In this document: piece after piece, positions 1 to 45,231 of the stretch | Layout of the letters: every line of letters starts with the position of its first letter | Position numbering within the stretch: the stretch's first letter is position 1 | Assembly (NCBI RefSeq): GCF_023015765.1 | Contig: NZ_JALKAL010000020.1 | Coordinates: 1-45,231 of the forward strand | Direction: 5' to 3' | DNA: 45,231 bases | Source of the DNA: Ornithinimicrobium sp. F0845 | Lineage (GTDB): Bacteria > Actinomycetota > Actinomycetes > Actinomycetales > Dermatophilaceae | Program-made: the position numbers and the translations under genes | The notes under the pieces: generated by a model | What the model saw: the letters and a program-made list of their open reading frames with translations, nothing else | What the model was told of the DNA's origin: nothing | Database searches by the model: none

Positions 1-522
1 CAGTACCTGGACGTGGTCATCAACCACCGGCGGGAGATGACCTGGCAGACCCTGCTGGGCAAGATCTACAAGACCAAGGCCCACGACTACACCCAGTACT
101 CCACCATGCTCACCGAAGCCACCGACCAGGTCCTGGCCGCGCCTGAGGAAGACCGGCGCGAGGCGATCGACCTGGCGATCTACCAGGCCCTGTCCTACAA
201 GCCCGGCGGCACCGCCCGGCTGATCACCGGCGAGGACGAACCCTACGGCGAGACCCAGTTCCTGTCCTGGAACCAGATCCGCCTCACCCGCCGCAACCCC
301 AAGACCGGCCGCAAACTCAACGAACCCGACCCCGAGGCCGTCAAGAGAGAACGAGCCCGCCACACCCGCGCCGCCCAAGATCCCGACGACGACACGGGCA
401 GCAGCGCGGCAGCCAGCAGCGCGGCAGGCAGCAGCGCGGCAGGCAGCACCACCCCGACCAGCACGGACACTCCCGGGCACGGCCCCTGGGCCACCACAGA
501 CGACACCCCACCGCCGTTCTAG
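1..522 (+). CDS. C-terminal part of an unrecognised protein (5' end outside window)
   Basis: The frame is open from base 1, so this is read as the last ~173 codons of a longer gene; a GTG at 13 could be an internal start but has no ribosome binding site. The visible part has a charged, Tyr/Gln-rich region, then a basic stretch (ITRRNPKTGRK-like), then a low-complexity Ala/Ser/Gly tail encoded by a 15-bp tandem repeat, ending in a Pro/Thr-rich tail. I recognise no family. The tail looks like a disordered extension. It is followed by a good promoter for the next gene, so it probably ends its own transcription unit. Confidence 0.6.
   Translation, partial: QYLDVVINHRREMTWQTLLGKIYKTKAHDYTQYSTMLTEATDQVLAAPEEDRREAIDLAIYQALSYKPGGTARLITGEDEPYGETQFLSWNQIRLTRRNPKTGRKLNEPDPEAVKRERARHTRAAQDPDDDTGSSAAASSAAGSSAAGSTTPTSTDTPGHGPWATTDDTPPPF
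397..441 (+). repeat. 15-bp tandem repeat, three copies, inside a coding tail
   Basis: Three consecutive 15-bp units (GGCAGCAGCGCGGCA with one mismatch in unit 2) start at 397, 412 and 427. The period is a multiple of three, so the frame is kept and each unit encodes a Gly/Ala-Ser-Ser-Ala-Ala block. This is typical replication-slippage growth of a linker. Confidence 0.85.
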
Positions 523-531
523 GCCACTGAC

Positions 532-560
532 CTGACAGTTCATTTTTTCAGGGGTATTGT
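532..560 (+). promoter_or_regulatory. Sigma-70-type promoter for the gene at 589
   Basis: CTGACA (532-537) and TATTGT (555-560) are separated by 17 bp, close to the TTGACA/TATAAT consensus and in an AT-rich patch that is unusual here. The start codon follows 29 nt after the -10, behind a strong AAGGAGG site. Confidence 0.6.
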
Positions 561-588
561 GGAAAAAGGCAGGCAAGGAGGTCGCGCC

Positions 589-1188
589 ATGAAATCAAGG
601 AGCATCATCGCGGTCCAGGAGTGGCCGCACGAGAGTCGTCGACCGGCTGAGTTGGTGATCAGTCAGTACGGCGAGCCGGACGAGGTCAGTGCCAACGAGT
701 TGACCTGGCACCGAGCCGCCCCGTGGAAGCGGGTGGTGGCCACCCAGTGGTTCGAGCACCACAACTTCCCTGTGCCGCACGTCGACTGCATCGAGTGCGT
801 CATCGACTACGCCGTGCCGACGGAGAAGATGACCGAGCTGGCACAGTTCGACGGCACCATCCGGGTCGATCGCACGGCCGGGGAACTGTCGGTGCGGTGC
901 CGCAGCATCGCCAGCGACACCCTCAAGATCAACCTCATCCACGACATCGTGACCGGCCGGCGCACGGTGGAGGACGCCCGCGACTACCACGTCGAGGAGG
1001 TCCTCAACGCCAAGCGGGGCAAGCCGACGCCCTACCGGGACGAGCTGCGAGTGCCGCAGCAGGTGGACACCAAGGATCCCGGCGAGCAGGTGCTCACCGT
1101 GGAGGAGTTGCACACCATCGCGGACACCGACGACTCACTGATCACACCGATGGCCTTGGCCAGACGGGCGGCGCCGCGCCACCCGTGA
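589..1188 (+). CDS. Conserved-looking hypothetical protein, 199 aa
   Basis: The ATG at 589 is chosen because AAGGAGG lies at 575-581 with 7 nt spacing; an in-frame start at 559 has no such site. The protein is soluble, with no signal peptide or membrane segment. It is rich in Trp, His and acidic residues in the first half (for example WFEHHNFPVPHVDC) and ends in a polar tail. I do not recognise the family. Two Cys in the DCIEC stretch near residue 65 and nearby His residues could bind a metal, but this is only a possibility. It stands alone on the plus strand, converging with the LLM oxidoreductase gene 12 nt downstream. Confidence 0.75.
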   Translation: MKSRSIIAVQEWPHESRRPAELVISQYGEPDEVSANELTWHRAAPWKRVVATQWFEHHNFPVPHVDCIECVIDYAVPTEKMTELAQFDGTIRVDRTAGELSVRCRSIASDTLKINLIHDIVTGRRTVEDARDYHVEEVLNAKRGKPTPYRDELRVPQQVDTKDPGEQVLTVEELHTIADTDDSLITPMALARRAAPRHP

Positions 1189-1200
1189 GCTGACAGTGAG

Positions 1201-2220
1201 TCAGACGCGTGGCGTGATCCCCCACGCGTCGGCGAGCAGCTCGAAGGAGCGCTGGCGCATCGCGGGGTCGTGGGTGTAGGTCGTGATGATCAGCTCGTCC
1301 AGGTCGTAGGCCGCGGCGAACTCCTCGAGCTGCGGCACCACCTGCGCGGGGTCACCGACGGCCTTGACCGAGTGGAACTCGGAGATCATCGGCAGCAGCC
1401 CCTCCGGGACGACGGAGCTCAGGTCGTCGACCGGGGGAGCGAGCGGCGAGGACCCGCCGGTGCGGATCGCGGCGACCATCTGCTGGGCGGTGGTGAACAG
1501 GTAGTGCGCCTCCGCCTCCGACGGTGCGACCAGCACGTTGATGCCGGCCATGACGGTGGGCCGGTCGACCTGGGCGGTCTCGGCGTCGGCGTTGAACCGG
1601 TCGCGATAGATCGCCAGCGCCTCCCGCATCTGCTGCGGCGCGAAGTGGCTGGCGAAACTGAACGGCAGCCCGAGCGCGGCCGCGACCTGCGCGCCGCCGG
1701 TGGAGGAGCCGAGCATCCAGATCGGGACGTTGGTGCCCTCGCCCGGCAGTGCACGCACGCGGGTGGTCGCGCCGTCCCCGAGGTAGCTCACCAGGTCCAG
1801 CACGTTGCCGGCGAAGTCGTTGAGACCGCTGGCACTGCGGGCCAGGGCGGCAGCGGTGAGCGGGTCGGTGCCCGGCGCGCGCCCCAGGCCGAGGTCGAAC
1901 CGGTCGCCGTGGAGGGTGGCCAGGGTCCCGTAGTACTCCGCGACCATCAGCGGGGAGTGGTTGGGCAGCATGACCCCGCCGGACCCCAGCCGTATGCCGT
2001 GGGTGTGGTTGGCGAAGTGCCCCAGTATGAGGGAGGTCGCCGAGGACATGAACGCCTCGGTCCCGTGGTGCTCGGCCACCCAGAGCCGGTGGTAGCCCAG
2101 CTCGTCCAGGCGCGTCGCCAGCTTCGTGGAGTGCTGCATCGCCTCGGCGGGCGTCATGCCCTGGGATCGCGGGACCAGCTCGAGGACGGACAGGGGCACA
2201 CGTGAGGTGAGTGACGGCAT
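1201..2220 (-). CDS. LLM-class (luciferase-like) flavin/F420 oxidoreductase, 339 aa
   Basis: This is a soluble TIM-barrel oxidoreductase of the bacterial luciferase superfamily, using FMN or F420 on an unknown substrate. Family marks are the N-terminal SVLELVP strand, RLWVAEHHG near residues 45-53, the GSGGVMLPNHSPLMVAEYYGTL core, and DLGLGRAPGTDP around 115-125. The C-terminal half has MLGSSTGGAQVAAALG, also typical. Length is normal for the single-domain MsnO8-like branch. The ATG at 2220 is the first plausible start and lacks a clear Shine-Dalgarno. It is monocistronic or the last gene after the ABC operon on the same strand (75 nt gap). Confidence 0.9.
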   Translation of the reverse strand: MPSLTSRVPLSVLELVPRSQGMTPAEAMQHSTKLATRLDELGYHRLWVAEHHGTEAFMSSATSLILGHFANHTHGIRLGSGGVMLPNHSPLMVAEYYGTLATLHGDRFDLGLGRAPGTDPLTAAALARSASGLNDFAGNVLDLVSYLGDGATTRVRALPGEGTNVPIWMLGSSTGGAQVAAALGLPFSFASHFAPQQMREALAIYRDRFNADAETAQVDRPTVMAGINVLVAPSEAEAHYLFTTAQQMVAAIRTGGSSPLAPPVDDLSSVVPEGLLPMISEFHSVKAVGDPAQVVPQLEEFAAAYDLDELIITTYTHDPAMRQRSFELLADAWGITPRV

Positions 2221-2295
2221 ACTGAGGACAACCGCGGGGCGCCGAACTTGTTCCCGCCGCGGGCCGGGAGTATGCCGTGGGCCGGCCGGGGCGTG

Positions 2296-3138
2296 TCAGT
2301 CGTCCTCGTGCAGCGGGTTGAGGATGCGGTCCAGGAACTGGCGGGTCCGCTCGTGCTGCGGGTTGGTGAACATCTCGCGGGGGCCGGACCGCTCGACGAT
2401 CACGCCGCCGTCCATGAAGAGGACCTCGTCGGCGGCCGCGCGGGCGAAGCTCAGCTCGTGGGTGACCACGACCATGGTCCAGCCCTCGTCGGCCAGCTCC
2501 TTGATGACGGTCAGCACGTCGCCCACCAGCTCGGGGTCCAGGGCAGAGGTCGGCTCGTCGAAGAGCAGCAGGCTGGGCGCGAGCGCCAGGGCGCGGACGA
2601 TGCCGACGCGCTGCTGCTGGCCGCCGGAGAGCTGGTGCGGGTAGACGTCGCGCTTGGCCAGCAGACCCACGCGGTCCAACAGGGCCTGGGCCTCGGCGAC
2701 CGCCCGGTCCTTGGGCACCTTCTGCACCTGGACCGGGCCCTCGATGACGTTCTCCAGCACGGTCTTGTGCGGGAACAGGTTGTGCTGCTGGAAGACCATG
2801 GCCGAGCGGTCACGCAGCGCGAACCGGTCGCGCCTGCGCAGCGGCGTCGAGAAGTCGAGGTCCGGCCCGCCCGCGAACTCGATGCGGCCGCCGTCGGGCA
2901 CCTCGAGCCCGTTGAGCGAGCGGAGCACGGTGGTCTTGCCCGAGCCGCTCGGCCCGATCAGAACCACCACCTCGCCCTTGCGGACGGTGAGGTCGATCGA
3001 GCGCAGCACCTGCAGGTCGCCGAAGCTCTTGCTCAGACCGCTGGCCTGCAGCAGGACCTCGCCCGCGGGACCACCCGCTGGACCACTTGCGGGACCACCG
3101 GCGGACGGGAGGGGCCTGGTCGGGTCAGTGCGCGACAT
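2296..3138 (-). CDS. Polar amino-acid ABC transporter ATP-binding protein, 280 aa
   Basis: This ATPase energises import of a polar amino acid (a cystine- or glutamine-type system) and sits on the inner face of the membrane. Walker A GPSGSGKT lies at residues 62-69, followed by the signature LSGGQQQR and Walker B LLLFDEPTSALD. The ATG at 3138 is preferred; it overlaps the permease gene by 14 nt. The first ~27 residues form a Gly/Pro/Ala repeat (GGPASGPAGGPAG) that the family does not need, so a downstream start is possible, but no good codon is seen. Third gene of the operon. Confidence 0.92.
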   Translation of the reverse strand: MSRTDPTRPLPSAGGPASGPAGGPAGEVLLQASGLSKSFGDLQVLRSIDLTVRKGEVVVLIGPSGSGKTTVLRSLNGLEVPDGGRIEFAGGPDLDFSTPLRRRDRFALRDRSAMVFQQHNLFPHKTVLENVIEGPVQVQKVPKDRAVAEAQALLDRVGLLAKRDVYPHQLSGGQQQRVGIVRALALAPSLLLFDEPTSALDPELVGDVLTVIKELADEGWTMVVVTHELSFARAAADEVLFMDGGVIVERSGPREMFTNPQHERTRQFLDRILNPLHEDD

Positions 3139-3790
3139 ACCTGTCCAATCGGGTCTCCAGGGCACTCTGGCCCATCGACAGCACCAGGCAGAACACCCAG
3201 TAGACGAGGGCGGCCTGGATGTAGAGCAGCATGAACTCCTGGGTGAACGCCGCGATCTTCTGCGCCTCGCGGAACAGCTCGGTCACCAGGATCATCGAGG
3301 CCAGCGAGGTGTCCTTGACCAGGGAGATGAAGGTGTTCGACAGCGGCGGCACCGACACCCTGGCGGCCTGGGGAAGGATCAGGCGGCGCAGGGACTGGGC
3401 GTGCGACATGCCGATCGTGTAGCCCGCCTCCCACTGGCCCTTGGGCACCGACAGGATCGCCGCCCGGATGACCTCGGCGGCATAGCCTCCGACGTTGAGG
3501 GAGAAGGCGACGATCGCGCTGGGCCACGGGTCGATCAGCACCCCGAGCGAGGGCAGGCCGTAGAAGATGACGAACAGCTGCACCAGCAGGGGCGTGCCGC
3601 GGATCGCCGAGATATAGGCCCGGGCGATCCACGACACCACCCTGTTCGACGACAGCCGCATCAGCGCCACGACGAGCGCCAGCACCAGCCCGATGGCGAA
3701 GGAGGACAGGGCCAGCGGGATGGTGCCGGTCAGCCCGCCGCGGACGATCGGCCACAGCGAGTCGAGGAAGAGCTGCCAGGAGTCGGACAT
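3125..3790 (-). CDS. Polar amino-acid ABC transporter permease, 221 aa
   Basis: This is an integral membrane permease of the HisM/GlnP type. It has about five hydrophobic segments, an N-terminal family motif (GGLTGTIPLALSSF) and the cytoplasmic EAA loop (GMSHAQSLRRLILPQA) that contacts the ATPase. Length is normal. With only one permease gene, the transporter probably works as a homodimer. It lies 22 nt after the solute-binding protein gene and overlaps the ATPase gene. Confidence 0.92.
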   Translation of the reverse strand: MSDSWQLFLDSLWPIVRGGLTGTIPLALSSFAIGLVLALVVALMRLSSNRVVSWIARAYISAIRGTPLLVQLFVIFYGLPSLGVLIDPWPSAIVAFSLNVGGYAAEVIRAAILSVPKGQWEAGYTIGMSHAQSLRRLILPQAARVSVPPLSNTFISLVKDTSLASMILVTELFREAQKIAAFTQEFMLLYIQAALVYWVFCLVLSMGQSALETRLDRYVAH

Positions 3791-3812
3791 CGCGAGTCAG
3801 CGGGTCAGCGCG

Positions 3813-4628
3813 TCAGTGGGAGACGTCGGCGCCGAAGTACTTCTCGCCCAGCTCGGCCAGGGTGCCGTCGGCCTCGAGCTCGGCCAGCGCCTCGTCGAAG
3901 GCTGAGACCAACTCGGTCTTGTCCTTGCCGAAGGCGAAGGCGTTGAGCGAGGCCTCGTCCAGCTCCGCCGCGATCTTGATCGGGCTGTCCGGGTGCTCGT
4001 TGGTGTAGTCCAGGAAGGTCAGCTTGTCGTTGACGGTCGCGTCGACCCGTCCCTGCTCGAGGAGCGCCACGGACTGCGCCCAGCCCTCGACGGCCTCGAC
4101 GTTGGCCCCGGCGCCCTCGGCGATCTCGCCCCAGTTGCTGGTCAGCGACTGCGCCGTGGTCTTGCCCTCCAGGTCGTCCAGCCCGGCGATGTCGGTGGTG
4201 TCGTTGGCCACGACGATGACGCCGGGGGAGACGGTGTAGGGCTCGCTGAACAGGTAGGCCTCCTCGCGCTGGGGGTTGATCGAGACCTGGTTGGCGATCA
4301 CGTCGAAGCGACCGGCCTCGAGCCCGGCGAAGATCGCGTCCCACTGGGTCTCCTGGTACTCGATCTCCAGGTCCAGCTTCTCCGCGACGGCCTCGACCAC
4401 CTCGATGTCGTAGCCGACCAGCTCACCGCTGCCGCCCTCGTGGTAGCTGAACGGGCGGTAGGTGCCCTCGGTCCCGACCACCAGGACGCCCTCGTTCGCC
4501 AGGCCGTATGCCGAGTCGCCGGCTGCGGTCTGCCCGTCACCGGCGTCGGTGCCTCCGTCGCTGCCGCAGGCAGCGAGGATCAGGGCCGAGGCGGCGAGGG
4601 TGACGGTCAGGGTGCGGTGCACAGACAT
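3813..4628 (-). CDS. Amino-acid ABC transporter solute-binding lipoprotein, 271 aa
   Basis: This is a periplasmic-type binding protein anchored by lipid. It has a short signal peptide with lipobox LAAC and Cys21, then a Gly/Asp linker. The SBP_bac_3 fold follows: GTEGTYRPFSYHE, GYDIEVVEAVAEKL, WDAIFAGLEAGRFDVIANQVSINP and a TVNDKL segment. The pattern is closest to cystine-type binders. A longer in-frame extension upstream lacks any signal. The ATG at 4628 has AAGGA upstream and gives a proper signal peptide. First gene of a three-gene operon whose upstream region holds an 8-bp inverted repeat. Confidence 0.93.
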   Translation of the reverse strand: MSVHRTLTVTLAASALILAACGSDGGTDAGDGQTAAGDSAYGLANEGVLVVGTEGTYRPFSYHEGGSGELVGYDIEVVEAVAEKLDLEIEYQETQWDAIFAGLEAGRFDVIANQVSINPQREEAYLFSEPYTVSPGVIVVANDTTDIAGLDDLEGKTTAQSLTSNWGEIAEGAGANVEAVEGWAQSVALLEQGRVDATVNDKLTFLDYTNEHPDSPIKIAAELDEASLNAFAFGKDKTELVSAFDEALAELEADGTLAELGEKYFGADVSH

Positions 4629-4694
4629 GCGTAGGTCGTCCTTCGTGGGTGGGGGTGTGGCTGCAGTGAGCCGGAGGAGGGCTGCCGTAGCCCG

Positions 4695-4719
4695 GTGGTT
4701 CAACGGTGCAGTGAACCAC
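4695..4719. promoter_or_regulatory. Perfect 8-bp inverted repeat, candidate operator
   Basis: GTGGTTCA (4695-4702) and TGAACCAC (4712-4719) are exact complements with a 9-nt spacer. The site lies 67-91 nt upstream of the ABC operon start. That position fits an operator, though a 5' leader hairpin cannot be excluded. Confidence 0.5.
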
Positions 4720-4785
4720 GTCATTCCCAAGATCGGGAAATGGATATCCCAACGGGGGATTATGGAGGCATCGTGCTTCGACCTT

Positions 4786-4817
4786 CTGCTCGCACGTCGA
4801 CCTGCTCGCACGTCGAC
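4786..4817. repeat. Perfect tandem duplication of 16 bp
   Basis: CTGCTCGCACGTCGAC occurs at 4786-4801 and again immediately at 4802-4817. GTCGAC and CACG elements within it could form protein-binding half-sites. Confidence 0.8.
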
Positions 4818-4862
4818 AGCATCTTGTGGGTGCCGACAGGGAGGCGGTTCAATGGAGGGTCG

Positions 4863-4903
4863 ACGTGACAGCACGACGTGACACCAGGCACAACGTGACA
4901 GCA
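4863..4903. repeat. Three direct ACGTGACA repeats before the LuxR-type gene
   Basis: ACGTGACANCA occurs at 4863-4873, 4876-4886 and 4893-4903, ending 8 nt before the GTG start. Spacing (13 and 17 bp) is irregular. They may be regulator sites or slippage copies. Confidence 0.6.
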
Positions 4904-4911
4904 GGCAACTC

Positions 4912-6531
4912 GTGAGCACGCAGACCATGCTCGTCACCGCGCGCGAGGCCTTCGCGCGCGGCGAGTGGCGCACGGCCCGAGAGCAGCTGGAGACGGCACC
5001 GTCCCTGGGTGCCGCCGACCTCGATCTGCTCAGCCGTGCCACCTGGTTCCTCGGTGACGTCGCGGAGTCGATGCAGCAGGCCGAGCGCGCTTTCGCGGCC
5101 CACGAGAGCGCGGGCCGTGCGGAGGAGGCCGCGCAGCTGGCGATGCGGCTGGCCCTGGCGTGGGGCACTCGCGCCGACTTCGTGATCGCCGCGGCGTGGC
5201 TGGGGCGGGCGCGCCGGCTCCTGGAGGGTCGGCCGGAGTGTGTGGCGACCGGCTACCTGCTCTACAGCCAGGCTTCCCAGGTGTTGGAGATCGAGGGGGA
5301 CGCCGAGCTCTCCCGGTCCTCCGCGGTCCGGCTCACGTCGCTCGCCACCACGTTCGACGACCCGACGCTGGCCTGCTTCTCCCGGGTGCTGCGCGGGATG
5401 GCCCTGATCCGGGACGGCCACATCGGCGAGGGCTTCTCCAGCCTGGACGAGGCGATGCTGCCGGTGCTGGCCGGCCAGGTCGAGCCCGAGTGGGCCGGCG
5501 ACGTCTACTGCAGCGTGATCCACGTCTGCGAGGGTCTGGCGGACCTCGCGCGGATGCGTGCCTGGACCAACGCCCTGGAGACCTGGGCGCAGCCCCTGTC
5601 CCGGGAGTTCATGTATGCCGGGGTGACCAGGGTGCACCAGCTGCAGCTCCTCGGTGCGGAGGGCGACTGGGACGCCATCGAGGCGGAGATGGCCGCGAGC
5701 AGCCAGGCGCTGCTCGGCGCGCACAACTGGCTCGCTGGGACGGGCTTCACCGAGCTGGGGGACATCCGCCGGCTGCGAGGTGACCTCGCCGGCGCGGACG
5801 ATGCCTACGCGCGGGCCCGCGCGGCCGGAGTCGACCCGCAGCCTGGTCACGCCCTGCTCCTGCTGGAGCAGGGGCGGGCCGAGGAGGCCCTCGCCTCGCT
5901 GCAGGACGCGATCGGCGGCGCCGGGCAGGTGGAGCGCGGCCGGCTGCTGCTGCCGATGGTCGAGGCAGCCCTGGCAGGCGGCGACACCGCCCTGGCGGCC
6001 CGGCACGCCGCGGACCTCGGGAAGGTCGCGGAGCGCTACAGCACGCCCGGGTTGCTCGCCCGCGCCGCCCAGGCCCGGGCTGCGGTGCTGCTGGCCGAGG
6101 ACCGTCCGGCAGAGGCGCTGCCCCACCTGGAGTCGGCCGTCTTGACCTTCCGCGAGCAGCGCTACCGTCACGCCACCGCTCGGGTGCACGAGTAGCTGGC
6201 TGCCGCGCACCGGGCGCTCGGCGACCCGGGTGCCGCAGCGGCGGAGCAGGCCACGGCCGCCGCCATCTATGCCCGGCTCGGGGCGGTCCCGGACAGCCGG
6301 CGGGTCGCTGAAGGTGGTGCCGGCGCGTTGCCCGGAGGCCTCACGCAGCGGGAGGCCCAGGTGCTGGCCTGCGTCGCCACCGGCGCGAGCAACCGGCAGG
6401 TCGCCGAGCAGCTGGTCATCAGCGAGAAGACCGTCGGACGGCACCTGGCCAACATCTACACCAAGCTCGACGTCTCCTCCCGCACTGCTGCTGCGGCGTG
6501 GGCCCGCGCCAACGGGGTCGGTGCGGGGTGA
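4912..6531 (+). pseudogene. LuxR-family TPR regulator interrupted by an in-frame TAG
   Basis: Reading from the GTG at 4912 gives 427 residues of helical TPR/MalT-like repeats, then TAG at 6193-6195. The same frame continues without gap to 6531 and encodes the missing end: more helix (LAAAHRALGDPG), then a clear LuxR DNA-binding domain (residues about 473-539; LTQREAQVLACVATGASNRQVAEQLVISEKTVGRHLANIYTKL in segments). One base change, for example CAG to TAG, would explain it (VHEQLAAAHRALGD). The intact protein would be 539 aa. The second part could restart at a TTG at 6328, but I see no ribosome binding site. It probably once controlled the neighbouring methyltransferase gene. Confidence 0.85.
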
Positions 6532-6617
6532 CCGGCGCCACGGCATACAGCACATCCACCATGCCCCCGTGGACCAGATGCATGATCTGCCCGATGTGGC
6601 AGGGGTGCCCGGTTCCC

Positions 6618-6660
6618 TAGCGTCGGTGGCACGGGCATCCGCCCGTGACCACGACAGGAG
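6618..6660 (+). promoter_or_regulatory. Promoter -10, leader hairpin and RBS before the methyltransferase
   Basis: TAGCGT (6618-6623) is a plausible -10. The leader contains a 7-bp stem CACGGGC/GCCCGTG (6630-6647, 4-nt loop) and AGGAG at 6656-6660, 6 nt before the ATG. No good -35 is visible, consistent with an activator-dependent promoter. Confidence 0.4.
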
Positions 6661-6666
6661 CACATC

Positions 6667-7803
6667 ATGAGCACCATCCAGGCGCCCCCCGCCGACACCC
6701 ACATCGCGCCCGCCGACCGGGCGACCGACACTGACGAGCCGCGGGTCGGCGAGCCGGATCAGGCGACCGCCGAGCAGGTGGTCGGTCGTCTCGTGCAGAT
6801 CCTCAATGACGGATCAATCGCGGTCCTGGCCGGGATCGGCCACGACACCGGCCTGTTCGACACGATGGCCGGGCTGCCCCCGGCGACCAGTGAGCAGATC
6901 GCCGATGCGGCCGGTCTGGACGAGCGCTACGTCCGGGAGTGGCTCGGCGGCGTCACCACCGCCGGCTTCGTCGAGTGGGACCCGGCGGCACGCACCTTCG
7001 CCCTGTGCCCCGACCACGCACCCTTCCTCACCGGCACCGGGCCGGACAACCTGGCGCGGACGCTGTGCGTCGTCTCGATGCTGGGGTCCGCCGCGCCGCG
7101 GATCACCGAGGTGTTCCGCACCGGCGGCGGACTGCACTATGCCGACTACCCCGAGTTCCACCACCGGCAGGCGGCGGACAGCGGCCCGGTGCAGGACGCC
7201 TACCTGGTCGAGGCGATCCTCCCGCTGACCGGAGAGGTCGACCGGCTCCGGGCCGGCATCGAGGTCGCCGACCTGGCCTGCGGTCAGGGGCACGCGGCCA
7301 ACCTCATGGCCCGCGCCTTCCCGGCCTCCCGGTTCACCGGCTTCGACTTCGAGCCGGAGGCGATCGCCGCCGCGCGTGCGGAGGCCGCGGCCTGGGGTCT
7401 GGACAACGTCTCCTTCGAGGTGCGCGACCTGGCGGAGGGTGTCGGCACGGCGGCGTTCGACCTGCTGACCGTCTTCGACGGCATCCATGACCAGGCGGAC
7501 CCGGCCGGCGTGCTGTCTCATGTCGCGGCGGCGCTGTGCCCAGACGGCACCTTCCTGATGGCCGACATCGACGCCTCATCGCACCTGGAGAACAACCTCG
7601 CGATCCCGTGGGCCGGCTTCCTCTACACGATCTCCACGGTGCACTGCATGTCCGTCTCGCTCGCCCAGGGCGGCGCCGGGCTGGGCACGGTCTGGGGTGT
7701 TGAGCTGGCCGAGCAGATGCTGCACGAGGCCGGGTTCACCTCGGTGGTGCAGCACCGGCTGGAGCAGAACCCGTTCGATGTGTATGTCGTGTGCCGACGG
7801 TGA
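6667..7803 (+). CDS. Class I SAM-dependent methyltransferase with N-terminal winged helix, 378 aa
   Basis: This is a predicted small-molecule methyltransferase of the Rv2258c-like group. Residues about 35-110 form the winged-helix dimerisation domain (TSEQIADAAGLDERYVREWLGGV-like). The Rossmann domain begins with motif I DLACGQGH at 202-209, followed by the acidic strand end FDFEP and a catalytic-domain DGIHD segment. A polar, disordered N-terminus of ~30 residues is unremarkable. ATG at 6667 has AGGAG 6 nt upstream. The substrate is unknown. It follows the broken LuxR-type gene. Confidence 0.88.
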   Translation: MSTIQAPPADTHIAPADRATDTDEPRVGEPDQATAEQVVGRLVQILNDGSIAVLAGIGHDTGLFDTMAGLPPATSEQIADAAGLDERYVREWLGGVTTAGFVEWDPAARTFALCPDHAPFLTGTGPDNLARTLCVVSMLGSAAPRITEVFRTGGGLHYADYPEFHHRQAADSGPVQDAYLVEAILPLTGEVDRLRAGIEVADLACGQGHAANLMARAFPASRFTGFDFEPEAIAAARAEAAAWGLDNVSFEVRDLAEGVGTAAFDLLTVFDGIHDQADPAGVLSHVAAALCPDGTFLMADIDASSHLENNLAIPWAGFLYTISTVHCMSVSLAQGGAGLGTVWGVELAEQMLHEAGFTSVVQHRLEQNPFDVYVVCRR

Positions 7804-7945
7804 TGCCGAAGGGTCCCCGCGACCTTGTGTTGCGGGATGACCCCCGCGCCGCTCCGTTGCTGCGGGATCGATGCTGCAGGATCAACACCCTGGCGTGCAT
7901 CCGGCAACATGCTTCCCGCAACATCGGCAGCGTCAAACCCCTGGC
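7804..7945. other. Convergent intergenic region with GC-rich inverted repeats
   Basis: Between two convergent genes, TGTTGCGGGA (7828-7837) pairs exactly with TCCCGCAACA (7914-7923), 76 nt apart. Between them are two similar copies, GTTGCTGCGGGATC and GATGCTGCAGGATC. The region could fold into a branched RNA and serve as a bidirectional terminator, but there is no T-run. Confidence 0.5.
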
Positions 7946-8386
7946 TCAGCCGCGCAGGCTGTCCAGGATCTTGGCGAGTCGCCGGTCGCGGGTCTCGGCG
8001 GCCTTGGCGCTCGAGACCTGCCGGGCGTGCTCCTTGCGCGCGGAGTAGGACAGCGCCTCGAAGGCCGCCTTCGCCGCGGGGTCGGCCTCGAGTGCCTCGG
8101 TCAGCTCCGGCGGCATGTCGACCGTGCGCTCAGCCGTGTCCAGCTCGACGGTCGCGCTCACTTCCTGGTCGATCTCCACGCCCAGCGCGGCGCGGACGGC
8201 CTTGGAGAGTCCGATGCAGTTCAGGCCGCCCATCCGGGCCACTCGCAGCCGGGCGGACTTGCCGTCGATCGTGACAACCACCGGAGGGTTCTTGGTCGGC
8301 CCGAGCTCGGCAACCTGCTCATCAGTGAGCACGATGGCGGCGGCCGGTCCGCCGAGTGAGTCGAGCGTTGTCTGCAGCGTCAGCAT
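7946..8386 (-). CDS. YdeI/DUF1905-type protein, 146 aa
   Basis: The first ~80 residues match the DUF1905 beta-barrel pattern (PPVVVTIDGKSARLRVARMGG, then a GL-KAVRAALG segment and an E-V-A-TVELD strand). The last ~60 match the YdeI/bacteriocin-protection helical tail (PPELTEALEADPAAKAAFEALSYSARKEH). It is a small soluble protein of unknown biochemical role. ATG at 8386 is 6 nt from a TACTGT -10, so the mRNA is probably leaderless. Confidence 0.88.
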   Translation of the reverse strand: MLTLQTTLDSLGGPAAAIVLTDEQVAELGPTKNPPVVVTIDGKSARLRVARMGGLNCIGLSKAVRAALGVEIDQEVSATVELDTAERTVDMPPELTEALEADPAAKAAFEALSYSARKEHARQVSSAKAAETRDRRLAKILDSLRG

Positions 8387-8392
8387 CCGTCA

Positions 8393-8398
8393 ACAGTA
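8393..8398 (-). promoter_or_regulatory. Leaderless -10 element for the YdeI/DUF1905 gene
   Basis: On the minus strand TACTGT (TAnnnT) ends 6 nt before the ATG at 8386. A TTGTCG lies about 15 bp further upstream as a short-spaced -35. Confidence 0.45.
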
Positions 8399-8454
8399 GA
8401 GCCAGATCCACGTCGACAACACTCGCGACGTCGTAGAACGTTGCGGTGACCTCC

Positions 8455-9255
8455 TCAGGGGCAGGTGGCCTTTAATGCACCCACATGGAGCGTGTCCGTG
8501 TCCTCATAGGTGATGAACGAGGCATCGGCATAGATGTTCTTCCCGCTGATCTCGATCGTCGGCTCGATCCCGGTGATCAGCTCGCTCAGCGACGGGTCGG
8601 CCGCCGCCGGCTCGGTGAACTCGATGTAGGTGTAGCCAGGGTCGATCGCGGCATAGACCGTGGCCGACCCGTCGCTCGCGAGCAGATTGAACTCCGAGCC
8701 CTCCACGCCGGTCTCCTCCTCGCCGAAGGCGCAGACCAACTGGCTGAACTCCCACGAGCTGTCGCCGATCGTCAGTGAGGCCGATCCCACCCCGTTCGCG
8801 CCGTCGCCGGGCGACCCGGCTGAGTCCTCTGCGCTGCAGTTCTTCTCGCCGTCCGGATAGACCATGACGGCCTGGTGTCCATCCTCCAGGAGGTGGCCGG
8901 CCGCCGAGCAGTTGATGTGCGCCGACGGGTCCTCGACGCTCCCCACGCCAAAGTGCAGGCGGACCGTGGTGCCATCCACGGAGAAGCTGTCGGCGCCGGT
9001 CCCCGCCTGCAGCGCGGTGCCGAGGGTGTCCAGGTCGCCGCCGTAGACGCTGTCCTCGTCGCCGCTGTCCTCGTCTCCAGAGTCCACGTCGCCGGAGTCC
9101 ACGTCGGACTCGTTCTCCTCAGCCGCGGCCGCCGGTTCTGGCTGGGCCTCGGCCGGCTCGGTGCCGGGGGTGTCGCCTGAGCAGGCGGTGATGGTGAGGG
9201 TGAGACCTGCGGTGAGAGCAATAAAGAAGCCGAACCGGCGATTCTTCGTCAGCAC
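8455..9255 (-). CDS. Secreted lipoprotein with acidic repeat, 266 aa
   Basis: The GTG at 9255 is preferred over upstream ATGs because GAGGT lies 6 nt before it and it gives a compact signal peptide (MLTKNRRFGFF...) with lipobox TITAC, Cys25. A Pro/Glu/Ala linker and an Asp/Ser/Gly repeat (DVDSGDVDSGDEDSGDEDS) follow. The globular domain has SLTIGDSSWEFSQLVCAFGEEETG and ends in ATCP. The same domain layout occurs in the lipoprotein at 18479-19147, so the two are paralogues. There is a loose resemblance to the mycobacterial 19-kDa LpqH-type antigens; function is unknown. Confidence 0.85.
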   Translation of the reverse strand: MLTKNRRFGFFIALTAGLTLTITACSGDTPGTEPAEAQPEPAAAAEENESDVDSGDVDSGDEDSGDEDSVYGGDLDTLGTALQAGTGADSFSVDGTTVRLHFGVGSVEDPSAHINCSAAGHLLEDGHQAVMVYPDGEKNCSAEDSAGSPGDGANGVGSASLTIGDSSWEFSQLVCAFGEEETGVEGSEFNLLASDGSATVYAAIDPGYTYIEFTEPAAADPSLSELITGIEPTIEISGKNIYADASFITYEDTDTLHVGALKATCP

Positions 9256-9376
9256 GGAAATACCTCGCATTTCTGTGGGTAGTGCCGCAACCATAGGGAG
9301 AAGATCCCAAAAGGGCAATGCGACAAGGAATTTCAGACTGTGGCGGGACGCGGGGGACAGGGTCTCCGGCACGCGC

Positions 9377-9382
9377 TAGCCT
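9377..9382 (+). promoter_or_regulatory. Leaderless-type -10 for the ACT-domain gene
   Basis: TAGCCT (9377-9382) sits 5 nt before the ATG at 9388; a weak GGGACA lies 17 bp upstream. No Shine-Dalgarno precedes the start. Confidence 0.4.
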
Positions 9383-9387
9383 CAGTC

Positions 9388-9942
9388 ATGCGCACTCTCG
9401 TGGTCAGCGTGATCGCCGACGACCGACCCGGCCTGGTCGCCGAGCTCGCGAGCACCGTGGCCGAGCACGGCGGCAACTGGCTGGAGAGCCAGATGGGGCG
9501 GCTGGGCGGCAAGTTCGCCGGCGCGGTGCTCATCGAGCTCGCGGAGGACCGGGTCGAGGAGGTGACGGCCGCGGTGCGTGCCCTCACCGACGTCGGTGTC
9601 GTCGACGTGTCGGCCACCGGCAGCGATGACGCGGGGGAGGCGCTGGAGTCGGTCGGCCTCCTGGTCATCGGCCAGGACCAGCCGGGCATCGTGCGCGAGG
9701 TGACGAGGGCGCTCGCTGACCGCGGCCTGAGCATCCAGGAGTTCCACACCTCCACCAGTGACGCTCCGATGAGCGGCGACCGCTTGTTCGAGGCCGTCGC
9801 GGTCGTCGGTCTGCCGGAGAGCATCGACCTGTCGGACCTGCGCACCGCCCTGGGTGAGGTGTCCTCGCAGCTGAGCCTCGACATACAGCTCGATGACGGC
9901 GAGGAGAACCCGGCCTGGGGCGAGGTGCCGGACCGGGGCTGA
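9388..9942 (+). CDS. Double ACT-domain protein (GcvR-like), 184 aa
   Basis: Two ACT domains in tandem (about residues 1-75 and 86-165) follow the GcvR pattern: VVSVIADDRPGLVAELASTVAEHGGNW and later LLVIGQDQPGIVREVTRALADRGLSI. Such proteins bind amino acids and act through partners. GcvR antagonises GcvA in enterobacteria; no GcvA is present here, so the actual partner is unknown. It runs divergently from the lipoprotein gene, 132 nt away. Confidence 0.85.
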   Translation: MRTLVVSVIADDRPGLVAELASTVAEHGGNWLESQMGRLGGKFAGAVLIELAEDRVEEVTAAVRALTDVGVVDVSATGSDDAGEALESVGLLVIGQDQPGIVREVTRALADRGLSIQEFHTSTSDAPMSGDRLFEAVAVVGLPESIDLSDLRTALGEVSSQLSLDIQLDDGEENPAWGEVPDRG

Positions 9943-10210
9943 GCCCGGCGGCCTGTCAGGAGGTCGGGACGAGGGGGAAGTTGTGGCCGTAGCCCGGGGG
10001 CGATCACGGTGCTGCCGACCAGCCGGTCCTCCAGGAACCGACCCTGGAGCGGACTTCGGCAAGCAGGTTCGGCAGGCATCTAGACAGCCCATGGGCCGCG
10101 CCACTAGGTTTCAGGGACCGAGGACGTGGCGCTCACCAGCGGTCGGGGTCCGCACGGGGGTGCTTCGCCCACGCGTGCAGTGTTCGTGTGGCCCTTTCCG
10201 AGGAGCGTCC
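9943..10210. other. Intergenic region with a possible minus-strand gene remnant
   Basis: This 268-bp gap holds the ribosome binding site GAGGAG (10200-10205) of the next gene. On the minus strand at about 10060-9957 a protein-like tail can be read (GRFLEDRLVGSTVIAPG); removing one G would continue it as YGHNFPLVPTS and stop. It may be the decayed end of a lost gene. No promoter was fixed. Confidence 0.35.
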
Positions 10211-12739
10211 ATGTCTGTCCCCGTCCGTCGTCACCTGTCCTTCGTCCTCCCGGTCGCCATGGTCGCCAGTCTGCTGGTCACCGCCGGCTCGCTGGGGAGC
10301 CCGCCCACGGACGCCGCCACCGGCGTGGTCACTCACGCCGGCGGGGCCGCGGCCGCCCGAGGGGGTCCACCCGGGACCATCTCGATCGAGGTGCTCTCCA
10401 GCGAGCCCGACCAGGTGAGCGGGGGCGACGCGCTCGTCGAGGTGCGCGGACCCGCAAAGGTGACGCCGGAGATGCTCCGGGTCAGCGTCAACGGCCAGGA
10501 CGTCACCGCGGACTTCGATGTCACGGCAGACGGCACGCTCGTCGGGCTCGTGGACGATCTCGAGGACGGGCGGAACACGATCCGGGCCGAGGTCCCACGG
10601 TCCGCCCCGCCGCGCGGGAAGCCCGTGGCCAAGCCTGCCGTCCTGCGGGTGACCAACCACTCGAAGGAGGGCCCGATCTTCTCGGGCCCGCAGCAGCAGC
10701 CCTTCGTGTGCACCACCGCGCGGGCCACGTTCGGAGGGGAGCCCCTGCTGGGTCAACCGCTCGTGGACAACCAGGACAGCCAGGGGATCCGGGTCGCGCT
10801 GGAGGACGAGAACGGCGACTACCCGCAGGACGGTCGCGGCTACCCGACGGACGACGCCGAGATCGTGGGGTGGAGCGCGAACTGCGCCGCGGAGACCCGC
10901 GTGGGCTACGTCTATGGCAGCACCGACGGGTCCTTCAAGTGGCTGGCCGATCCGTCCGACCTGCCGGCAGACGTCGCGACCACCACCACGATGGACGGGG
11001 ACGAGGTGCCGTTCGTCGTGCGGTGGGAGCGCGGCACGATCAACCGCTTCATCTACAGCATCGCGGCCCTCGCGCCGGTCGGCGACGACCCCACCACAGC
11101 GCCGGACCCCTCGCTGTGGAACGAGCGACTGGTCTTCAGCTTCCAGGGCGGTGTCGCCATCGGGCACACGCAGGGCACCACCTCGACCAGCGCGATGCTG
11201 CCGGCCCAGCTGCTCGGCCTGGGCTATGGCGTGATGTGGTCGACCGGCACGCGCACGAGCACGCACTACAACCTGCAGGTCGGCGGCGAGACCGCCCTGA
11301 TGGTCAAGGAACGGGCCGTCGAGGCCTACGGCGTGCCGGACTACACGGTCGCGGTCGGCGGGTCGGGCGGTGCGATCCAGCAGTACGTCTACGCCCAGAA
11401 CCACCCGGGCATCATCGACGCCGCCATCCCGCAGTACTCCTATCCCGACATGGTCACCCAGATCATCCACGTCGCCGACTGCGAGCTGCTCGAGCACTAC
11501 TTCGACGTGACCGACCGGGACAACGACAAGTGGAAGGACCCGGAGACCCGGCAGGCGATCATCGGGCTCAACGGGACCAACTATCCGAAGAACCTGTCCT
11601 CGGGAGACATCGCACAGTGGAACGGGCTCTATGCGCTGATGGGTCTCTACGGCTATCAGGTGATGGACCGTGACCCGGCCTCTCCGGCCCCGGCCCTCAT
11701 GGAGTGCAAGCCGGGCTGGTTCGGCCTGACCCCGGTCGCGCTGAACCCGACCTTCACCGACGTCGACGACCTCGACCAGCTCGCCCAGGGCGCCGAGGGA
11801 GTGGAGTGGACGCACTGGGGCGACCTGGTCAACATCTACGGCACGGACGCCGACGGCAACGCGCGCGTGCCGTGGGACAACGTGGGCGTGCAGTACGGCC
11901 TGCAGGCCCTTCTCGACGGCGTCATCACGCCCGAGGAGTTCCTCGACCTCAACGCGCAGGTCGGCAGCTGGAAGGAGACCAAGGACCTCGTCGAGGAGGG
12001 CTTCCCGTTCATCGGTGACTTCAGTCCGGCGACCTTCGACCCGTGGAGTTCGCGCAACATGAACCTCAGCCCCGACGGCGTCACGCCGGCCGAGCGGGCC
12101 TCGGGCGACCGTCGCGCGATCCGTGCGCTCTACACCTCGGGCATGCAGTTCCAGGGCGACATCGACATCCCGATCATCGACCTGAGGCACTACCTCGAGG
12201 ACGAGCTCGATATGCACAACACCCAGCAGTCCTTCGCCACCCGGCAGCGCATGCTCAACGTGGACGGCGACGCGTCCAACCAGGTGATCTGGTTCGTCGA
12301 CGCCCGACCGGAGGAGCAGGCCGACCCGACGCCGCAGGCCTTCGCCGTCATCGACCAGTGGATGGCCAACATCGACGCCAACCCCGGGCTCGGTGTGGCG
12401 GGCAACAAGCCGGCCGCGGCGGTCGACTCCTGCTTCGCGACCGACGGGTCCCTCCTCGCCGCGGGTGAGGGCGTCTGGGACGGCGTGCTCGACGACGGCG
12501 CCGCCGGTGAGTGCACGGAGCAGTTCCCGATCTACTCCTCCTCGCGCCGGGTCGCCGGCGGCCCCTACGAGGGCGGGGTCTGGAAGTGCACGACCCAGCC
12601 GGTCATGCGCGCCGTCAACCGCGGTCTGTATGGCGAGTGGGAACCCACGCGGGCCGAGATCCGCAGGCTGAAGGAGATCTTCCCGAGCGGGGTCTGCGAC
12701 TTCACCCGCCCGGACGCGGGCAAGCCGCGCAACCTGTGA
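10211..12739 (+). CDS. Secreted DUF6351-type alpha/beta-hydrolase-like protein, 842 aa
   Basis: The ATG at 10211 (GAGGAG 5 nt upstream) gives a Sec signal peptide of ~35 residues (SVPVRRHLSFVLPVAMVASLLVTAG in parts). An Ig-like strand region follows (VLSSEPDQVSGGDALVEVRG), then a long catalytic domain. GGSGGA with Ser385 looks like a nucleophile elbow, after QLLGLGYGVMWSTGTRTSTHY. Late residues IDLRHYLED and RQRML are typical of the family as I recall it. The substrate is unknown; secretion suggests an extracellular ester or polymer. Its stop overlaps the GTG of the next gene (GTGA), so the two are translationally coupled. Confidence 0.8.
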   Translation: MSVPVRRHLSFVLPVAMVASLLVTAGSLGSPPTDAATGVVTHAGGAAAARGGPPGTISIEVLSSEPDQVSGGDALVEVRGPAKVTPEMLRVSVNGQDVTADFDVTADGTLVGLVDDLEDGRNTIRAEVPRSAPPRGKPVAKPAVLRVTNHSKEGPIFSGPQQQPFVCTTARATFGGEPLLGQPLVDNQDSQGIRVALEDENGDYPQDGRGYPTDDAEIVGWSANCAAETRVGYVYGSTDGSFKWLADPSDLPADVATTTTMDGDEVPFVVRWERGTINRFIYSIAALAPVGDDPTTAPDPSLWNERLVFSFQGGVAIGHTQGTTSTSAMLPAQLLGLGYGVMWSTGTRTSTHYNLQVGGETALMVKERAVEAYGVPDYTVAVGGSGGAIQQYVYAQNHPGIIDAAIPQYSYPDMVTQIIHVADCELLEHYFDVTDRDNDKWKDPETRQAIIGLNGTNYPKNLSSGDIAQWNGLYALMGLYGYQVMDRDPASPAPALMECKPGWFGLTPVALNPTFTDVDDLDQLAQGAEGVEWTHWGDLVNIYGTDADGNARVPWDNVGVQYGLQALLDGVITPEEFLDLNAQVGSWKETKDLVEEGFPFIGDFSPATFDPWSSRNMNLSPDGVTPAERASGDRRAIRALYTSGMQFQGDIDIPIIDLRHYLEDELDMHNTQQSFATRQRMLNVDGDASNQVIWFVDARPEEQADPTPQAFAVIDQWMANIDANPGLGVAGNKPAAAVDSCFATDGSLLAAGEGVWDGVLDDGAAGECTEQFPIYSSSRRVAGGPYEGGVWKCTTQPVMRAVNRGLYGEWEPTRAEIRRLKEIFPSGVCDFTRPDAGKPRNL

Positions 12740-13347
12740 GCGCCCAGGCCCTCCGACCCCGCACGACCGGGCTGCTCCTGGCCGCCGGGGCGGGCCGGCG
12801 CTTCGGCCGACCCAAGGGCACGGTGGCGGACGCCGAAGGACCGTGGGTCGTGCGCGCGGCCCAGGCGCTGCTCGACGGCGGGTGCGGTGACGTGCTCGTC
12901 GTCAGCGGTGCCCAGGCGGAGGAGGTCGAGACCCTCCTGGGCACCGCGCCGGACGCCGTCACGGCCATCCGCTGCGGCACCTGGGAGGCGGGTATGGGGG
13001 AGTCGCTGCGCGCCGGTCTCACCGCCCTGGCCACGCGTGGCCGGACCACGCCGCTGCAGGCCCTAGTCCACCTCGTGGACCTCCCGGACGTCGGGGGCGA
13101 GGTCGTCGCCCGCGTCCTGGAAGCCGCCGGTGCCGGCGCCGACGCCCTGGCGCGAGCGGCATACTCCGGACGTCCGGGGCACCCGGTGCTGCTCGGCCGT
13201 GACCACTGGGAGGGGGTGCTGGCCCGAGCGGACGGTGACGCCGGAGCCCGCGGGTATCTGCGCCGGGTCGCGCCCGTCCTGGTCGAGTGCGGGGACCTCG
13301 CCAGTGGTGCCGATGTGGACGTGCCGCGGGACGGCCCGGGAGTGTGA
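12736..13347 (+). CDS. MocA/MobA-like nucleotidyltransferase, 203 aa
   Basis: Predicted NTP:molybdopterin nucleotidyltransferase. The N-terminus GLLLAAGAGRRFGRPKG is the LAAGxGxRxGxxK nucleotide-binding loop. The middle part has LVHLVDLPDVGGEVV (metal-binding Asp), and RPGHPVLLGRDHW is typical of MocA and PucB relatives. MocA makes the molybdenum cytosine dinucleotide used by CoxL-type enzymes, which fits the hydroxylase operon 8 kb away. That link is inference. GTG at 12736 overlaps the preceding stop. Confidence 0.88.
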   Translation: MSAQALRPRTTGLLLAAGAGRRFGRPKGTVADAEGPWVVRAAQALLDGGCGDVLVVSGAQAEEVETLLGTAPDAVTAIRCGTWEAGMGESLRAGLTALATRGRTTPLQALVHLVDLPDVGGEVVARVLEAAGAGADALARAAYSGRPGHPVLLGRDHWEGVLARADGDAGARGYLRRVAPVLVECGDLASGADVDVPRDGPGV

Positions 13348-13359
13348 TCTGCTGTCCGC

Positions 13360-14040
13360 ATGCTCAGCTTGGAGGACATCTTTCCGCCGTTCGCGCTCCG
13401 GATCGCGTGCGGCACCGTGGAACTGCGTGTCCTGCGCGACGATGACCTGCCGGAGCTCGTCGACCTCGTGCGTGGTGGTATCCAGGCGCCCGGTCTGCCC
13501 ATGCCCTTTCTCCGGGACTGGCACGAGCTCCCCTTCGCCCCGGGGACTCCCGACGGATTCCCCACGACGTCCCTGGCCTGGTGGTGGACTCAGCGGGCGA
13601 CGTTCGCCGTCGATGACTGGCGGCTGGCGCTGACCGTGCGCCGCGACGGCCAGCTCGTCGGCATGCAGGACCTGCACGCCCGTGACTTCGCCCAGACCCG
13701 GACTGTCGACACCGGCTCCTGGCTCGGGCTGGCCCACCAGGGGGAGGGGACCGGGACCCTCATGCGCCAGTTGGTGGTCGGGCTCGCGTTCGACGAGCTG
13801 GGCGCCGTGGCGTGCGGGTCGGGCTACATCGTCGGCAACGCCGCTTCGGCGGCGGTGAGCCGCAAGACGGGGTATGTCGAGAACGGTCGCCGACGCATCG
13901 TGCAGCACACCACCCAGGGGAAGGTGGGTGTCGAGGAACAACGAGTGCTCGTCACGCCGGCCACCTATGTGCGGCCAACGGGTCGCGTGACCGTCCAGGG
14001 AGCCGACGCGCTGCGCCGGTTCCTCGGGATCGAGCGCTGA
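13360..14040 (+). CDS. GNAT-family N-acetyltransferase, 226 aa
   Basis: RimJ/RimL-like acetyltransferase. The N-terminal ELRVLRDDDLPELVDLV, the strand DTGSWLGLAHQGEGTGTLMRQLVVGLAF with the acetyl-CoA loop (QGEGTG), and SGYIVGNAASAAVSRKTGYVENG are all standard. The usual substrate is a protein N-terminus or small amine; here unknown. It starts 12 nt after the MocA-like gene and may share its transcript. Confidence 0.9.
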   Translation: MLSLEDIFPPFALRIACGTVELRVLRDDDLPELVDLVRGGIQAPGLPMPFLRDWHELPFAPGTPDGFPTTSLAWWWTQRATFAVDDWRLALTVRRDGQLVGMQDLHARDFAQTRTVDTGSWLGLAHQGEGTGTLMRQLVVGLAFDELGAVACGSGYIVGNAASAAVSRKTGYVENGRRRIVQHTTQGKVGVEEQRVLVTPATYVRPTGRVTVQGADALRRFLGIER

Positions 14041-14079
14041 GTCGTGTCCCAGCATGCCGAGGCATCCGATGCGTGAACC

Positions 14080-15012
14080 TCAGGGTGCCTCAAGATCGAC
14101 GCGTGTCTCGGTGCCGCGGTAGCCGGCGCGATGGAAGGCCGCGGCCATGGGTCCGTTGACGGCGTCCGTGGTGGCAGTGATGCGAGGGGCGCCCTCCTTG
14201 GCGTGGAAGCGGGTGATGTAGGCAAGCAGCGCGTCGACGTGTCCCCGGCCCCGGTGCTCCGGCAGCACGGCCAGGAACCCGACGTTGCGGCTCGTCGGGG
14301 TCGCCGACGGAATGGCCACCCCGACGAGGGTGCTGTCGGTCGTGGCGGCCGTCCGCCACCACGAGCGGTCTCCCGGAGCGGCTCGGTAGAAGTCGACCTC
14401 GGCACGGGCCAGCTCCTCGGCGTCGCCGGACGCGAGCTCACGTCGGGTCAGGACATCCAGAGACCCCTGCGCTGCAGCGGCAAACAGCCGGACGAAGGTC
14501 TCGTCGTCGGCGGGCGCAAACACCAGCGAGGTGGGCTCGGGCGGTAGTGGCTGGTCCGGGTCCCACTGGAACTGGAGGCGCTCGTTGACCCGGGTCAGAC
14601 CCGCCGCAGCGGCACAACGCAGCTTCAGTTCCACCTCCGCGGCGACGTCCGCGTGGTCACGCCAGTCGTTGGGCAGGCGCATCGTGTGCGGCAGCGGGAC
14701 ACGCACCCCCTGAGCGGCCAGGGCCTCGTGTCCGGCATCGAGAAGTGCCGTGGCCAGGCCGGCGCGGTCCGGCACCTGCGGGTCGACGTCCCACACGTCC
14801 AGGGCGATCGGCACGGAGGGGTCGCGCCCCCACCACATCGCCCACCCTCGGACCACGTCGGACTCATCGACCGCCACGACGGACCACTCCGGCTGCAGCC
14901 GTCGCGACTCGATCTCGGCGGCCACCTCGGCTGCCGGGAGGCCGGTCTGAGCGGGGACGCTCAGCGCCACCGCGGACGCGAGTTGCGCGGCCGAGGGCTG
15001 GACGATGCGCAT
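14080..15012 (-). CDS. Two-domain GNAT acetyltransferase, 310 aa
   Basis: Two GNAT-like halves are visible: residues 1-150 (WSVVAVDESDVVRGWAMWW, then PDRAGLATALLDAGHEAL) and 160-310 (LVGVAIPSATPTSRNVGFLAVLPEHRGRGHVDALLAYI, with the acetyl-CoA loop RGRGH, and AFHRAGYRGTETRVDLEAP). Only the C-terminal half has a good acetyl-CoA loop. ATG at 15012 is chosen; an ATG at 15063 would add 17 residues. It converges with the preceding GNAT gene and diverges from the MoxR gene. Confidence 0.85.
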   Translation of the reverse strand: MRIVQPSAAQLASAVALSVPAQTGLPAAEVAAEIESRRLQPEWSVVAVDESDVVRGWAMWWGRDPSVPIALDVWDVDPQVPDRAGLATALLDAGHEALAAQGVRVPLPHTMRLPNDWRDHADVAAEVELKLRCAAAAGLTRVNERLQFQWDPDQPLPPEPTSLVFAPADDETFVRLFAAAAQGSLDVLTRRELASGDAEELARAEVDFYRAAPGDRSWWRTAATTDSTLVGVAIPSATPTSRNVGFLAVLPEHRGRGHVDALLAYITRFHAKEGAPRITATTDAVNGPMAAAFHRAGYRGTETRVDLEAP

Positions 15013-15121
15013 CCCACGAGCGTTGCTCGCCGGCCCGGTGCCTGCAACTTCTTTGTCGCGCATCGAGCCTGAGCGCGCGATGCCCCAAGCACCCCAGCAC
15101 AGACCCTGGCGGGCACCGATG

Positions 15122-15150
15122 TCGACGAACCCTATTGTCGGGGCTAGCGT
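15122..15150 (+). promoter_or_regulatory. Promoter of the moxR-coxE-xdhC operon, leaderless
   Basis: TCGACG (15122-15127) and TAGCGT (15145-15150) are 17 bp apart; the -10 ends 6 nt before the ATG at 15157, which has no Shine-Dalgarno. This is the standard actinobacterial leaderless layout. Confidence 0.5.
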
Positions 15151-15156
15151 GTCGCT

Positions 15157-16110
15157 ATGCCAGACGAAGGAGTCTTCGCCAGCCCACAGTCGCTCTCTGA
15201 CGCCCTGGCCGGGACCGGCTACCTGGCGGATGCGGGGTTGGCGACGGTGACCTGGCTGGCGCACGACCTCGACCGCCCGCTGCTGCTCGAGGGGGAGCCG
15301 GGCACCGGCAAGACCGCCCTCGCCGAGGCCCTCGCCCAGCTGCTCGGGGTGCCGCTGATCCGGCTGCAGTGCTACGAGGGCATCGAGGCGAGCCAGGCGC
15401 TCTACGACTGGGACTTCCCCCGGCAGATCCTGCACCTGCGCGCGGTGCAGGCGCTCGCGGACGGCGGCCCGGGCAACAACGGCAGCCCTGCTGCCAGCGC
15501 GAGTCCCACCACCGACGGGTCCCAGGAGCGGGACCGCGTCGAGCGGCTGGAGGCCGACCTCTTCGACGAGCGGTTCCTGCTCGCCCGACCGGTGCTGCGG
15601 GCGCTGCGCGAGGCGCCGTGCGTGCTGCTGGTCGACGAGGTGGACCGGGCCGACGACGAGTTCGAGGCCTTCCTGCTGGAGGTGCTCTCCACCTGGTCGG
15701 TGACGATCCCCGAGCTGGGGACGGTGCGCGCGCAGACACCGCCGCTGGTCGTCCTCACCTCCAACCGCACCCGTGAGCTCCACGACGCGCTCAAGCGCCG
15801 CTGCCTCTATCACTGGATCGAGCACCCCGGCCTGGAGCGGGAGCTGGCGATCGTGCGGTCGCGGCTGCCCGGCGTCGAGGAGGCCCTCGCCGACGACGTG
15901 GTGCGCCTCGTCCAGCGGCTGCGCTCGGACGAGGACCTCGTCAAGCCCCCCGGCGTGGCCGAGACGCTGGACTGGGCGCGGGCGCTGACCGCGCTCGGCG
16001 CCAGCCGACTCGACCCCGAGGTGGCGGCCACGACCATGGGTGCCGCCGTGAAGTACCGCGAGGACACCGAACGGGTCCGCGTCGCCCTCGACCGGATGCT
16101 CACGAGGTGA
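15157..16110 (+). CDS. MoxR-family AAA+ ATPase (CoxD-like), 317 aa
   Basis: AAA+ ATPase that remodels metalloenzymes together with a VWA partner. Walker A GEPGTGKT lies at residues 46-53 and Walker B VLLVDEVDRAD near 160-170, followed by sensor 1 (VVLTSNRTRELHDALKRRC). LQCYEGIEASQALYDWDF is a MoxR hallmark. CoxD plays this role in CO dehydrogenase active-site maturation. The stop overlaps the next start by 4 nt. A Ser/Gly-rich insertion (about residues 105-125) is not part of the core fold. Confidence 0.93.
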   Translation: MPDEGVFASPQSLSDALAGTGYLADAGLATVTWLAHDLDRPLLLEGEPGTGKTALAEALAQLLGVPLIRLQCYEGIEASQALYDWDFPRQILHLRAVQALADGGPGNNGSPAASASPTTDGSQERDRVERLEADLFDERFLLARPVLRALREAPCVLLVDEVDRADDEFEAFLLEVLSTWSVTIPELGTVRAQTPPLVVLTSNRTRELHDALKRRCLYHWIEHPGLERELAIVRSRLPGVEEALADDVVRLVQRLRSDEDLVKPPGVAETLDWARALTALGASRLDPEVAATTMGAAVKYREDTERVRVALDRMLTR

Positions 16111-17342
16111 CCACGGTGTCCAGAGACGCGTCGTCCGGGGGCACGGGGATCGACCCCACAGCCACCGACAAAACCACTACGAAATTGCGGGAAGGACCAA
16201 CAAAACCACTACAAGAATGCGGGGGGACCGCGGGCTGGAGCGCCGGGCAGACGCTCGGCGGTTTCGCCCGCGCCTGCCGCGCGGCCGGGCTGCCCGTCAC
16301 CGCCGACCGGGAGCGGACCTTCCTGCAGGCCTGTGCCGCGGTCGGGCTGGCAGACCGGGACGGCGTCTACTGGGCGGGGCGCGGGACGCTGACGGCCTCG
16401 CGCGCGGACGTCGAGCCCTTCGACCAGGTCTTCAGCAGCTGGTTCGGCGGACGGGCGATGCACGGCGTCACGACCCCACCGCCCGAGCACCCCACCGTGC
16501 TGCAGGCCTCCCTCGAGGACCCTGGGCAGGAGGCCGGCGGCGAGGGCCAGGACAGCGGTGATGACGTGCTGGCGGCCACGGCCTCGGCCGCGGAGGTCCT
16601 GCGCCACCGCGACGTCGCAGGGCTCTCCCCGGCAGACCGGGCCGCGCTGCGCCGGCAGTTCGCGACGCTCACGGCGCGCCCGCCCACCCGACCTGCGCGA
16701 CGGCACACGCCCAGCCACCGGGGTGGCGTCGACGGGCGGGCGACGGTCCGCGCCCACCTGCGTGCCCTGGGTGAACCGGTGCGGATCAGCCGCCGGCGAC
16801 GGGTGGTGCGGCCCCGGCGGGTGGTCCTGCTCATCGACGTGTCCGGCTCGATGAGTGCCTATGCGGACAACCTGCTGCGTCTCGCACACCGGGTGGTGCA
16901 GGCCGCGCCGCGGACGACGGAGGTCTTCACCCTCGGCACGCGCCTGACCCACGTCACCCGGGCCCTGCGGGAGCGGGACACCGACCGGGCGCTGGTCGCG
17001 GCGGGGGAGACCGTGCCCGACTGGTCCGGCGGCACGCGGCTGGGGGAGACCCTCGGCGTCTTCCTGCGGCGGTGGGGGCGCCGCGGGATGGCCCGCGGTG
17101 CGGTCGTCGTCGTCCTCAGCGACGGGTGGGAGCGGGAGTCGCCGGAGCAGCTCGGGGAGTCGATGCGGCAGCTGCGGTCGCTGGCCCACCGGGTGGTGTG
17201 GGTCAATCCGCACCGCGGCAAGCCCGGCTACCTGCCGGTGCAGTCGGGCATCGTGGCGGCGCTGCCGCACATCGACGACTTCGTCGCAGGGCACTCGCTC
17301 GCGACGTTCGAGGAGGTCCTGGAGGTGGTCTCACGTGCGTGA
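16107..17342 (+). CDS. VWA-domain protein (CoxE-like), 411 aa
   Basis: Partner of MoxR/CoxD ATPases. The C-terminal VWA domain has the MIDAS motif DVSGSMS starting at Asp244, then later Thr and Asp positions (TLGTRLTHVTRALR, LSDGWERESPEQL). The N-terminal part GGFARACRAAGLPVTADRERTFLQA is the usual CoxE start. The ~40 codons before it contain an AT-richer 32-bp tandem repeat with codons rare here (AAA, TTG, CTA, CAA). The GTG at 16107 overlaps the MoxR stop. No in-frame start exists just after the repeat, so the repeat seems to be translated. Confidence 0.9.
   Translation: MTTVSRDASSGGTGIDPTATDKTTTKLREGPTKPLQECGGTAGWSAGQTLGGFARACRAAGLPVTADRERTFLQACAAVGLADRDGVYWAGRGTLTASRADVEPFDQVFSSWFGGRAMHGVTTPPPEHPTVLQASLEDPGQEAGGEGQDSGDDVLAATASAAEVLRHRDVAGLSPADRAALRRQFATLTARPPTRPARRHTPSHRGGVDGRATVRAHLRALGEPVRISRRRRVVRPRRVVLLIDVSGSMSAYADNLLRLAHRVVQAAPRTTEVFTLGTRLTHVTRALRERDTDRALVAAGETVPDWSGGTRLGETLGVFLRRWGRRGMARGAVVVVLSDGWERESPEQLGESMRQLRSLAHRVVWVNPHRGKPGYLPVQSGIVAALPHIDDFVAGHSLATFEEVLEVVSRA
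16168..16230 (+). repeat. AT-richer 32-bp tandem repeat within the coxE-like gene
   Basis: Two adjacent copies begin at 16168 and 16200. Both start ACAAAACCACTAC and end TGCGGG(A/G)(A/G)GGACC-like; the middles differ (GAAAT versus AAGAA). The period of 32 is not a multiple of three, so the copies are read in different frames. Base composition is unlike the flanks. Confidence 0.8.
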
Positions 17343-18477
17343 CGTGCTGGAGGAGCTGCTGACCTGGTGGCAGGCGGGTGAGACCGTCGCCGTGGGCACC
17401 GTGGTCGGGACCTGGAAGTCCGCACCCCGGCAGCCGGGCGCCTCGATGCTGGTCGGCCCCGGCGGGGAGGCCGTCGGCTCGGTCTCCGGGGGCTGCGTCG
17501 AGGGCGCCGTCTATCAGCTCGGCGAGGAGGTGACCGACTCGGGATCGCCCGTCCTGCAGCGCTACGGCATCTCCGACGACGAGGCGATGGGCGTCGGGCT
17601 CACCTGCGGCGGGATCCTCGACGTCTTCGTCGAGCGGGTCTCCCGGGAGGACTTCCCCGAGCTCGGTGACGTCGCCGTCGACATCGCGGAGGGCCGCCCG
17701 GTGGCGGTCGCCACGGTGGTCGAGCACCCCGATCCCGCCGAGGTCGGCCGGCGCCTGGTCGTGCGTCCCGAGGGTGAGCCCACCGCCGGCTCGCTGGGCA
17801 CGGAGCGGCTGGACGACACGGTGATCGACGACGCGCGCGGCATGCTGGCCCAGGGACGCACCGCGACGCTGGAGTACGGCCCCGAGGGCCAGCGGCGCGG
17901 AGAGGGCATGCGCGTGTTCGTCGCCTCCTACGCCCCGCGCCCGCGGATGCTCGTCTTCGGCGCGATCGACTTCGCGGCGGCCGTGGCCCGCGTCGGGTCC
18001 TTCCTCGGCTATCGCGTCACCGTCTGCGACGCCCGCCCCGTCTTCGCTACCCGCACCCGCTTCCCCGAGGCGGACGAGGTGGTCGTCAAGTGGCCGCACA
18101 AGTATGTCGAGGAGCAGGTCGCGCAGGGCCAGCTGGATCCGCGGACGGTCGCCTGTGTGCTCACCCACGACCCGAAGTTCGACGTGCCCCTTCTCGAGGT
18201 GCTGCTGGGCGACGACGCCCCTGACCTGGCCTATGTCGGGGCGATGGGGTCGCGGCGCACCCACGAGGACCGGTTGGCCCGCCTGCGAGAGTCGGGCCTG
18301 ACCGAGGAGCAGCTGGCGAGGCTGCGCAGCCCGATCGGGCTCGACCTGGGCGCCCGGACCCCGGAGGAGACGGCCGTCAGCGTCGCAGCCGAGATCATCG
18401 CGTTGCGCTGGGGCGGCGGCGGTGAGGCGTTGTCAGACCTCGACGGCGCCATCCACCGCCACCACCCGCACACCTGA
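17335..18477 (+). CDS. xdhC: XdhC-family molybdenum hydroxylase maturation protein, 380 aa
   Basis: XdhC binds the molybdenum cofactor and promotes its sulfuration before insertion into xanthine-dehydrogenase/CoxL-type enzymes. The N-terminal domain has GSVSGGCVEGAV with Cys54, then GLTCGGILDVFVE. The C-terminal Rossmann domain has PRMLVFGAIDFAAAVARVGSFLGY, VACVLTHDPKFDVPLL and YVGAMGSRRTHEDRLARL. The GTG at 17335 has GGAGG 9 nt upstream and overlaps the VWA gene by 8 nt. Third gene of the maturation operon. Confidence 0.93.
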   Translation: MRDVLEELLTWWQAGETVAVGTVVGTWKSAPRQPGASMLVGPGGEAVGSVSGGCVEGAVYQLGEEVTDSGSPVLQRYGISDDEAMGVGLTCGGILDVFVERVSREDFPELGDVAVDIAEGRPVAVATVVEHPDPAEVGRRLVVRPEGEPTAGSLGTERLDDTVIDDARGMLAQGRTATLEYGPEGQRRGEGMRVFVASYAPRPRMLVFGAIDFAAAVARVGSFLGYRVTVCDARPVFATRTRFPEADEVVVKWPHKYVEEQVAQGQLDPRTVACVLTHDPKFDVPLLEVLLGDDAPDLAYVGAMGSRRTHEDRLARLRESGLTEEQLARLRSPIGLDLGARTPEETAVSVAAEIIALRWGGGGEALSDLDGAIHRHHPHT

Positions 18478-18478
18478 G

Positions 18479-19147
18479 TCAGGGGCAGGTGCCCTCGAAG
18501 GAGGCGTCCAACTGCTCCGTCGTCAGGTCGTCGGTCAGCACCATCTCGCCCCGGACGCTCTTGCCGTCGAGTTCGATGAAGTCCTCGGCCGGGAATCCGA
18601 CGGTAGCCAGTGAGACGGAGGGGTTCTCGAAGTCCTCGATGTCGTCGAGCGTGACGCGGTGCCCGTACGAATCGATGGAGACATAGAACTGCAACCCGTC
18701 CTGGAGCGACGTCAAGACGAACTCTGCGCCCTCCTGGCCTGTCTCTTCCTCGCCGATCGCGCACAACACGCTGTCGAACTCCCAGGTCTGGTCGCCCATG
18801 GTGAGGGTCGCCGAGCCGCCGCCCTGCGAGGCCATCTGCCCCTCAAGGTTCTCCTTCATGTCCTCGGCCATGTCCGTGGCGTCGGCAGAGGTTTCGTCCG
18901 ACATGCCCGGGTTGGCGGCTTCGTCGTCCTCGTCGTCGGCAGCGGCCTCGCCGTCCGCGTCGGCGGCAGCGGCCTCGTCCTCCGCGGGCGCATCAGCTCC
19001 GTCGGCGGCCGGTTCTGCGGCCTCGGGTTCGTCGTCTCCGCTCGGCTCATCCGCGTCCCCGCCGCAGCCTGCCAGAGCCATTGCCAGAACCGCCGCCATA
19101 GCGGCCACAGTTGTCGATCGATTCCCTCTGATATTCACGACGATCAC
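18479..19147 (-). CDS. Lipoprotein, paralogue of the one at 8455-9255, 222 aa
   Basis: The GTG at 19147 has GAGGAG 7 nt upstream. The signal peptide ends in lipobox LAGC, Cys28. An Ala/Asp/Glu linker of ~70 residues follows, then a domain with ATLTMGDQTWEFDSVLCAIGEEETGQEGAEFVL and a C-terminal GTCP. Position by position this matches the domain in the other lipoprotein (SLTIGDSSWEFSQLVCAFGEEETG), including a Cys pair that could form a disulfide. Function is unknown. It converges with xdhC, with 1 nt between stop codons. Confidence 0.85.
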   Translation of the reverse strand: MIVVNIRGNRSTTVAAMAAVLAMALAGCGGDADEPSGDDEPEAAEPAADGADAPAEDEAAAADADGEAAADDEDDEAANPGMSDETSADATDMAEDMKENLEGQMASQGGGSATLTMGDQTWEFDSVLCAIGEEETGQEGAEFVLTSLQDGLQFYVSIDSYGHRVTLDDIEDFENPSVSLATVGFPAEDFIELDGKSVRGEMVLTDDLTTEQLDASFEGTCP

Positions 19148-19260
19148 GGGGTGTCTCCTCAAGGCATGTGATGTGGATCATACCGAGGGCTGGCGGATCG
19201 CACCAGACCTGCACGGGCAGAGGACTATTCGTGAGAGCCGCTATCCGCCATGCAGTTGCA

Positions 19261-19303
19261 CGCATCCTTCACACGGATTTCGAGGCTTGGCGTGAAGGAT
19301 GCG
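19261..19303. terminator. Perfect 12-bp inverted repeat between two minus-strand genes
   Basis: CGCATCCTTCAC (19261-19272) pairs with GTGAAGGATGCG (19292-19303), 19-nt loop. It lies downstream of the coxG-like gene and upstream of the lipoprotein gene. No T-run follows on either strand. It may be a terminator of the hydroxylase operon or an operator for the lipoprotein gene. The rest of the 218-bp gap shows nothing else. Confidence 0.45.
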
Positions 19304-19365
19304 CGCACGTGCACGGGGTGGGGTCGGGAGTGGGATCGCACACCCGCAGGGGTGGGCTGGAACGG

Positions 19366-20196
19366 TCAGTCGCGGCCGAGGGCACGTCCGATCGCGATGC
19401 CGATGACCAGCCCGATGACGCCGGCGGCGATGGCCGTGCCGTAGCGCCGGAGCAGCACCGGCCCGACCAGGTCACCGAGGTCGATCGCGTCGTCGTCCGA
19501 GCCATGCTTCGGACTGGCTGTGCTCGTGGACGCCGCGGCTCGTGGAGGCGTGGCCAGGGGAGGGGTCTCCGACCCGGACGGTCCCGGGGAGGGGTCCTTG
19601 ACCGGTTCGGGCGTGGCCGCGGCAGCGGACGGTGCAGCACCGGAGGCCGTCACCGGCTCCGCGATATCGGGAGCAGGCGAGGAGTCGCTGGCCGTCGTCG
19701 CTGCGTCGTCACCAGCAGCCTCTCCGCCGTCACCTTCGTCAGCACCCTCACCACCGAGCGTCGACTCCAGGCACGCGACGAACTGGCCCAGCAGCTTGTC
19801 CGAGACGTCCTGCATGACGCCACGGCCGAACTGGGCCGGCTTGCCGGTGACCGTCAGGTCCGTCACGACCTCGACCGAGGTGCCCTCACCGTCCGGTATC
19901 AGCGCCATGGTCGCGGTCGCACCGGCGGTGCCGTTGCCGCGCTTGTCCTTGCCCTTGCCCTCGATCACCGCCCGGTGGGCGGTGTCGTCGCGCTCGAGGA
20001 AGGCGCCGGTCCCGGCATACTGCATCTGGATCGGCCCGAGCTTGACCTTGACCGTCCCGGAGAACGTGTCGCCGTCGGCCTCGGTGACCTTGGCTCCCGG
20101 GAAGCAGCTCCCGACCTGTTGCAGGTCGGTGAGCAGCGCCCAGGTGTCCTCCGGGGAGGCGGGGACGGTGAACGTGTGTCGCAGCTCCATGCCCAT
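19366..20196 (-). CDS. coxG: CoxG-like SRPBCC protein with C-terminal membrane anchor, 276 aa
   Basis: Residues 1-145 are a CoxG-type SRPBCC domain (LRHTFTVPASPEDTWALLTDLQQVGSCFPGA; GTVKVKLGPIQMQYAG; VTGKPAQFGRGVMQDVSDKLL). A Ser/Pro/Ala/Gly-rich linker of ~90 residues leads to one hydrophobic helix near the end (GTAIAAGVIGLVIGIAIGRALG). CoxG recruits CO dehydrogenase to the membrane in Oligotropha; a tethering role for this hydroxylase is inferred. GGGAGG lies 8 nt before the ATG. Last gene of the coxSLMG operon. Confidence 0.9.
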   Translation of the reverse strand: MGMELRHTFTVPASPEDTWALLTDLQQVGSCFPGAKVTEADGDTFSGTVKVKLGPIQMQYAGTGAFLERDDTAHRAVIEGKGKDKRGNGTAGATATMALIPDGEGTSVEVVTDLTVTGKPAQFGRGVMQDVSDKLLGQFVACLESTLGGEGADEGDGGEAAGDDAATTASDSSPAPDIAEPVTASGAAPSAAAATPEPVKDPSPGPSGSETPPLATPPRAAASTSTASPKHGSDDDAIDLGDLVGPVLLRRYGTAIAAGVIGLVIGIAIGRALGRD

Positions 20197-20200
20197 GGGC

Positions 20201-21061
20201 TCAGCCTCCCGCAGCCGCCAGCACCGCGCGACGTGTCAGGACACCCGCCAGGTGCCGCCGGTAGTCGGCCTGGCCGTTGAGGTCCGACGGTGGCTCGGTG
20301 CCCTCGCCGGCCCGCGCGCAGATCTCGCCGATGGCCTCCTCGGTGGCCGGCTGCCCCGCCAGGGCCGCCTCGACGCCCGGGGCGCGCAGCGGCTTGGACC
20401 CCATGTTGGTCATCCCGACCCTGGCCTCGGCGATGACGCCGCCCTCGGACCGGACGGCCGCGGCGATGCCGATGATGGCCCACTGGTGGGAGACCCGCAC
20501 GAACTTCTCGTAGTGGCTGCCCCAGCCGGTGTGCTTGGGGATCGTCACCGCGGTGAGCAGCTCGCCGTCGCCGACCGCCGTCTCGAAAAGGTCGACGAAG
20601 AAGTCCGCGGCCGCGACCTGCCGCGGCCCGACCACCCCGCGGCTCTGGACCTCCATGGTCGCGTCGAGCGCGAGCACCGGTGCGCCGACGTCGCCGGCCG
20701 GGTCGGCGTGCGCCAGCGCGCCGCAGACGGTGCCGCGGTGCCGGATCTGCGGGTCGGCGATCTCCGAGACCGCCTTGTGGAGCAGGCCGAGGTGCTCGCG
20801 CACCAGGTCGCTGTCCAGGACCTCCTGGTATGTCGTGGCGGCACCGATGCGGATCGCGTCACCGGTGTCGTCGATCCCCTTGAGGGACTCGATCCGGGAG
20901 ATGTCGACGACCAGCTCGGGCGCGTTGAGGCGCATCCGCAGGACGGGCAGGAGGGACTGGCCTCCGGCCATCACCTTGGCCTCGTCGCCGTGCTCGGACA
21001 GCAGGGTCAGGGCCTCCTCGACGGTGGCCGGTGCCGCGTAGTCAAAGGGTGCGGGGATCAC
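20201..21061 (-). CDS. coxM: Molybdenum hydroxylase FAD subunit (CoxM-like), 286 aa
   Basis: FAD-binding medium subunit that passes electrons from the iron-sulfur subunit to the acceptor. AGGQS lies at residues 32-36 and TVCGALAHADPAGD at 111-124; both wrap FAD in this family. The C-terminal CO_deh_flav_C domain follows (TNMGSKPLRAPGVEAAL). The start is GTG in a 4-nt overlap (GTGA) with the coxL stop. Length is normal. Confidence 0.94.
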   Translation of the reverse strand: MIPAPFDYAAPATVEEALTLLSEHGDEAKVMAGGQSLLPVLRMRLNAPELVVDISRIESLKGIDDTGDAIRIGAATTYQEVLDSDLVREHLGLLHKAVSEIADPQIRHRGTVCGALAHADPAGDVGAPVLALDATMEVQSRGVVGPRQVAAADFFVDLFETAVGDGELLTAVTIPKHTGWGSHYEKFVRVSHQWAIIGIAAAVRSEGGVIAEARVGMTNMGSKPLRAPGVEAALAGQPATEEAIGEICARAGEGTEPPSDLNGQADYRRHLAGVLTRRAVLAAAGG

Positions 21062-23529
21062 AGCGTGCCGCCTTCGGTCTCGGGGGTGTCCTGGTTGGGT
21101 GCCGACTCGTCGAAGTGGGGTGCGGCCTCCTCGACGACCGGCTGGTGGGCCGCGCCCTGGATCGCGTTCCAGACGCGCTCGGGGGTGCAGGGCATGACGA
21201 TGTCGGTCACGCCCAGCGGCCGCAGCGCGTCGAGGACGGCGTTGACCACGGCCGGGGTCGAGGCGATCGTGCCGGCCTCGCCCACGCCCTTGGCGCCGAG
21301 GTCGTTGGTCGTCGACGGCGTCACCGTGCGGTCGGTCACGAAGCTGATGGTGTCGGCCGAGGTGGGCAGGGTGTAGTCGACGAACGACCCGGTGATCAGC
21401 GTGCCCTGGTCGTCATAGACCGCCTCCTCCCACAGCGCCTGGGCGATGCCCTGCACCAGGCCACCGTGGATCTGCCCGTCGACGATCAGCGGGTTCACGA
21501 CGGTGCCGATGTCGTCGACGCAGACGTAGGAGCGCATCGTGGTCTCACCGGTCTCGGTGTCGACCTCCATCGCGCACAGGTGCGTGCCGTGCGGGTAGGA
21601 GAAGTTGACCGGGTCGTAGGTGGCGTCCGCGTCCAGGCTCGCCTCCATGCCGTCCGGCAGGTCGTGGGCGGCGAAGACCGACAGGGCCAGCCCGGTGAGG
21701 CTCAGCCCCTCCTGGTCGGCGCCGGCACCGCGCACGGTGAACTTGCCGTCGGCGAACTCCAGGTCGGCCACGTTGGCCTCGAGGACGTGCGCGGCCAGCG
21801 GCTTGGCCTTCTCGATGACCTTCTGCGCGGCCTTGATCACCGCCTGACCACCGACCACCAGCGACCGTGACCCGTAGGTGTCCAGGCCCTTGTGGCTGAT
21901 CTGGGTGTCGCCGTGCAGCACCTCGACGTCCTCGAAGGGCACGCCGAGCTGGTCGGCGACGATCTGGCTCCAGGCCGTCTCGTGGCCCTGGCCGTGGGCG
22001 GAGGAGCCGGTGATGACCTCGACCTTGCCCGAGGGCAGCATCCGCACGGAGGCGTGCTCCCAGCCGCCGGCGCCGTAGGCGAGCGAGCCGAGGACCCGGC
22101 TGGGCGCCAGCCCGCACATCTCGGTGAAGGTCGACACTCCGAGACCCAGCTGGACCCGGTCCCCGCTCTCCCGGCGACGGGCCTGCTCGGCCCGCAGCTC
22201 GTCATACTTGAACAGCTCCTTGGCGCGGGCGGTGGCGGCCTCGTAGTTGCCGGAGTCGTACTCCAGCCCGGCCACGGTGGTGAACGGGAACTCCTCGTGC
22301 TTGATCCAGTTCTGCTCGCGGACCTCCAGGGGGTCGCGCCCCAGCTCGGTGGCCAGCTCGTCCATCATCCGCTCGATGGCGAAGGTCGCCTCCGGCCGGC
22401 CGGCGCCGCGGTAGGCGTCGGTCCACGTCGTGTTGGTGAAGACGTTCTGGCACTCGAAGCGGTAGGAGGGGAACTTGTAGATCGCGTTGAACATGAAGGC
22501 GCCCAGGATCGGCACGCCCGAGGTCACCAGGCCCAGGTAGGCGCCCATGTTGGCGATCAGCTGGACCTTGAGGCCGGTGACGGTGCCGTCCGCCTTCGCC
22601 GCGAGGGTGAGCTTCTGCCACTGGTCGCGGCCGTGGTGGGCGGCGAGCAGCGACTCCGAGCGGGTCTCGTTCCACTTGCAGGGCTTGCCAGTATGCCGTG
22701 CGACCAGGAAGGTGATCACCTCCTCCGGGGTGACCTGCAGCTTGCCGCCGAACCCGCCGCCCACGTCGGGGGCGATGACCCGCACCTTGGACTCGGCCAC
22801 GCCGAGGGTCAGCGCGAGCATGAGGCGCAGGATGTGCGGCACCTGGGTTGCCGACCACATGACGAACTGCTCGCCGGTCGGGTCGACGACCACGCTGCGG
22901 GGCTCCATGAATGAGGGGATCAGGCGCTGCTGGCGGAACTCCCGCTCGATGAGCACCTCGGCGTCACGGATGGCGGCCTCGACGTCGTCACCGGTGCCGG
23001 CCTCGGCGGAGTCGAAGACCCACAGCGCCGACTCGTTGGTGCCGAGGTCGGGGTGGGCGAGCACCTCGTCGGCGGCGGCGACCTTGAGGTCGATGACCGC
23101 GTCGAGCTCCTCGTAGTCGACGTCGACCAGCTCGGCCGCGTCCCGGGCGGCGGCTGCCGACCTCGCGACGACGACAGCCACGATCTCGCCGGAGAAGGTG
23201 ACGCGGTCCACGGCGACCGCCGGGTGCGGCGGTGCCTTCTGCTCGGGCGTGACCGGCCAGGCGTTGGGCAGGGAGCCCTGCTGGTCCTTGAGGTCCTCGC
23301 CGGTCAGCACGGCCATGACGCCGGGCGCGGCCTTGGCCTCGGTGGTGTCGATGCCGGTGATCCGGGCGTGGGCGAAGGGACTGCGCACCATCGACAGGTG
23401 CAGCATCCCCGGCAGCTCGATGTTGTTGGTCCACTTGGTGCGGCCTGTGATCAGCCGCTGGTCCTCCTTGCGGCGCCGGTCCCTGCCGACCTCACGGGTG
23501 CCGGCCTGCGGCTCCTGCGTGATCGTCAT
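21058..23529 (-). CDS. coxL: Form II-type molybdenum hydroxylase large subunit (CoxL-like), 823 aa
   Basis: Catalytic molybdopterin subunit of the xanthine oxidase family. Seen: an N-terminal a/b hammerhead domain, DVGGGFGGK near 245-255, AYRGAGR at residues 372-378, and GVGEAG with the catalytic Glu751. True (form I) CO dehydrogenase has AYxCSFR with the copper-binding Cys at this site; here the Cys is absent, so CO oxidation is unlikely. Related enzymes hydroxylate N-heterocycles, aldehydes or aromatics; this substrate is unknown. It overlaps coxS (ATGA) and coxM (GTGA). Confidence 0.94.
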
Positions 23530-24005
23530 GACTGCTCACCGCCCTGGCCCGCGTCGGCCGCCTGCAGGACGGCCTGCACGATGTTGTGATAGCCGGTGCA
23601 CCGACAGAGGTTGCCCTCCATGTGCTGGCGGACGTAGGCCTCGTCGGGTGTGGGGTTCTCCCTCAGCAGGTCGGTGGCCTGCATGATCATGCCCGGTGTG
23701 CAGTAGCCGCACTGGAGGGCGTGGCAGTCGCGGAAGGCCTCCTGGACCGGGCTGAGCGTCTCCCCGTCCGCCAGCCCCTCGATCGTGGTCACCTCGCTGC
23801 CGTCGGCCTGCACCGCCAGCATGTTGCACGACTTCACGCTGCGCCCGTCGAGGTGCACCGTGCAGGCGCCGCAGTTGCTGGTATCGCAGCCCACCACCGT
23901 GCCCGTCTTGCCGAGCTGCTCTCTCAGATAGTGGACGAGGAGCGTGCGGGGCTCGACCTCGTCCTCATAGTTCACGCCATCAACGGTCACGGAGATCTTG
24001 GTCAC
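23526..24005 (-). CDS. coxS: Molybdenum hydroxylase [2Fe-2S] subunit (CoxS-like), 159 aa
   Basis: Small electron-transfer subunit. The plant-ferredoxin-type cluster is held by Cys40, 45, 48 and 60 ([10 protein letters not shown]...C), the second cluster by Cys99, 102, 134 and 136 (CGYC, CRC). All eight ligands are present. The GTG at 24005 has GGAGG 5 nt upstream. First gene of coxS-coxL-coxM-coxG, the order usual for form II systems (form I is M-S-L). Confidence 0.95.
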
Positions 24006-24144
24006 TGGGGCCTCCAACACGGGGGGACGGACATCGTTGTCCCTCAGCATCCTTCCGCCCGGGCTGGCTTCCCGCAAGAGGTCCGACGTCCGCGCGTTCC
24101 CGCCGCTACCCGCGGCGCCTATGACGGACAGGTGGTCCCGCCGA

Positions 24145-24157
24145 GCACATTCAGTGC
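24145..24157. promoter_or_regulatory. Secondary palindrome GCACATTCAGTGC
   Basis: Arms GCAC/GTGC flank ATTCA, which resembles half of the main operator. It lies 10 bp upstream of the -35 of the plus-strand promoter, where a second regulator dimer could bind. Confidence 0.35.
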
Positions 24158-24166
24158 ACCGACCTC

Positions 24167-24195
24167 TTGACAGAAACATATTGAATGTGTTCAAT
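24167..24195 (+). promoter_or_regulatory. Promoter with 16-bp operator for the monooxygenase operon
   Basis: A perfect -35 TTGACA (24167-24172) is followed at 17 bp by TTCAAT (24190-24195) as -10. The palindrome ATTGAATGTGTTCAAT (24180-24195) covers the spacer end and the -10, the position expected for a repressor. A nearly identical arrangement stands before the opposite operon at 40571-40600. The likely regulator is the FCD/GntR protein at 28526. Confidence 0.7.
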
Positions 24196-24269
24196 ACATT
24201 CATGACCCGAGGCCGGGTCACCGAGTCAATGAGGACACGCGGCTGCGAGTGCCGCTGAGAGGACACGAG

Positions 24270-25910
24270 ATGCTGCCGGACACATCGGAATGGCATGGGC
24301 AGGACACGGATCTCGTTGTGGTCGGGATGGGCCCGGTGGGACTGCTGACCACCATCCTGGCGGCACAGAAGGGCCACCGGGTCGTGGCGATCGAGCGCTG
24401 GCCCACCCCGTACGCCCTGCCGCGCGCGGTCACCTTCGACCACGAGATCGCCCGCATCCTCAACGCCGTCGGGATCGACGCGGAGAACGACCCGACGATC
24501 GACTACTACGACAAGCTCTACTACCTCTACAACGCGGACATGGAGCCTCTCAACGTCATTGACTGGGCCTCCAAGGCGCCCGACGGGTGGCGCAACCGCT
24601 ACTGGTTCGACCAGCCCGGCCTGGAGAAGCGCCTGCGTGTGCTGGCCTCCTCGCTCCCCAACGTCACGATGTTGCAGGGCTATGAGGTGACCGGCCTGGA
24701 GCAGGACGAGGACTCGGTGACCGTGCGCTTCCAGCCGACCGTGCTGAGCGGGGAGGGCACCAGGGTCGAGGACGACGCGACGACCCACTCCGTGCAGGGC
24801 CGGCTCCTGGTCGGGTCCGATGGGGCCAACAGCTTCGTGCGCCGGTCCCTGGGGCTGACGATGACCGACCTTGAGTTCAACTATGACTGGGTCGTGGTCG
24901 ACGTCATCGAGCATGACCAGCACGAGTACGACCCGCCCTACTACCAGGTGTGCAAGCCGGAGCGGCCCTTCACCGTGGTCCCCGGTGGGCCGGGCCGACG
25001 CCGCTGGGAGTTCATGGTGCTGCCCGGGGAGACGGCCGCAGACTTCGAGGCTCCGGCACGGATCTGGGAGCTGCTCGAGGAGTTCGACGTGCGCCCGGAC
25101 AACGCCGACCTGATCCGGTACAAGGTGTGGCGATTCCAGGCCCGCTACCTGGACGAGTGGCGCAAGGGGCGCGTGGCGATCGCCGGTGACGCCGCGCACC
25201 TGATGCCGCCGTTCGCCGGCGAGGGCATGTGTGCCGGCCTGCGTGACGTGATGAACCTGTCCTGGCGCCTGGACCTGATCCTCCAGGGCGTGGCGGACGT
25301 GGACCTGCTGGACTCCTACGGCGCCGAGCGCGGTCCGCACGCCCGGTGGTTCATCGACTTCTCGGTCGGGCTGGGCCAGGTCATCTGCGTGAGCGACCCC
25401 GACGAGGCAGCGCAGCGCGACACCACGCTCATGGCGGCCCTGGCGGAGCAGCTGAAGACTGGTCCCGTCCAGCCCTACGACGCCCGGCTCGGACCCGGTG
25501 CGTGGGACGAGAACTCTCCTGGTGGTGGCTTCCCCAGCTGGCAGGGCGCAGTCGTCCACCAGGGTGTGGTCGGTCGCTTCGACCAGGTGGTGACCCGCGG
25601 GTGGGGGCTGCTCAGCACGCACGACGCGGGTCAGCCCACGCCCGAGTCCCGCGGACTGGTGGAGCGCATGGGCGGCGTCGCGGTGACGGTCGGCCCGCCC
25701 GGGTCCGGCGCTGACGTGCTCGACGTCGATGGCGTCTACGAGTCGTGGTTCGCCGAGCTCGGGGCGGAGCACATCCTGACCCGTCCGGACTTCCACACCG
25801 CGGGGGCCGCCCGCCGCGGTGAGGACGTGGACGCGCTGGTCCGAGCCATCGCGGACAAGGTCCTCTCGCCTGGCCAGCTCGGCGCGTCACCCGCCGAGTC
25901 GATCGCCTGA
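24270..25910 (+). CDS. FAD-dependent aromatic monooxygenase (MhpA/PheA-type), 546 aa
   Basis: Class A flavoprotein hydroxylase that adds one oxygen to a phenolic ring using NAD(P)H. The FAD-binding GxGxxG is GMGPVG at residues 19-24, the DG motif is [15 protein letters not shown], and the second FAD motif [24 protein letters not shown] is intact. A thioredoxin-like C-terminal domain is present (to ~546). ATG at 24270 has GAGAGGA 6 nt upstream. Next to hydroxyquinol dioxygenase and maleylacetate reductase it may make hydroxyquinol from a resorcinol-type compound, but MhpA relatives also act on hydroxyphenylpropionate, and FdeE on naringenin. Confidence 0.92.
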
Positions 25911-25934
25911 CCCGGCGGGGTCGGGGGAGTCAGT

Positions 25935-27062
25935 ATGCAGTTCGTGCACGAGACGCTCGCCCAGCGGGTGCTCCTCGGGTCGGGTCAGGCGGCGACGGCC
26001 GTGGCCGCTGAGGTGGTCCGCCTGGAGCGCCGACGGGTGATGCTGATCCACGGCGTGGCGGAGGCCGCACTCGCGCAGCGGGTGGCCGCCGACCTACCCG
26101 TGACCCTGCACTGGGACGAGGTGCGCCAGCACGTCCCGCTGGAGCTGGCACGACGGGCCCGGATCGCCGCGCGCGACGCCGGTGTCGACGTGATCGTCAG
26201 CGTCGGTGGCGGCTCCACCACCGGGCTGGCCAAGGCGGTCGCGCTGGAGGTCGACGTCCCGATCGTGGCGGTGCCCACGACCTATGCCGGGTCCGAGGCC
26301 ACGCCCGTGTGGGGTCTGACCGACGACGGTGTGAAGTCGACCGGGGTCGACCCCACGGTCCTGCCTGCGGCCGTGATCTATGACGCAGCGCTCACCACCT
26401 CGCTGTCGATCGATCTCACGGTCGCGTCGGGGCTCAACGGGCTGGCCCACTGCGTGGACTCCCTCTGGGCGCCGCGGGCGGACCCGATCAACCTCGCGAT
26501 GGCGCTGGAGGGCGCCCGCGCACTGGCCAGCGGCCTTCCTGCGGTGGCGGCTGAGCCGGAGGACCTCGAGGGGCGCGAGCAGTGCCTCTACGGCGCCTAC
26601 CTCGCCGCCCTGGCGTTCGCCTCCGCCGGCTCGGGCATGCACCACAAGATCTGCCACGTCCTGGGCGGGGGCTTCGACCTGCCGCACGCCCCGACGCACG
26701 CCGTGGTGCTGCCCTACGTGCTGGCACACAACGCCCCGGCCGTCCCGGACCTGGCGGGGCGGCTGGCGCTGGCGCTGGGCGCCACGCAGTCCGGCGTCGT
26801 GGCGGACCCGGCACGCGCGGCGGTCGAGGCGCTGGAGGCCCTGTGCACCGGGCTCGGCGCGCCCGACAGCCTCGGTGGGATCGGTCTGGCCGAGACCGAC
26901 CTCCCGGAGTGCGCAGCGCGGTGCCTGCCGGTGATTCCCGACTCCACCCCGGTGCCGGTGACCGAGGCGTCGCTGACCGCCCTGCTGCGAGCCGCCTGGG
27001 CCGGCGACCCGCCGACCGCACCCGCCCAATCCCACCCCGAGCCGACGAAGGAGTCCTCATGA
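25935..27062 (+). CDS. Maleylacetate reductase, 375 aa
   Basis: Reduces maleylacetate to 3-oxoadipate with NAD(P)H, the step after hydroxyquinol ring cleavage. It is a family III metal-type alcohol dehydrogenase. Seen: GGGSTTG at 91-97 (nucleotide binding), [11 protein letters not shown] at 114-124, [40 protein letters not shown] and a C-terminal helical domain. All are typical of MAR. It lies 24 nt after the monooxygenase gene and overlaps the next by 4 nt. Confidence 0.94.
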
Positions 27063-28087
27063 CTGGCGAGGCCGCCCACACGGCATACCCATCCCCGATG
27101 CCTCCCGAGCGTGCCCCGGGGGATGACGGCACCGAGACCGTGGTCGTCACCGCGGAGCAGGCGGCCCGCGAGCAGGCGCTCGTCGAGCAGGTGATCGCCT
27201 CCTTCGACGGCACGGAGTCGCCCCGGCTGCGGCAGCTGATGCAGGCGCTCGTGCGGCACCTGCACGCCTTTGCCCGCGAGGCGCGACTGACCGAGGCGGA
27301 GTGGGAGGCGGCGATCGGCTTCCTCACCGACGCCGGGCACATCACCACCGACACGCGCCAGGAGTTCGTGCTGCTGTCGGACACGCTGGGGCTGTCGATG
27401 CAGACCATCGCGATCAACAACGAGGCCTATCGCGATGCCACCGAGGCGACCGTCTTCGGGCCCTTCTTCGTCGAGGGGGCGCCGCTGATCAACAACGGCG
27501 AGGACCTGGCGTTCGGCGCGGCGGGCCAGCCCTGCTGGGTCGAGGGGCGGGTCACCGACACGGAGGGTCGCCCCGTCCACGGGGCCCGGATCGAGGTGTG
27601 GGAGGCCGACGAGGACGGCTTCTACGACGTGCAGTATGCCGACGGGCGCACGGCCGCACGGGCCCACCTGTTCAGTGAGGAGGACGGGTCCTACCGGTTC
27701 TGGGGGATCACGCCCACGCCGTATCCGATTCCCTACGACGGGCCGGTCGGCGCGATGCTGCAGGCGGTCGGGCGCTCGCCGATGCGCACCTCCCACCTGC
27801 ACTTCATGGTCTCGGCCGCGCAGTTCCGGACGCTGGTGACACACATCTTCGTGGACGGCTGCGACTACCTGGAGCGGGACTCTGTCTTCGGCGTCAAGGA
27901 GTCCCTGATCAAGGACTTCGCTCTCCAGTCGGCCGGCACGCCGACCCCCGACGGTCGTGACCTCGGGGACCGAGAGTGGGCCAGGGTCCGTTTCGACATC
28001 GTGCTCGCGCCCGCTGCGGGCGAGCGCGAGCAGGACCTGCACCGCGTCGCGGTGCAGGACAGCCGGCAGGAAGGGAAGAGGTCGTGA
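27059..28087 (+). CDS. Hydroxyquinol 1,2-dioxygenase (intradiol), 342 aa
   Basis: Fe(III) enzyme cleaving hydroxyquinol to maleylacetate. The N-terminal dimerisation domain (about 35-130; [26 protein letters not shown]) is typical of the catechol/hydroxyquinol branch. The iron ligands are Tyr212 (SYRFW), Tyr222 ([11 protein letters not shown]), His246 and His248 (SHLHF). The polar N-terminal ~30 residues and the C-terminal ~40 are longer than usual. It overlaps both neighbours by 4 nt (ATGA, GTGA), so the genes are tightly coupled with the reductase. Confidence 0.94.
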
Positions 28088-28476
28088 CCACAGGCGAGCA
28101 GGAGACCACGGACGAGCAGGAGCTGCGTGCGCTCGAGGACGTGCGGTATGAGGCGATGGAGCGCGGGGACGCCGAGGCGGTCGCAGCCCTCTGCCACCCC
28201 GACCTGACCTATGCCCACTCCAACGGTGCGCGGGACACGTTGGCCTCGCTCACGGACAAGATCCGGGACGGTGTCTTTGTCTACGGCCCGATCGAGCACC
28301 CCATCGAGCAGGTGCTCGTGAGCGGCACCACGGGGGTGGTCGTCGGCCAGATGCGGGCACGCGTGGAGGTATCCGGCGACGTGCGGCAGCTGAACAACAC
28401 GGCGGTGGCGGTGTGGACGAGGGAGGCCGCCGGGTGGCGACTGCTCGCCTACCAGCCCACGCCGCTACTGGCCTGA
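28084..28476 (+). CDS. NTF2-like/SnoaL-fold protein, 130 aa
   Basis: A small alpha+beta cone protein (DUF4440/SnoaL_3 pattern: [33 protein letters not shown], then [26 protein letters not shown]). Such proteins can be isomerases, hydrolases or small subunits; no catalytic set is certain here. GTG at 28084 overlaps the dioxygenase stop. Its place in the operon suggests work on a pathway intermediate. Confidence 0.87.
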
Positions 28477-28513
28477 CAGGTGCACAGACGTCAGGGTGGG
28501 CTCTTTCAAAGAA

Positions 28514-28519
28514 TAGGAT
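28514..28519 (+). promoter_or_regulatory. Possible internal leaderless -10 for the GntR gene
   Basis: TAGGAT (28514-28519) ends 6 nt before the ATG at 28526, the leaderless layout; the same bases could instead serve as a weak AGGA ribosome binding site. A separate promoter would let the regulator be made without the operon. Confidence 0.35.
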
Positions 28520-28525
28520 GAACAC

Positions 28526-29197
28526 ATGTCATTGCTCGTGGATGCACCGCGGTCCCTGTCCGCCGAGGTCGCTCAGCGGATCGCGCTGCGCTGCGCCGAG
28601 TTGCCGCCCAACACCAGGCTGGGCACCAAGCGTGACCTCCAGGAGGAGTCCGGCGTCGCCGCAGCCACGCTCAACGAGGCCCTCCGGATGCTGCAGGCGC
28701 AGGGGCTTGTCGCGCTGAAGACGGGGCCGAACGGGGGCGTGTTCACCACGGAGCCGGATCCCCTGATCAGCATCGGGCAGGCTCTCGTCCGGGTGCGGGG
28801 GAGTGCCAAGGTCGCCGAGGTGCTGCCCCTGCGCGATGCCCTTGACCCGCTGACCGTCCTCGAGGCCGCCAAGCACCGCAGCGCCGCCGACCTCCGCCTG
28901 CTCAAGAGCCGGATAGCCCACATGAAGGAGGTCATCGATGACGACACGGCCTTCGCCCGTGCCGTGTGGGACTTCCACCGAGCCATCTGCGGGATCGGCC
29001 ACAACGAGATCCTGAAGTCGGTCTCCCTCGGTCTGCTCGAGGTCATCGTGCAGGGCACCGACGTCGTCGTCACCAAGACGATGGAGCAGAAGTTGCACCG
29101 CGTCGCGCTGCACCAGGCACTCTGCGACGCCATCGAGTCGCGCGACCCGGAGCAGTGTGCCTCCGCCTCCCACGCCCATCGCGTGGAAGAGGGGTGA
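28526..29197 (+). CDS. GntR-family regulator with FCD domain, 223 aa
   Basis: Probable ligand-responsive regulator of the cluster. The N-terminal winged helix (residues ~10-75: TKRDLQEESGVAAATLNEALRMLQAQGLVALKTGPNGGVF) is followed by an FCD domain of helices. Likely metal/ligand residues lie in LRDALDPLTVLEAAKH, DFHRAICGIGHNEIL and the final HRVALHQALCDAIESRD segment. FadR-type regulators bind short palindromes like those at 24180 and 40571. It lies in the plus operon between NTF2-like and CMD genes. Confidence 0.9.
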   Translation: MSLLVDAPRSLSAEVAQRIALRCAELPPNTRLGTKRDLQEESGVAAATLNEALRMLQAQGLVALKTGPNGGVFTTEPDPLISIGQALVRVRGSAKVAEVLPLRDALDPLTVLEAAKHRSAADLRLLKSRIAHMKEVIDDDTAFARAVWDFHRAICGIGHNEILKSVSLGLLEVIVQGTDVVVTKTMEQKLHRVALHQALCDAIESRDPEQCASASHAHRVEEG

Positions 29198-29203
29198 GTG
29201 ACC

Positions 29204-29599
29204 ATGGGCCAGGACTTTGACGACGGCCTCATCATCCGCAAGAAGGTCATGGGCGAGGCGCGGGTCGCCTCGGCACTGGATGGTGCCGACGACTTCAGCC
29301 GTGGCTTCCAGGAGTGGGTCACCGCCTCGTGCTGGGGCGCGGTGTGGGGGCGCGAGGGCCTCTCGCACAAGACCCGGAGCATGATCACGGTGGCCATGCT
29401 GGCCGCTCTCCCGCGGCCCAACGAGCTCAAGCTCCACGTCAAGGGTGCACTGCGCAACGGCGTCACCACCGAGGAGATCCGTGAGGTCCTGATGCAGGTC
29501 GCCGTCTACGCGGGTGCGCCAACCGGCGTCGACGGATTCCGCATCGCGCGCGAGGCGATCGAGGAGTATCAGGCTGAGTCAGGCCCTGCCGCGACCTGA
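29204..29599 (+). CDS. Carboxymuconolactone-decarboxylase-family protein, 131 aa
   Basis: PcaC/AhpD-fold protein. NELKLHVKGALRNGVTTEEIREVLMQVAVYAGAPTGVDGFRIAREAI (residues ~73-120) is the classic CMD core with His78. There is no CxxC, so it is not an AhpD-type peroxidase. No protocatechuate genes are present, so decarboxylation of carboxymuconolactone itself is doubtful; a decarboxylase or lactone-handling step in this pathway is more likely. An in-frame GTG at 29198 is an alternative start. Last gene of the plus operon, converging with the crotonase gene 45 nt away. Confidence 0.9.
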   Translation: MGQDFDDGLIIRKKVMGEARVASALDGADDFSRGFQEWVTASCWGAVWGREGLSHKTRSMITVAMLAALPRPNELKLHVKGALRNGVTTEEIREVLMQVAVYAGAPTGVDGFRIAREAIEEYQAESGPAAT

Positions 29600-29644
29600 G
29601 GGCTGCCTTAGCTGAGCCAGGTCACCACGCTCAACGCGCTGGTG

Positions 29645-30403
29645 TCAGAGGCTGGAGTAGTGCGCCCGGCCGTGGTCCGCGACGCCGCCGTGGACCATCG
29701 ACGCCACGAACTCCTCGACCAGGTCGCCGGCAGCCAGCTCCTCCTCGCGCAGCACCAGCGCCTTGGTGTGGGTGGTGGAGTACTCGACCGTCCGGCTCAG
29801 GTCCTCCCGCAGCGACGCGAGCGCCCCGTCCAGCCCCCCAGCGACGACAACCTCGTCGACGAGGCCGACGCGCAGGCAGTGCGCGGCGTCGAGCCGCCTG
29901 GCGAGCAGGAGCACCGCCCGGGCCGTGGCCGGGCCACCGAGGGAGATCAGCCGTCGGACGGTGAGCCGGTCAGGGACCAGCCCCATCCGGGCGACGGGCA
30001 CCGAGAACTGGGCGTCATCCTGTGCGATGCGCAGGTCGCAGGCCAGCGCGATCTCCGCCCCGCCCCCGGAGACGTGGTGCGACAGCAGGGCGACGGTGAC
30101 CTTCGGGCTGGCTGCCAGAGCCACCAGTGCCCCGGCCACCTCCTGGCAGAAGGCGCGGGCGGACTCGTCGCTGCCGGCGGCCTCGATCACCTCGGGCAGG
30201 TCGGCACCGGAGGAGAAGGTCGTCCCCTCACCCCGGACGACCACGATCCGGACGTGCGGGTCGTCGGCGAGCCCGGTCAGGTGCTCGGTCAGCTGCCGCC
30301 ACATCCTCCGGGTGAGCGAGTTGTGCTTGCCCGGCCTGGAGAGCGTGAGCGTCGCGACCTCCTGGTCCACCCGCAGGAGCACCCTGTCGTCGAGGTCAGT
30401 CAT
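29645..30403 (-). CDS. Crotonase-family protein lacking the second catalytic Glu, 252 aa
   Basis: Enoyl-CoA hydratase/isomerase fold. The oxyanion-hole segment FSSGADLPEV and GGGAEIALACDLR (Glu117, equivalent of Glu144 of rat hydratase) are kept. The second Glu (Glu164, in PEILLG) is replaced: PVARMGL with Val137. A plain hydratase is therefore unlikely; isomerase, hydrolase or hydratase-lyase activity is possible. It overlaps the CoA-transferase gene by 8 nt and is the last gene of the minus operon. Confidence 0.9.
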   Translation of the reverse strand: MTDLDDRVLLRVDQEVATLTLSRPGKHNSLTRRMWRQLTEHLTGLADDPHVRIVVVRGEGTTFSSGADLPEVIEAAGSDESARAFCQEVAGALVALAASPKVTVALLSHHVSGGGAEIALACDLRIAQDDAQFSVPVARMGLVPDRLTVRRLISLGGPATARAVLLLARRLDAAHCLRVGLVDEVVVAGGLDGALASLREDLSRTVEYSTTHTKALVLREEELAAGDLVEEFVASMVHGGVADHGRAHYSSL

Positions 30404-31685
30404 CCTGTGCCTCGCCGTCACGCGCCCGGACGGCCTCCGAAGCCTGCGGTGACGGTGCAGCGGTGCGGAGCCATGCCCTGATCGCCGCGCCGTCCTCATC
30501 GAGCAGCGGGGGCGCCTCGTGCGTGGTGCGGGTGACCTCATCGCCCTGGCCGAGCCCGAAGTAGCGCAGCGGCGGTCCGGGCAGGTCAATGTCGCCGAGC
30601 ACGGGGTGCTCGACGTCGATGACCAGGCCCTGGGACCGGGTCTGGTCCCAGCCGTAGACCTCGGGCATGTTCCGCACCCGACCCGCGGCGATGCCGGCCC
30701 GGTTCATCGTCTCCAGCACGGCCTCGCGGTTCATCGTGGACAGGGCTGCCTCGATCAGGGCGGTCACCTCATCGCGCCGTTCGACCCGCTCAGCGTTGGT
30801 GGCCAGGTCGCCCTCGGGGATCTCGAGCTCCAGGGCGGCACCGAGTGCCCGCCACTGGCGGTCGTTGCCGCAGGCGATCTGGACGGCGCCGTCCTGGCAA
30901 CGGAACAGGCCGTAGGGCGAGATGGTGGGGTGGTGGTTGCCGAACGGCGTCGCCACCTGACCCGCCACGGTCCACCTGGTGCCCTGGAAGGCATGGACGC
31001 CGACGACAGAGGCGAGCAGGGAGGTGCGCACGATCTGCCCGCGGCCGGTGCGCTGGCGCTCGAGCAGCGCGGAGACCACGCCGTAGGCGCCGTACATCCC
31101 GGACAGCACGTCGCTGATGGCCACGCCGACCCTCTGTGGATCCTCAGCGCCGGATCCGGTGATCGACATCAGGCCGGCCTCGCCCTGGGCGATCTGGTCA
31201 TAGCCGGCACGACCGGCCTCGGGGCCGTCGTGGCCGAAGCCCGTGATCGACAGCACGACGAGGCGGGGGTTGAGCTCGTGCAGGCGTTCCTCGTCGAAGC
31301 CGAGCCGTTCGAGCACCCCGGTGCGAAAGTTCTCCACGAGCACGTCGGCCCGCTCGATGAGTTGAGCCAGGACCGCGCGTCCGTCCTCGGACTTCAGGTC
31401 CAGGGCGATGGACTCCTTGTTGCGGTTGCACGACAGGAAGTAGACACCGGTCTCACCCTCGCCGTCCGGGTTGGGCACGAACGGACCCCAGGTCCGGGAC
31501 TCATCACCGTGACCAGGGGACTCCACCTTGATCACGCGGGCGCCGAGGTCAGCCATCATCATCGCGGCGTGCGGGCCTGCCAGGGCGCGGCTGAGATCGA
31601 CCACCAAGGTGCCGGCGAGGGGACCAGCGCCGCCGACGGGAACGGAGGCCGGGGCCTCGGCCGCGGGTTGTGGGTCCGTCGTCAT
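30396..31685 (-). CDS. CaiB/BaiF family (class III) CoA-transferase, 429 aa
   Basis: Moves CoA between carboxylic acids. Seen: VVDLSRALAGPHAAMMMADLGARVIKVESPGHGDESRTWGP, NRNKESIALDLKSEDGR, DVLVENFRTGVLERLGFD, and the nucleophile Asp192 in AISDVLSGMYG. All are typical. ATG at 31685 overlaps the aldehyde dehydrogenase stop (ATGA). It could activate an aromatic or side-chain acid for the crotonase that follows. The acceptor acid is unknown. Confidence 0.93.
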   Translation of the reverse strand: MTTDPQPAAEAPASVPVGGAGPLAGTLVVDLSRALAGPHAAMMMADLGARVIKVESPGHGDESRTWGPFVPNPDGEGETGVYFLSCNRNKESIALDLKSEDGRAVLAQLIERADVLVENFRTGVLERLGFDEERLHELNPRLVVLSITGFGHDGPEAGRAGYDQIAQGEAGLMSITGSGAEDPQRVGVAISDVLSGMYGAYGVVSALLERQRTGRGQIVRTSLLASVVGVHAFQGTRWTVAGQVATPFGNHHPTISPYGLFRCQDGAVQIACGNDRQWRALGAALELEIPEGDLATNAERVERRDEVTALIEAALSTMNREAVLETMNRAGIAAGRVRNMPEVYGWDQTRSQGLVIDVEHPVLGDIDLPGPPLRYFGLGQGDEVTRTTHEAPPLLDEDGAAIRAWLRTAAPSPQASEAVRARDGEAQDD

Positions 31686-33151
31686 GAGAGCTTCACGTTG
31701 ATCTGCTTGATCTGGGTGAAGCCCTCGAGCATGCCCTCCAGTGAGAGCTCGCGACCCACGCCGCTGCTCTTCATGCCGCCGTAGGACTGCCCGACCACCT
31801 GGCCGCCGCCCTGGTTGACCTGCACCCACCCAGAGTCGATCCGGTGCGCGGTGCGCAGCGCGGCGCCCATGTCCTTGCTGAAGACGAACGCGGCCAGGCC
31901 GTAGTGCGAGGCGTTGGCGAGCTGCACCACCTCGTCCTCCTCCTTCCACGGGATCGCGACCAGCACGGGGCCGAAGATCTCCTCCTGCGCGATCCGCCAG
32001 GAGTTGTCGACGCCGGTGAGGATGACGGGGGCATGGAAGAACCCGCTCTCCGGCACGTCGAGGGCCTCGCGACCGTCGTAGGCGACCTGCATCGTCCCGG
32101 AGGTGGTGCCCTCCACGACATACTCCTGCACGCGGTTCCACTGCTTCTCATTGATGATGCAGCCGATGTCGGTGGCCTCCTCGCGCGGATCCCCGACCGT
32201 CAGCTGGGCGACGCGGGCGACCAGCTTGTCCAGGAACTCGTCGTGGATGCTCTCGTGCAGGAACAGGCGCGAACCGGTCGTGCAGGACTGGCTCTGCCGG
32301 GCGAAGCGGCTGGCCAGGAGCACCTGCTCGACGACCTCGTCGGTGCACGAGTCGGGAAAGACGATGCACGGGCTCTTGCCACCCAGCTCAAGGGAGTAGT
32401 GCGCCAACCGGCCGCCCGCCTTGGCGCCGACGCCCTGCCCCACCGGCGTCGACCCGGTGAAGGAGACCTTGTCCACGTCCTCGTGCACGACCAGCGCCTC
32501 ACCGAGCTCGGCGCCATAGCCGGTGAGCACGTTGAGCACACCGGCCGGGAGCACCTCGGCGCAGATCTCACCGAGCCGCAGCACCGAGAGCGGGGCGTCC
32601 TCGGCGGCCTTGACCACCACGGTGTTGCCCGCCACCAGCGCCGCGGGCAGCTTGAACGCCGCGATCATCAGTGGGCTGTTCCACGGCAGGATCGCGGCCA
32701 CCACGCCCAGGGGCTCACGGCGGGTGTACTGCAACTGGTCGTCAGCAGTCGGCAGCGTCACGCCCTTGACCTCACCGGCCAGGCCGGCGAAGTAGCGGAA
32801 GCAGTCCACCAGGGTCCGGGCCTCGGGCCGGGCCTGGGTGCGGATCGCGTTGCCGGTGTCGAGCGCGGTGAGCTCGGCCATCTCCTCCAGGGCAGCCTCG
32901 AGACGGTCCGCGACCTGGAGCAGCAACCGCTGCCGCTCGGGGAACGGCAGTTGAGCCCACGCGGGGAAGGCCTCACGAGCGGCCCGCACCGCGCGATCCG
33001 CATCCGCCTCCCGCCCGCGGGGGACCGTCGCGATCACCTGGGTGCGATCAACCGGGGTGATCACCTCGATGACCTCACCAGCGGCCGCAGCAACCCACTC
33101 GCCACCGATCACCATGCCCCACGTCCTGGGGGAGGCATCCACAGCAGTCAT
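31682..33151 (-). CDS. NAD(P)-dependent aldehyde dehydrogenase, 489 aa
   Basis: Oxidises an aldehyde to an acid. The catalytic Cys290 lies in RQSQSCTTGSRLF, the general base Glu255 in LELGGKSP, and the nucleotide loop is FTGSTPVGQGVG. The C-terminal end QSYGGMKSSGVGRELSLEGM is typical of the benzaldehyde/betaine-aldehyde type. Length is normal. With CoA-transferase and crotonase it could process an aldehyde released from a side chain. It lies 75 nt downstream of livF. Confidence 0.94.
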   Translation of the reverse strand: MTAVDASPRTWGMVIGGEWVAAAAGEVIEVITPVDRTQVIATVPRGREADADRAVRAAREAFPAWAQLPFPERQRLLLQVADRLEAALEEMAELTALDTGNAIRTQARPEARTLVDCFRYFAGLAGEVKGVTLPTADDQLQYTRREPLGVVAAILPWNSPLMIAAFKLPAALVAGNTVVVKAAEDAPLSVLRLGEICAEVLPAGVLNVLTGYGAELGEALVVHEDVDKVSFTGSTPVGQGVGAKAGGRLAHYSLELGGKSPCIVFPDSCTDEVVEQVLLASRFARQSQSCTTGSRLFLHESIHDEFLDKLVARVAQLTVGDPREEATDIGCIINEKQWNRVQEYVVEGTTSGTMQVAYDGREALDVPESGFFHAPVILTGVDNSWRIAQEEIFGPVLVAIPWKEEDEVVQLANASHYGLAAFVFSKDMGAALRTAHRIDSGWVQVNQGGGQVVGQSYGGMKSSGVGRELSLEGMLEGFTQIKQINVKLS

Positions 33152-33226
33152 CTTTCGTGTCCTTTGTCTTGAAGGGTCGGGGAGAGGTATGCCGGATGGC
33201 CGGGTGCGTCGCCCTGGCCGGGGGCG

Positions 33227-33931
33227 TCACATGGCCAGGTAGGCCTCGCGCACGGCGGAGGAGCCGAGCAGCTCCTCGCGCGTGCCGGAGAGTGCGAGGG
33301 TGCCCTGCTCCAGCACATACCCACGGTCGCAGATCTCGAGGGTGCGTGCGACGTTCTGCTCGACGACGAGCACGCCGATGCCCATCTCGTGCACCCGGAC
33401 GATGAGGTCGAACATGTCGTCGACGATGATCGGGGCCAGGCCCAGGGACGGCTCGTCCATCAGCAGGTAGCGCGGGCGGGCCATCAGCGCACGGCCGATC
33501 GCCACCATCTGCTGCTGCCCGCCGGAGAGCGTGCCGGCCTTCTGGTCCCGGCGGTCGTGCAGGATCGGGAACAGGTCGTAGACCGTCTGCTGGAGCGCCC
33601 CGATCTCGGACCGGTCGTCCAGCGAGTACGCCCCGAGCTTGAGGTTCTGGGCCACGGTGAGCTGGTTGAACAGCATCCGCCCCTCGGGCACCAGCGCGAT
33701 GCCTTCGCCGACCACCTTGTGGGAGGCCAGCCTCTGCAGGGGTGCGCCGTCCAGCAGGACCTGCCCGCTGCGCGCGGGGATGATCCCGGCCATCGTGTTG
33801 ACCAGGGTGGACTTGCCCGCGCCGTTGGCGCCGAGCACCGCGACCACCTCGCCCTGGTCCATCGTGATGGAGATGTCCTCAAGTGCCCGGGCCTCGCCGT
33901 AGTAGACCGACAGGTCGGTGACCTCAAGCAT
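33227..33931 (-). CDS. livF: Branched-chain-type ABC transporter ATPase LivF, 234 aa
   Basis: Second ATPase of the importer. Walker A GANGAGKST (34-42), LVPEGRMLFNQLTVAQNL, signature LSGGQQQM and Walker B LLMDEPSLGLAP all match LivF. The ATG at 33931 overlaps livG by 8 nt. HAAT-family importers often carry aromatic acids in catabolic clusters. Confidence 0.95.
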   Translation of the reverse strand: MLEVTDLSVYYGEARALEDISITMDQGEVVAVLGANGAGKSTLVNTMAGIIPARSGQVLLDGAPLQRLASHKVVGEGIALVPEGRMLFNQLTVAQNLKLGAYSLDDRSEIGALQQTVYDLFPILHDRRDQKAGTLSGGQQQMVAIGRALMARPRYLLMDEPSLGLAPIIVDDMFDLIVRVHEMGIGVLVVEQNVARTLEICDRGYVLEQGTLALSGTREELLGSSAVREAYLAM

Positions 33932-34652
33932 GCTGGCTCCCCAGGTAGGCGTCGATGACAGCTTGGTCGGACAGGACGGTCGCGGGGTCGCCCTCGGCGA
34001 TCTGCTGGCCGGACTGCAGGACGAACAACCGGTCGCACAGCCCCTTGACCGCCCGCATGTTGTGCTCCACGAAGACGACCGCGATCCCGAGGTCCCGGAT
34101 GCTCTTGATGAGCTCGATGGCACCCTCGATCTCGGTCGGGTTGAGCCCGGCCAGGACCTCGTCGAGCATGATGAGCCGCGGCTCGCAGGACAGGGCGCGG
34201 GCCAGCTCCAACTGCTTGCGCTGGTGGAGCGTCAGGCTCTCCGCGGCGTCGTCCGCCTGGTCTCCCAGGCCGACGAACTCGAGCCACTGCATCCCCGTGG
34301 TGCGGGGGTCCCGGTCCGTGCGCGCACGGCCGAAGGAACCGCCGACCATGACGTTTTCCAGGGTGCTGAGCGTGGAGAACGGCCGGGGGATCTGATAGGT
34401 GCGGGCCAGCCCCAGCTCGGCGACCCTGTGCGGTGCCAGGGTGTCGATCCGGGTGTCGCCGAAGTGGATCTGACCGCCGCTGGGCCGGAGGAATCCGGAC
34501 AGCACGTTGATCATCGTCGACTTGCCCGACCCGTTGGGCCCGACCAGGCCGAGGATCTCGCCGTCGCGGACGCTCATGGTGACCTGGTCCAGGGCGCGCA
34601 GGTTGCCGAAAGTCTTCGTGACGGCATCAGTGCGCAGGATGTCGGTGCTCAT
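33924..34652 (-). CDS. livG: Branched-chain-type ABC transporter ATPase LivG, 242 aa
   Basis: First ATPase of the importer. Walker A GPNGSGKST (38-46), ARTYQIPRPFSTLSTLENVMVG, a degenerate signature LTLHQRKQLELARAL as usual in LivG, and Walker B LIMLDEVLAGLNP. The ATG at 34652 has AGGGG upstream and overlaps the livM stop by 4 nt. It is coupled to livF downstream. Confidence 0.95.
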   Translation of the reverse strand: MSTDILRTDAVTKTFGNLRALDQVTMSVRDGEILGLVGPNGSGKSTMINVLSGFLRPSGGQIHFGDTRIDTLAPHRVAELGLARTYQIPRPFSTLSTLENVMVGGSFGRARTDRDPRTTGMQWLEFVGLGDQADDAAESLTLHQRKQLELARALSCEPRLIMLDEVLAGLNPTEIEGAIELIKSIRDLGIAVVFVEHNMRAVKGLCDRLFVLQSGQQIAEGDPATVLSDQAVIDAYLGSQHA

Positions 34653-35827
34653 CTGGGCTGCCCCTCTCGCGATCGGTTGACGAGGCGTGCCCACCAGGCG
34701 TCCGGCACCACCAGCACCACGATCATCGCCAGGAGGGCAAAGAGGAGGGCACCGATGAAGCCGCCGCCGAGGCCGGTGACCAGGAGCACCAGCAGCACGC
34801 CGAGGAAGGTGATCAGCCCGGCCCGCGGCCGTCGCTGCCAGCGCTCGTGGATGCCGCCCTTGAGGCCGACGATCACCACGACGAGCAGCAAGCCGGTGAG
34901 CAGCTGGGACAGCTCGGTCATGCCCAGGCCGGTGAGGCGGTCGCTGAGGGAGAACATCAGGACAGCGCCGATGACCGGGCCGGCCCAGTGCCGGCGGCCG
35001 CCGACCAGTGCCATCAGCACGACCATGACCGAGACGTCGATGCCGAAGGTGGCCTCGGGCTCGATGAAGGAGATCATCACCGCATTGAGGGCACCGCTGG
35101 CGCCGCCGATCGCGGCCGCGAGCACCAGGGCGATCATCTTGTAGCGGAAGGTCGGGACCCCCATGGTCTCGGCGACCCGCTCGTCATCCCGGATCGCGAA
35201 GAGGCCCAGGCCCAGCCGGGACCGCTGCACCAGGGCGGCGGCGACCACGGCGACCACGGCGAGCAGCAGACCGAGATAGTAGAGCATCTCGTTGACCGAG
35301 CCGAGGAACTCCGGATAGGTCACCATGCTCACCATCAGCACGCCGCCACCGCCGATGGCGTCGACGTTGCGCACCAGGACACCGATGGCGATCGCCAGGG
35401 CGAAGGTGAACAGGGCGAAGATCTCGTGGGCCAGACCACGGTGGAAGATGACGTAGCCGATCAGCGCGGCCACGACGGCCGCCGCGAGCGCCCCACCGAG
35501 GATGGCGACGAAGATGTTGGGATCACTCTCGCGGGCCAGGTTCGCCGTGACGTAGACGCCGGCACCGTAGAAGATGGCGTGCCCGAAGTTCAGGTAGCCG
35601 GAGAAGCCGCTGAACAGGTTCCAGGCGCTGGCCTGGGTGACCCAGAAGAACAGCGTGTAGCCGAAGACGATGAGGTAGGCATCCAGCCCCAGGCTCTCCT
35701 GGAGCGTCGGCAGCGCGGCGAGACCGATGACGAGCACCAGCAGCACGCCGGGGGTCGTCCAGCGGCGGGCGGCGTTGTCGGTCGGGCGGGTCGGTGCCTC
35801 GGGGGCGCGGGTCTGTGTGGCGGTCAT
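34649..35827 (-). CDS. livM: Branched-chain-type ABC transporter permease LivM, 392 aa
   Basis: Membrane permease with about nine to ten hydrophobic segments. GYLNFGHAIFYGAGVYVTANLA and the cytoplasmic loop GLFAIRDDERVAETMGVPTFRYKMIALVLAAAIGG are hallmarks of LivM. Two extra hydrophobic helices after ~340 (LITFLGVLLVLLVTGLGGGF and following) extend the C-terminus beyond the usual ~330 residues. The ATG at 35827 overlaps the livH stop by 4 nt. Confidence 0.94.
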   Translation of the reverse strand: MTATQTRAPEAPTRPTDNAARRWTTPGVLLVLVIGLAALPTLQESLGLDAYLIVFGYTLFFWVTQASAWNLFSGFSGYLNFGHAIFYGAGVYVTANLARESDPNIFVAILGGALAAAVVAALIGYVIFHRGLAHEIFALFTFALAIAIGVLVRNVDAIGGGGVLMVSMVTYPEFLGSVNEMLYYLGLLLAVVAVVAAALVQRSRLGLGLFAIRDDERVAETMGVPTFRYKMIALVLAAAIGGASGALNAVMISFIEPEATFGIDVSVMVVLMALVGGRRHWAGPVIGAVLMFSLSDRLTGLGMTELSQLLTGLLLVVVIVGLKGGIHERWQRRPRAGLITFLGVLLVLLVTGLGGGFIGALLFALLAMIVVLVVPDAWWARLVNRSREGQPR

Positions 35828-36705
35828 CGCTCGCTCACCTCCACGGTGGGTCGGAACAGCCCGGAGGGCTTGAACAGCAGGACGATCACCAGGATCCCGA
35901 GGGCGACCAGCTGGGCCAGCGAGGGATCGGCGAACTGCCGGGTGAAGGACTCCGCGAGTGCCAGGGCGGTGGCGGAGATGGCCACCCCAACCGGGTTGGC
36001 CAGGCCGCCCAGCAGCACCACGGCCAGCGTGACCGGCACCCAGATCAGTGCCGAGGCGGGCGAGAGGGCATAGAGGATGCCGATCATCGACCCGGCGATG
36101 GCGACCGACACCCCGCTGATCGCGGCGATCAGGTAGCCCAGACGCGTGGCGTCGATCCCGAAGGCCCGAGCCATCGTGGGGTTCTCGACACTGGCGCGGA
36201 TGGCATAGCCGGCCCTGCTGCGCTGCAGGAGCCACCAGCTGAAGCCGCACAGGGCGACCGCGGCGACCAGGCCCAGGATCTGCACCACCGGCATCGTGTA
36301 CGGACCGACCGACAGCACGTTGGACAACCAGGGGTTGTTCTCCGTGGGGATGCGGCGCAGGTCCTGCAGCCAGTACCTGGAGATCGCGGCCTCCAGGACC
36401 AGCAACAGACCGAATGTCGCCACCAGGGTGCCGAACATGTCGAGCTTGACCTTGGAGACGAACCACTGCAGCCCCAGCGACAGGGCGACACCGATCGGGA
36501 CTGTCGCCACCAGGGTCAGCAGCGGGTCGAACCCGTGGACGGTGGACAGCTCATAGGTGACATAGCTCGCCAGCAGCGCAAAGCCGAAGTGGGCGAAGTT
36601 GATGGTGCGCAGCAGTCCCCAGGTGAGGGAGAAGCCGAGGCTCAGCGTCGCATACAAACCGCCCAGCAGCAGCCCGGTGATCAGGGCCTGTATCCATTGC
36701 TGCAT
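35824..36705 (-). CDS. livH: Branched-chain-type ABC transporter permease LivH, 293 aa
   Basis: Membrane permease with about eight hydrophobic segments. ITGLLLGGLYATLSLGFSLTWGLLRTINFAHF at the N-terminus and IRASVENPTMARAFGIDATRLGYLIAAISG (the ATPase-contact loop) are typical of LivH. Length is normal. It lies 83 nt after the binding-protein gene. Confidence 0.95.
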   Translation of the reverse strand: MQQWIQALITGLLLGGLYATLSLGFSLTWGLLRTINFAHFGFALLASYVTYELSTVHGFDPLLTLVATVPIGVALSLGLQWFVSKVKLDMFGTLVATFGLLLVLEAAISRYWLQDLRRIPTENNPWLSNVLSVGPYTMPVVQILGLVAAVALCGFSWWLLQRSRAGYAIRASVENPTMARAFGIDATRLGYLIAAISGVSVAIAGSMIGILYALSPASALIWVPVTLAVVLLGGLANPVGVAISATALALAESFTRQFADPSLAQLVALGILVIVLLFKPSGLFRPTVEVSER

Positions 36706-36788
36706 CGCAGTTCCTTTCCCGCGCGCAGGGCGCGTCCGACGTCGGGCCGGACCGGGTGAGCGGCCCGGCCCGACGACGGCTGTCGCCT

Positions 36789-38063
36789 CTAGTTGATGGT
36801 CGTGCCGTCGGCCGTCTTGTCAGCCGGGTAGACGACCGTGAACTCGCCGTCCTGGATCTGCTTGATCGCGACCAGGTCGCCGTAGTAGTTGTTCTGCTCC
36901 GGGTCGAAGTCGATCTCGCCGAGGACGGTCTCGATCGAGTTGTTGACCAGGTAGTCGGCGATCTCGCCCTGGTCGAGGCTGCCGGCGCCCTCGACCCCGG
37001 CAGTGATGGTCTGCCACGTCGCCCAGGACAGGCCAGCCTGCATCTCGGCCACCGCGTAGGGCAGGCCTGCCTCCTCCGCAGCGGCGGTGAACATCTCGGA
37101 CACATCCTGACCGCCCTCGAAGGAGAGATAGGGCTCCTGCGGCTCGTAGAGCGTGGTGCTGGTCGCTCCCTCAGCCACCTCACCGGCGCCGAGCAGCAGA
37201 CCGGGAGCGGGGAAGAGGTGGAACTGGTGGCGCGGCTCCCAGCCGATCTGAGACAGTGCGGCCAGCAGCGCCGGAGAGTCGCCACCGAGGGCACCCACCC
37301 ACAGCAGGTCGGGGTCGGCGTCCTTGATGCGCTGGGCGATGGGGCCCCAGTCGGTGTTGCCCTGCGGGAAGTCGACCTCGAGGACGACGTCCAGGCCCCT
37401 CTCCTGGGCCACCTGCACCGAGCCGGGCGCGTCCTCGTGGCCGTGCGCGATGAAGTCGGTCGCCGGGTTCTGGTTGACCACGAAGCCGACCGTCTGCGGT
37501 GCCTCGTCGGCCAGCTCCGCATAGGCATCGAAGATCGTCTCTGAGACGGTGCGGCTGGAGTCGATCCCGCTGGCGAACAGCGGGAAGTGCCGGTCGTAGT
37601 CATAGGCGTAGGTGAGGGTGGCCGAGTGCTGCGGGAAGACCATCTCGTTGCGCTCGGCGACGTCCATCGCCGCGGTGATGTTGGCCGTGCCGTAGGGGCC
37701 GATCAACAGGTCGACGTTCTCCTGCGAGATCAGCCGGTTGTAGGCCGCGGCTGAGGTCTGCGGGTTGCTCTCGTCGTCGAGCAGGACCCACTCGACCTCG
37801 CGGCCCAGCAGGCCGCCGTTGTCGTTGAGCCACTCGACATACTGCTCGCCGGCTAACCGGTGGATCTCACCGGTGGCGGCCAGCGGCCCGCTGAGCGCGA
37901 GGGTTCCACCGACCCGGATGGGGTCCTCGGAACCGCCGGCGTCGGAGCCGCCGGTGCTGCTGTTGCCGTCGGTGCCACCGCTGGAGGTGCCACACGCGGC
38001 GAGGATGAGGCTGAGGGCAGCGATGCTGCCGAGGGTTGAGAAGGCACGCGAGTTCTTCTTCAT
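36789..38063 (-). CDS. Branched-chain-type ABC transporter substrate-binding lipoprotein, 424 aa
   Basis: Periplasmic-binding fold type I (Peripla_BP_6). The ATG at 38063 has AAGGA 9 nt upstream; the signal peptide MKKNSRAFSTLG... ends in lipobox LAAC, Cys24, then a Ser/Gly linker. IRVGGTLALSGPLAATGEIHRLAGEQYVEWLND and LLIGPYGTANITAAMDVAERNE mark the ligand-binding lobes. In this catabolic context it probably binds the growth substrate or an aromatic acid. It has the operon's first transporter position. Confidence 0.93.
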   Translation of the reverse strand: MKKNSRAFSTLGSIAALSLILAACGTSSGGTDGNSSTGGSDAGGSEDPIRVGGTLALSGPLAATGEIHRLAGEQYVEWLNDNGGLLGREVEWVLLDDESNPQTSAAAYNRLISQENVDLLIGPYGTANITAAMDVAERNEMVFPQHSATLTYAYDYDRHFPLFASGIDSSRTVSETIFDAYAELADEAPQTVGFVVNQNPATDFIAHGHEDAPGSVQVAQERGLDVVLEVDFPQGNTDWGPIAQRIKDADPDLLWVGALGGDSPALLAALSQIGWEPRHQFHLFPAPGLLLGAGEVAEGATSTTLYEPQEPYLSFEGGQDVSEMFTAAAEEAGLPYAVAEMQAGLSWATWQTITAGVEGAGSLDQGEIADYLVNNSIETVLGEIDFDPEQNNYYGDLVAIKQIQDGEFTVVYPADKTADGTTIN

Positions 38064-38152
38064 TGAAGCAATCCTTTCGGGGCGGGCGGCAAGGGGGAAG
38101 CCGCCCGGGGTCACGCGGTGGATGTCACGGGGGAGTTGCTGGTGCGGAAGGG

Positions 38153-38992
38153 TCAGAGCTCGGAGGCGATGTCCGCGCGGTCGACGATGGGGTTGCGCAG
38201 GACACCGATGGTGCTGAGCTCCACCTCGACCACGTCACCGGGGTTGAGATAGCGCGGCGGGGTCTGGCCCAGGCCGACACCGCCGGGGGTGCCTGTGGCG
38301 ATGACGTCACCGGGCAGCAGAGTGATGGTGTCGGTGATGTAGGCGATGATGTCCTCGATCGAGAAGATCAGGTCGCGGGTGTTGGCGCTCTGCATGGTCT
38401 CGCCGTTGACCCGGGACTGGATCTCCAGGTTGTCGACGTCCTCGATCTCCTGCGGAAGGAACAGGGCCGGGCCGATCGGACCGCTGCGGTCGGCATTCTT
38501 GCCCAGTGCGAACTGGGTCGTCGCCAGCTGCTTTGCGCGAGCGCTCAGGTCGTTGAACGCCGCGTAGCCCAGGACGTGGTCGCGCGCACTGGCCCTGTCG
38601 GCCAGCCACACCTTGTCCTTGATGACGACGGCGAGTTCGGCCTCCCAGTCCAGACCCTCGTTGGGCGGGACGGGCACCTTCGTGCCGTTGGTGACCAGGG
38701 TGGAGGGCCAGCGACCAAAGACCATCGGGAACTTGGGCAGGTCCTGGCCCGCCCCGCGCTTGGACTCCTCGGCGTGGGAGTGGTAGTTGATGCCCACGCA
38801 GAAGACCCGTGCGGTCTCGGGGATGAACGGGGCCTCGGTGATCTGGTCACGTGGGATCCCCTCGCCGGCGCGGGTGACCCTGGTCGTCGGGTTCTTGTAG
38901 AAGTCCGCGACGGTGGCGACGGGGTAGACGGTGTCGTCCTCAAGCTCGCCGATGTGACGGACGCCGTCCTGGACATAACCGATGAGAGGCAT
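38153..38992 (-). CDS. Fumarylacetoacetate-hydrolase-family enzyme, 279 aa
   Basis: Metal-dependent hydrolase, hydratase or decarboxylase acting on ring-cleavage products. Seen: FCVGINYHSHAEESK, DWEAELAVVIKDKVW (metal-binding Glu pair), GYAAFNDLSARAKQ, and ATGTPGGVGLGQTPPRYLNPGDVVEVE. These are the standard FAH motifs. The ATG at 38992 has GGAAAGAG upstream. Downstream of the extradiol dioxygenase, it may act on the meta-cleavage product; no separate alpha/beta meta-cleavage hydrolase is present. Confidence 0.93.
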   Translation of the reverse strand: MPLIGYVQDGVRHIGELEDDTVYPVATVADFYKNPTTRVTRAGEGIPRDQITEAPFIPETARVFCVGINYHSHAEESKRGAGQDLPKFPMVFGRWPSTLVTNGTKVPVPPNEGLDWEAELAVVIKDKVWLADRASARDHVLGYAAFNDLSARAKQLATTQFALGKNADRSGPIGPALFLPQEIEDVDNLEIQSRVNGETMQSANTRDLIFSIEDIIAYITDTITLLPGDVIATGTPGGVGLGQTPPRYLNPGDVVEVELSTIGVLRNPIVDRADIASEL

Positions 38993-39024
38993 GCGTAATC
39001 TCTTTCCGTGTGTGGGTAGTGGGG

Positions 39025-39558
39025 TCAGGCGGTGGGGAGAGTGGCGCGCACGGCCTGCCGGCCGCGCAGGATCGGCGGCACCGCCGCGACCAGAGCCACG
39101 GCGACCGCGATGGTGCCCCGCAGCAGCGGCTGGTCGTCCAGCGGAAGGGACAGGCGATCGTCGAGCGCGATCGTGCCCGGGCCGAGGAAGCCGAGGGCGG
39201 CGATCACCAGGGCGATGAAGAACGGGTACTCGCCGCCGCCGGCGGCATTCCAGAAAGTGCCCTTGAGCTGGGTCAGCGAGGAGCCGGCCACGAGCATCGT
39301 GCCCACTCCGACGGCGACGCCCAGTGGCACCAGGAGGCCGAGGAGCAGGCTGACCGCAGCGGCCATCTCGCACGTGGCCGCGAGATAGACCATGGCCCTG
39401 CCCGGGCGCTGTCCGAGGAGCTCAAAGAGCTTGGCTGAGGCCTCTGGCCCCGAGCCCGAGAACCAGCCGAGCAGCTTCTGGGTGGCGTGGGCGAACAGGA
39501 TGAGCGCCAGGCCCACACGCAGGATGAGAAGGCCGAGGTCGACCGAGGTGACGTCCAT
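39025..39558 (-). CDS. DoxX-family membrane protein, 177 aa
   Basis: Four or five hydrophobic helices with LGLLILRVGLALILFAHATQKLLGWF at the start and the DoxX core (GVAVGVGTMLVAGSSL; GGGEYPFFIALVIAALGFLGPG). DoxX proteins appear in respiratory and redox operons with varied roles. Its position between dioxygenase and FAH genes suggests an accessory redox or quinone-linked role, which is inference. Confidence 0.88.
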   Translation of the reverse strand: MDVTSVDLGLLILRVGLALILFAHATQKLLGWFSGSGPEASAKLFELLGQRPGRAMVYLAATCEMAAAVSLLLGLLVPLGVAVGVGTMLVAGSSLTQLKGTFWNAAGGGEYPFFIALVIAALGFLGPGTIALDDRLSLPLDDQPLLRGTIAVAVALVAAVPPILRGRQAVRATLPTA

Positions 39559-39567
39559 GGCTCGGGG

Positions 39568-40479
39568 TCAGGCGGAGTGGCTGGACTCGGGGGCCAGGCC
39601 AGTGAAGTGGTCGACCCACTCGATCGGGGGGAGTGCCCCCCACTGGTTGACCACCTTGTAGTTGGACAGGTTCTCGCCCGGGTCGACCACGCGGGGCTCC
39701 ATGTAGTCGTCGTGGATGATCTCCATCTCGGCGGTGCACTCCAGCAGGAAGTCGGCCGAGTTGAGGAAGTAGAGGAAGAGGTTGTCACCGGCGCCGTGGC
39801 GGCCCGGACCCCACACGAGGCGACGGTCCTCGGGGATCAGCGCGTCGGCCAGGCCCTTGAAGTCCTGGAAGGAGTGGTACTCCCAGCTGGTGTGGTGCAG
39901 ACCGGCGCCGTCGCTCTTGACCACGGCGACCGTGTGGTGGCGGCCGTCGGCGGCGCGCATCCAGGAGATCTCGTGCCCGGTGGTGCGCTCGCTGAGCAAC
40001 AGGCCACAGCTCGCGTTCATCTCGTGGGCCCACAGTGCAGGATCGGCCGCGGTGAAGTTGACGTGATCGACCGCGCGGGGACGCAGTCCGGGGCCGGCGT
40101 ATCGGCCGGGGCGGTCGTTCGGCATCGGGGTGTGCACCTCGAAGACGTGACCCTCGGAGGTGGCGAAGGTGATCGACTTCTGGATCGCGGCCCGCGACGG
40201 GACGTCACTGACGATCTCCAGGCCGGCGGCCTGCACCCGACGCTTGACCTCGTCGATGGCATCGGGGCTCACGGCCTCCAAGCCACAGACCGAGTGCACG
40301 TTGGCCTCGCCCTTGTGGATGATGTACTCGGCGTGCCGCTGGTTGGACGACATCAGGATGCTGTCACCCTCACGCCCCACCTCCCGGGCACCGATGTTGT
40401 TGGCGGTGTCCTCTGCGACACGCTCGGGGTCGGTCGCATAGACGGACATGTATCCCAGCCGCTGCACGAGTGGCTTCAT
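39568..40479 (-). CDS. Type I extradiol (VOC) ring-cleavage dioxygenase, 303 aa
   Basis: Two VOC modules; the second is catalytic. Candidate Fe(II) ligands are His139 (VDHVNF), His195/196 (LHHTSWEY) and Glu247 (LLECTAEME). His228 (GRH) and Tyr237 (LFLYF), ten residues before the Glu, match conserved active-site residues of the BphC/XylE class. The ATG at 40479 has AGAGGT 8 nt upstream. First gene of the minus operon, directly behind the promoter/operator at 40571-40600. The substrate is a catechol-type compound, identity unknown. Confidence 0.9.
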   Translation of the reverse strand: MKPLVQRLGYMSVYATDPERVAEDTANNIGAREVGREGDSILMSSNQRHAEYIIHKGEANVHSVCGLEAVSPDAIDEVKRRVQAAGLEIVSDVPSRAAIQKSITFATSEGHVFEVHTPMPNDRPGRYAGPGLRPRAVDHVNFTAADPALWAHEMNASCGLLLSERTTGHEISWMRAADGRHHTVAVVKSDGAGLHHTSWEYHSFQDFKGLADALIPEDRRLVWGPGRHGAGDNLFLYFLNSADFLLECTAEMEIIHDDYMEPRVVDPGENLSNYKVVNQWGALPPIEWVDHFTGLAPESSHSA

Positions 40480-40570
40480 CTCGAGGTACCTCTTCCTTGA
40501 GGGCAAGTGCGGTTGCGCCTGCTGCTGTGACTCTGGGTCGCCGGGGGTCGCTCTCGACCCGGATGGATAC

Positions 40571-40600
40571 ATTCAACACATTGAATCGTCGGATTGTCAA
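40571..40600 (-). promoter_or_regulatory. Promoter with 16-bp operator for the dioxygenase-transporter operon
   Basis: On the minus strand TTGACA (40600-40595) is followed at 18 bp by TTGAAT (40576-40571). The palindrome, read on the minus strand as ATTCAATGTGTTGAAT (40586-40571), covers the -10. The centre AATGTGTT is shared with the operator at 24180-24195 and the arms are ATTC/GAAT variants. The start codon is 92 nt downstream. Confidence 0.7.
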
Positions 40601-40811
40601 GAGTGTGGATCCGACTCTTTTTCCTGACCGCCGATCCGCCCCTGCCTCTCGTGATCTGGTCGGGGCATGTGTGAGCCGTCGGTGAGTCGGATCGCGGGGT
40701 GGCGACGCGCCGAGCCGGGGCAGAGCTACAGGGCGCTGACCTGCGAGATCACATCAGCCCCAAAACTCTCGGGCGCGTCCTGTTGCGCTGTAGGTCACAT
40801 CGTGCCTAACA

Positions 40812-40859
40812 TCCCTATATCTAGTAGTTACACACATGTGGTTCGTCCACATGTTGTGC
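40812..40859 (+). promoter_or_regulatory. Tandem NrdR-box-like sites
   Basis: TCCCTATATCTAGTAG (40812-40827) and CGTCCACATGTTGTGC (40844-40859) each match the NrdR-box pattern (ACAC-N8-GTGT with an AT-rich core) at about 12 of 16 positions. Their centres are 32 bp apart, about three helical turns, the usual spacing for NrdR. This implies autoregulated repression of nrdR-nrdJ by ATP/dATP-sensing NrdR. Confidence 0.6.
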
Positions 40860-40965
40860 ACAGCCGGAGGGCGTGACCCACACGTCATCCACAGGAAGTC
40901 CCCATCTCAACACACAGGCCAAGCCCGTCAGGGCCGCCTGCGAGACCCACGAGGAGGTCAGGAAG

Positions 40966-41454
40966 ATGCACTGCCCATTCTGTCGTCATACTGACTCCCG
41001 CGTGGTGGACAGCCGCGTCCAGGAGGACGGGACCGTCATCCGGCGTCGCCGCCAGTGCCCCGAGTGCGGGCGCCGGTTCGGCACCGTCGAGAGCGCCACC
41101 CTCTCGGTCATCAAGCGCTCCGGCGCGACCGAGCCGTTCAGCCGCGACAAGGTCCTCGCCGGGGTGCGCAAGGCGTGCCAGGGCAGGCCGGTCACCGAGG
41201 ACGAGCTGCAGATCCTGGGGCAGCAGGTCGAGGAGACCATCCGCTCCCAGGGACAGGCCGAGATCGACGCCCACGAGGTCGGCCTGGCGATCCTGGCGCC
41301 GCTGCGGTGCCTGGACGAGGTGGCCTACCTGCGGTTCGCGAGCGTCTACCAGGCGTTCGACAGCCTGGAGGACTTCGAGGGGGCGATCACCCTGCTCCGC
41401 GCCGAGCGCGAGGCGACAGGGAGCGAGCCCGACACGGCGGGGAGTATGCCGTAG
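40966..41454 (+). CDS. nrdR: Transcriptional repressor NrdR, 162 aa
   Basis: Represses ribonucleotide reductase genes according to the ATP/dATP balance. The zinc ribbon uses Cys3, Cys6, Cys31 and Cys34 (HCPFC...QCPEC). The ATP-cone follows ([29 protein letters not shown], ending [15 protein letters not shown]). The ATG at 40966 has GGAGG upstream and matches the universal NrdR start MHCPFC. It is followed by nrdJ 151 nt downstream. Confidence 0.97.
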
Positions 41455-41605
41455 CGCAGGGCATCCCTGCAGGTCACCGGAGGTTTGAGAGGACTGTCGG
41501 TGGTCGGTGGGACGGTGGTTGTGAGCCGCCGGAGCAGGACTAGCAGGACAGCACAAGACGTTGAAGTACCAAGGGTCCAGTACAACCAACAGAGGAGTCA
41601 GGATT

Positions 41606-44497
41606 ATGACGGAGACGAGCGCTGCACGGTCTCGTTCGCGTCGGGCCGGCAAGGGCCTGAAGATCGAGCGCATCTACACCACGCCCGGGGTCCATCCCTA
41701 TGACGAGGTGACGTGGGAGAAGCGTGATGTCGTCCAGCAGAACTGGAAGACCGGCGAGACCATCTTCGAGCAGCGCGGCGTCGAGTTCCCCGACTTCTGG
41801 TCGGTCAACGCCTCGACGATCGTCACCACGAAGTACTTCCGCGGCGCCCTCGGCACCGAGGCCCGTGAGACCGGCCTCAAGCAGCTCGTGGACCGGGTCG
41901 TGCTCACCTATGTCAAGGCCGGCAAGGACCACGACTACTTCGCGACCGAGGAGGACGCGGAGATCTTCGAGCACGAGCTCACCTACGCGCTGATCCACCA
42001 GATCTTCAGCTTCAACTCCCCGGTGTGGTTCAACGTCGGCACCTCCAGCCCGCAGCAGGTCTCCGCGTGCTTCATCCTCTCCGTGGACGACTCGATGGAC
42101 TCCATCCTCAACTGGTACAAGGAGGAGGGTTTCATCTTCAAGGGCGGCTCCGGTGCCGGTCTGAACCTCTCGCGCATCCGCTCCTCCAAGGAGCTGCTGT
42201 CCTCCGGTGGCACCGCCTCCGGCCCGGTGTCCTTCATGCGCGGTGCTGACGCGTCCGCGGGCACCATTAAGTCCGGTGGTGCGACCCGTCGTGCGGCCAA
42301 GATGGTCGTGCTCGACGTGGACCACCCGGACATCGAGGAGTTCATCGAGACCAAGGCGCGCGAGGAGGACAAGATCCGCGCGCTGCGCGACGCCGGCTTC
42401 GACATGGACCTGGGCGGCGCCGACATCGTGTCGGTGCAGTATCAGAACGCCAACAACTCCGTCCGCGTCTCCGACGAGTTCATGCGTGCAGTCGAGGAGG
42501 GTGGGGAGTTCGGGCTGCGCTCCCGCAAGGACGGCTCGGTCATCGAGACCGTCGACGCCCGCGAGCTGTTCAACAAGATGGCCAAGGCCGCCTGGGAGTG
42601 CGCCGACCCGGGCATCCAGTACGACGACACCATCAACGACTGGCACACCAACCCCGAGACCGGCCGGATTACCGCGTCCAACCCCTGCTCGGAGTACATG
42701 TCCCTCGACAACTCCTCGTGCAACCTGGCCAGCCTGAACCTGCTGAAGTTCCTGCGCGAGGACAACACCTTCGACGTCGAGAAGTACCAGGCGGTCGCCG
42801 AGCTGGTCATCACCGCGATGGACATCTCGATCTGCTTCGCCGACTTCCCGACCGAGCCGATCGGTGAGACGACCCGCAACTTCCGTCAGCTGGGCATCGG
42901 CTACGCCAATCTCGGCGCGCTGCTGATGGCCACCGGCCGCGGCTACGACTCCGAGGGTGGTCGGGCGCTGGCCGCGTCGCTGACCTCGCTGCTGACCGGC
43001 GCGGCCTACAAGCGCTCGGCCGAGCTGGCCGGCGTGGTCGGTCCCTACAACGGCTACGCGCAGAACGCCGACGCGCACAAGCGCGTCATGCGCAAGCACC
43101 AGGCCGCCAACGACGAGATCCGCACCCTGCACGTGATGGACTCCGCCGTCCACAAGGCCGCCACCAAGGCATGGGACTCGGTCGTCAAGGTGGGGGAGAA
43201 GAACGGCTACCGCAACGCCCAGGCCTCGGTCCTGGCGCCGACCGGCACCATCGGCTTCATGATGGACTGCGACACGACCGGCATCGAGCCGGACTTCTCG
43301 CTGGTCAAGTTCAAGAAGCTCGTCGGCGGCGGCTCCATGCAGATCGTCAACCAGACGATCCCGCGCGCACTGAAGATGCTCGGCTACGCCGAGGAGACCA
43401 TCGAGGCGATCGTCGAGCACATCGCCGACAAGGGGCACGTCATCGACGCCCCGGGCCTGAAGACCGAGCACTACGAGATCTTCGACACCGCGATGGGCGA
43501 GCGGGCCATCAAGCCGATGGGCCACGTCCGGATGATGGCGGCCGTCCAGCCGTTCCTGTCCGGTGCGATCTCCAAGACGGTCAACCTGCCGGAGTCCGCG
43601 ACGGTCGAGGAGATCGCCGACGTCTACCTGCAGGGCTGGAAGCTCGGCCTGAAAGCCCTGGCCGTGTACAGGGATGCGTGCAAGGTCGGTCAGCCGTTGT
43701 CCGACGGTGGCTCGACCGCCAAGGACAAGGCCGACGGCGCTGCCGAGGCCAAGGTCGAGAAGGTCGTGGAGTACCGCCCGGTCCGCAAGCGCCTGCCCAA
43801 GCGCCGCACCAGCCAGACCACGTCGTTCTCCGTGGGCGGCGCCGAGGGCTACCTGACCGCCGGCACCTACGACGACGAGACGCTGGGCGAGATCTTCCTG
43901 AAGTTCGGCAAGCAGGGCTCGACCCTGGCCGGCGTGATGGACGCCTTCTCGATCGCCGTCTCGATCGGCCTGCAGTATGGCGTGCCGCTGGAGACCTTCG
44001 TCGAGAAGTTCACCAACCTGCGCTTCGAGCCGGCTGGCCTGACCGACGACCCGGACGTGCGCATGGCGCAGTCGATCATGGACTACGTCTTCCGCCGCCT
44101 GGCGCTGGACTACCTGGACTTCGAGACCCGCGACTACATGGGCATCCACTCCGCCGAGGAGCGGTCCCGCGAGCTGGAGACTGGCTCCTATCTGCCTGGC
44201 TCAGCCTCGGGCGACTCAGACGATGAGTCGGTGGAGGACGAGTTGGAGTCCTACAGCCAGTCCGTGGCCACCTCCACGAAGAAGGCGGAGAAGCCCGAGG
44301 TCGAGGACAAGGTGGACGCCGAGGCGCCCGCGGCCCGCGAGGTCAGCGCCGGGGTGCACTCCTCGGCCGAGCTGATGGACAAGTTCCAGGGCAAGTCGGC
44401 TGACGCCCCGATGTGCATGACCTGCGGCACGAAGATGCAGCGCGCCGGCTCCTGCTATGTCTGCGAAGGCTGCGGCTCCACCAGCGGCTGCAGCTGA
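41606..44497 (+). CDS. nrdJ: Class II (adenosylcobalamin-dependent) ribonucleoside-diphosphate reductase, 963 aa
   Basis: Makes deoxyribonucleotides without oxygen dependence, using B12. Seen: FNSPVWFNVG, KGGSGAGLNLSRIRSSKE, the active-site segment NPCSEYMSLDNSSCNL with Cys361 and Glu363, and ASVLAPTGTIGFMMDCDTTGIEPD. A lysine/serine-rich linker leads to a C-terminal Cys-rich tail (CMTCGTKMQRAGSCYVCEGC) that reloads the active site. The ATG at 41606 has GAGGAG upstream. No cobalamin riboswitch was recognised before it. Confidence 0.97.
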   Translation: MTETSAARSRSRRAGKGLKIERIYTTPGVHPYDEVTWEKRDVVQQNWKTGETIFEQRGVEFPDFWSVNASTIVTTKYFRGALGTEARETGLKQLVDRVVLTYVKAGKDHDYFATEEDAEIFEHELTYALIHQIFSFNSPVWFNVGTSSPQQVSACFILSVDDSMDSILNWYKEEGFIFKGGSGAGLNLSRIRSSKELLSSGGTASGPVSFMRGADASAGTIKSGGATRRAAKMVVLDVDHPDIEEFIETKAREEDKIRALRDAGFDMDLGGADIVSVQYQNANNSVRVSDEFMRAVEEGGEFGLRSRKDGSVIETVDARELFNKMAKAAWECADPGIQYDDTINDWHTNPETGRITASNPCSEYMSLDNSSCNLASLNLLKFLREDNTFDVEKYQAVAELVITAMDISICFADFPTEPIGETTRNFRQLGIGYANLGALLMATGRGYDSEGGRALAASLTSLLTGAAYKRSAELAGVVGPYNGYAQNADAHKRVMRKHQAANDEIRTLHVMDSAVHKAATKAWDSVVKVGEKNGYRNAQASVLAPTGTIGFMMDCDTTGIEPDFSLVKFKKLVGGGSMQIVNQTIPRALKMLGYAEETIEAIVEHIADKGHVIDAPGLKTEHYEIFDTAMGERAIKPMGHVRMMAAVQPFLSGAISKTVNLPESATVEEIADVYLQGWKLGLKALAVYRDACKVGQPLSDGGSTAKDKADGAAEAKVEKVVEYRPVRKRLPKRRTSQTTSFSVGGAEGYLTAGTYDDETLGEIFLKFGKQGSTLAGVMDAFSIAVSIGLQYGVPLETFVEKFTNLRFEPAGLTDDPDVRMAQSIMDYVFRRLALDYLDFETRDYMGIHSAEERSRELETGSYLPGSASGDSDDESVEDELESYSQSVATSTKKAEKPEVEDKVDAEAPAAREVSAGVHSSAELMDKFQGKSADAPMCMTCGTKMQRAGSCYVCEGCGSTSGCS

Positions 44498-44507
44498 CCC
44501 ACAAGTT

Positions 44508-44553
44508 CCGCCGTGGTGCGGGGGAGTAACCAACCTGCCCCGCACCACGGCGG
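44508..44553 (+). terminator. 16-bp perfect hairpin after nrdJ
   Basis: CCGCCGTGGTGCGGGG (44508-44523) pairs fully with CCCCGCACCACGGCGG (44538-44553), loop 14 nt, starting 11 nt after the stop codon. There is no T-run, which is common for actinobacterial terminators. The following ~190 bp up to the next gene show no other feature. Confidence 0.8.
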
Positions 44554-44731
44554 CGCCATGTCTGGGGTCAACTCCCGGTTGCGGCCCTCACTCACGGCAT
44601 CGAGATGACTTCCCATCGCAGAAGCGGCGGACTCCTGAAGGCGAAGGCGGTCCTACGCGGCGGTATGACGCAACCCGGGGGCGGTGGGCCCAACAAGCGC
44701 CCCGTGGCAGGTGCGTGCGCCATCGCTTCCA

Positions 44732-44737
44732 TACGAT
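44732..44737 (+). promoter_or_regulatory. Leaderless -10 for the small nuclease-like gene
   Basis: TACGAT ends 6 nt before the ATG at 44744, with no Shine-Dalgarno. No good -35 is visible. Confidence 0.45.
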
Positions 44738-44743
44738 GGGGTC

Positions 44744-45112
44744 ATGAGAGGCGACGAAGTTCGGGTGGTTCAGGCCTTCTGTGAATACCTGACCTCAGAA
44801 GGGTGGTCCGTCTCGCGCGAGGTCGACTTCGTCGACATAGTCGCTCACAAGGACGGCTGCAACCTTCTCGCGGAGGCCAAAGGACGCACCGCTGCCGTGG
44901 GCCTCGATGTAGACACAATGTTCGGTCAACTGTTGCGTCGCATGCCTCCGACCAGACCTTCGGAGACCACGCGATTCGCCGTCGTGGTGCCGACTGGAGC
45001 AGCCGAGGCCGTCCAACGCGTCCCTGCGTGGGTGCGTGAGGAGCTGCGGATTGACGTCTATGTCGTCGATGACGACGGATCAGTGACGCCGCCCCGGGAA
45101 ACCGGCGCCTGA
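44744..45112 (+). CDS. Small protein with PD-(D/E)xK-like motif, 122 aa
   Basis: The N-terminal helix (VVQAFCEYLTSEGWSV) is followed by VDFVDIVAHKDGCNLLAEAKGRT, which has the order Asp, hydrophobic strand, then Glu-x-Lys of restriction-endonuclease-fold proteins such as Mrr- and YraN-like families. Further strands (RFAVVVPTG, IDVYVVDDDG) fit the fold. It could be a small nuclease or an inactive relative; no methyltransferase or other restriction gene is nearby. The ATG at 44744 follows a leaderless -10. Confidence 0.7.
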   Translation: MRGDEVRVVQAFCEYLTSEGWSVSREVDFVDIVAHKDGCNLLAEAKGRTAAVGLDVDTMFGQLLRRMPPTRPSETTRFAVVVPTGAAEAVQRVPAWVREELRIDVYVVDDDGSVTPPRETGA

Positions 45113-45173
45113 CGCGGCAAATCCGGTCGTGGCGATCGGGCGGACCGGCGGCCGTCCGTGCAAAGATCCGGCT

Positions 45174-45231
45174 GTGAGGAACACCAGGGTGCGAGCCACC
45201 GTAGTGATGACCCTCGTAGTCGTTACGGGCT
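45174..45231 (+). CDS. Start of a secreted or membrane protein, cut by window end
   Basis: A GTG at 45174 opens a frame to the window edge reading MRNTRVRATVVMTLVVVTG, a basic start followed by a hydrophobic run as in a signal peptide. Only 19 codons are visible, so this is tentative. Confidence 0.4.
   Translation, partial: MRNTRVRATVVMTLVVVTG

Follow-up and report, generated by a model that had tools for sequence, protein, structure and literature searches.

Putative twin operators and a candidate FCD/GntR regulator in a probable aromatic-catabolic island of Ornithinimicrobium sp. F0845

The window analysed here (the whole stretch of 45,231 nucleotides from Ornithinimicrobium sp. F0845) contains a 16-kb block of two operons that converge at 29.6 kb, and at both outer ends of this block, one on each strand, a TTGACA hexamer followed by a palindrome-like 16-mer is present, as the first-pass annotation had stated. 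With an FCD/GntR gene (28526-29197) sitting between the two sites, the locus raises the question of whether one regulator encoded inside the block reads both of them, which is what the sequence analysis suggests.

Gene content and setting of the island

The block probably serves the breakdown of aromatic compounds. In the left operon, on the plus strand, Pfam identified a FAD-dependent aromatic hydroxylase of the MhpA-like subfamily (24270..25910; PF01494, and NCBIfam NF004829 with 556.7 bits, cutoff 390), an iron-type alcohol dehydrogenase (25935..27062), a hydroxyquinol 1,2-dioxygenase (27134..28087, start approximate; E=2.1e-135 to PDB 1tmx, itself a hydroxyquinol 1,2-dioxygenase), a SnoaL-like/DUF4440 protein (27976..28476, start not fixed), the FCD/GntR regulator proposed as repressor of both operons (28526..29197, also supported by an alignment of relatives) and a carboxymuconolactone decarboxylase-family protein (29198..29599). 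The product of 25935..27062, an Fe-ADH family member by Pfam with every NCBIfam equivalog below its cutoff, is a probable maleylacetate reductase because of the neighbouring hydroxyquinol dioxygenase.

The right operon, on the minus strand, starts with a gene weakly assigned as encoding an extradiol-dioxygenase-like protein of the VOC superfamily (39568..40479), which scored 20.8 bits for a Pfam glyoxalase family (cutoff 20.6) and 65.4 and 65.1 bits for NCBIfam TIGR03211 and TIGR02295 (cutoffs 320.2 and 321.4). The Pfam assignments of the further genes are a DoxX-family protein (39025..39558), a fumarylacetoacetate hydrolase-family protein (38153..39080, start approximate), a branched-chain-type ABC transporter consisting of two ATPases, two permeases and a binding protein (33227..38114), an aldehyde dehydrogenase (31682..33151), a family III CoA-transferase (30396..31650, start approximate) and an enoyl-CoA hydratase family protein (29645..30451, start approximate). 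The CoA-transferase has an 81% relative in the congener G110, where the hydratase gene adjoins the left operon, and an 84% relative of the aldehyde dehydrogenase lies directly upstream of nrdR in G135. The Pfam scan covered 30 of the window's ORFs, 4 of them without a family, and the only other DNA-binding regulator found among these was NrdR.

The interval from cox to nrdR, which the island fills, is variable. Regarding the cox operon, which begins divergently with a coxS-like small subunit gene (23526..24005, minus strand; recognised from its translation and named by position and appearance), the suggestion that it might share the same control found no support. Three congeners (G110, G112 and G122) keep cox at 85-87% nucleotide identity up to window position 24082-24088, and their cox-to-nrdR intervals contain no site above 3.8 bits among those listed; the coxS start lies about 175 bp from the left site. 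This gene was placed outside the proposed regulon, although an influence on cox may have newly arisen in the present strain.

The twin promoter sites

On the plus strand, the TTGACA taken as the -35 element of the left (hydroxyquinol) operon (24167..24172, conserved in G110) precedes putative operator 1, ATTGAATGTGTTCAAT (24180..24195), and on the minus strand the corresponding hexamer of the right operon (40595..40600, read 40600-40595) precedes putative operator 2, ATTCAATGTGTTGAAT (40571..40586, read 40586-40571); both operators were also picked out by motif scans. The gap between hexamer and palindrome is 7 nt at the left site and 8 nt at the right, so that the two positions relative to the -35, reported earlier as the same, differ by one base. 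Of the 16-bp palindrome originally described, the two 6-bp arms stand while the TGTG centre is not palindromic; the symmetry of the left (plus) site reaches 7+4+7. The arms read ATTGAA in one site and ATTCAA in the other, so that the TTGAA element forms an inverted repeat in one site and an everted repeat in the other.

The shared core AATGTGTT can no longer be regarded as the recognition element. The G110 ortholog of the left site, ATTGAATAGGTTCAAT, stands before the orthologous operon, whose regulator is 77% identical to the 28526 protein; it keeps the same spacing after TTGACA amid diverged flanking bases and has identical arms with the altered centre TAGG, and the centres of outgroup sites are CATG or others; it is therefore the arms, and not the core, that are conserved.

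Regarding promoter function, a standard promoter scan of 23500-41000 returned no promoter-like sites, and at either end no better -10 element is available than the right arm of the palindrome (TTCAAT at 17 nt on the left, TTGAAT at 18 nt on the right, each with 4/6 matches), so both promoters remain putative. With up to three mismatches, the pattern WTTSAATGTGTTSAAW, which was derived from the two sites themselves, matches the window twice where 0.10 matches would be expected, and none of 100 shuffles contained 2.

The motif within and beyond the genome

The genome-wide motif search proposed in the first-pass annotation found exact ATTSA-N6-TSAAT at the two window sites only, in 4,198,449 bases on 59 contigs, and thus not at many unrelated places. 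When one mismatch was allowed, ATTSAANNNNTTSAAT occurred at one further place in the genome (C1:9406), G110 has two one-mismatch sites, and a scan of the genome contigs with the regulator as single query returned one locus. Elsewhere in the family WTTSAAYRYRTTSAAW is found exactly at 11 loci, in 11 of the 185 other genomes, with an FCD relative at none of the 11 within the 1.8-3.0 kb examined per locus; these palindromes probably belong to something else, and the idea that the motif is a general feature of the family was rejected.

When the upstream regions of 13 distantly related regulators, a set from which the window and the ortholog of its 28526 protein were left out, were searched for palindromes, the result was ATTCATCATGATGAAT with a log-likelihood of 128.5 versus 23.3-28.4 in five mononucleotide shuffles (40 restarts for the real set, 15 for the shuffles). 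In leave-one-out analysis, with near relatives also removed for six loci, the site upstream of the regulator was the highest-scoring one in its entire locus in 11/13 cases, the misses being L021 (upstream site ranked third) and L040 (none). With this matrix, built from other genomes only, the window sites rank first and second (right 19.0 bits, left 16.5 bits; the next in 45 kb scores 4.9), and the G110 site ranks first within 34 kb. In 342,106 bases of control DNA, five matches of at least 12.4 bits were found, in L011 and L013 (loci chosen for the motif), twice in L032 and in L033 (alphaproteobacterial plasmid DNA). A smoothed matrix gave 14 matches at the weaker score and 2 at the stronger in ten random 4.2-Mb copies of window composition, so function is not proven by score alone.

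Such numbers bear on whether the palindromes are a product of chance or have another role, with the promoters unrelated, since AT-rich promoter DNA can yield short AT-rich palindromes and the control locus L032 bears an unexplained 18-bit site. This explanation is hardly credible given that, of 200 copies of the window simulated with a first-order Markov model, just 1 had even a single 16.5-bit site, that the left site is kept in G110 among diverged flanks, and that the twin sites occupy two of only three TTGACA hexamers on both strands of the window.

Regarding the right operon, the extradiol-like gene was found in the window's genome alone among 186 family genomes at E up to 1e-40 and, at E up to 1e-60, in this genome and G504 among 396 genomes of the order, and nothing with fewer than 2 mismatches to ATTSA-N6-TSAAT is present in 15,000 bases around the G504 gene. 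As the right operon with its site was found in no other genome, there is no separate phylogenetic footprint for the right site. The original proposal of one regulator for both operons is backed by comparative genomics in general, with the right site as the part for which no ortholog was found.

The 28526 protein might instead serve the left operon only, with the right site read by another regulator that arrived with the extradiol/transporter module. The arms of the window sites are not identical at position 4, the only exact site in G110 is the one at its left operon despite its keeping the CoA-transferase and hydratase genes, and on Paracoccus and Haematobacter plasmids relatives of the extradiol-like gene accompany an FCD regulator with a classical helix. 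Position 4 is, however, the sole arm difference; among 24 half-sites from the outgroups it is occupied by C in 16, by G in 6 and by A in 2, and the outgroup site of L038 combines C with G; moreover, the right site outscores the left with the relatives' matrix, the TGTG centre is common to both, their promoter positions are equal within one base and the right operon has no regulator gene by Pfam. A left-only role is accordingly considered unlikely, and the 28526 protein is preferred as the reader of both sites.

The 28526 regulator, its branch and known systems

The 28526 protein has a GntR winged-helix domain (PF00392, 30.6 bits, cutoff 27) and an FCD effector domain (PF07729, 65.1 bits, cutoff 24.3), and scored below the cutoffs of four NCBIfam equivalogs (NanR 77.0/260, LldR 44.7/311, PdhR 44.6/330, FadR 26.2/189); its closest solved chains are NanR 6on4 (E=2.8e-13) and PdhR 9jpj (E=9.5e-9). 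Aligned by eye with GVTRTTLREVL of FadR, its recognition helix GVAAATLNEAL has Ala and Asn at the positions of FadR Arg45 and Arg49. According to the available parts of PMC4494728 and PMC7797058, Arg45 makes a specific G contact and Arg49 is likewise a recognition-helix residue. The TKGT/ACMA boxes (GT-N2/3-AC) were absent, read by eye, from both window sites and the G110 site. The accessible text of PMC4494728 describes such boxes, 2-3 nt apart, as usual for FadR-subfamily operators, with NanR and BioR as exceptions, and the earlier view of an ordinary FadR-type site had to be abandoned. Sites without these boxes, together with a regulator without the recognition arginine, suggest an FCD branch with an unusual operator.

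A branch with a GTK...(N/A)EAL helix was delimited by eye after the sites had been seen, and an ATTSA-N6-TSAAT-like site scoring no lower than that of G110 (12.4 bits) precedes the regulator, or the operon containing it, in 14/14 members, which include the window and G110, the other 12 having trained the matrix; the L022 site drops to 12.1 bits once excluded from training. Outside the branch, 3/16 FCD regulators have such a site (L032, L091 and L092), and the motif is thus not exclusive to it. Among held-out regulators alone, the site is found in 2/2 members versus 3/15 others. L098, for which a wrong reading frame had been taken, is left out of these counts. A glycine-rich wing (GPGGG) was rejected as a predictor, as L096, L097, L099 and L101 have a GP-GG wing and no site; the recognition helix fits better. 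The proposed branch extends over several actinobacterial families, often beside aromatic-catabolism genes.

Both sites could also be targets of a different regulator, for example of MarR or TetR type, encoded elsewhere in the genome. MarR-type operators can carry arms resembling those of the twin sites, and the missing TKGT/ACMA boxes would fit such a protein. The recurrence of the motif upstream of FCD-branch regulators in several families, found without the window, and the lack of any further exact copy in the genome make this very improbable.

Thus, it is considered likely that the 28526 protein represses both operons by keeping RNA polymerase away until it is itself released by a compound of the pathway. 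A dimer would bind ATTSA-N6-TSAAT just after the -35 and over the -10 of both promoters, and RNA polymerase would thereby be excluded from both operons; repression rather than activation is proposed because of site position only. In the left operon this would shut off the aromatic hydroxylase, hydroxyquinol dioxygenase, probable maleylacetate reductase and the regulator's own gene, so that the regulator would limit itself, and in the right operon the extradiol-dioxygenase-like protein, FAH-family hydrolase, importer, aldehyde dehydrogenase, CoA-transferase and enoyl-CoA hydratase. Binding of an acid or phenol of the pathway in the FCD pocket would cause release and turn both operons on together. 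The sites, their uniqueness, the operon layout, the conserved left site and the co-occurrence of motif and branch in other genomes are observations; binding, repression, effector and reading of the right site by the same protein are inferred.

The chances seem even that an FCD branch has lost the arginine read-out and reads instead the outer ATT(S)A...T(S)AAT arms of a 16-bp palindrome whose centre drifts, and that in this genome a second, separate extradiol/transport module gained such a site in the cox-nrdR insertion hotspot and so came under the same control. What began as a guess based on raw sequence has become a specific regulator-operator pair that can be tested, and an operator is predicted for a branch of actinobacterial FCD regulators; the island would illustrate how two ring-cleavage modules can come under a single switch, and it provides a natural case for studying how the DNA specificity of FCD proteins changes upon loss of the usual recognition arginine. 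A literature search with the exact operator strings returned only an unrelated chloroplast paper, and in the titles and abstract openings of the papers listed this regulator-operator pair was not described.

Regarding known systems, the 28526 protein shares with the FadR subfamily (FadR, PdhR, LldR, NanR) the GntR winged helix, the FCD effector domain and a short palindromic operator at promoters of surrounding genes, and differs in having no TKGT-N2/3-ACMA and Ala/Asn in place of Arg45/Arg49 of FadR. Sites of the subfamily usually have a conserved centre and a variable periphery, as far as the available text of PMC4494728 describes them, whereas here the arms are conserved and the centre is variable. 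Atu1419 of Agrobacterium fabrum, in the accessible part of PMC7797058 a VanR-group FCD repressor of hydroxycinnamate genes, likewise acts on an aromatic catabolic region and has palindromes over the -10, but its palindrome is of 10 bp and contains a guanine recognised by Arg45, a residue missing from the 28526 protein. HypR of Streptomyces coelicolor, as presented in the part of PMC6608401 at hand, resembles the proposal as an actinobacterial FadR-subfamily repressor with a site over a -10, although its motif CTNTGC(A/C)ATGTCAC is unlike the window sites. With actinobacterial resorcinol/hydroxyquinol operons the island shares an aromatic hydroxylase, a hydroxyquinol 1,2-dioxygenase and, probably, a maleylacetate reductase. 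The known operons of this kind have TetR- or other-type regulators, whereas here an FCD protein is found and an extradiol-like module is placed under the same proposed control.

Two putative promoter-associated operators and the operons that they precede

Both sites proposed in the first-pass annotation are present in the window, and only small errors in its description of them needed correction. The left operator, ATTGAATGTGTTCAAT (24180-24195, plus strand), follows a TTGACA (24167-24172) after seven bases, and the right operator, ATTCAATGTGTTGAAT (40586-40571, minus strand), follows a TTGACA (40600-40595) after eight; each consists of TGTG flanked by 6-bp arms with a single arm difference, ATTGAA vs ATTCAA. 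The hexamer is rare in this window of 70% GC: of its three occurrences, counting both strands, two are at the operators. In each operator the right arm occupies the expected -10 position (17 nt from the -35 on the left, 18 nt on the right). Both right arms lack the A that a consensus promoter scan requires as the second base of the -10, and that scan reported nothing.

The many unrelated genome copies that the first-pass annotation had named as grounds for refuting joint control did not appear, as ATTSA-N6-TSAAT (S being G or C) has exactly two matches in the 4,198,449-base assembly, both of them the operators. With one mismatch, ATTSAANNNNTTSAAT occurs at one further place in the assembly, and the motif first proposed, with three mismatches allowed, matches only the two operators in the window (0.10 expected).

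The left operon encodes an MhpA-like FAD hydroxylase, an iron-type dehydrogenase, which is a probable maleylacetate reductase judging by its neighbourhood, a hydroxyquinol 1,2-dioxygenase (match to 1tmx, E=2.1e-135), a SnoaL-like protein, the FCD/GntR regulator (28526-29197, plus strand) and a CMD-family protein. The right operon (40.5-29.6 kb, minus strand) encodes an extradiol-dioxygenase-like VOC protein (weak scores), DoxX, an FAH-family hydrolase, a branched-chain-type ABC importer, an aldehyde dehydrogenase, a family III CoA-transferase and an enoyl-CoA hydratase. The firm part of the pathway is its intermediate hydroxyquinol.

The island between cox and nrdR

The distance between cox and nrdR is about 1 kb in the congener G110 and about 16.6 kb in the window (24089-40730), while the congeners G112 and G122 carry about 5 kb of other DNA there. 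Homology of these three genomes to the window ends at 24082-24088 and restarts at 40733-40798, breaks that place the island in what is, by sequence comparison, a variable spot in the genus; both operators lie just within its ends. A fourth congener, G135, has an aldehyde dehydrogenase (84% identical) in front of nrdR, and other island genes were not found in the 19.5 kb fetched. At E<=1e-40 the extradiol-like gene was detected in none of the 185 remaining genomes of the family; among 396 genomes sampled from the order, one other, G504, had it at E<=1e-60.

The regulator was detected at E<=1e-25 in G110 alone among 30 other genomes of the genus. In G110 a block of the left operon with CoA-transferase and hydratase genes lies at another chromosomal place. 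The G110 regulator is 77% identical to that of the window, and its block has the promoter TTGACA-N7-ATTGAATAGGTTCAAT, which shares the -35, the spacing and the arms with the window but differs in the centre and in most of the bases around the site. The G110 genome has two additional one-mismatch sites elsewhere.

A palindrome upstream of the regulator's relatives

Relatives of the regulator (about 33-43% identity) were gathered, and palindromes were sought in the upstream DNA of 13 of them, excluding the window and G110. The top 16-mer was ATTCATCATGATGAAT, with a log-likelihood of 128.5 compared with 23.3-28.4 in five shuffled sets. Using the weight matrix from these outgroup sites, the operators were the best two sites of the window (right 19.0, left 16.5, next 4.9 bits), and the operator was the best in the 34 kb of G110 scanned (12.4 bits, next 7.2); among the sites listed, none in the cox-nrdR interval of G110, G112 and G122 exceeded 3.8 bits. 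When each locus was left out in turn (in six cases with near kin), 11 of the 13 loci had their highest-scoring site, over the whole locus, upstream of the regulator; in L021 the upstream site ranked third, and L040 had none. The L040 protein has a differing helix (GRATVSEA); the L089 protein, with GRATISEA, also has no site.

Each of the 14 regulators carrying a GTK...(N/A)EAL helix has a site scoring at least 12.4 bits, a cutoff taken from the G110 operator. Twelve of the 14 had contributed to the matrix, and the branch was delimited by eye after the sites had been seen. Other FCD regulators (L098 dropped) have such a site in 3 of 16 cases, two from Deinococcus and one from Paracoccus; for held-out regulators alone the counts are 2 of 2 in the branch (window and G110) vs 3 of 15 others. 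Of 12 outgroup loci examined (L044 left out), 8 have an FAH, FAD-hydroxylase or CoA-transferase relative at a distance of no more than about 2 kb from the regulator.

The two Deinococcus regulators in the count of other FCD regulators (L091, L092), plasmid-borne and adjoining acyl-CoA dehydrogenase genes, have the upstream 16-bp palindromes ATTGAGTATACTCAAT and ATTGAGTGTACTCAAT, with arms as in the window operators and a GT-AC centre. On plasmids of Paracoccus (L032, 10.3-15.3 kb) and Haematobacter (L033, 10.7-15.3 kb), a gene related to the extradiol-like one (57% identical) is accompanied by an FAH gene and a classical-helix FCD regulator, and the Paracoccus intergenic region has an 18-bit site. 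The G504 regulator (L038) is preceded, at 9053-9088, by a long inverted repeat, CTGCTATTCATCAT...ATGATGAATAGCAG, that overlaps two registers of the motif. A different palindrome, TTTGAACRYGTTCAAA, recurs in seven family genomes and TTTCAACGCGTTGAAA in two (L008-L018); an FCD relative was not found in the DNA fetched around them.

A proposed single regulator for both sites and comparison with FadR-type operators

Among the 24 outgroup half-sites, 16 have C at position 4, 6 have G and 2 have A, and G and C are mixed within the single L038 site; because of this variation the ATTGAA/ATTCAA difference is, as judged from these half-sites, tolerated within the regulator branch, whose matrix fits the right operator better than the left. 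The same protein would read the right operator too, a reading that rests on similarity, position and uniqueness, since an ortholog of the right site was found in no genome looked at.

In this protein, on alignment by eye, Ala and Asn stand where FadR has its two recognition-helix arginines. A literature search, covering material other than supplementary site tables, found no published description of this operator type. A regulator dimer between the -35 and -10 would be expected to block RNA polymerase, and the FCD effector domain suggests that a small acid or phenol of the pathway may release it. FCD-type repressors over a -10 are described for Atu1419 (PMC7797058) and HypR (PMC6608401). Published FadR-subfamily sites usually have TKGT/ACMA boxes and a conserved centre (PMC4494728) and are read by recognition-helix arginines (PMC4494728, PMC7797058), whereas the window operators lack TKGT/ACMA boxes and are conserved in their arms rather than in their centre.
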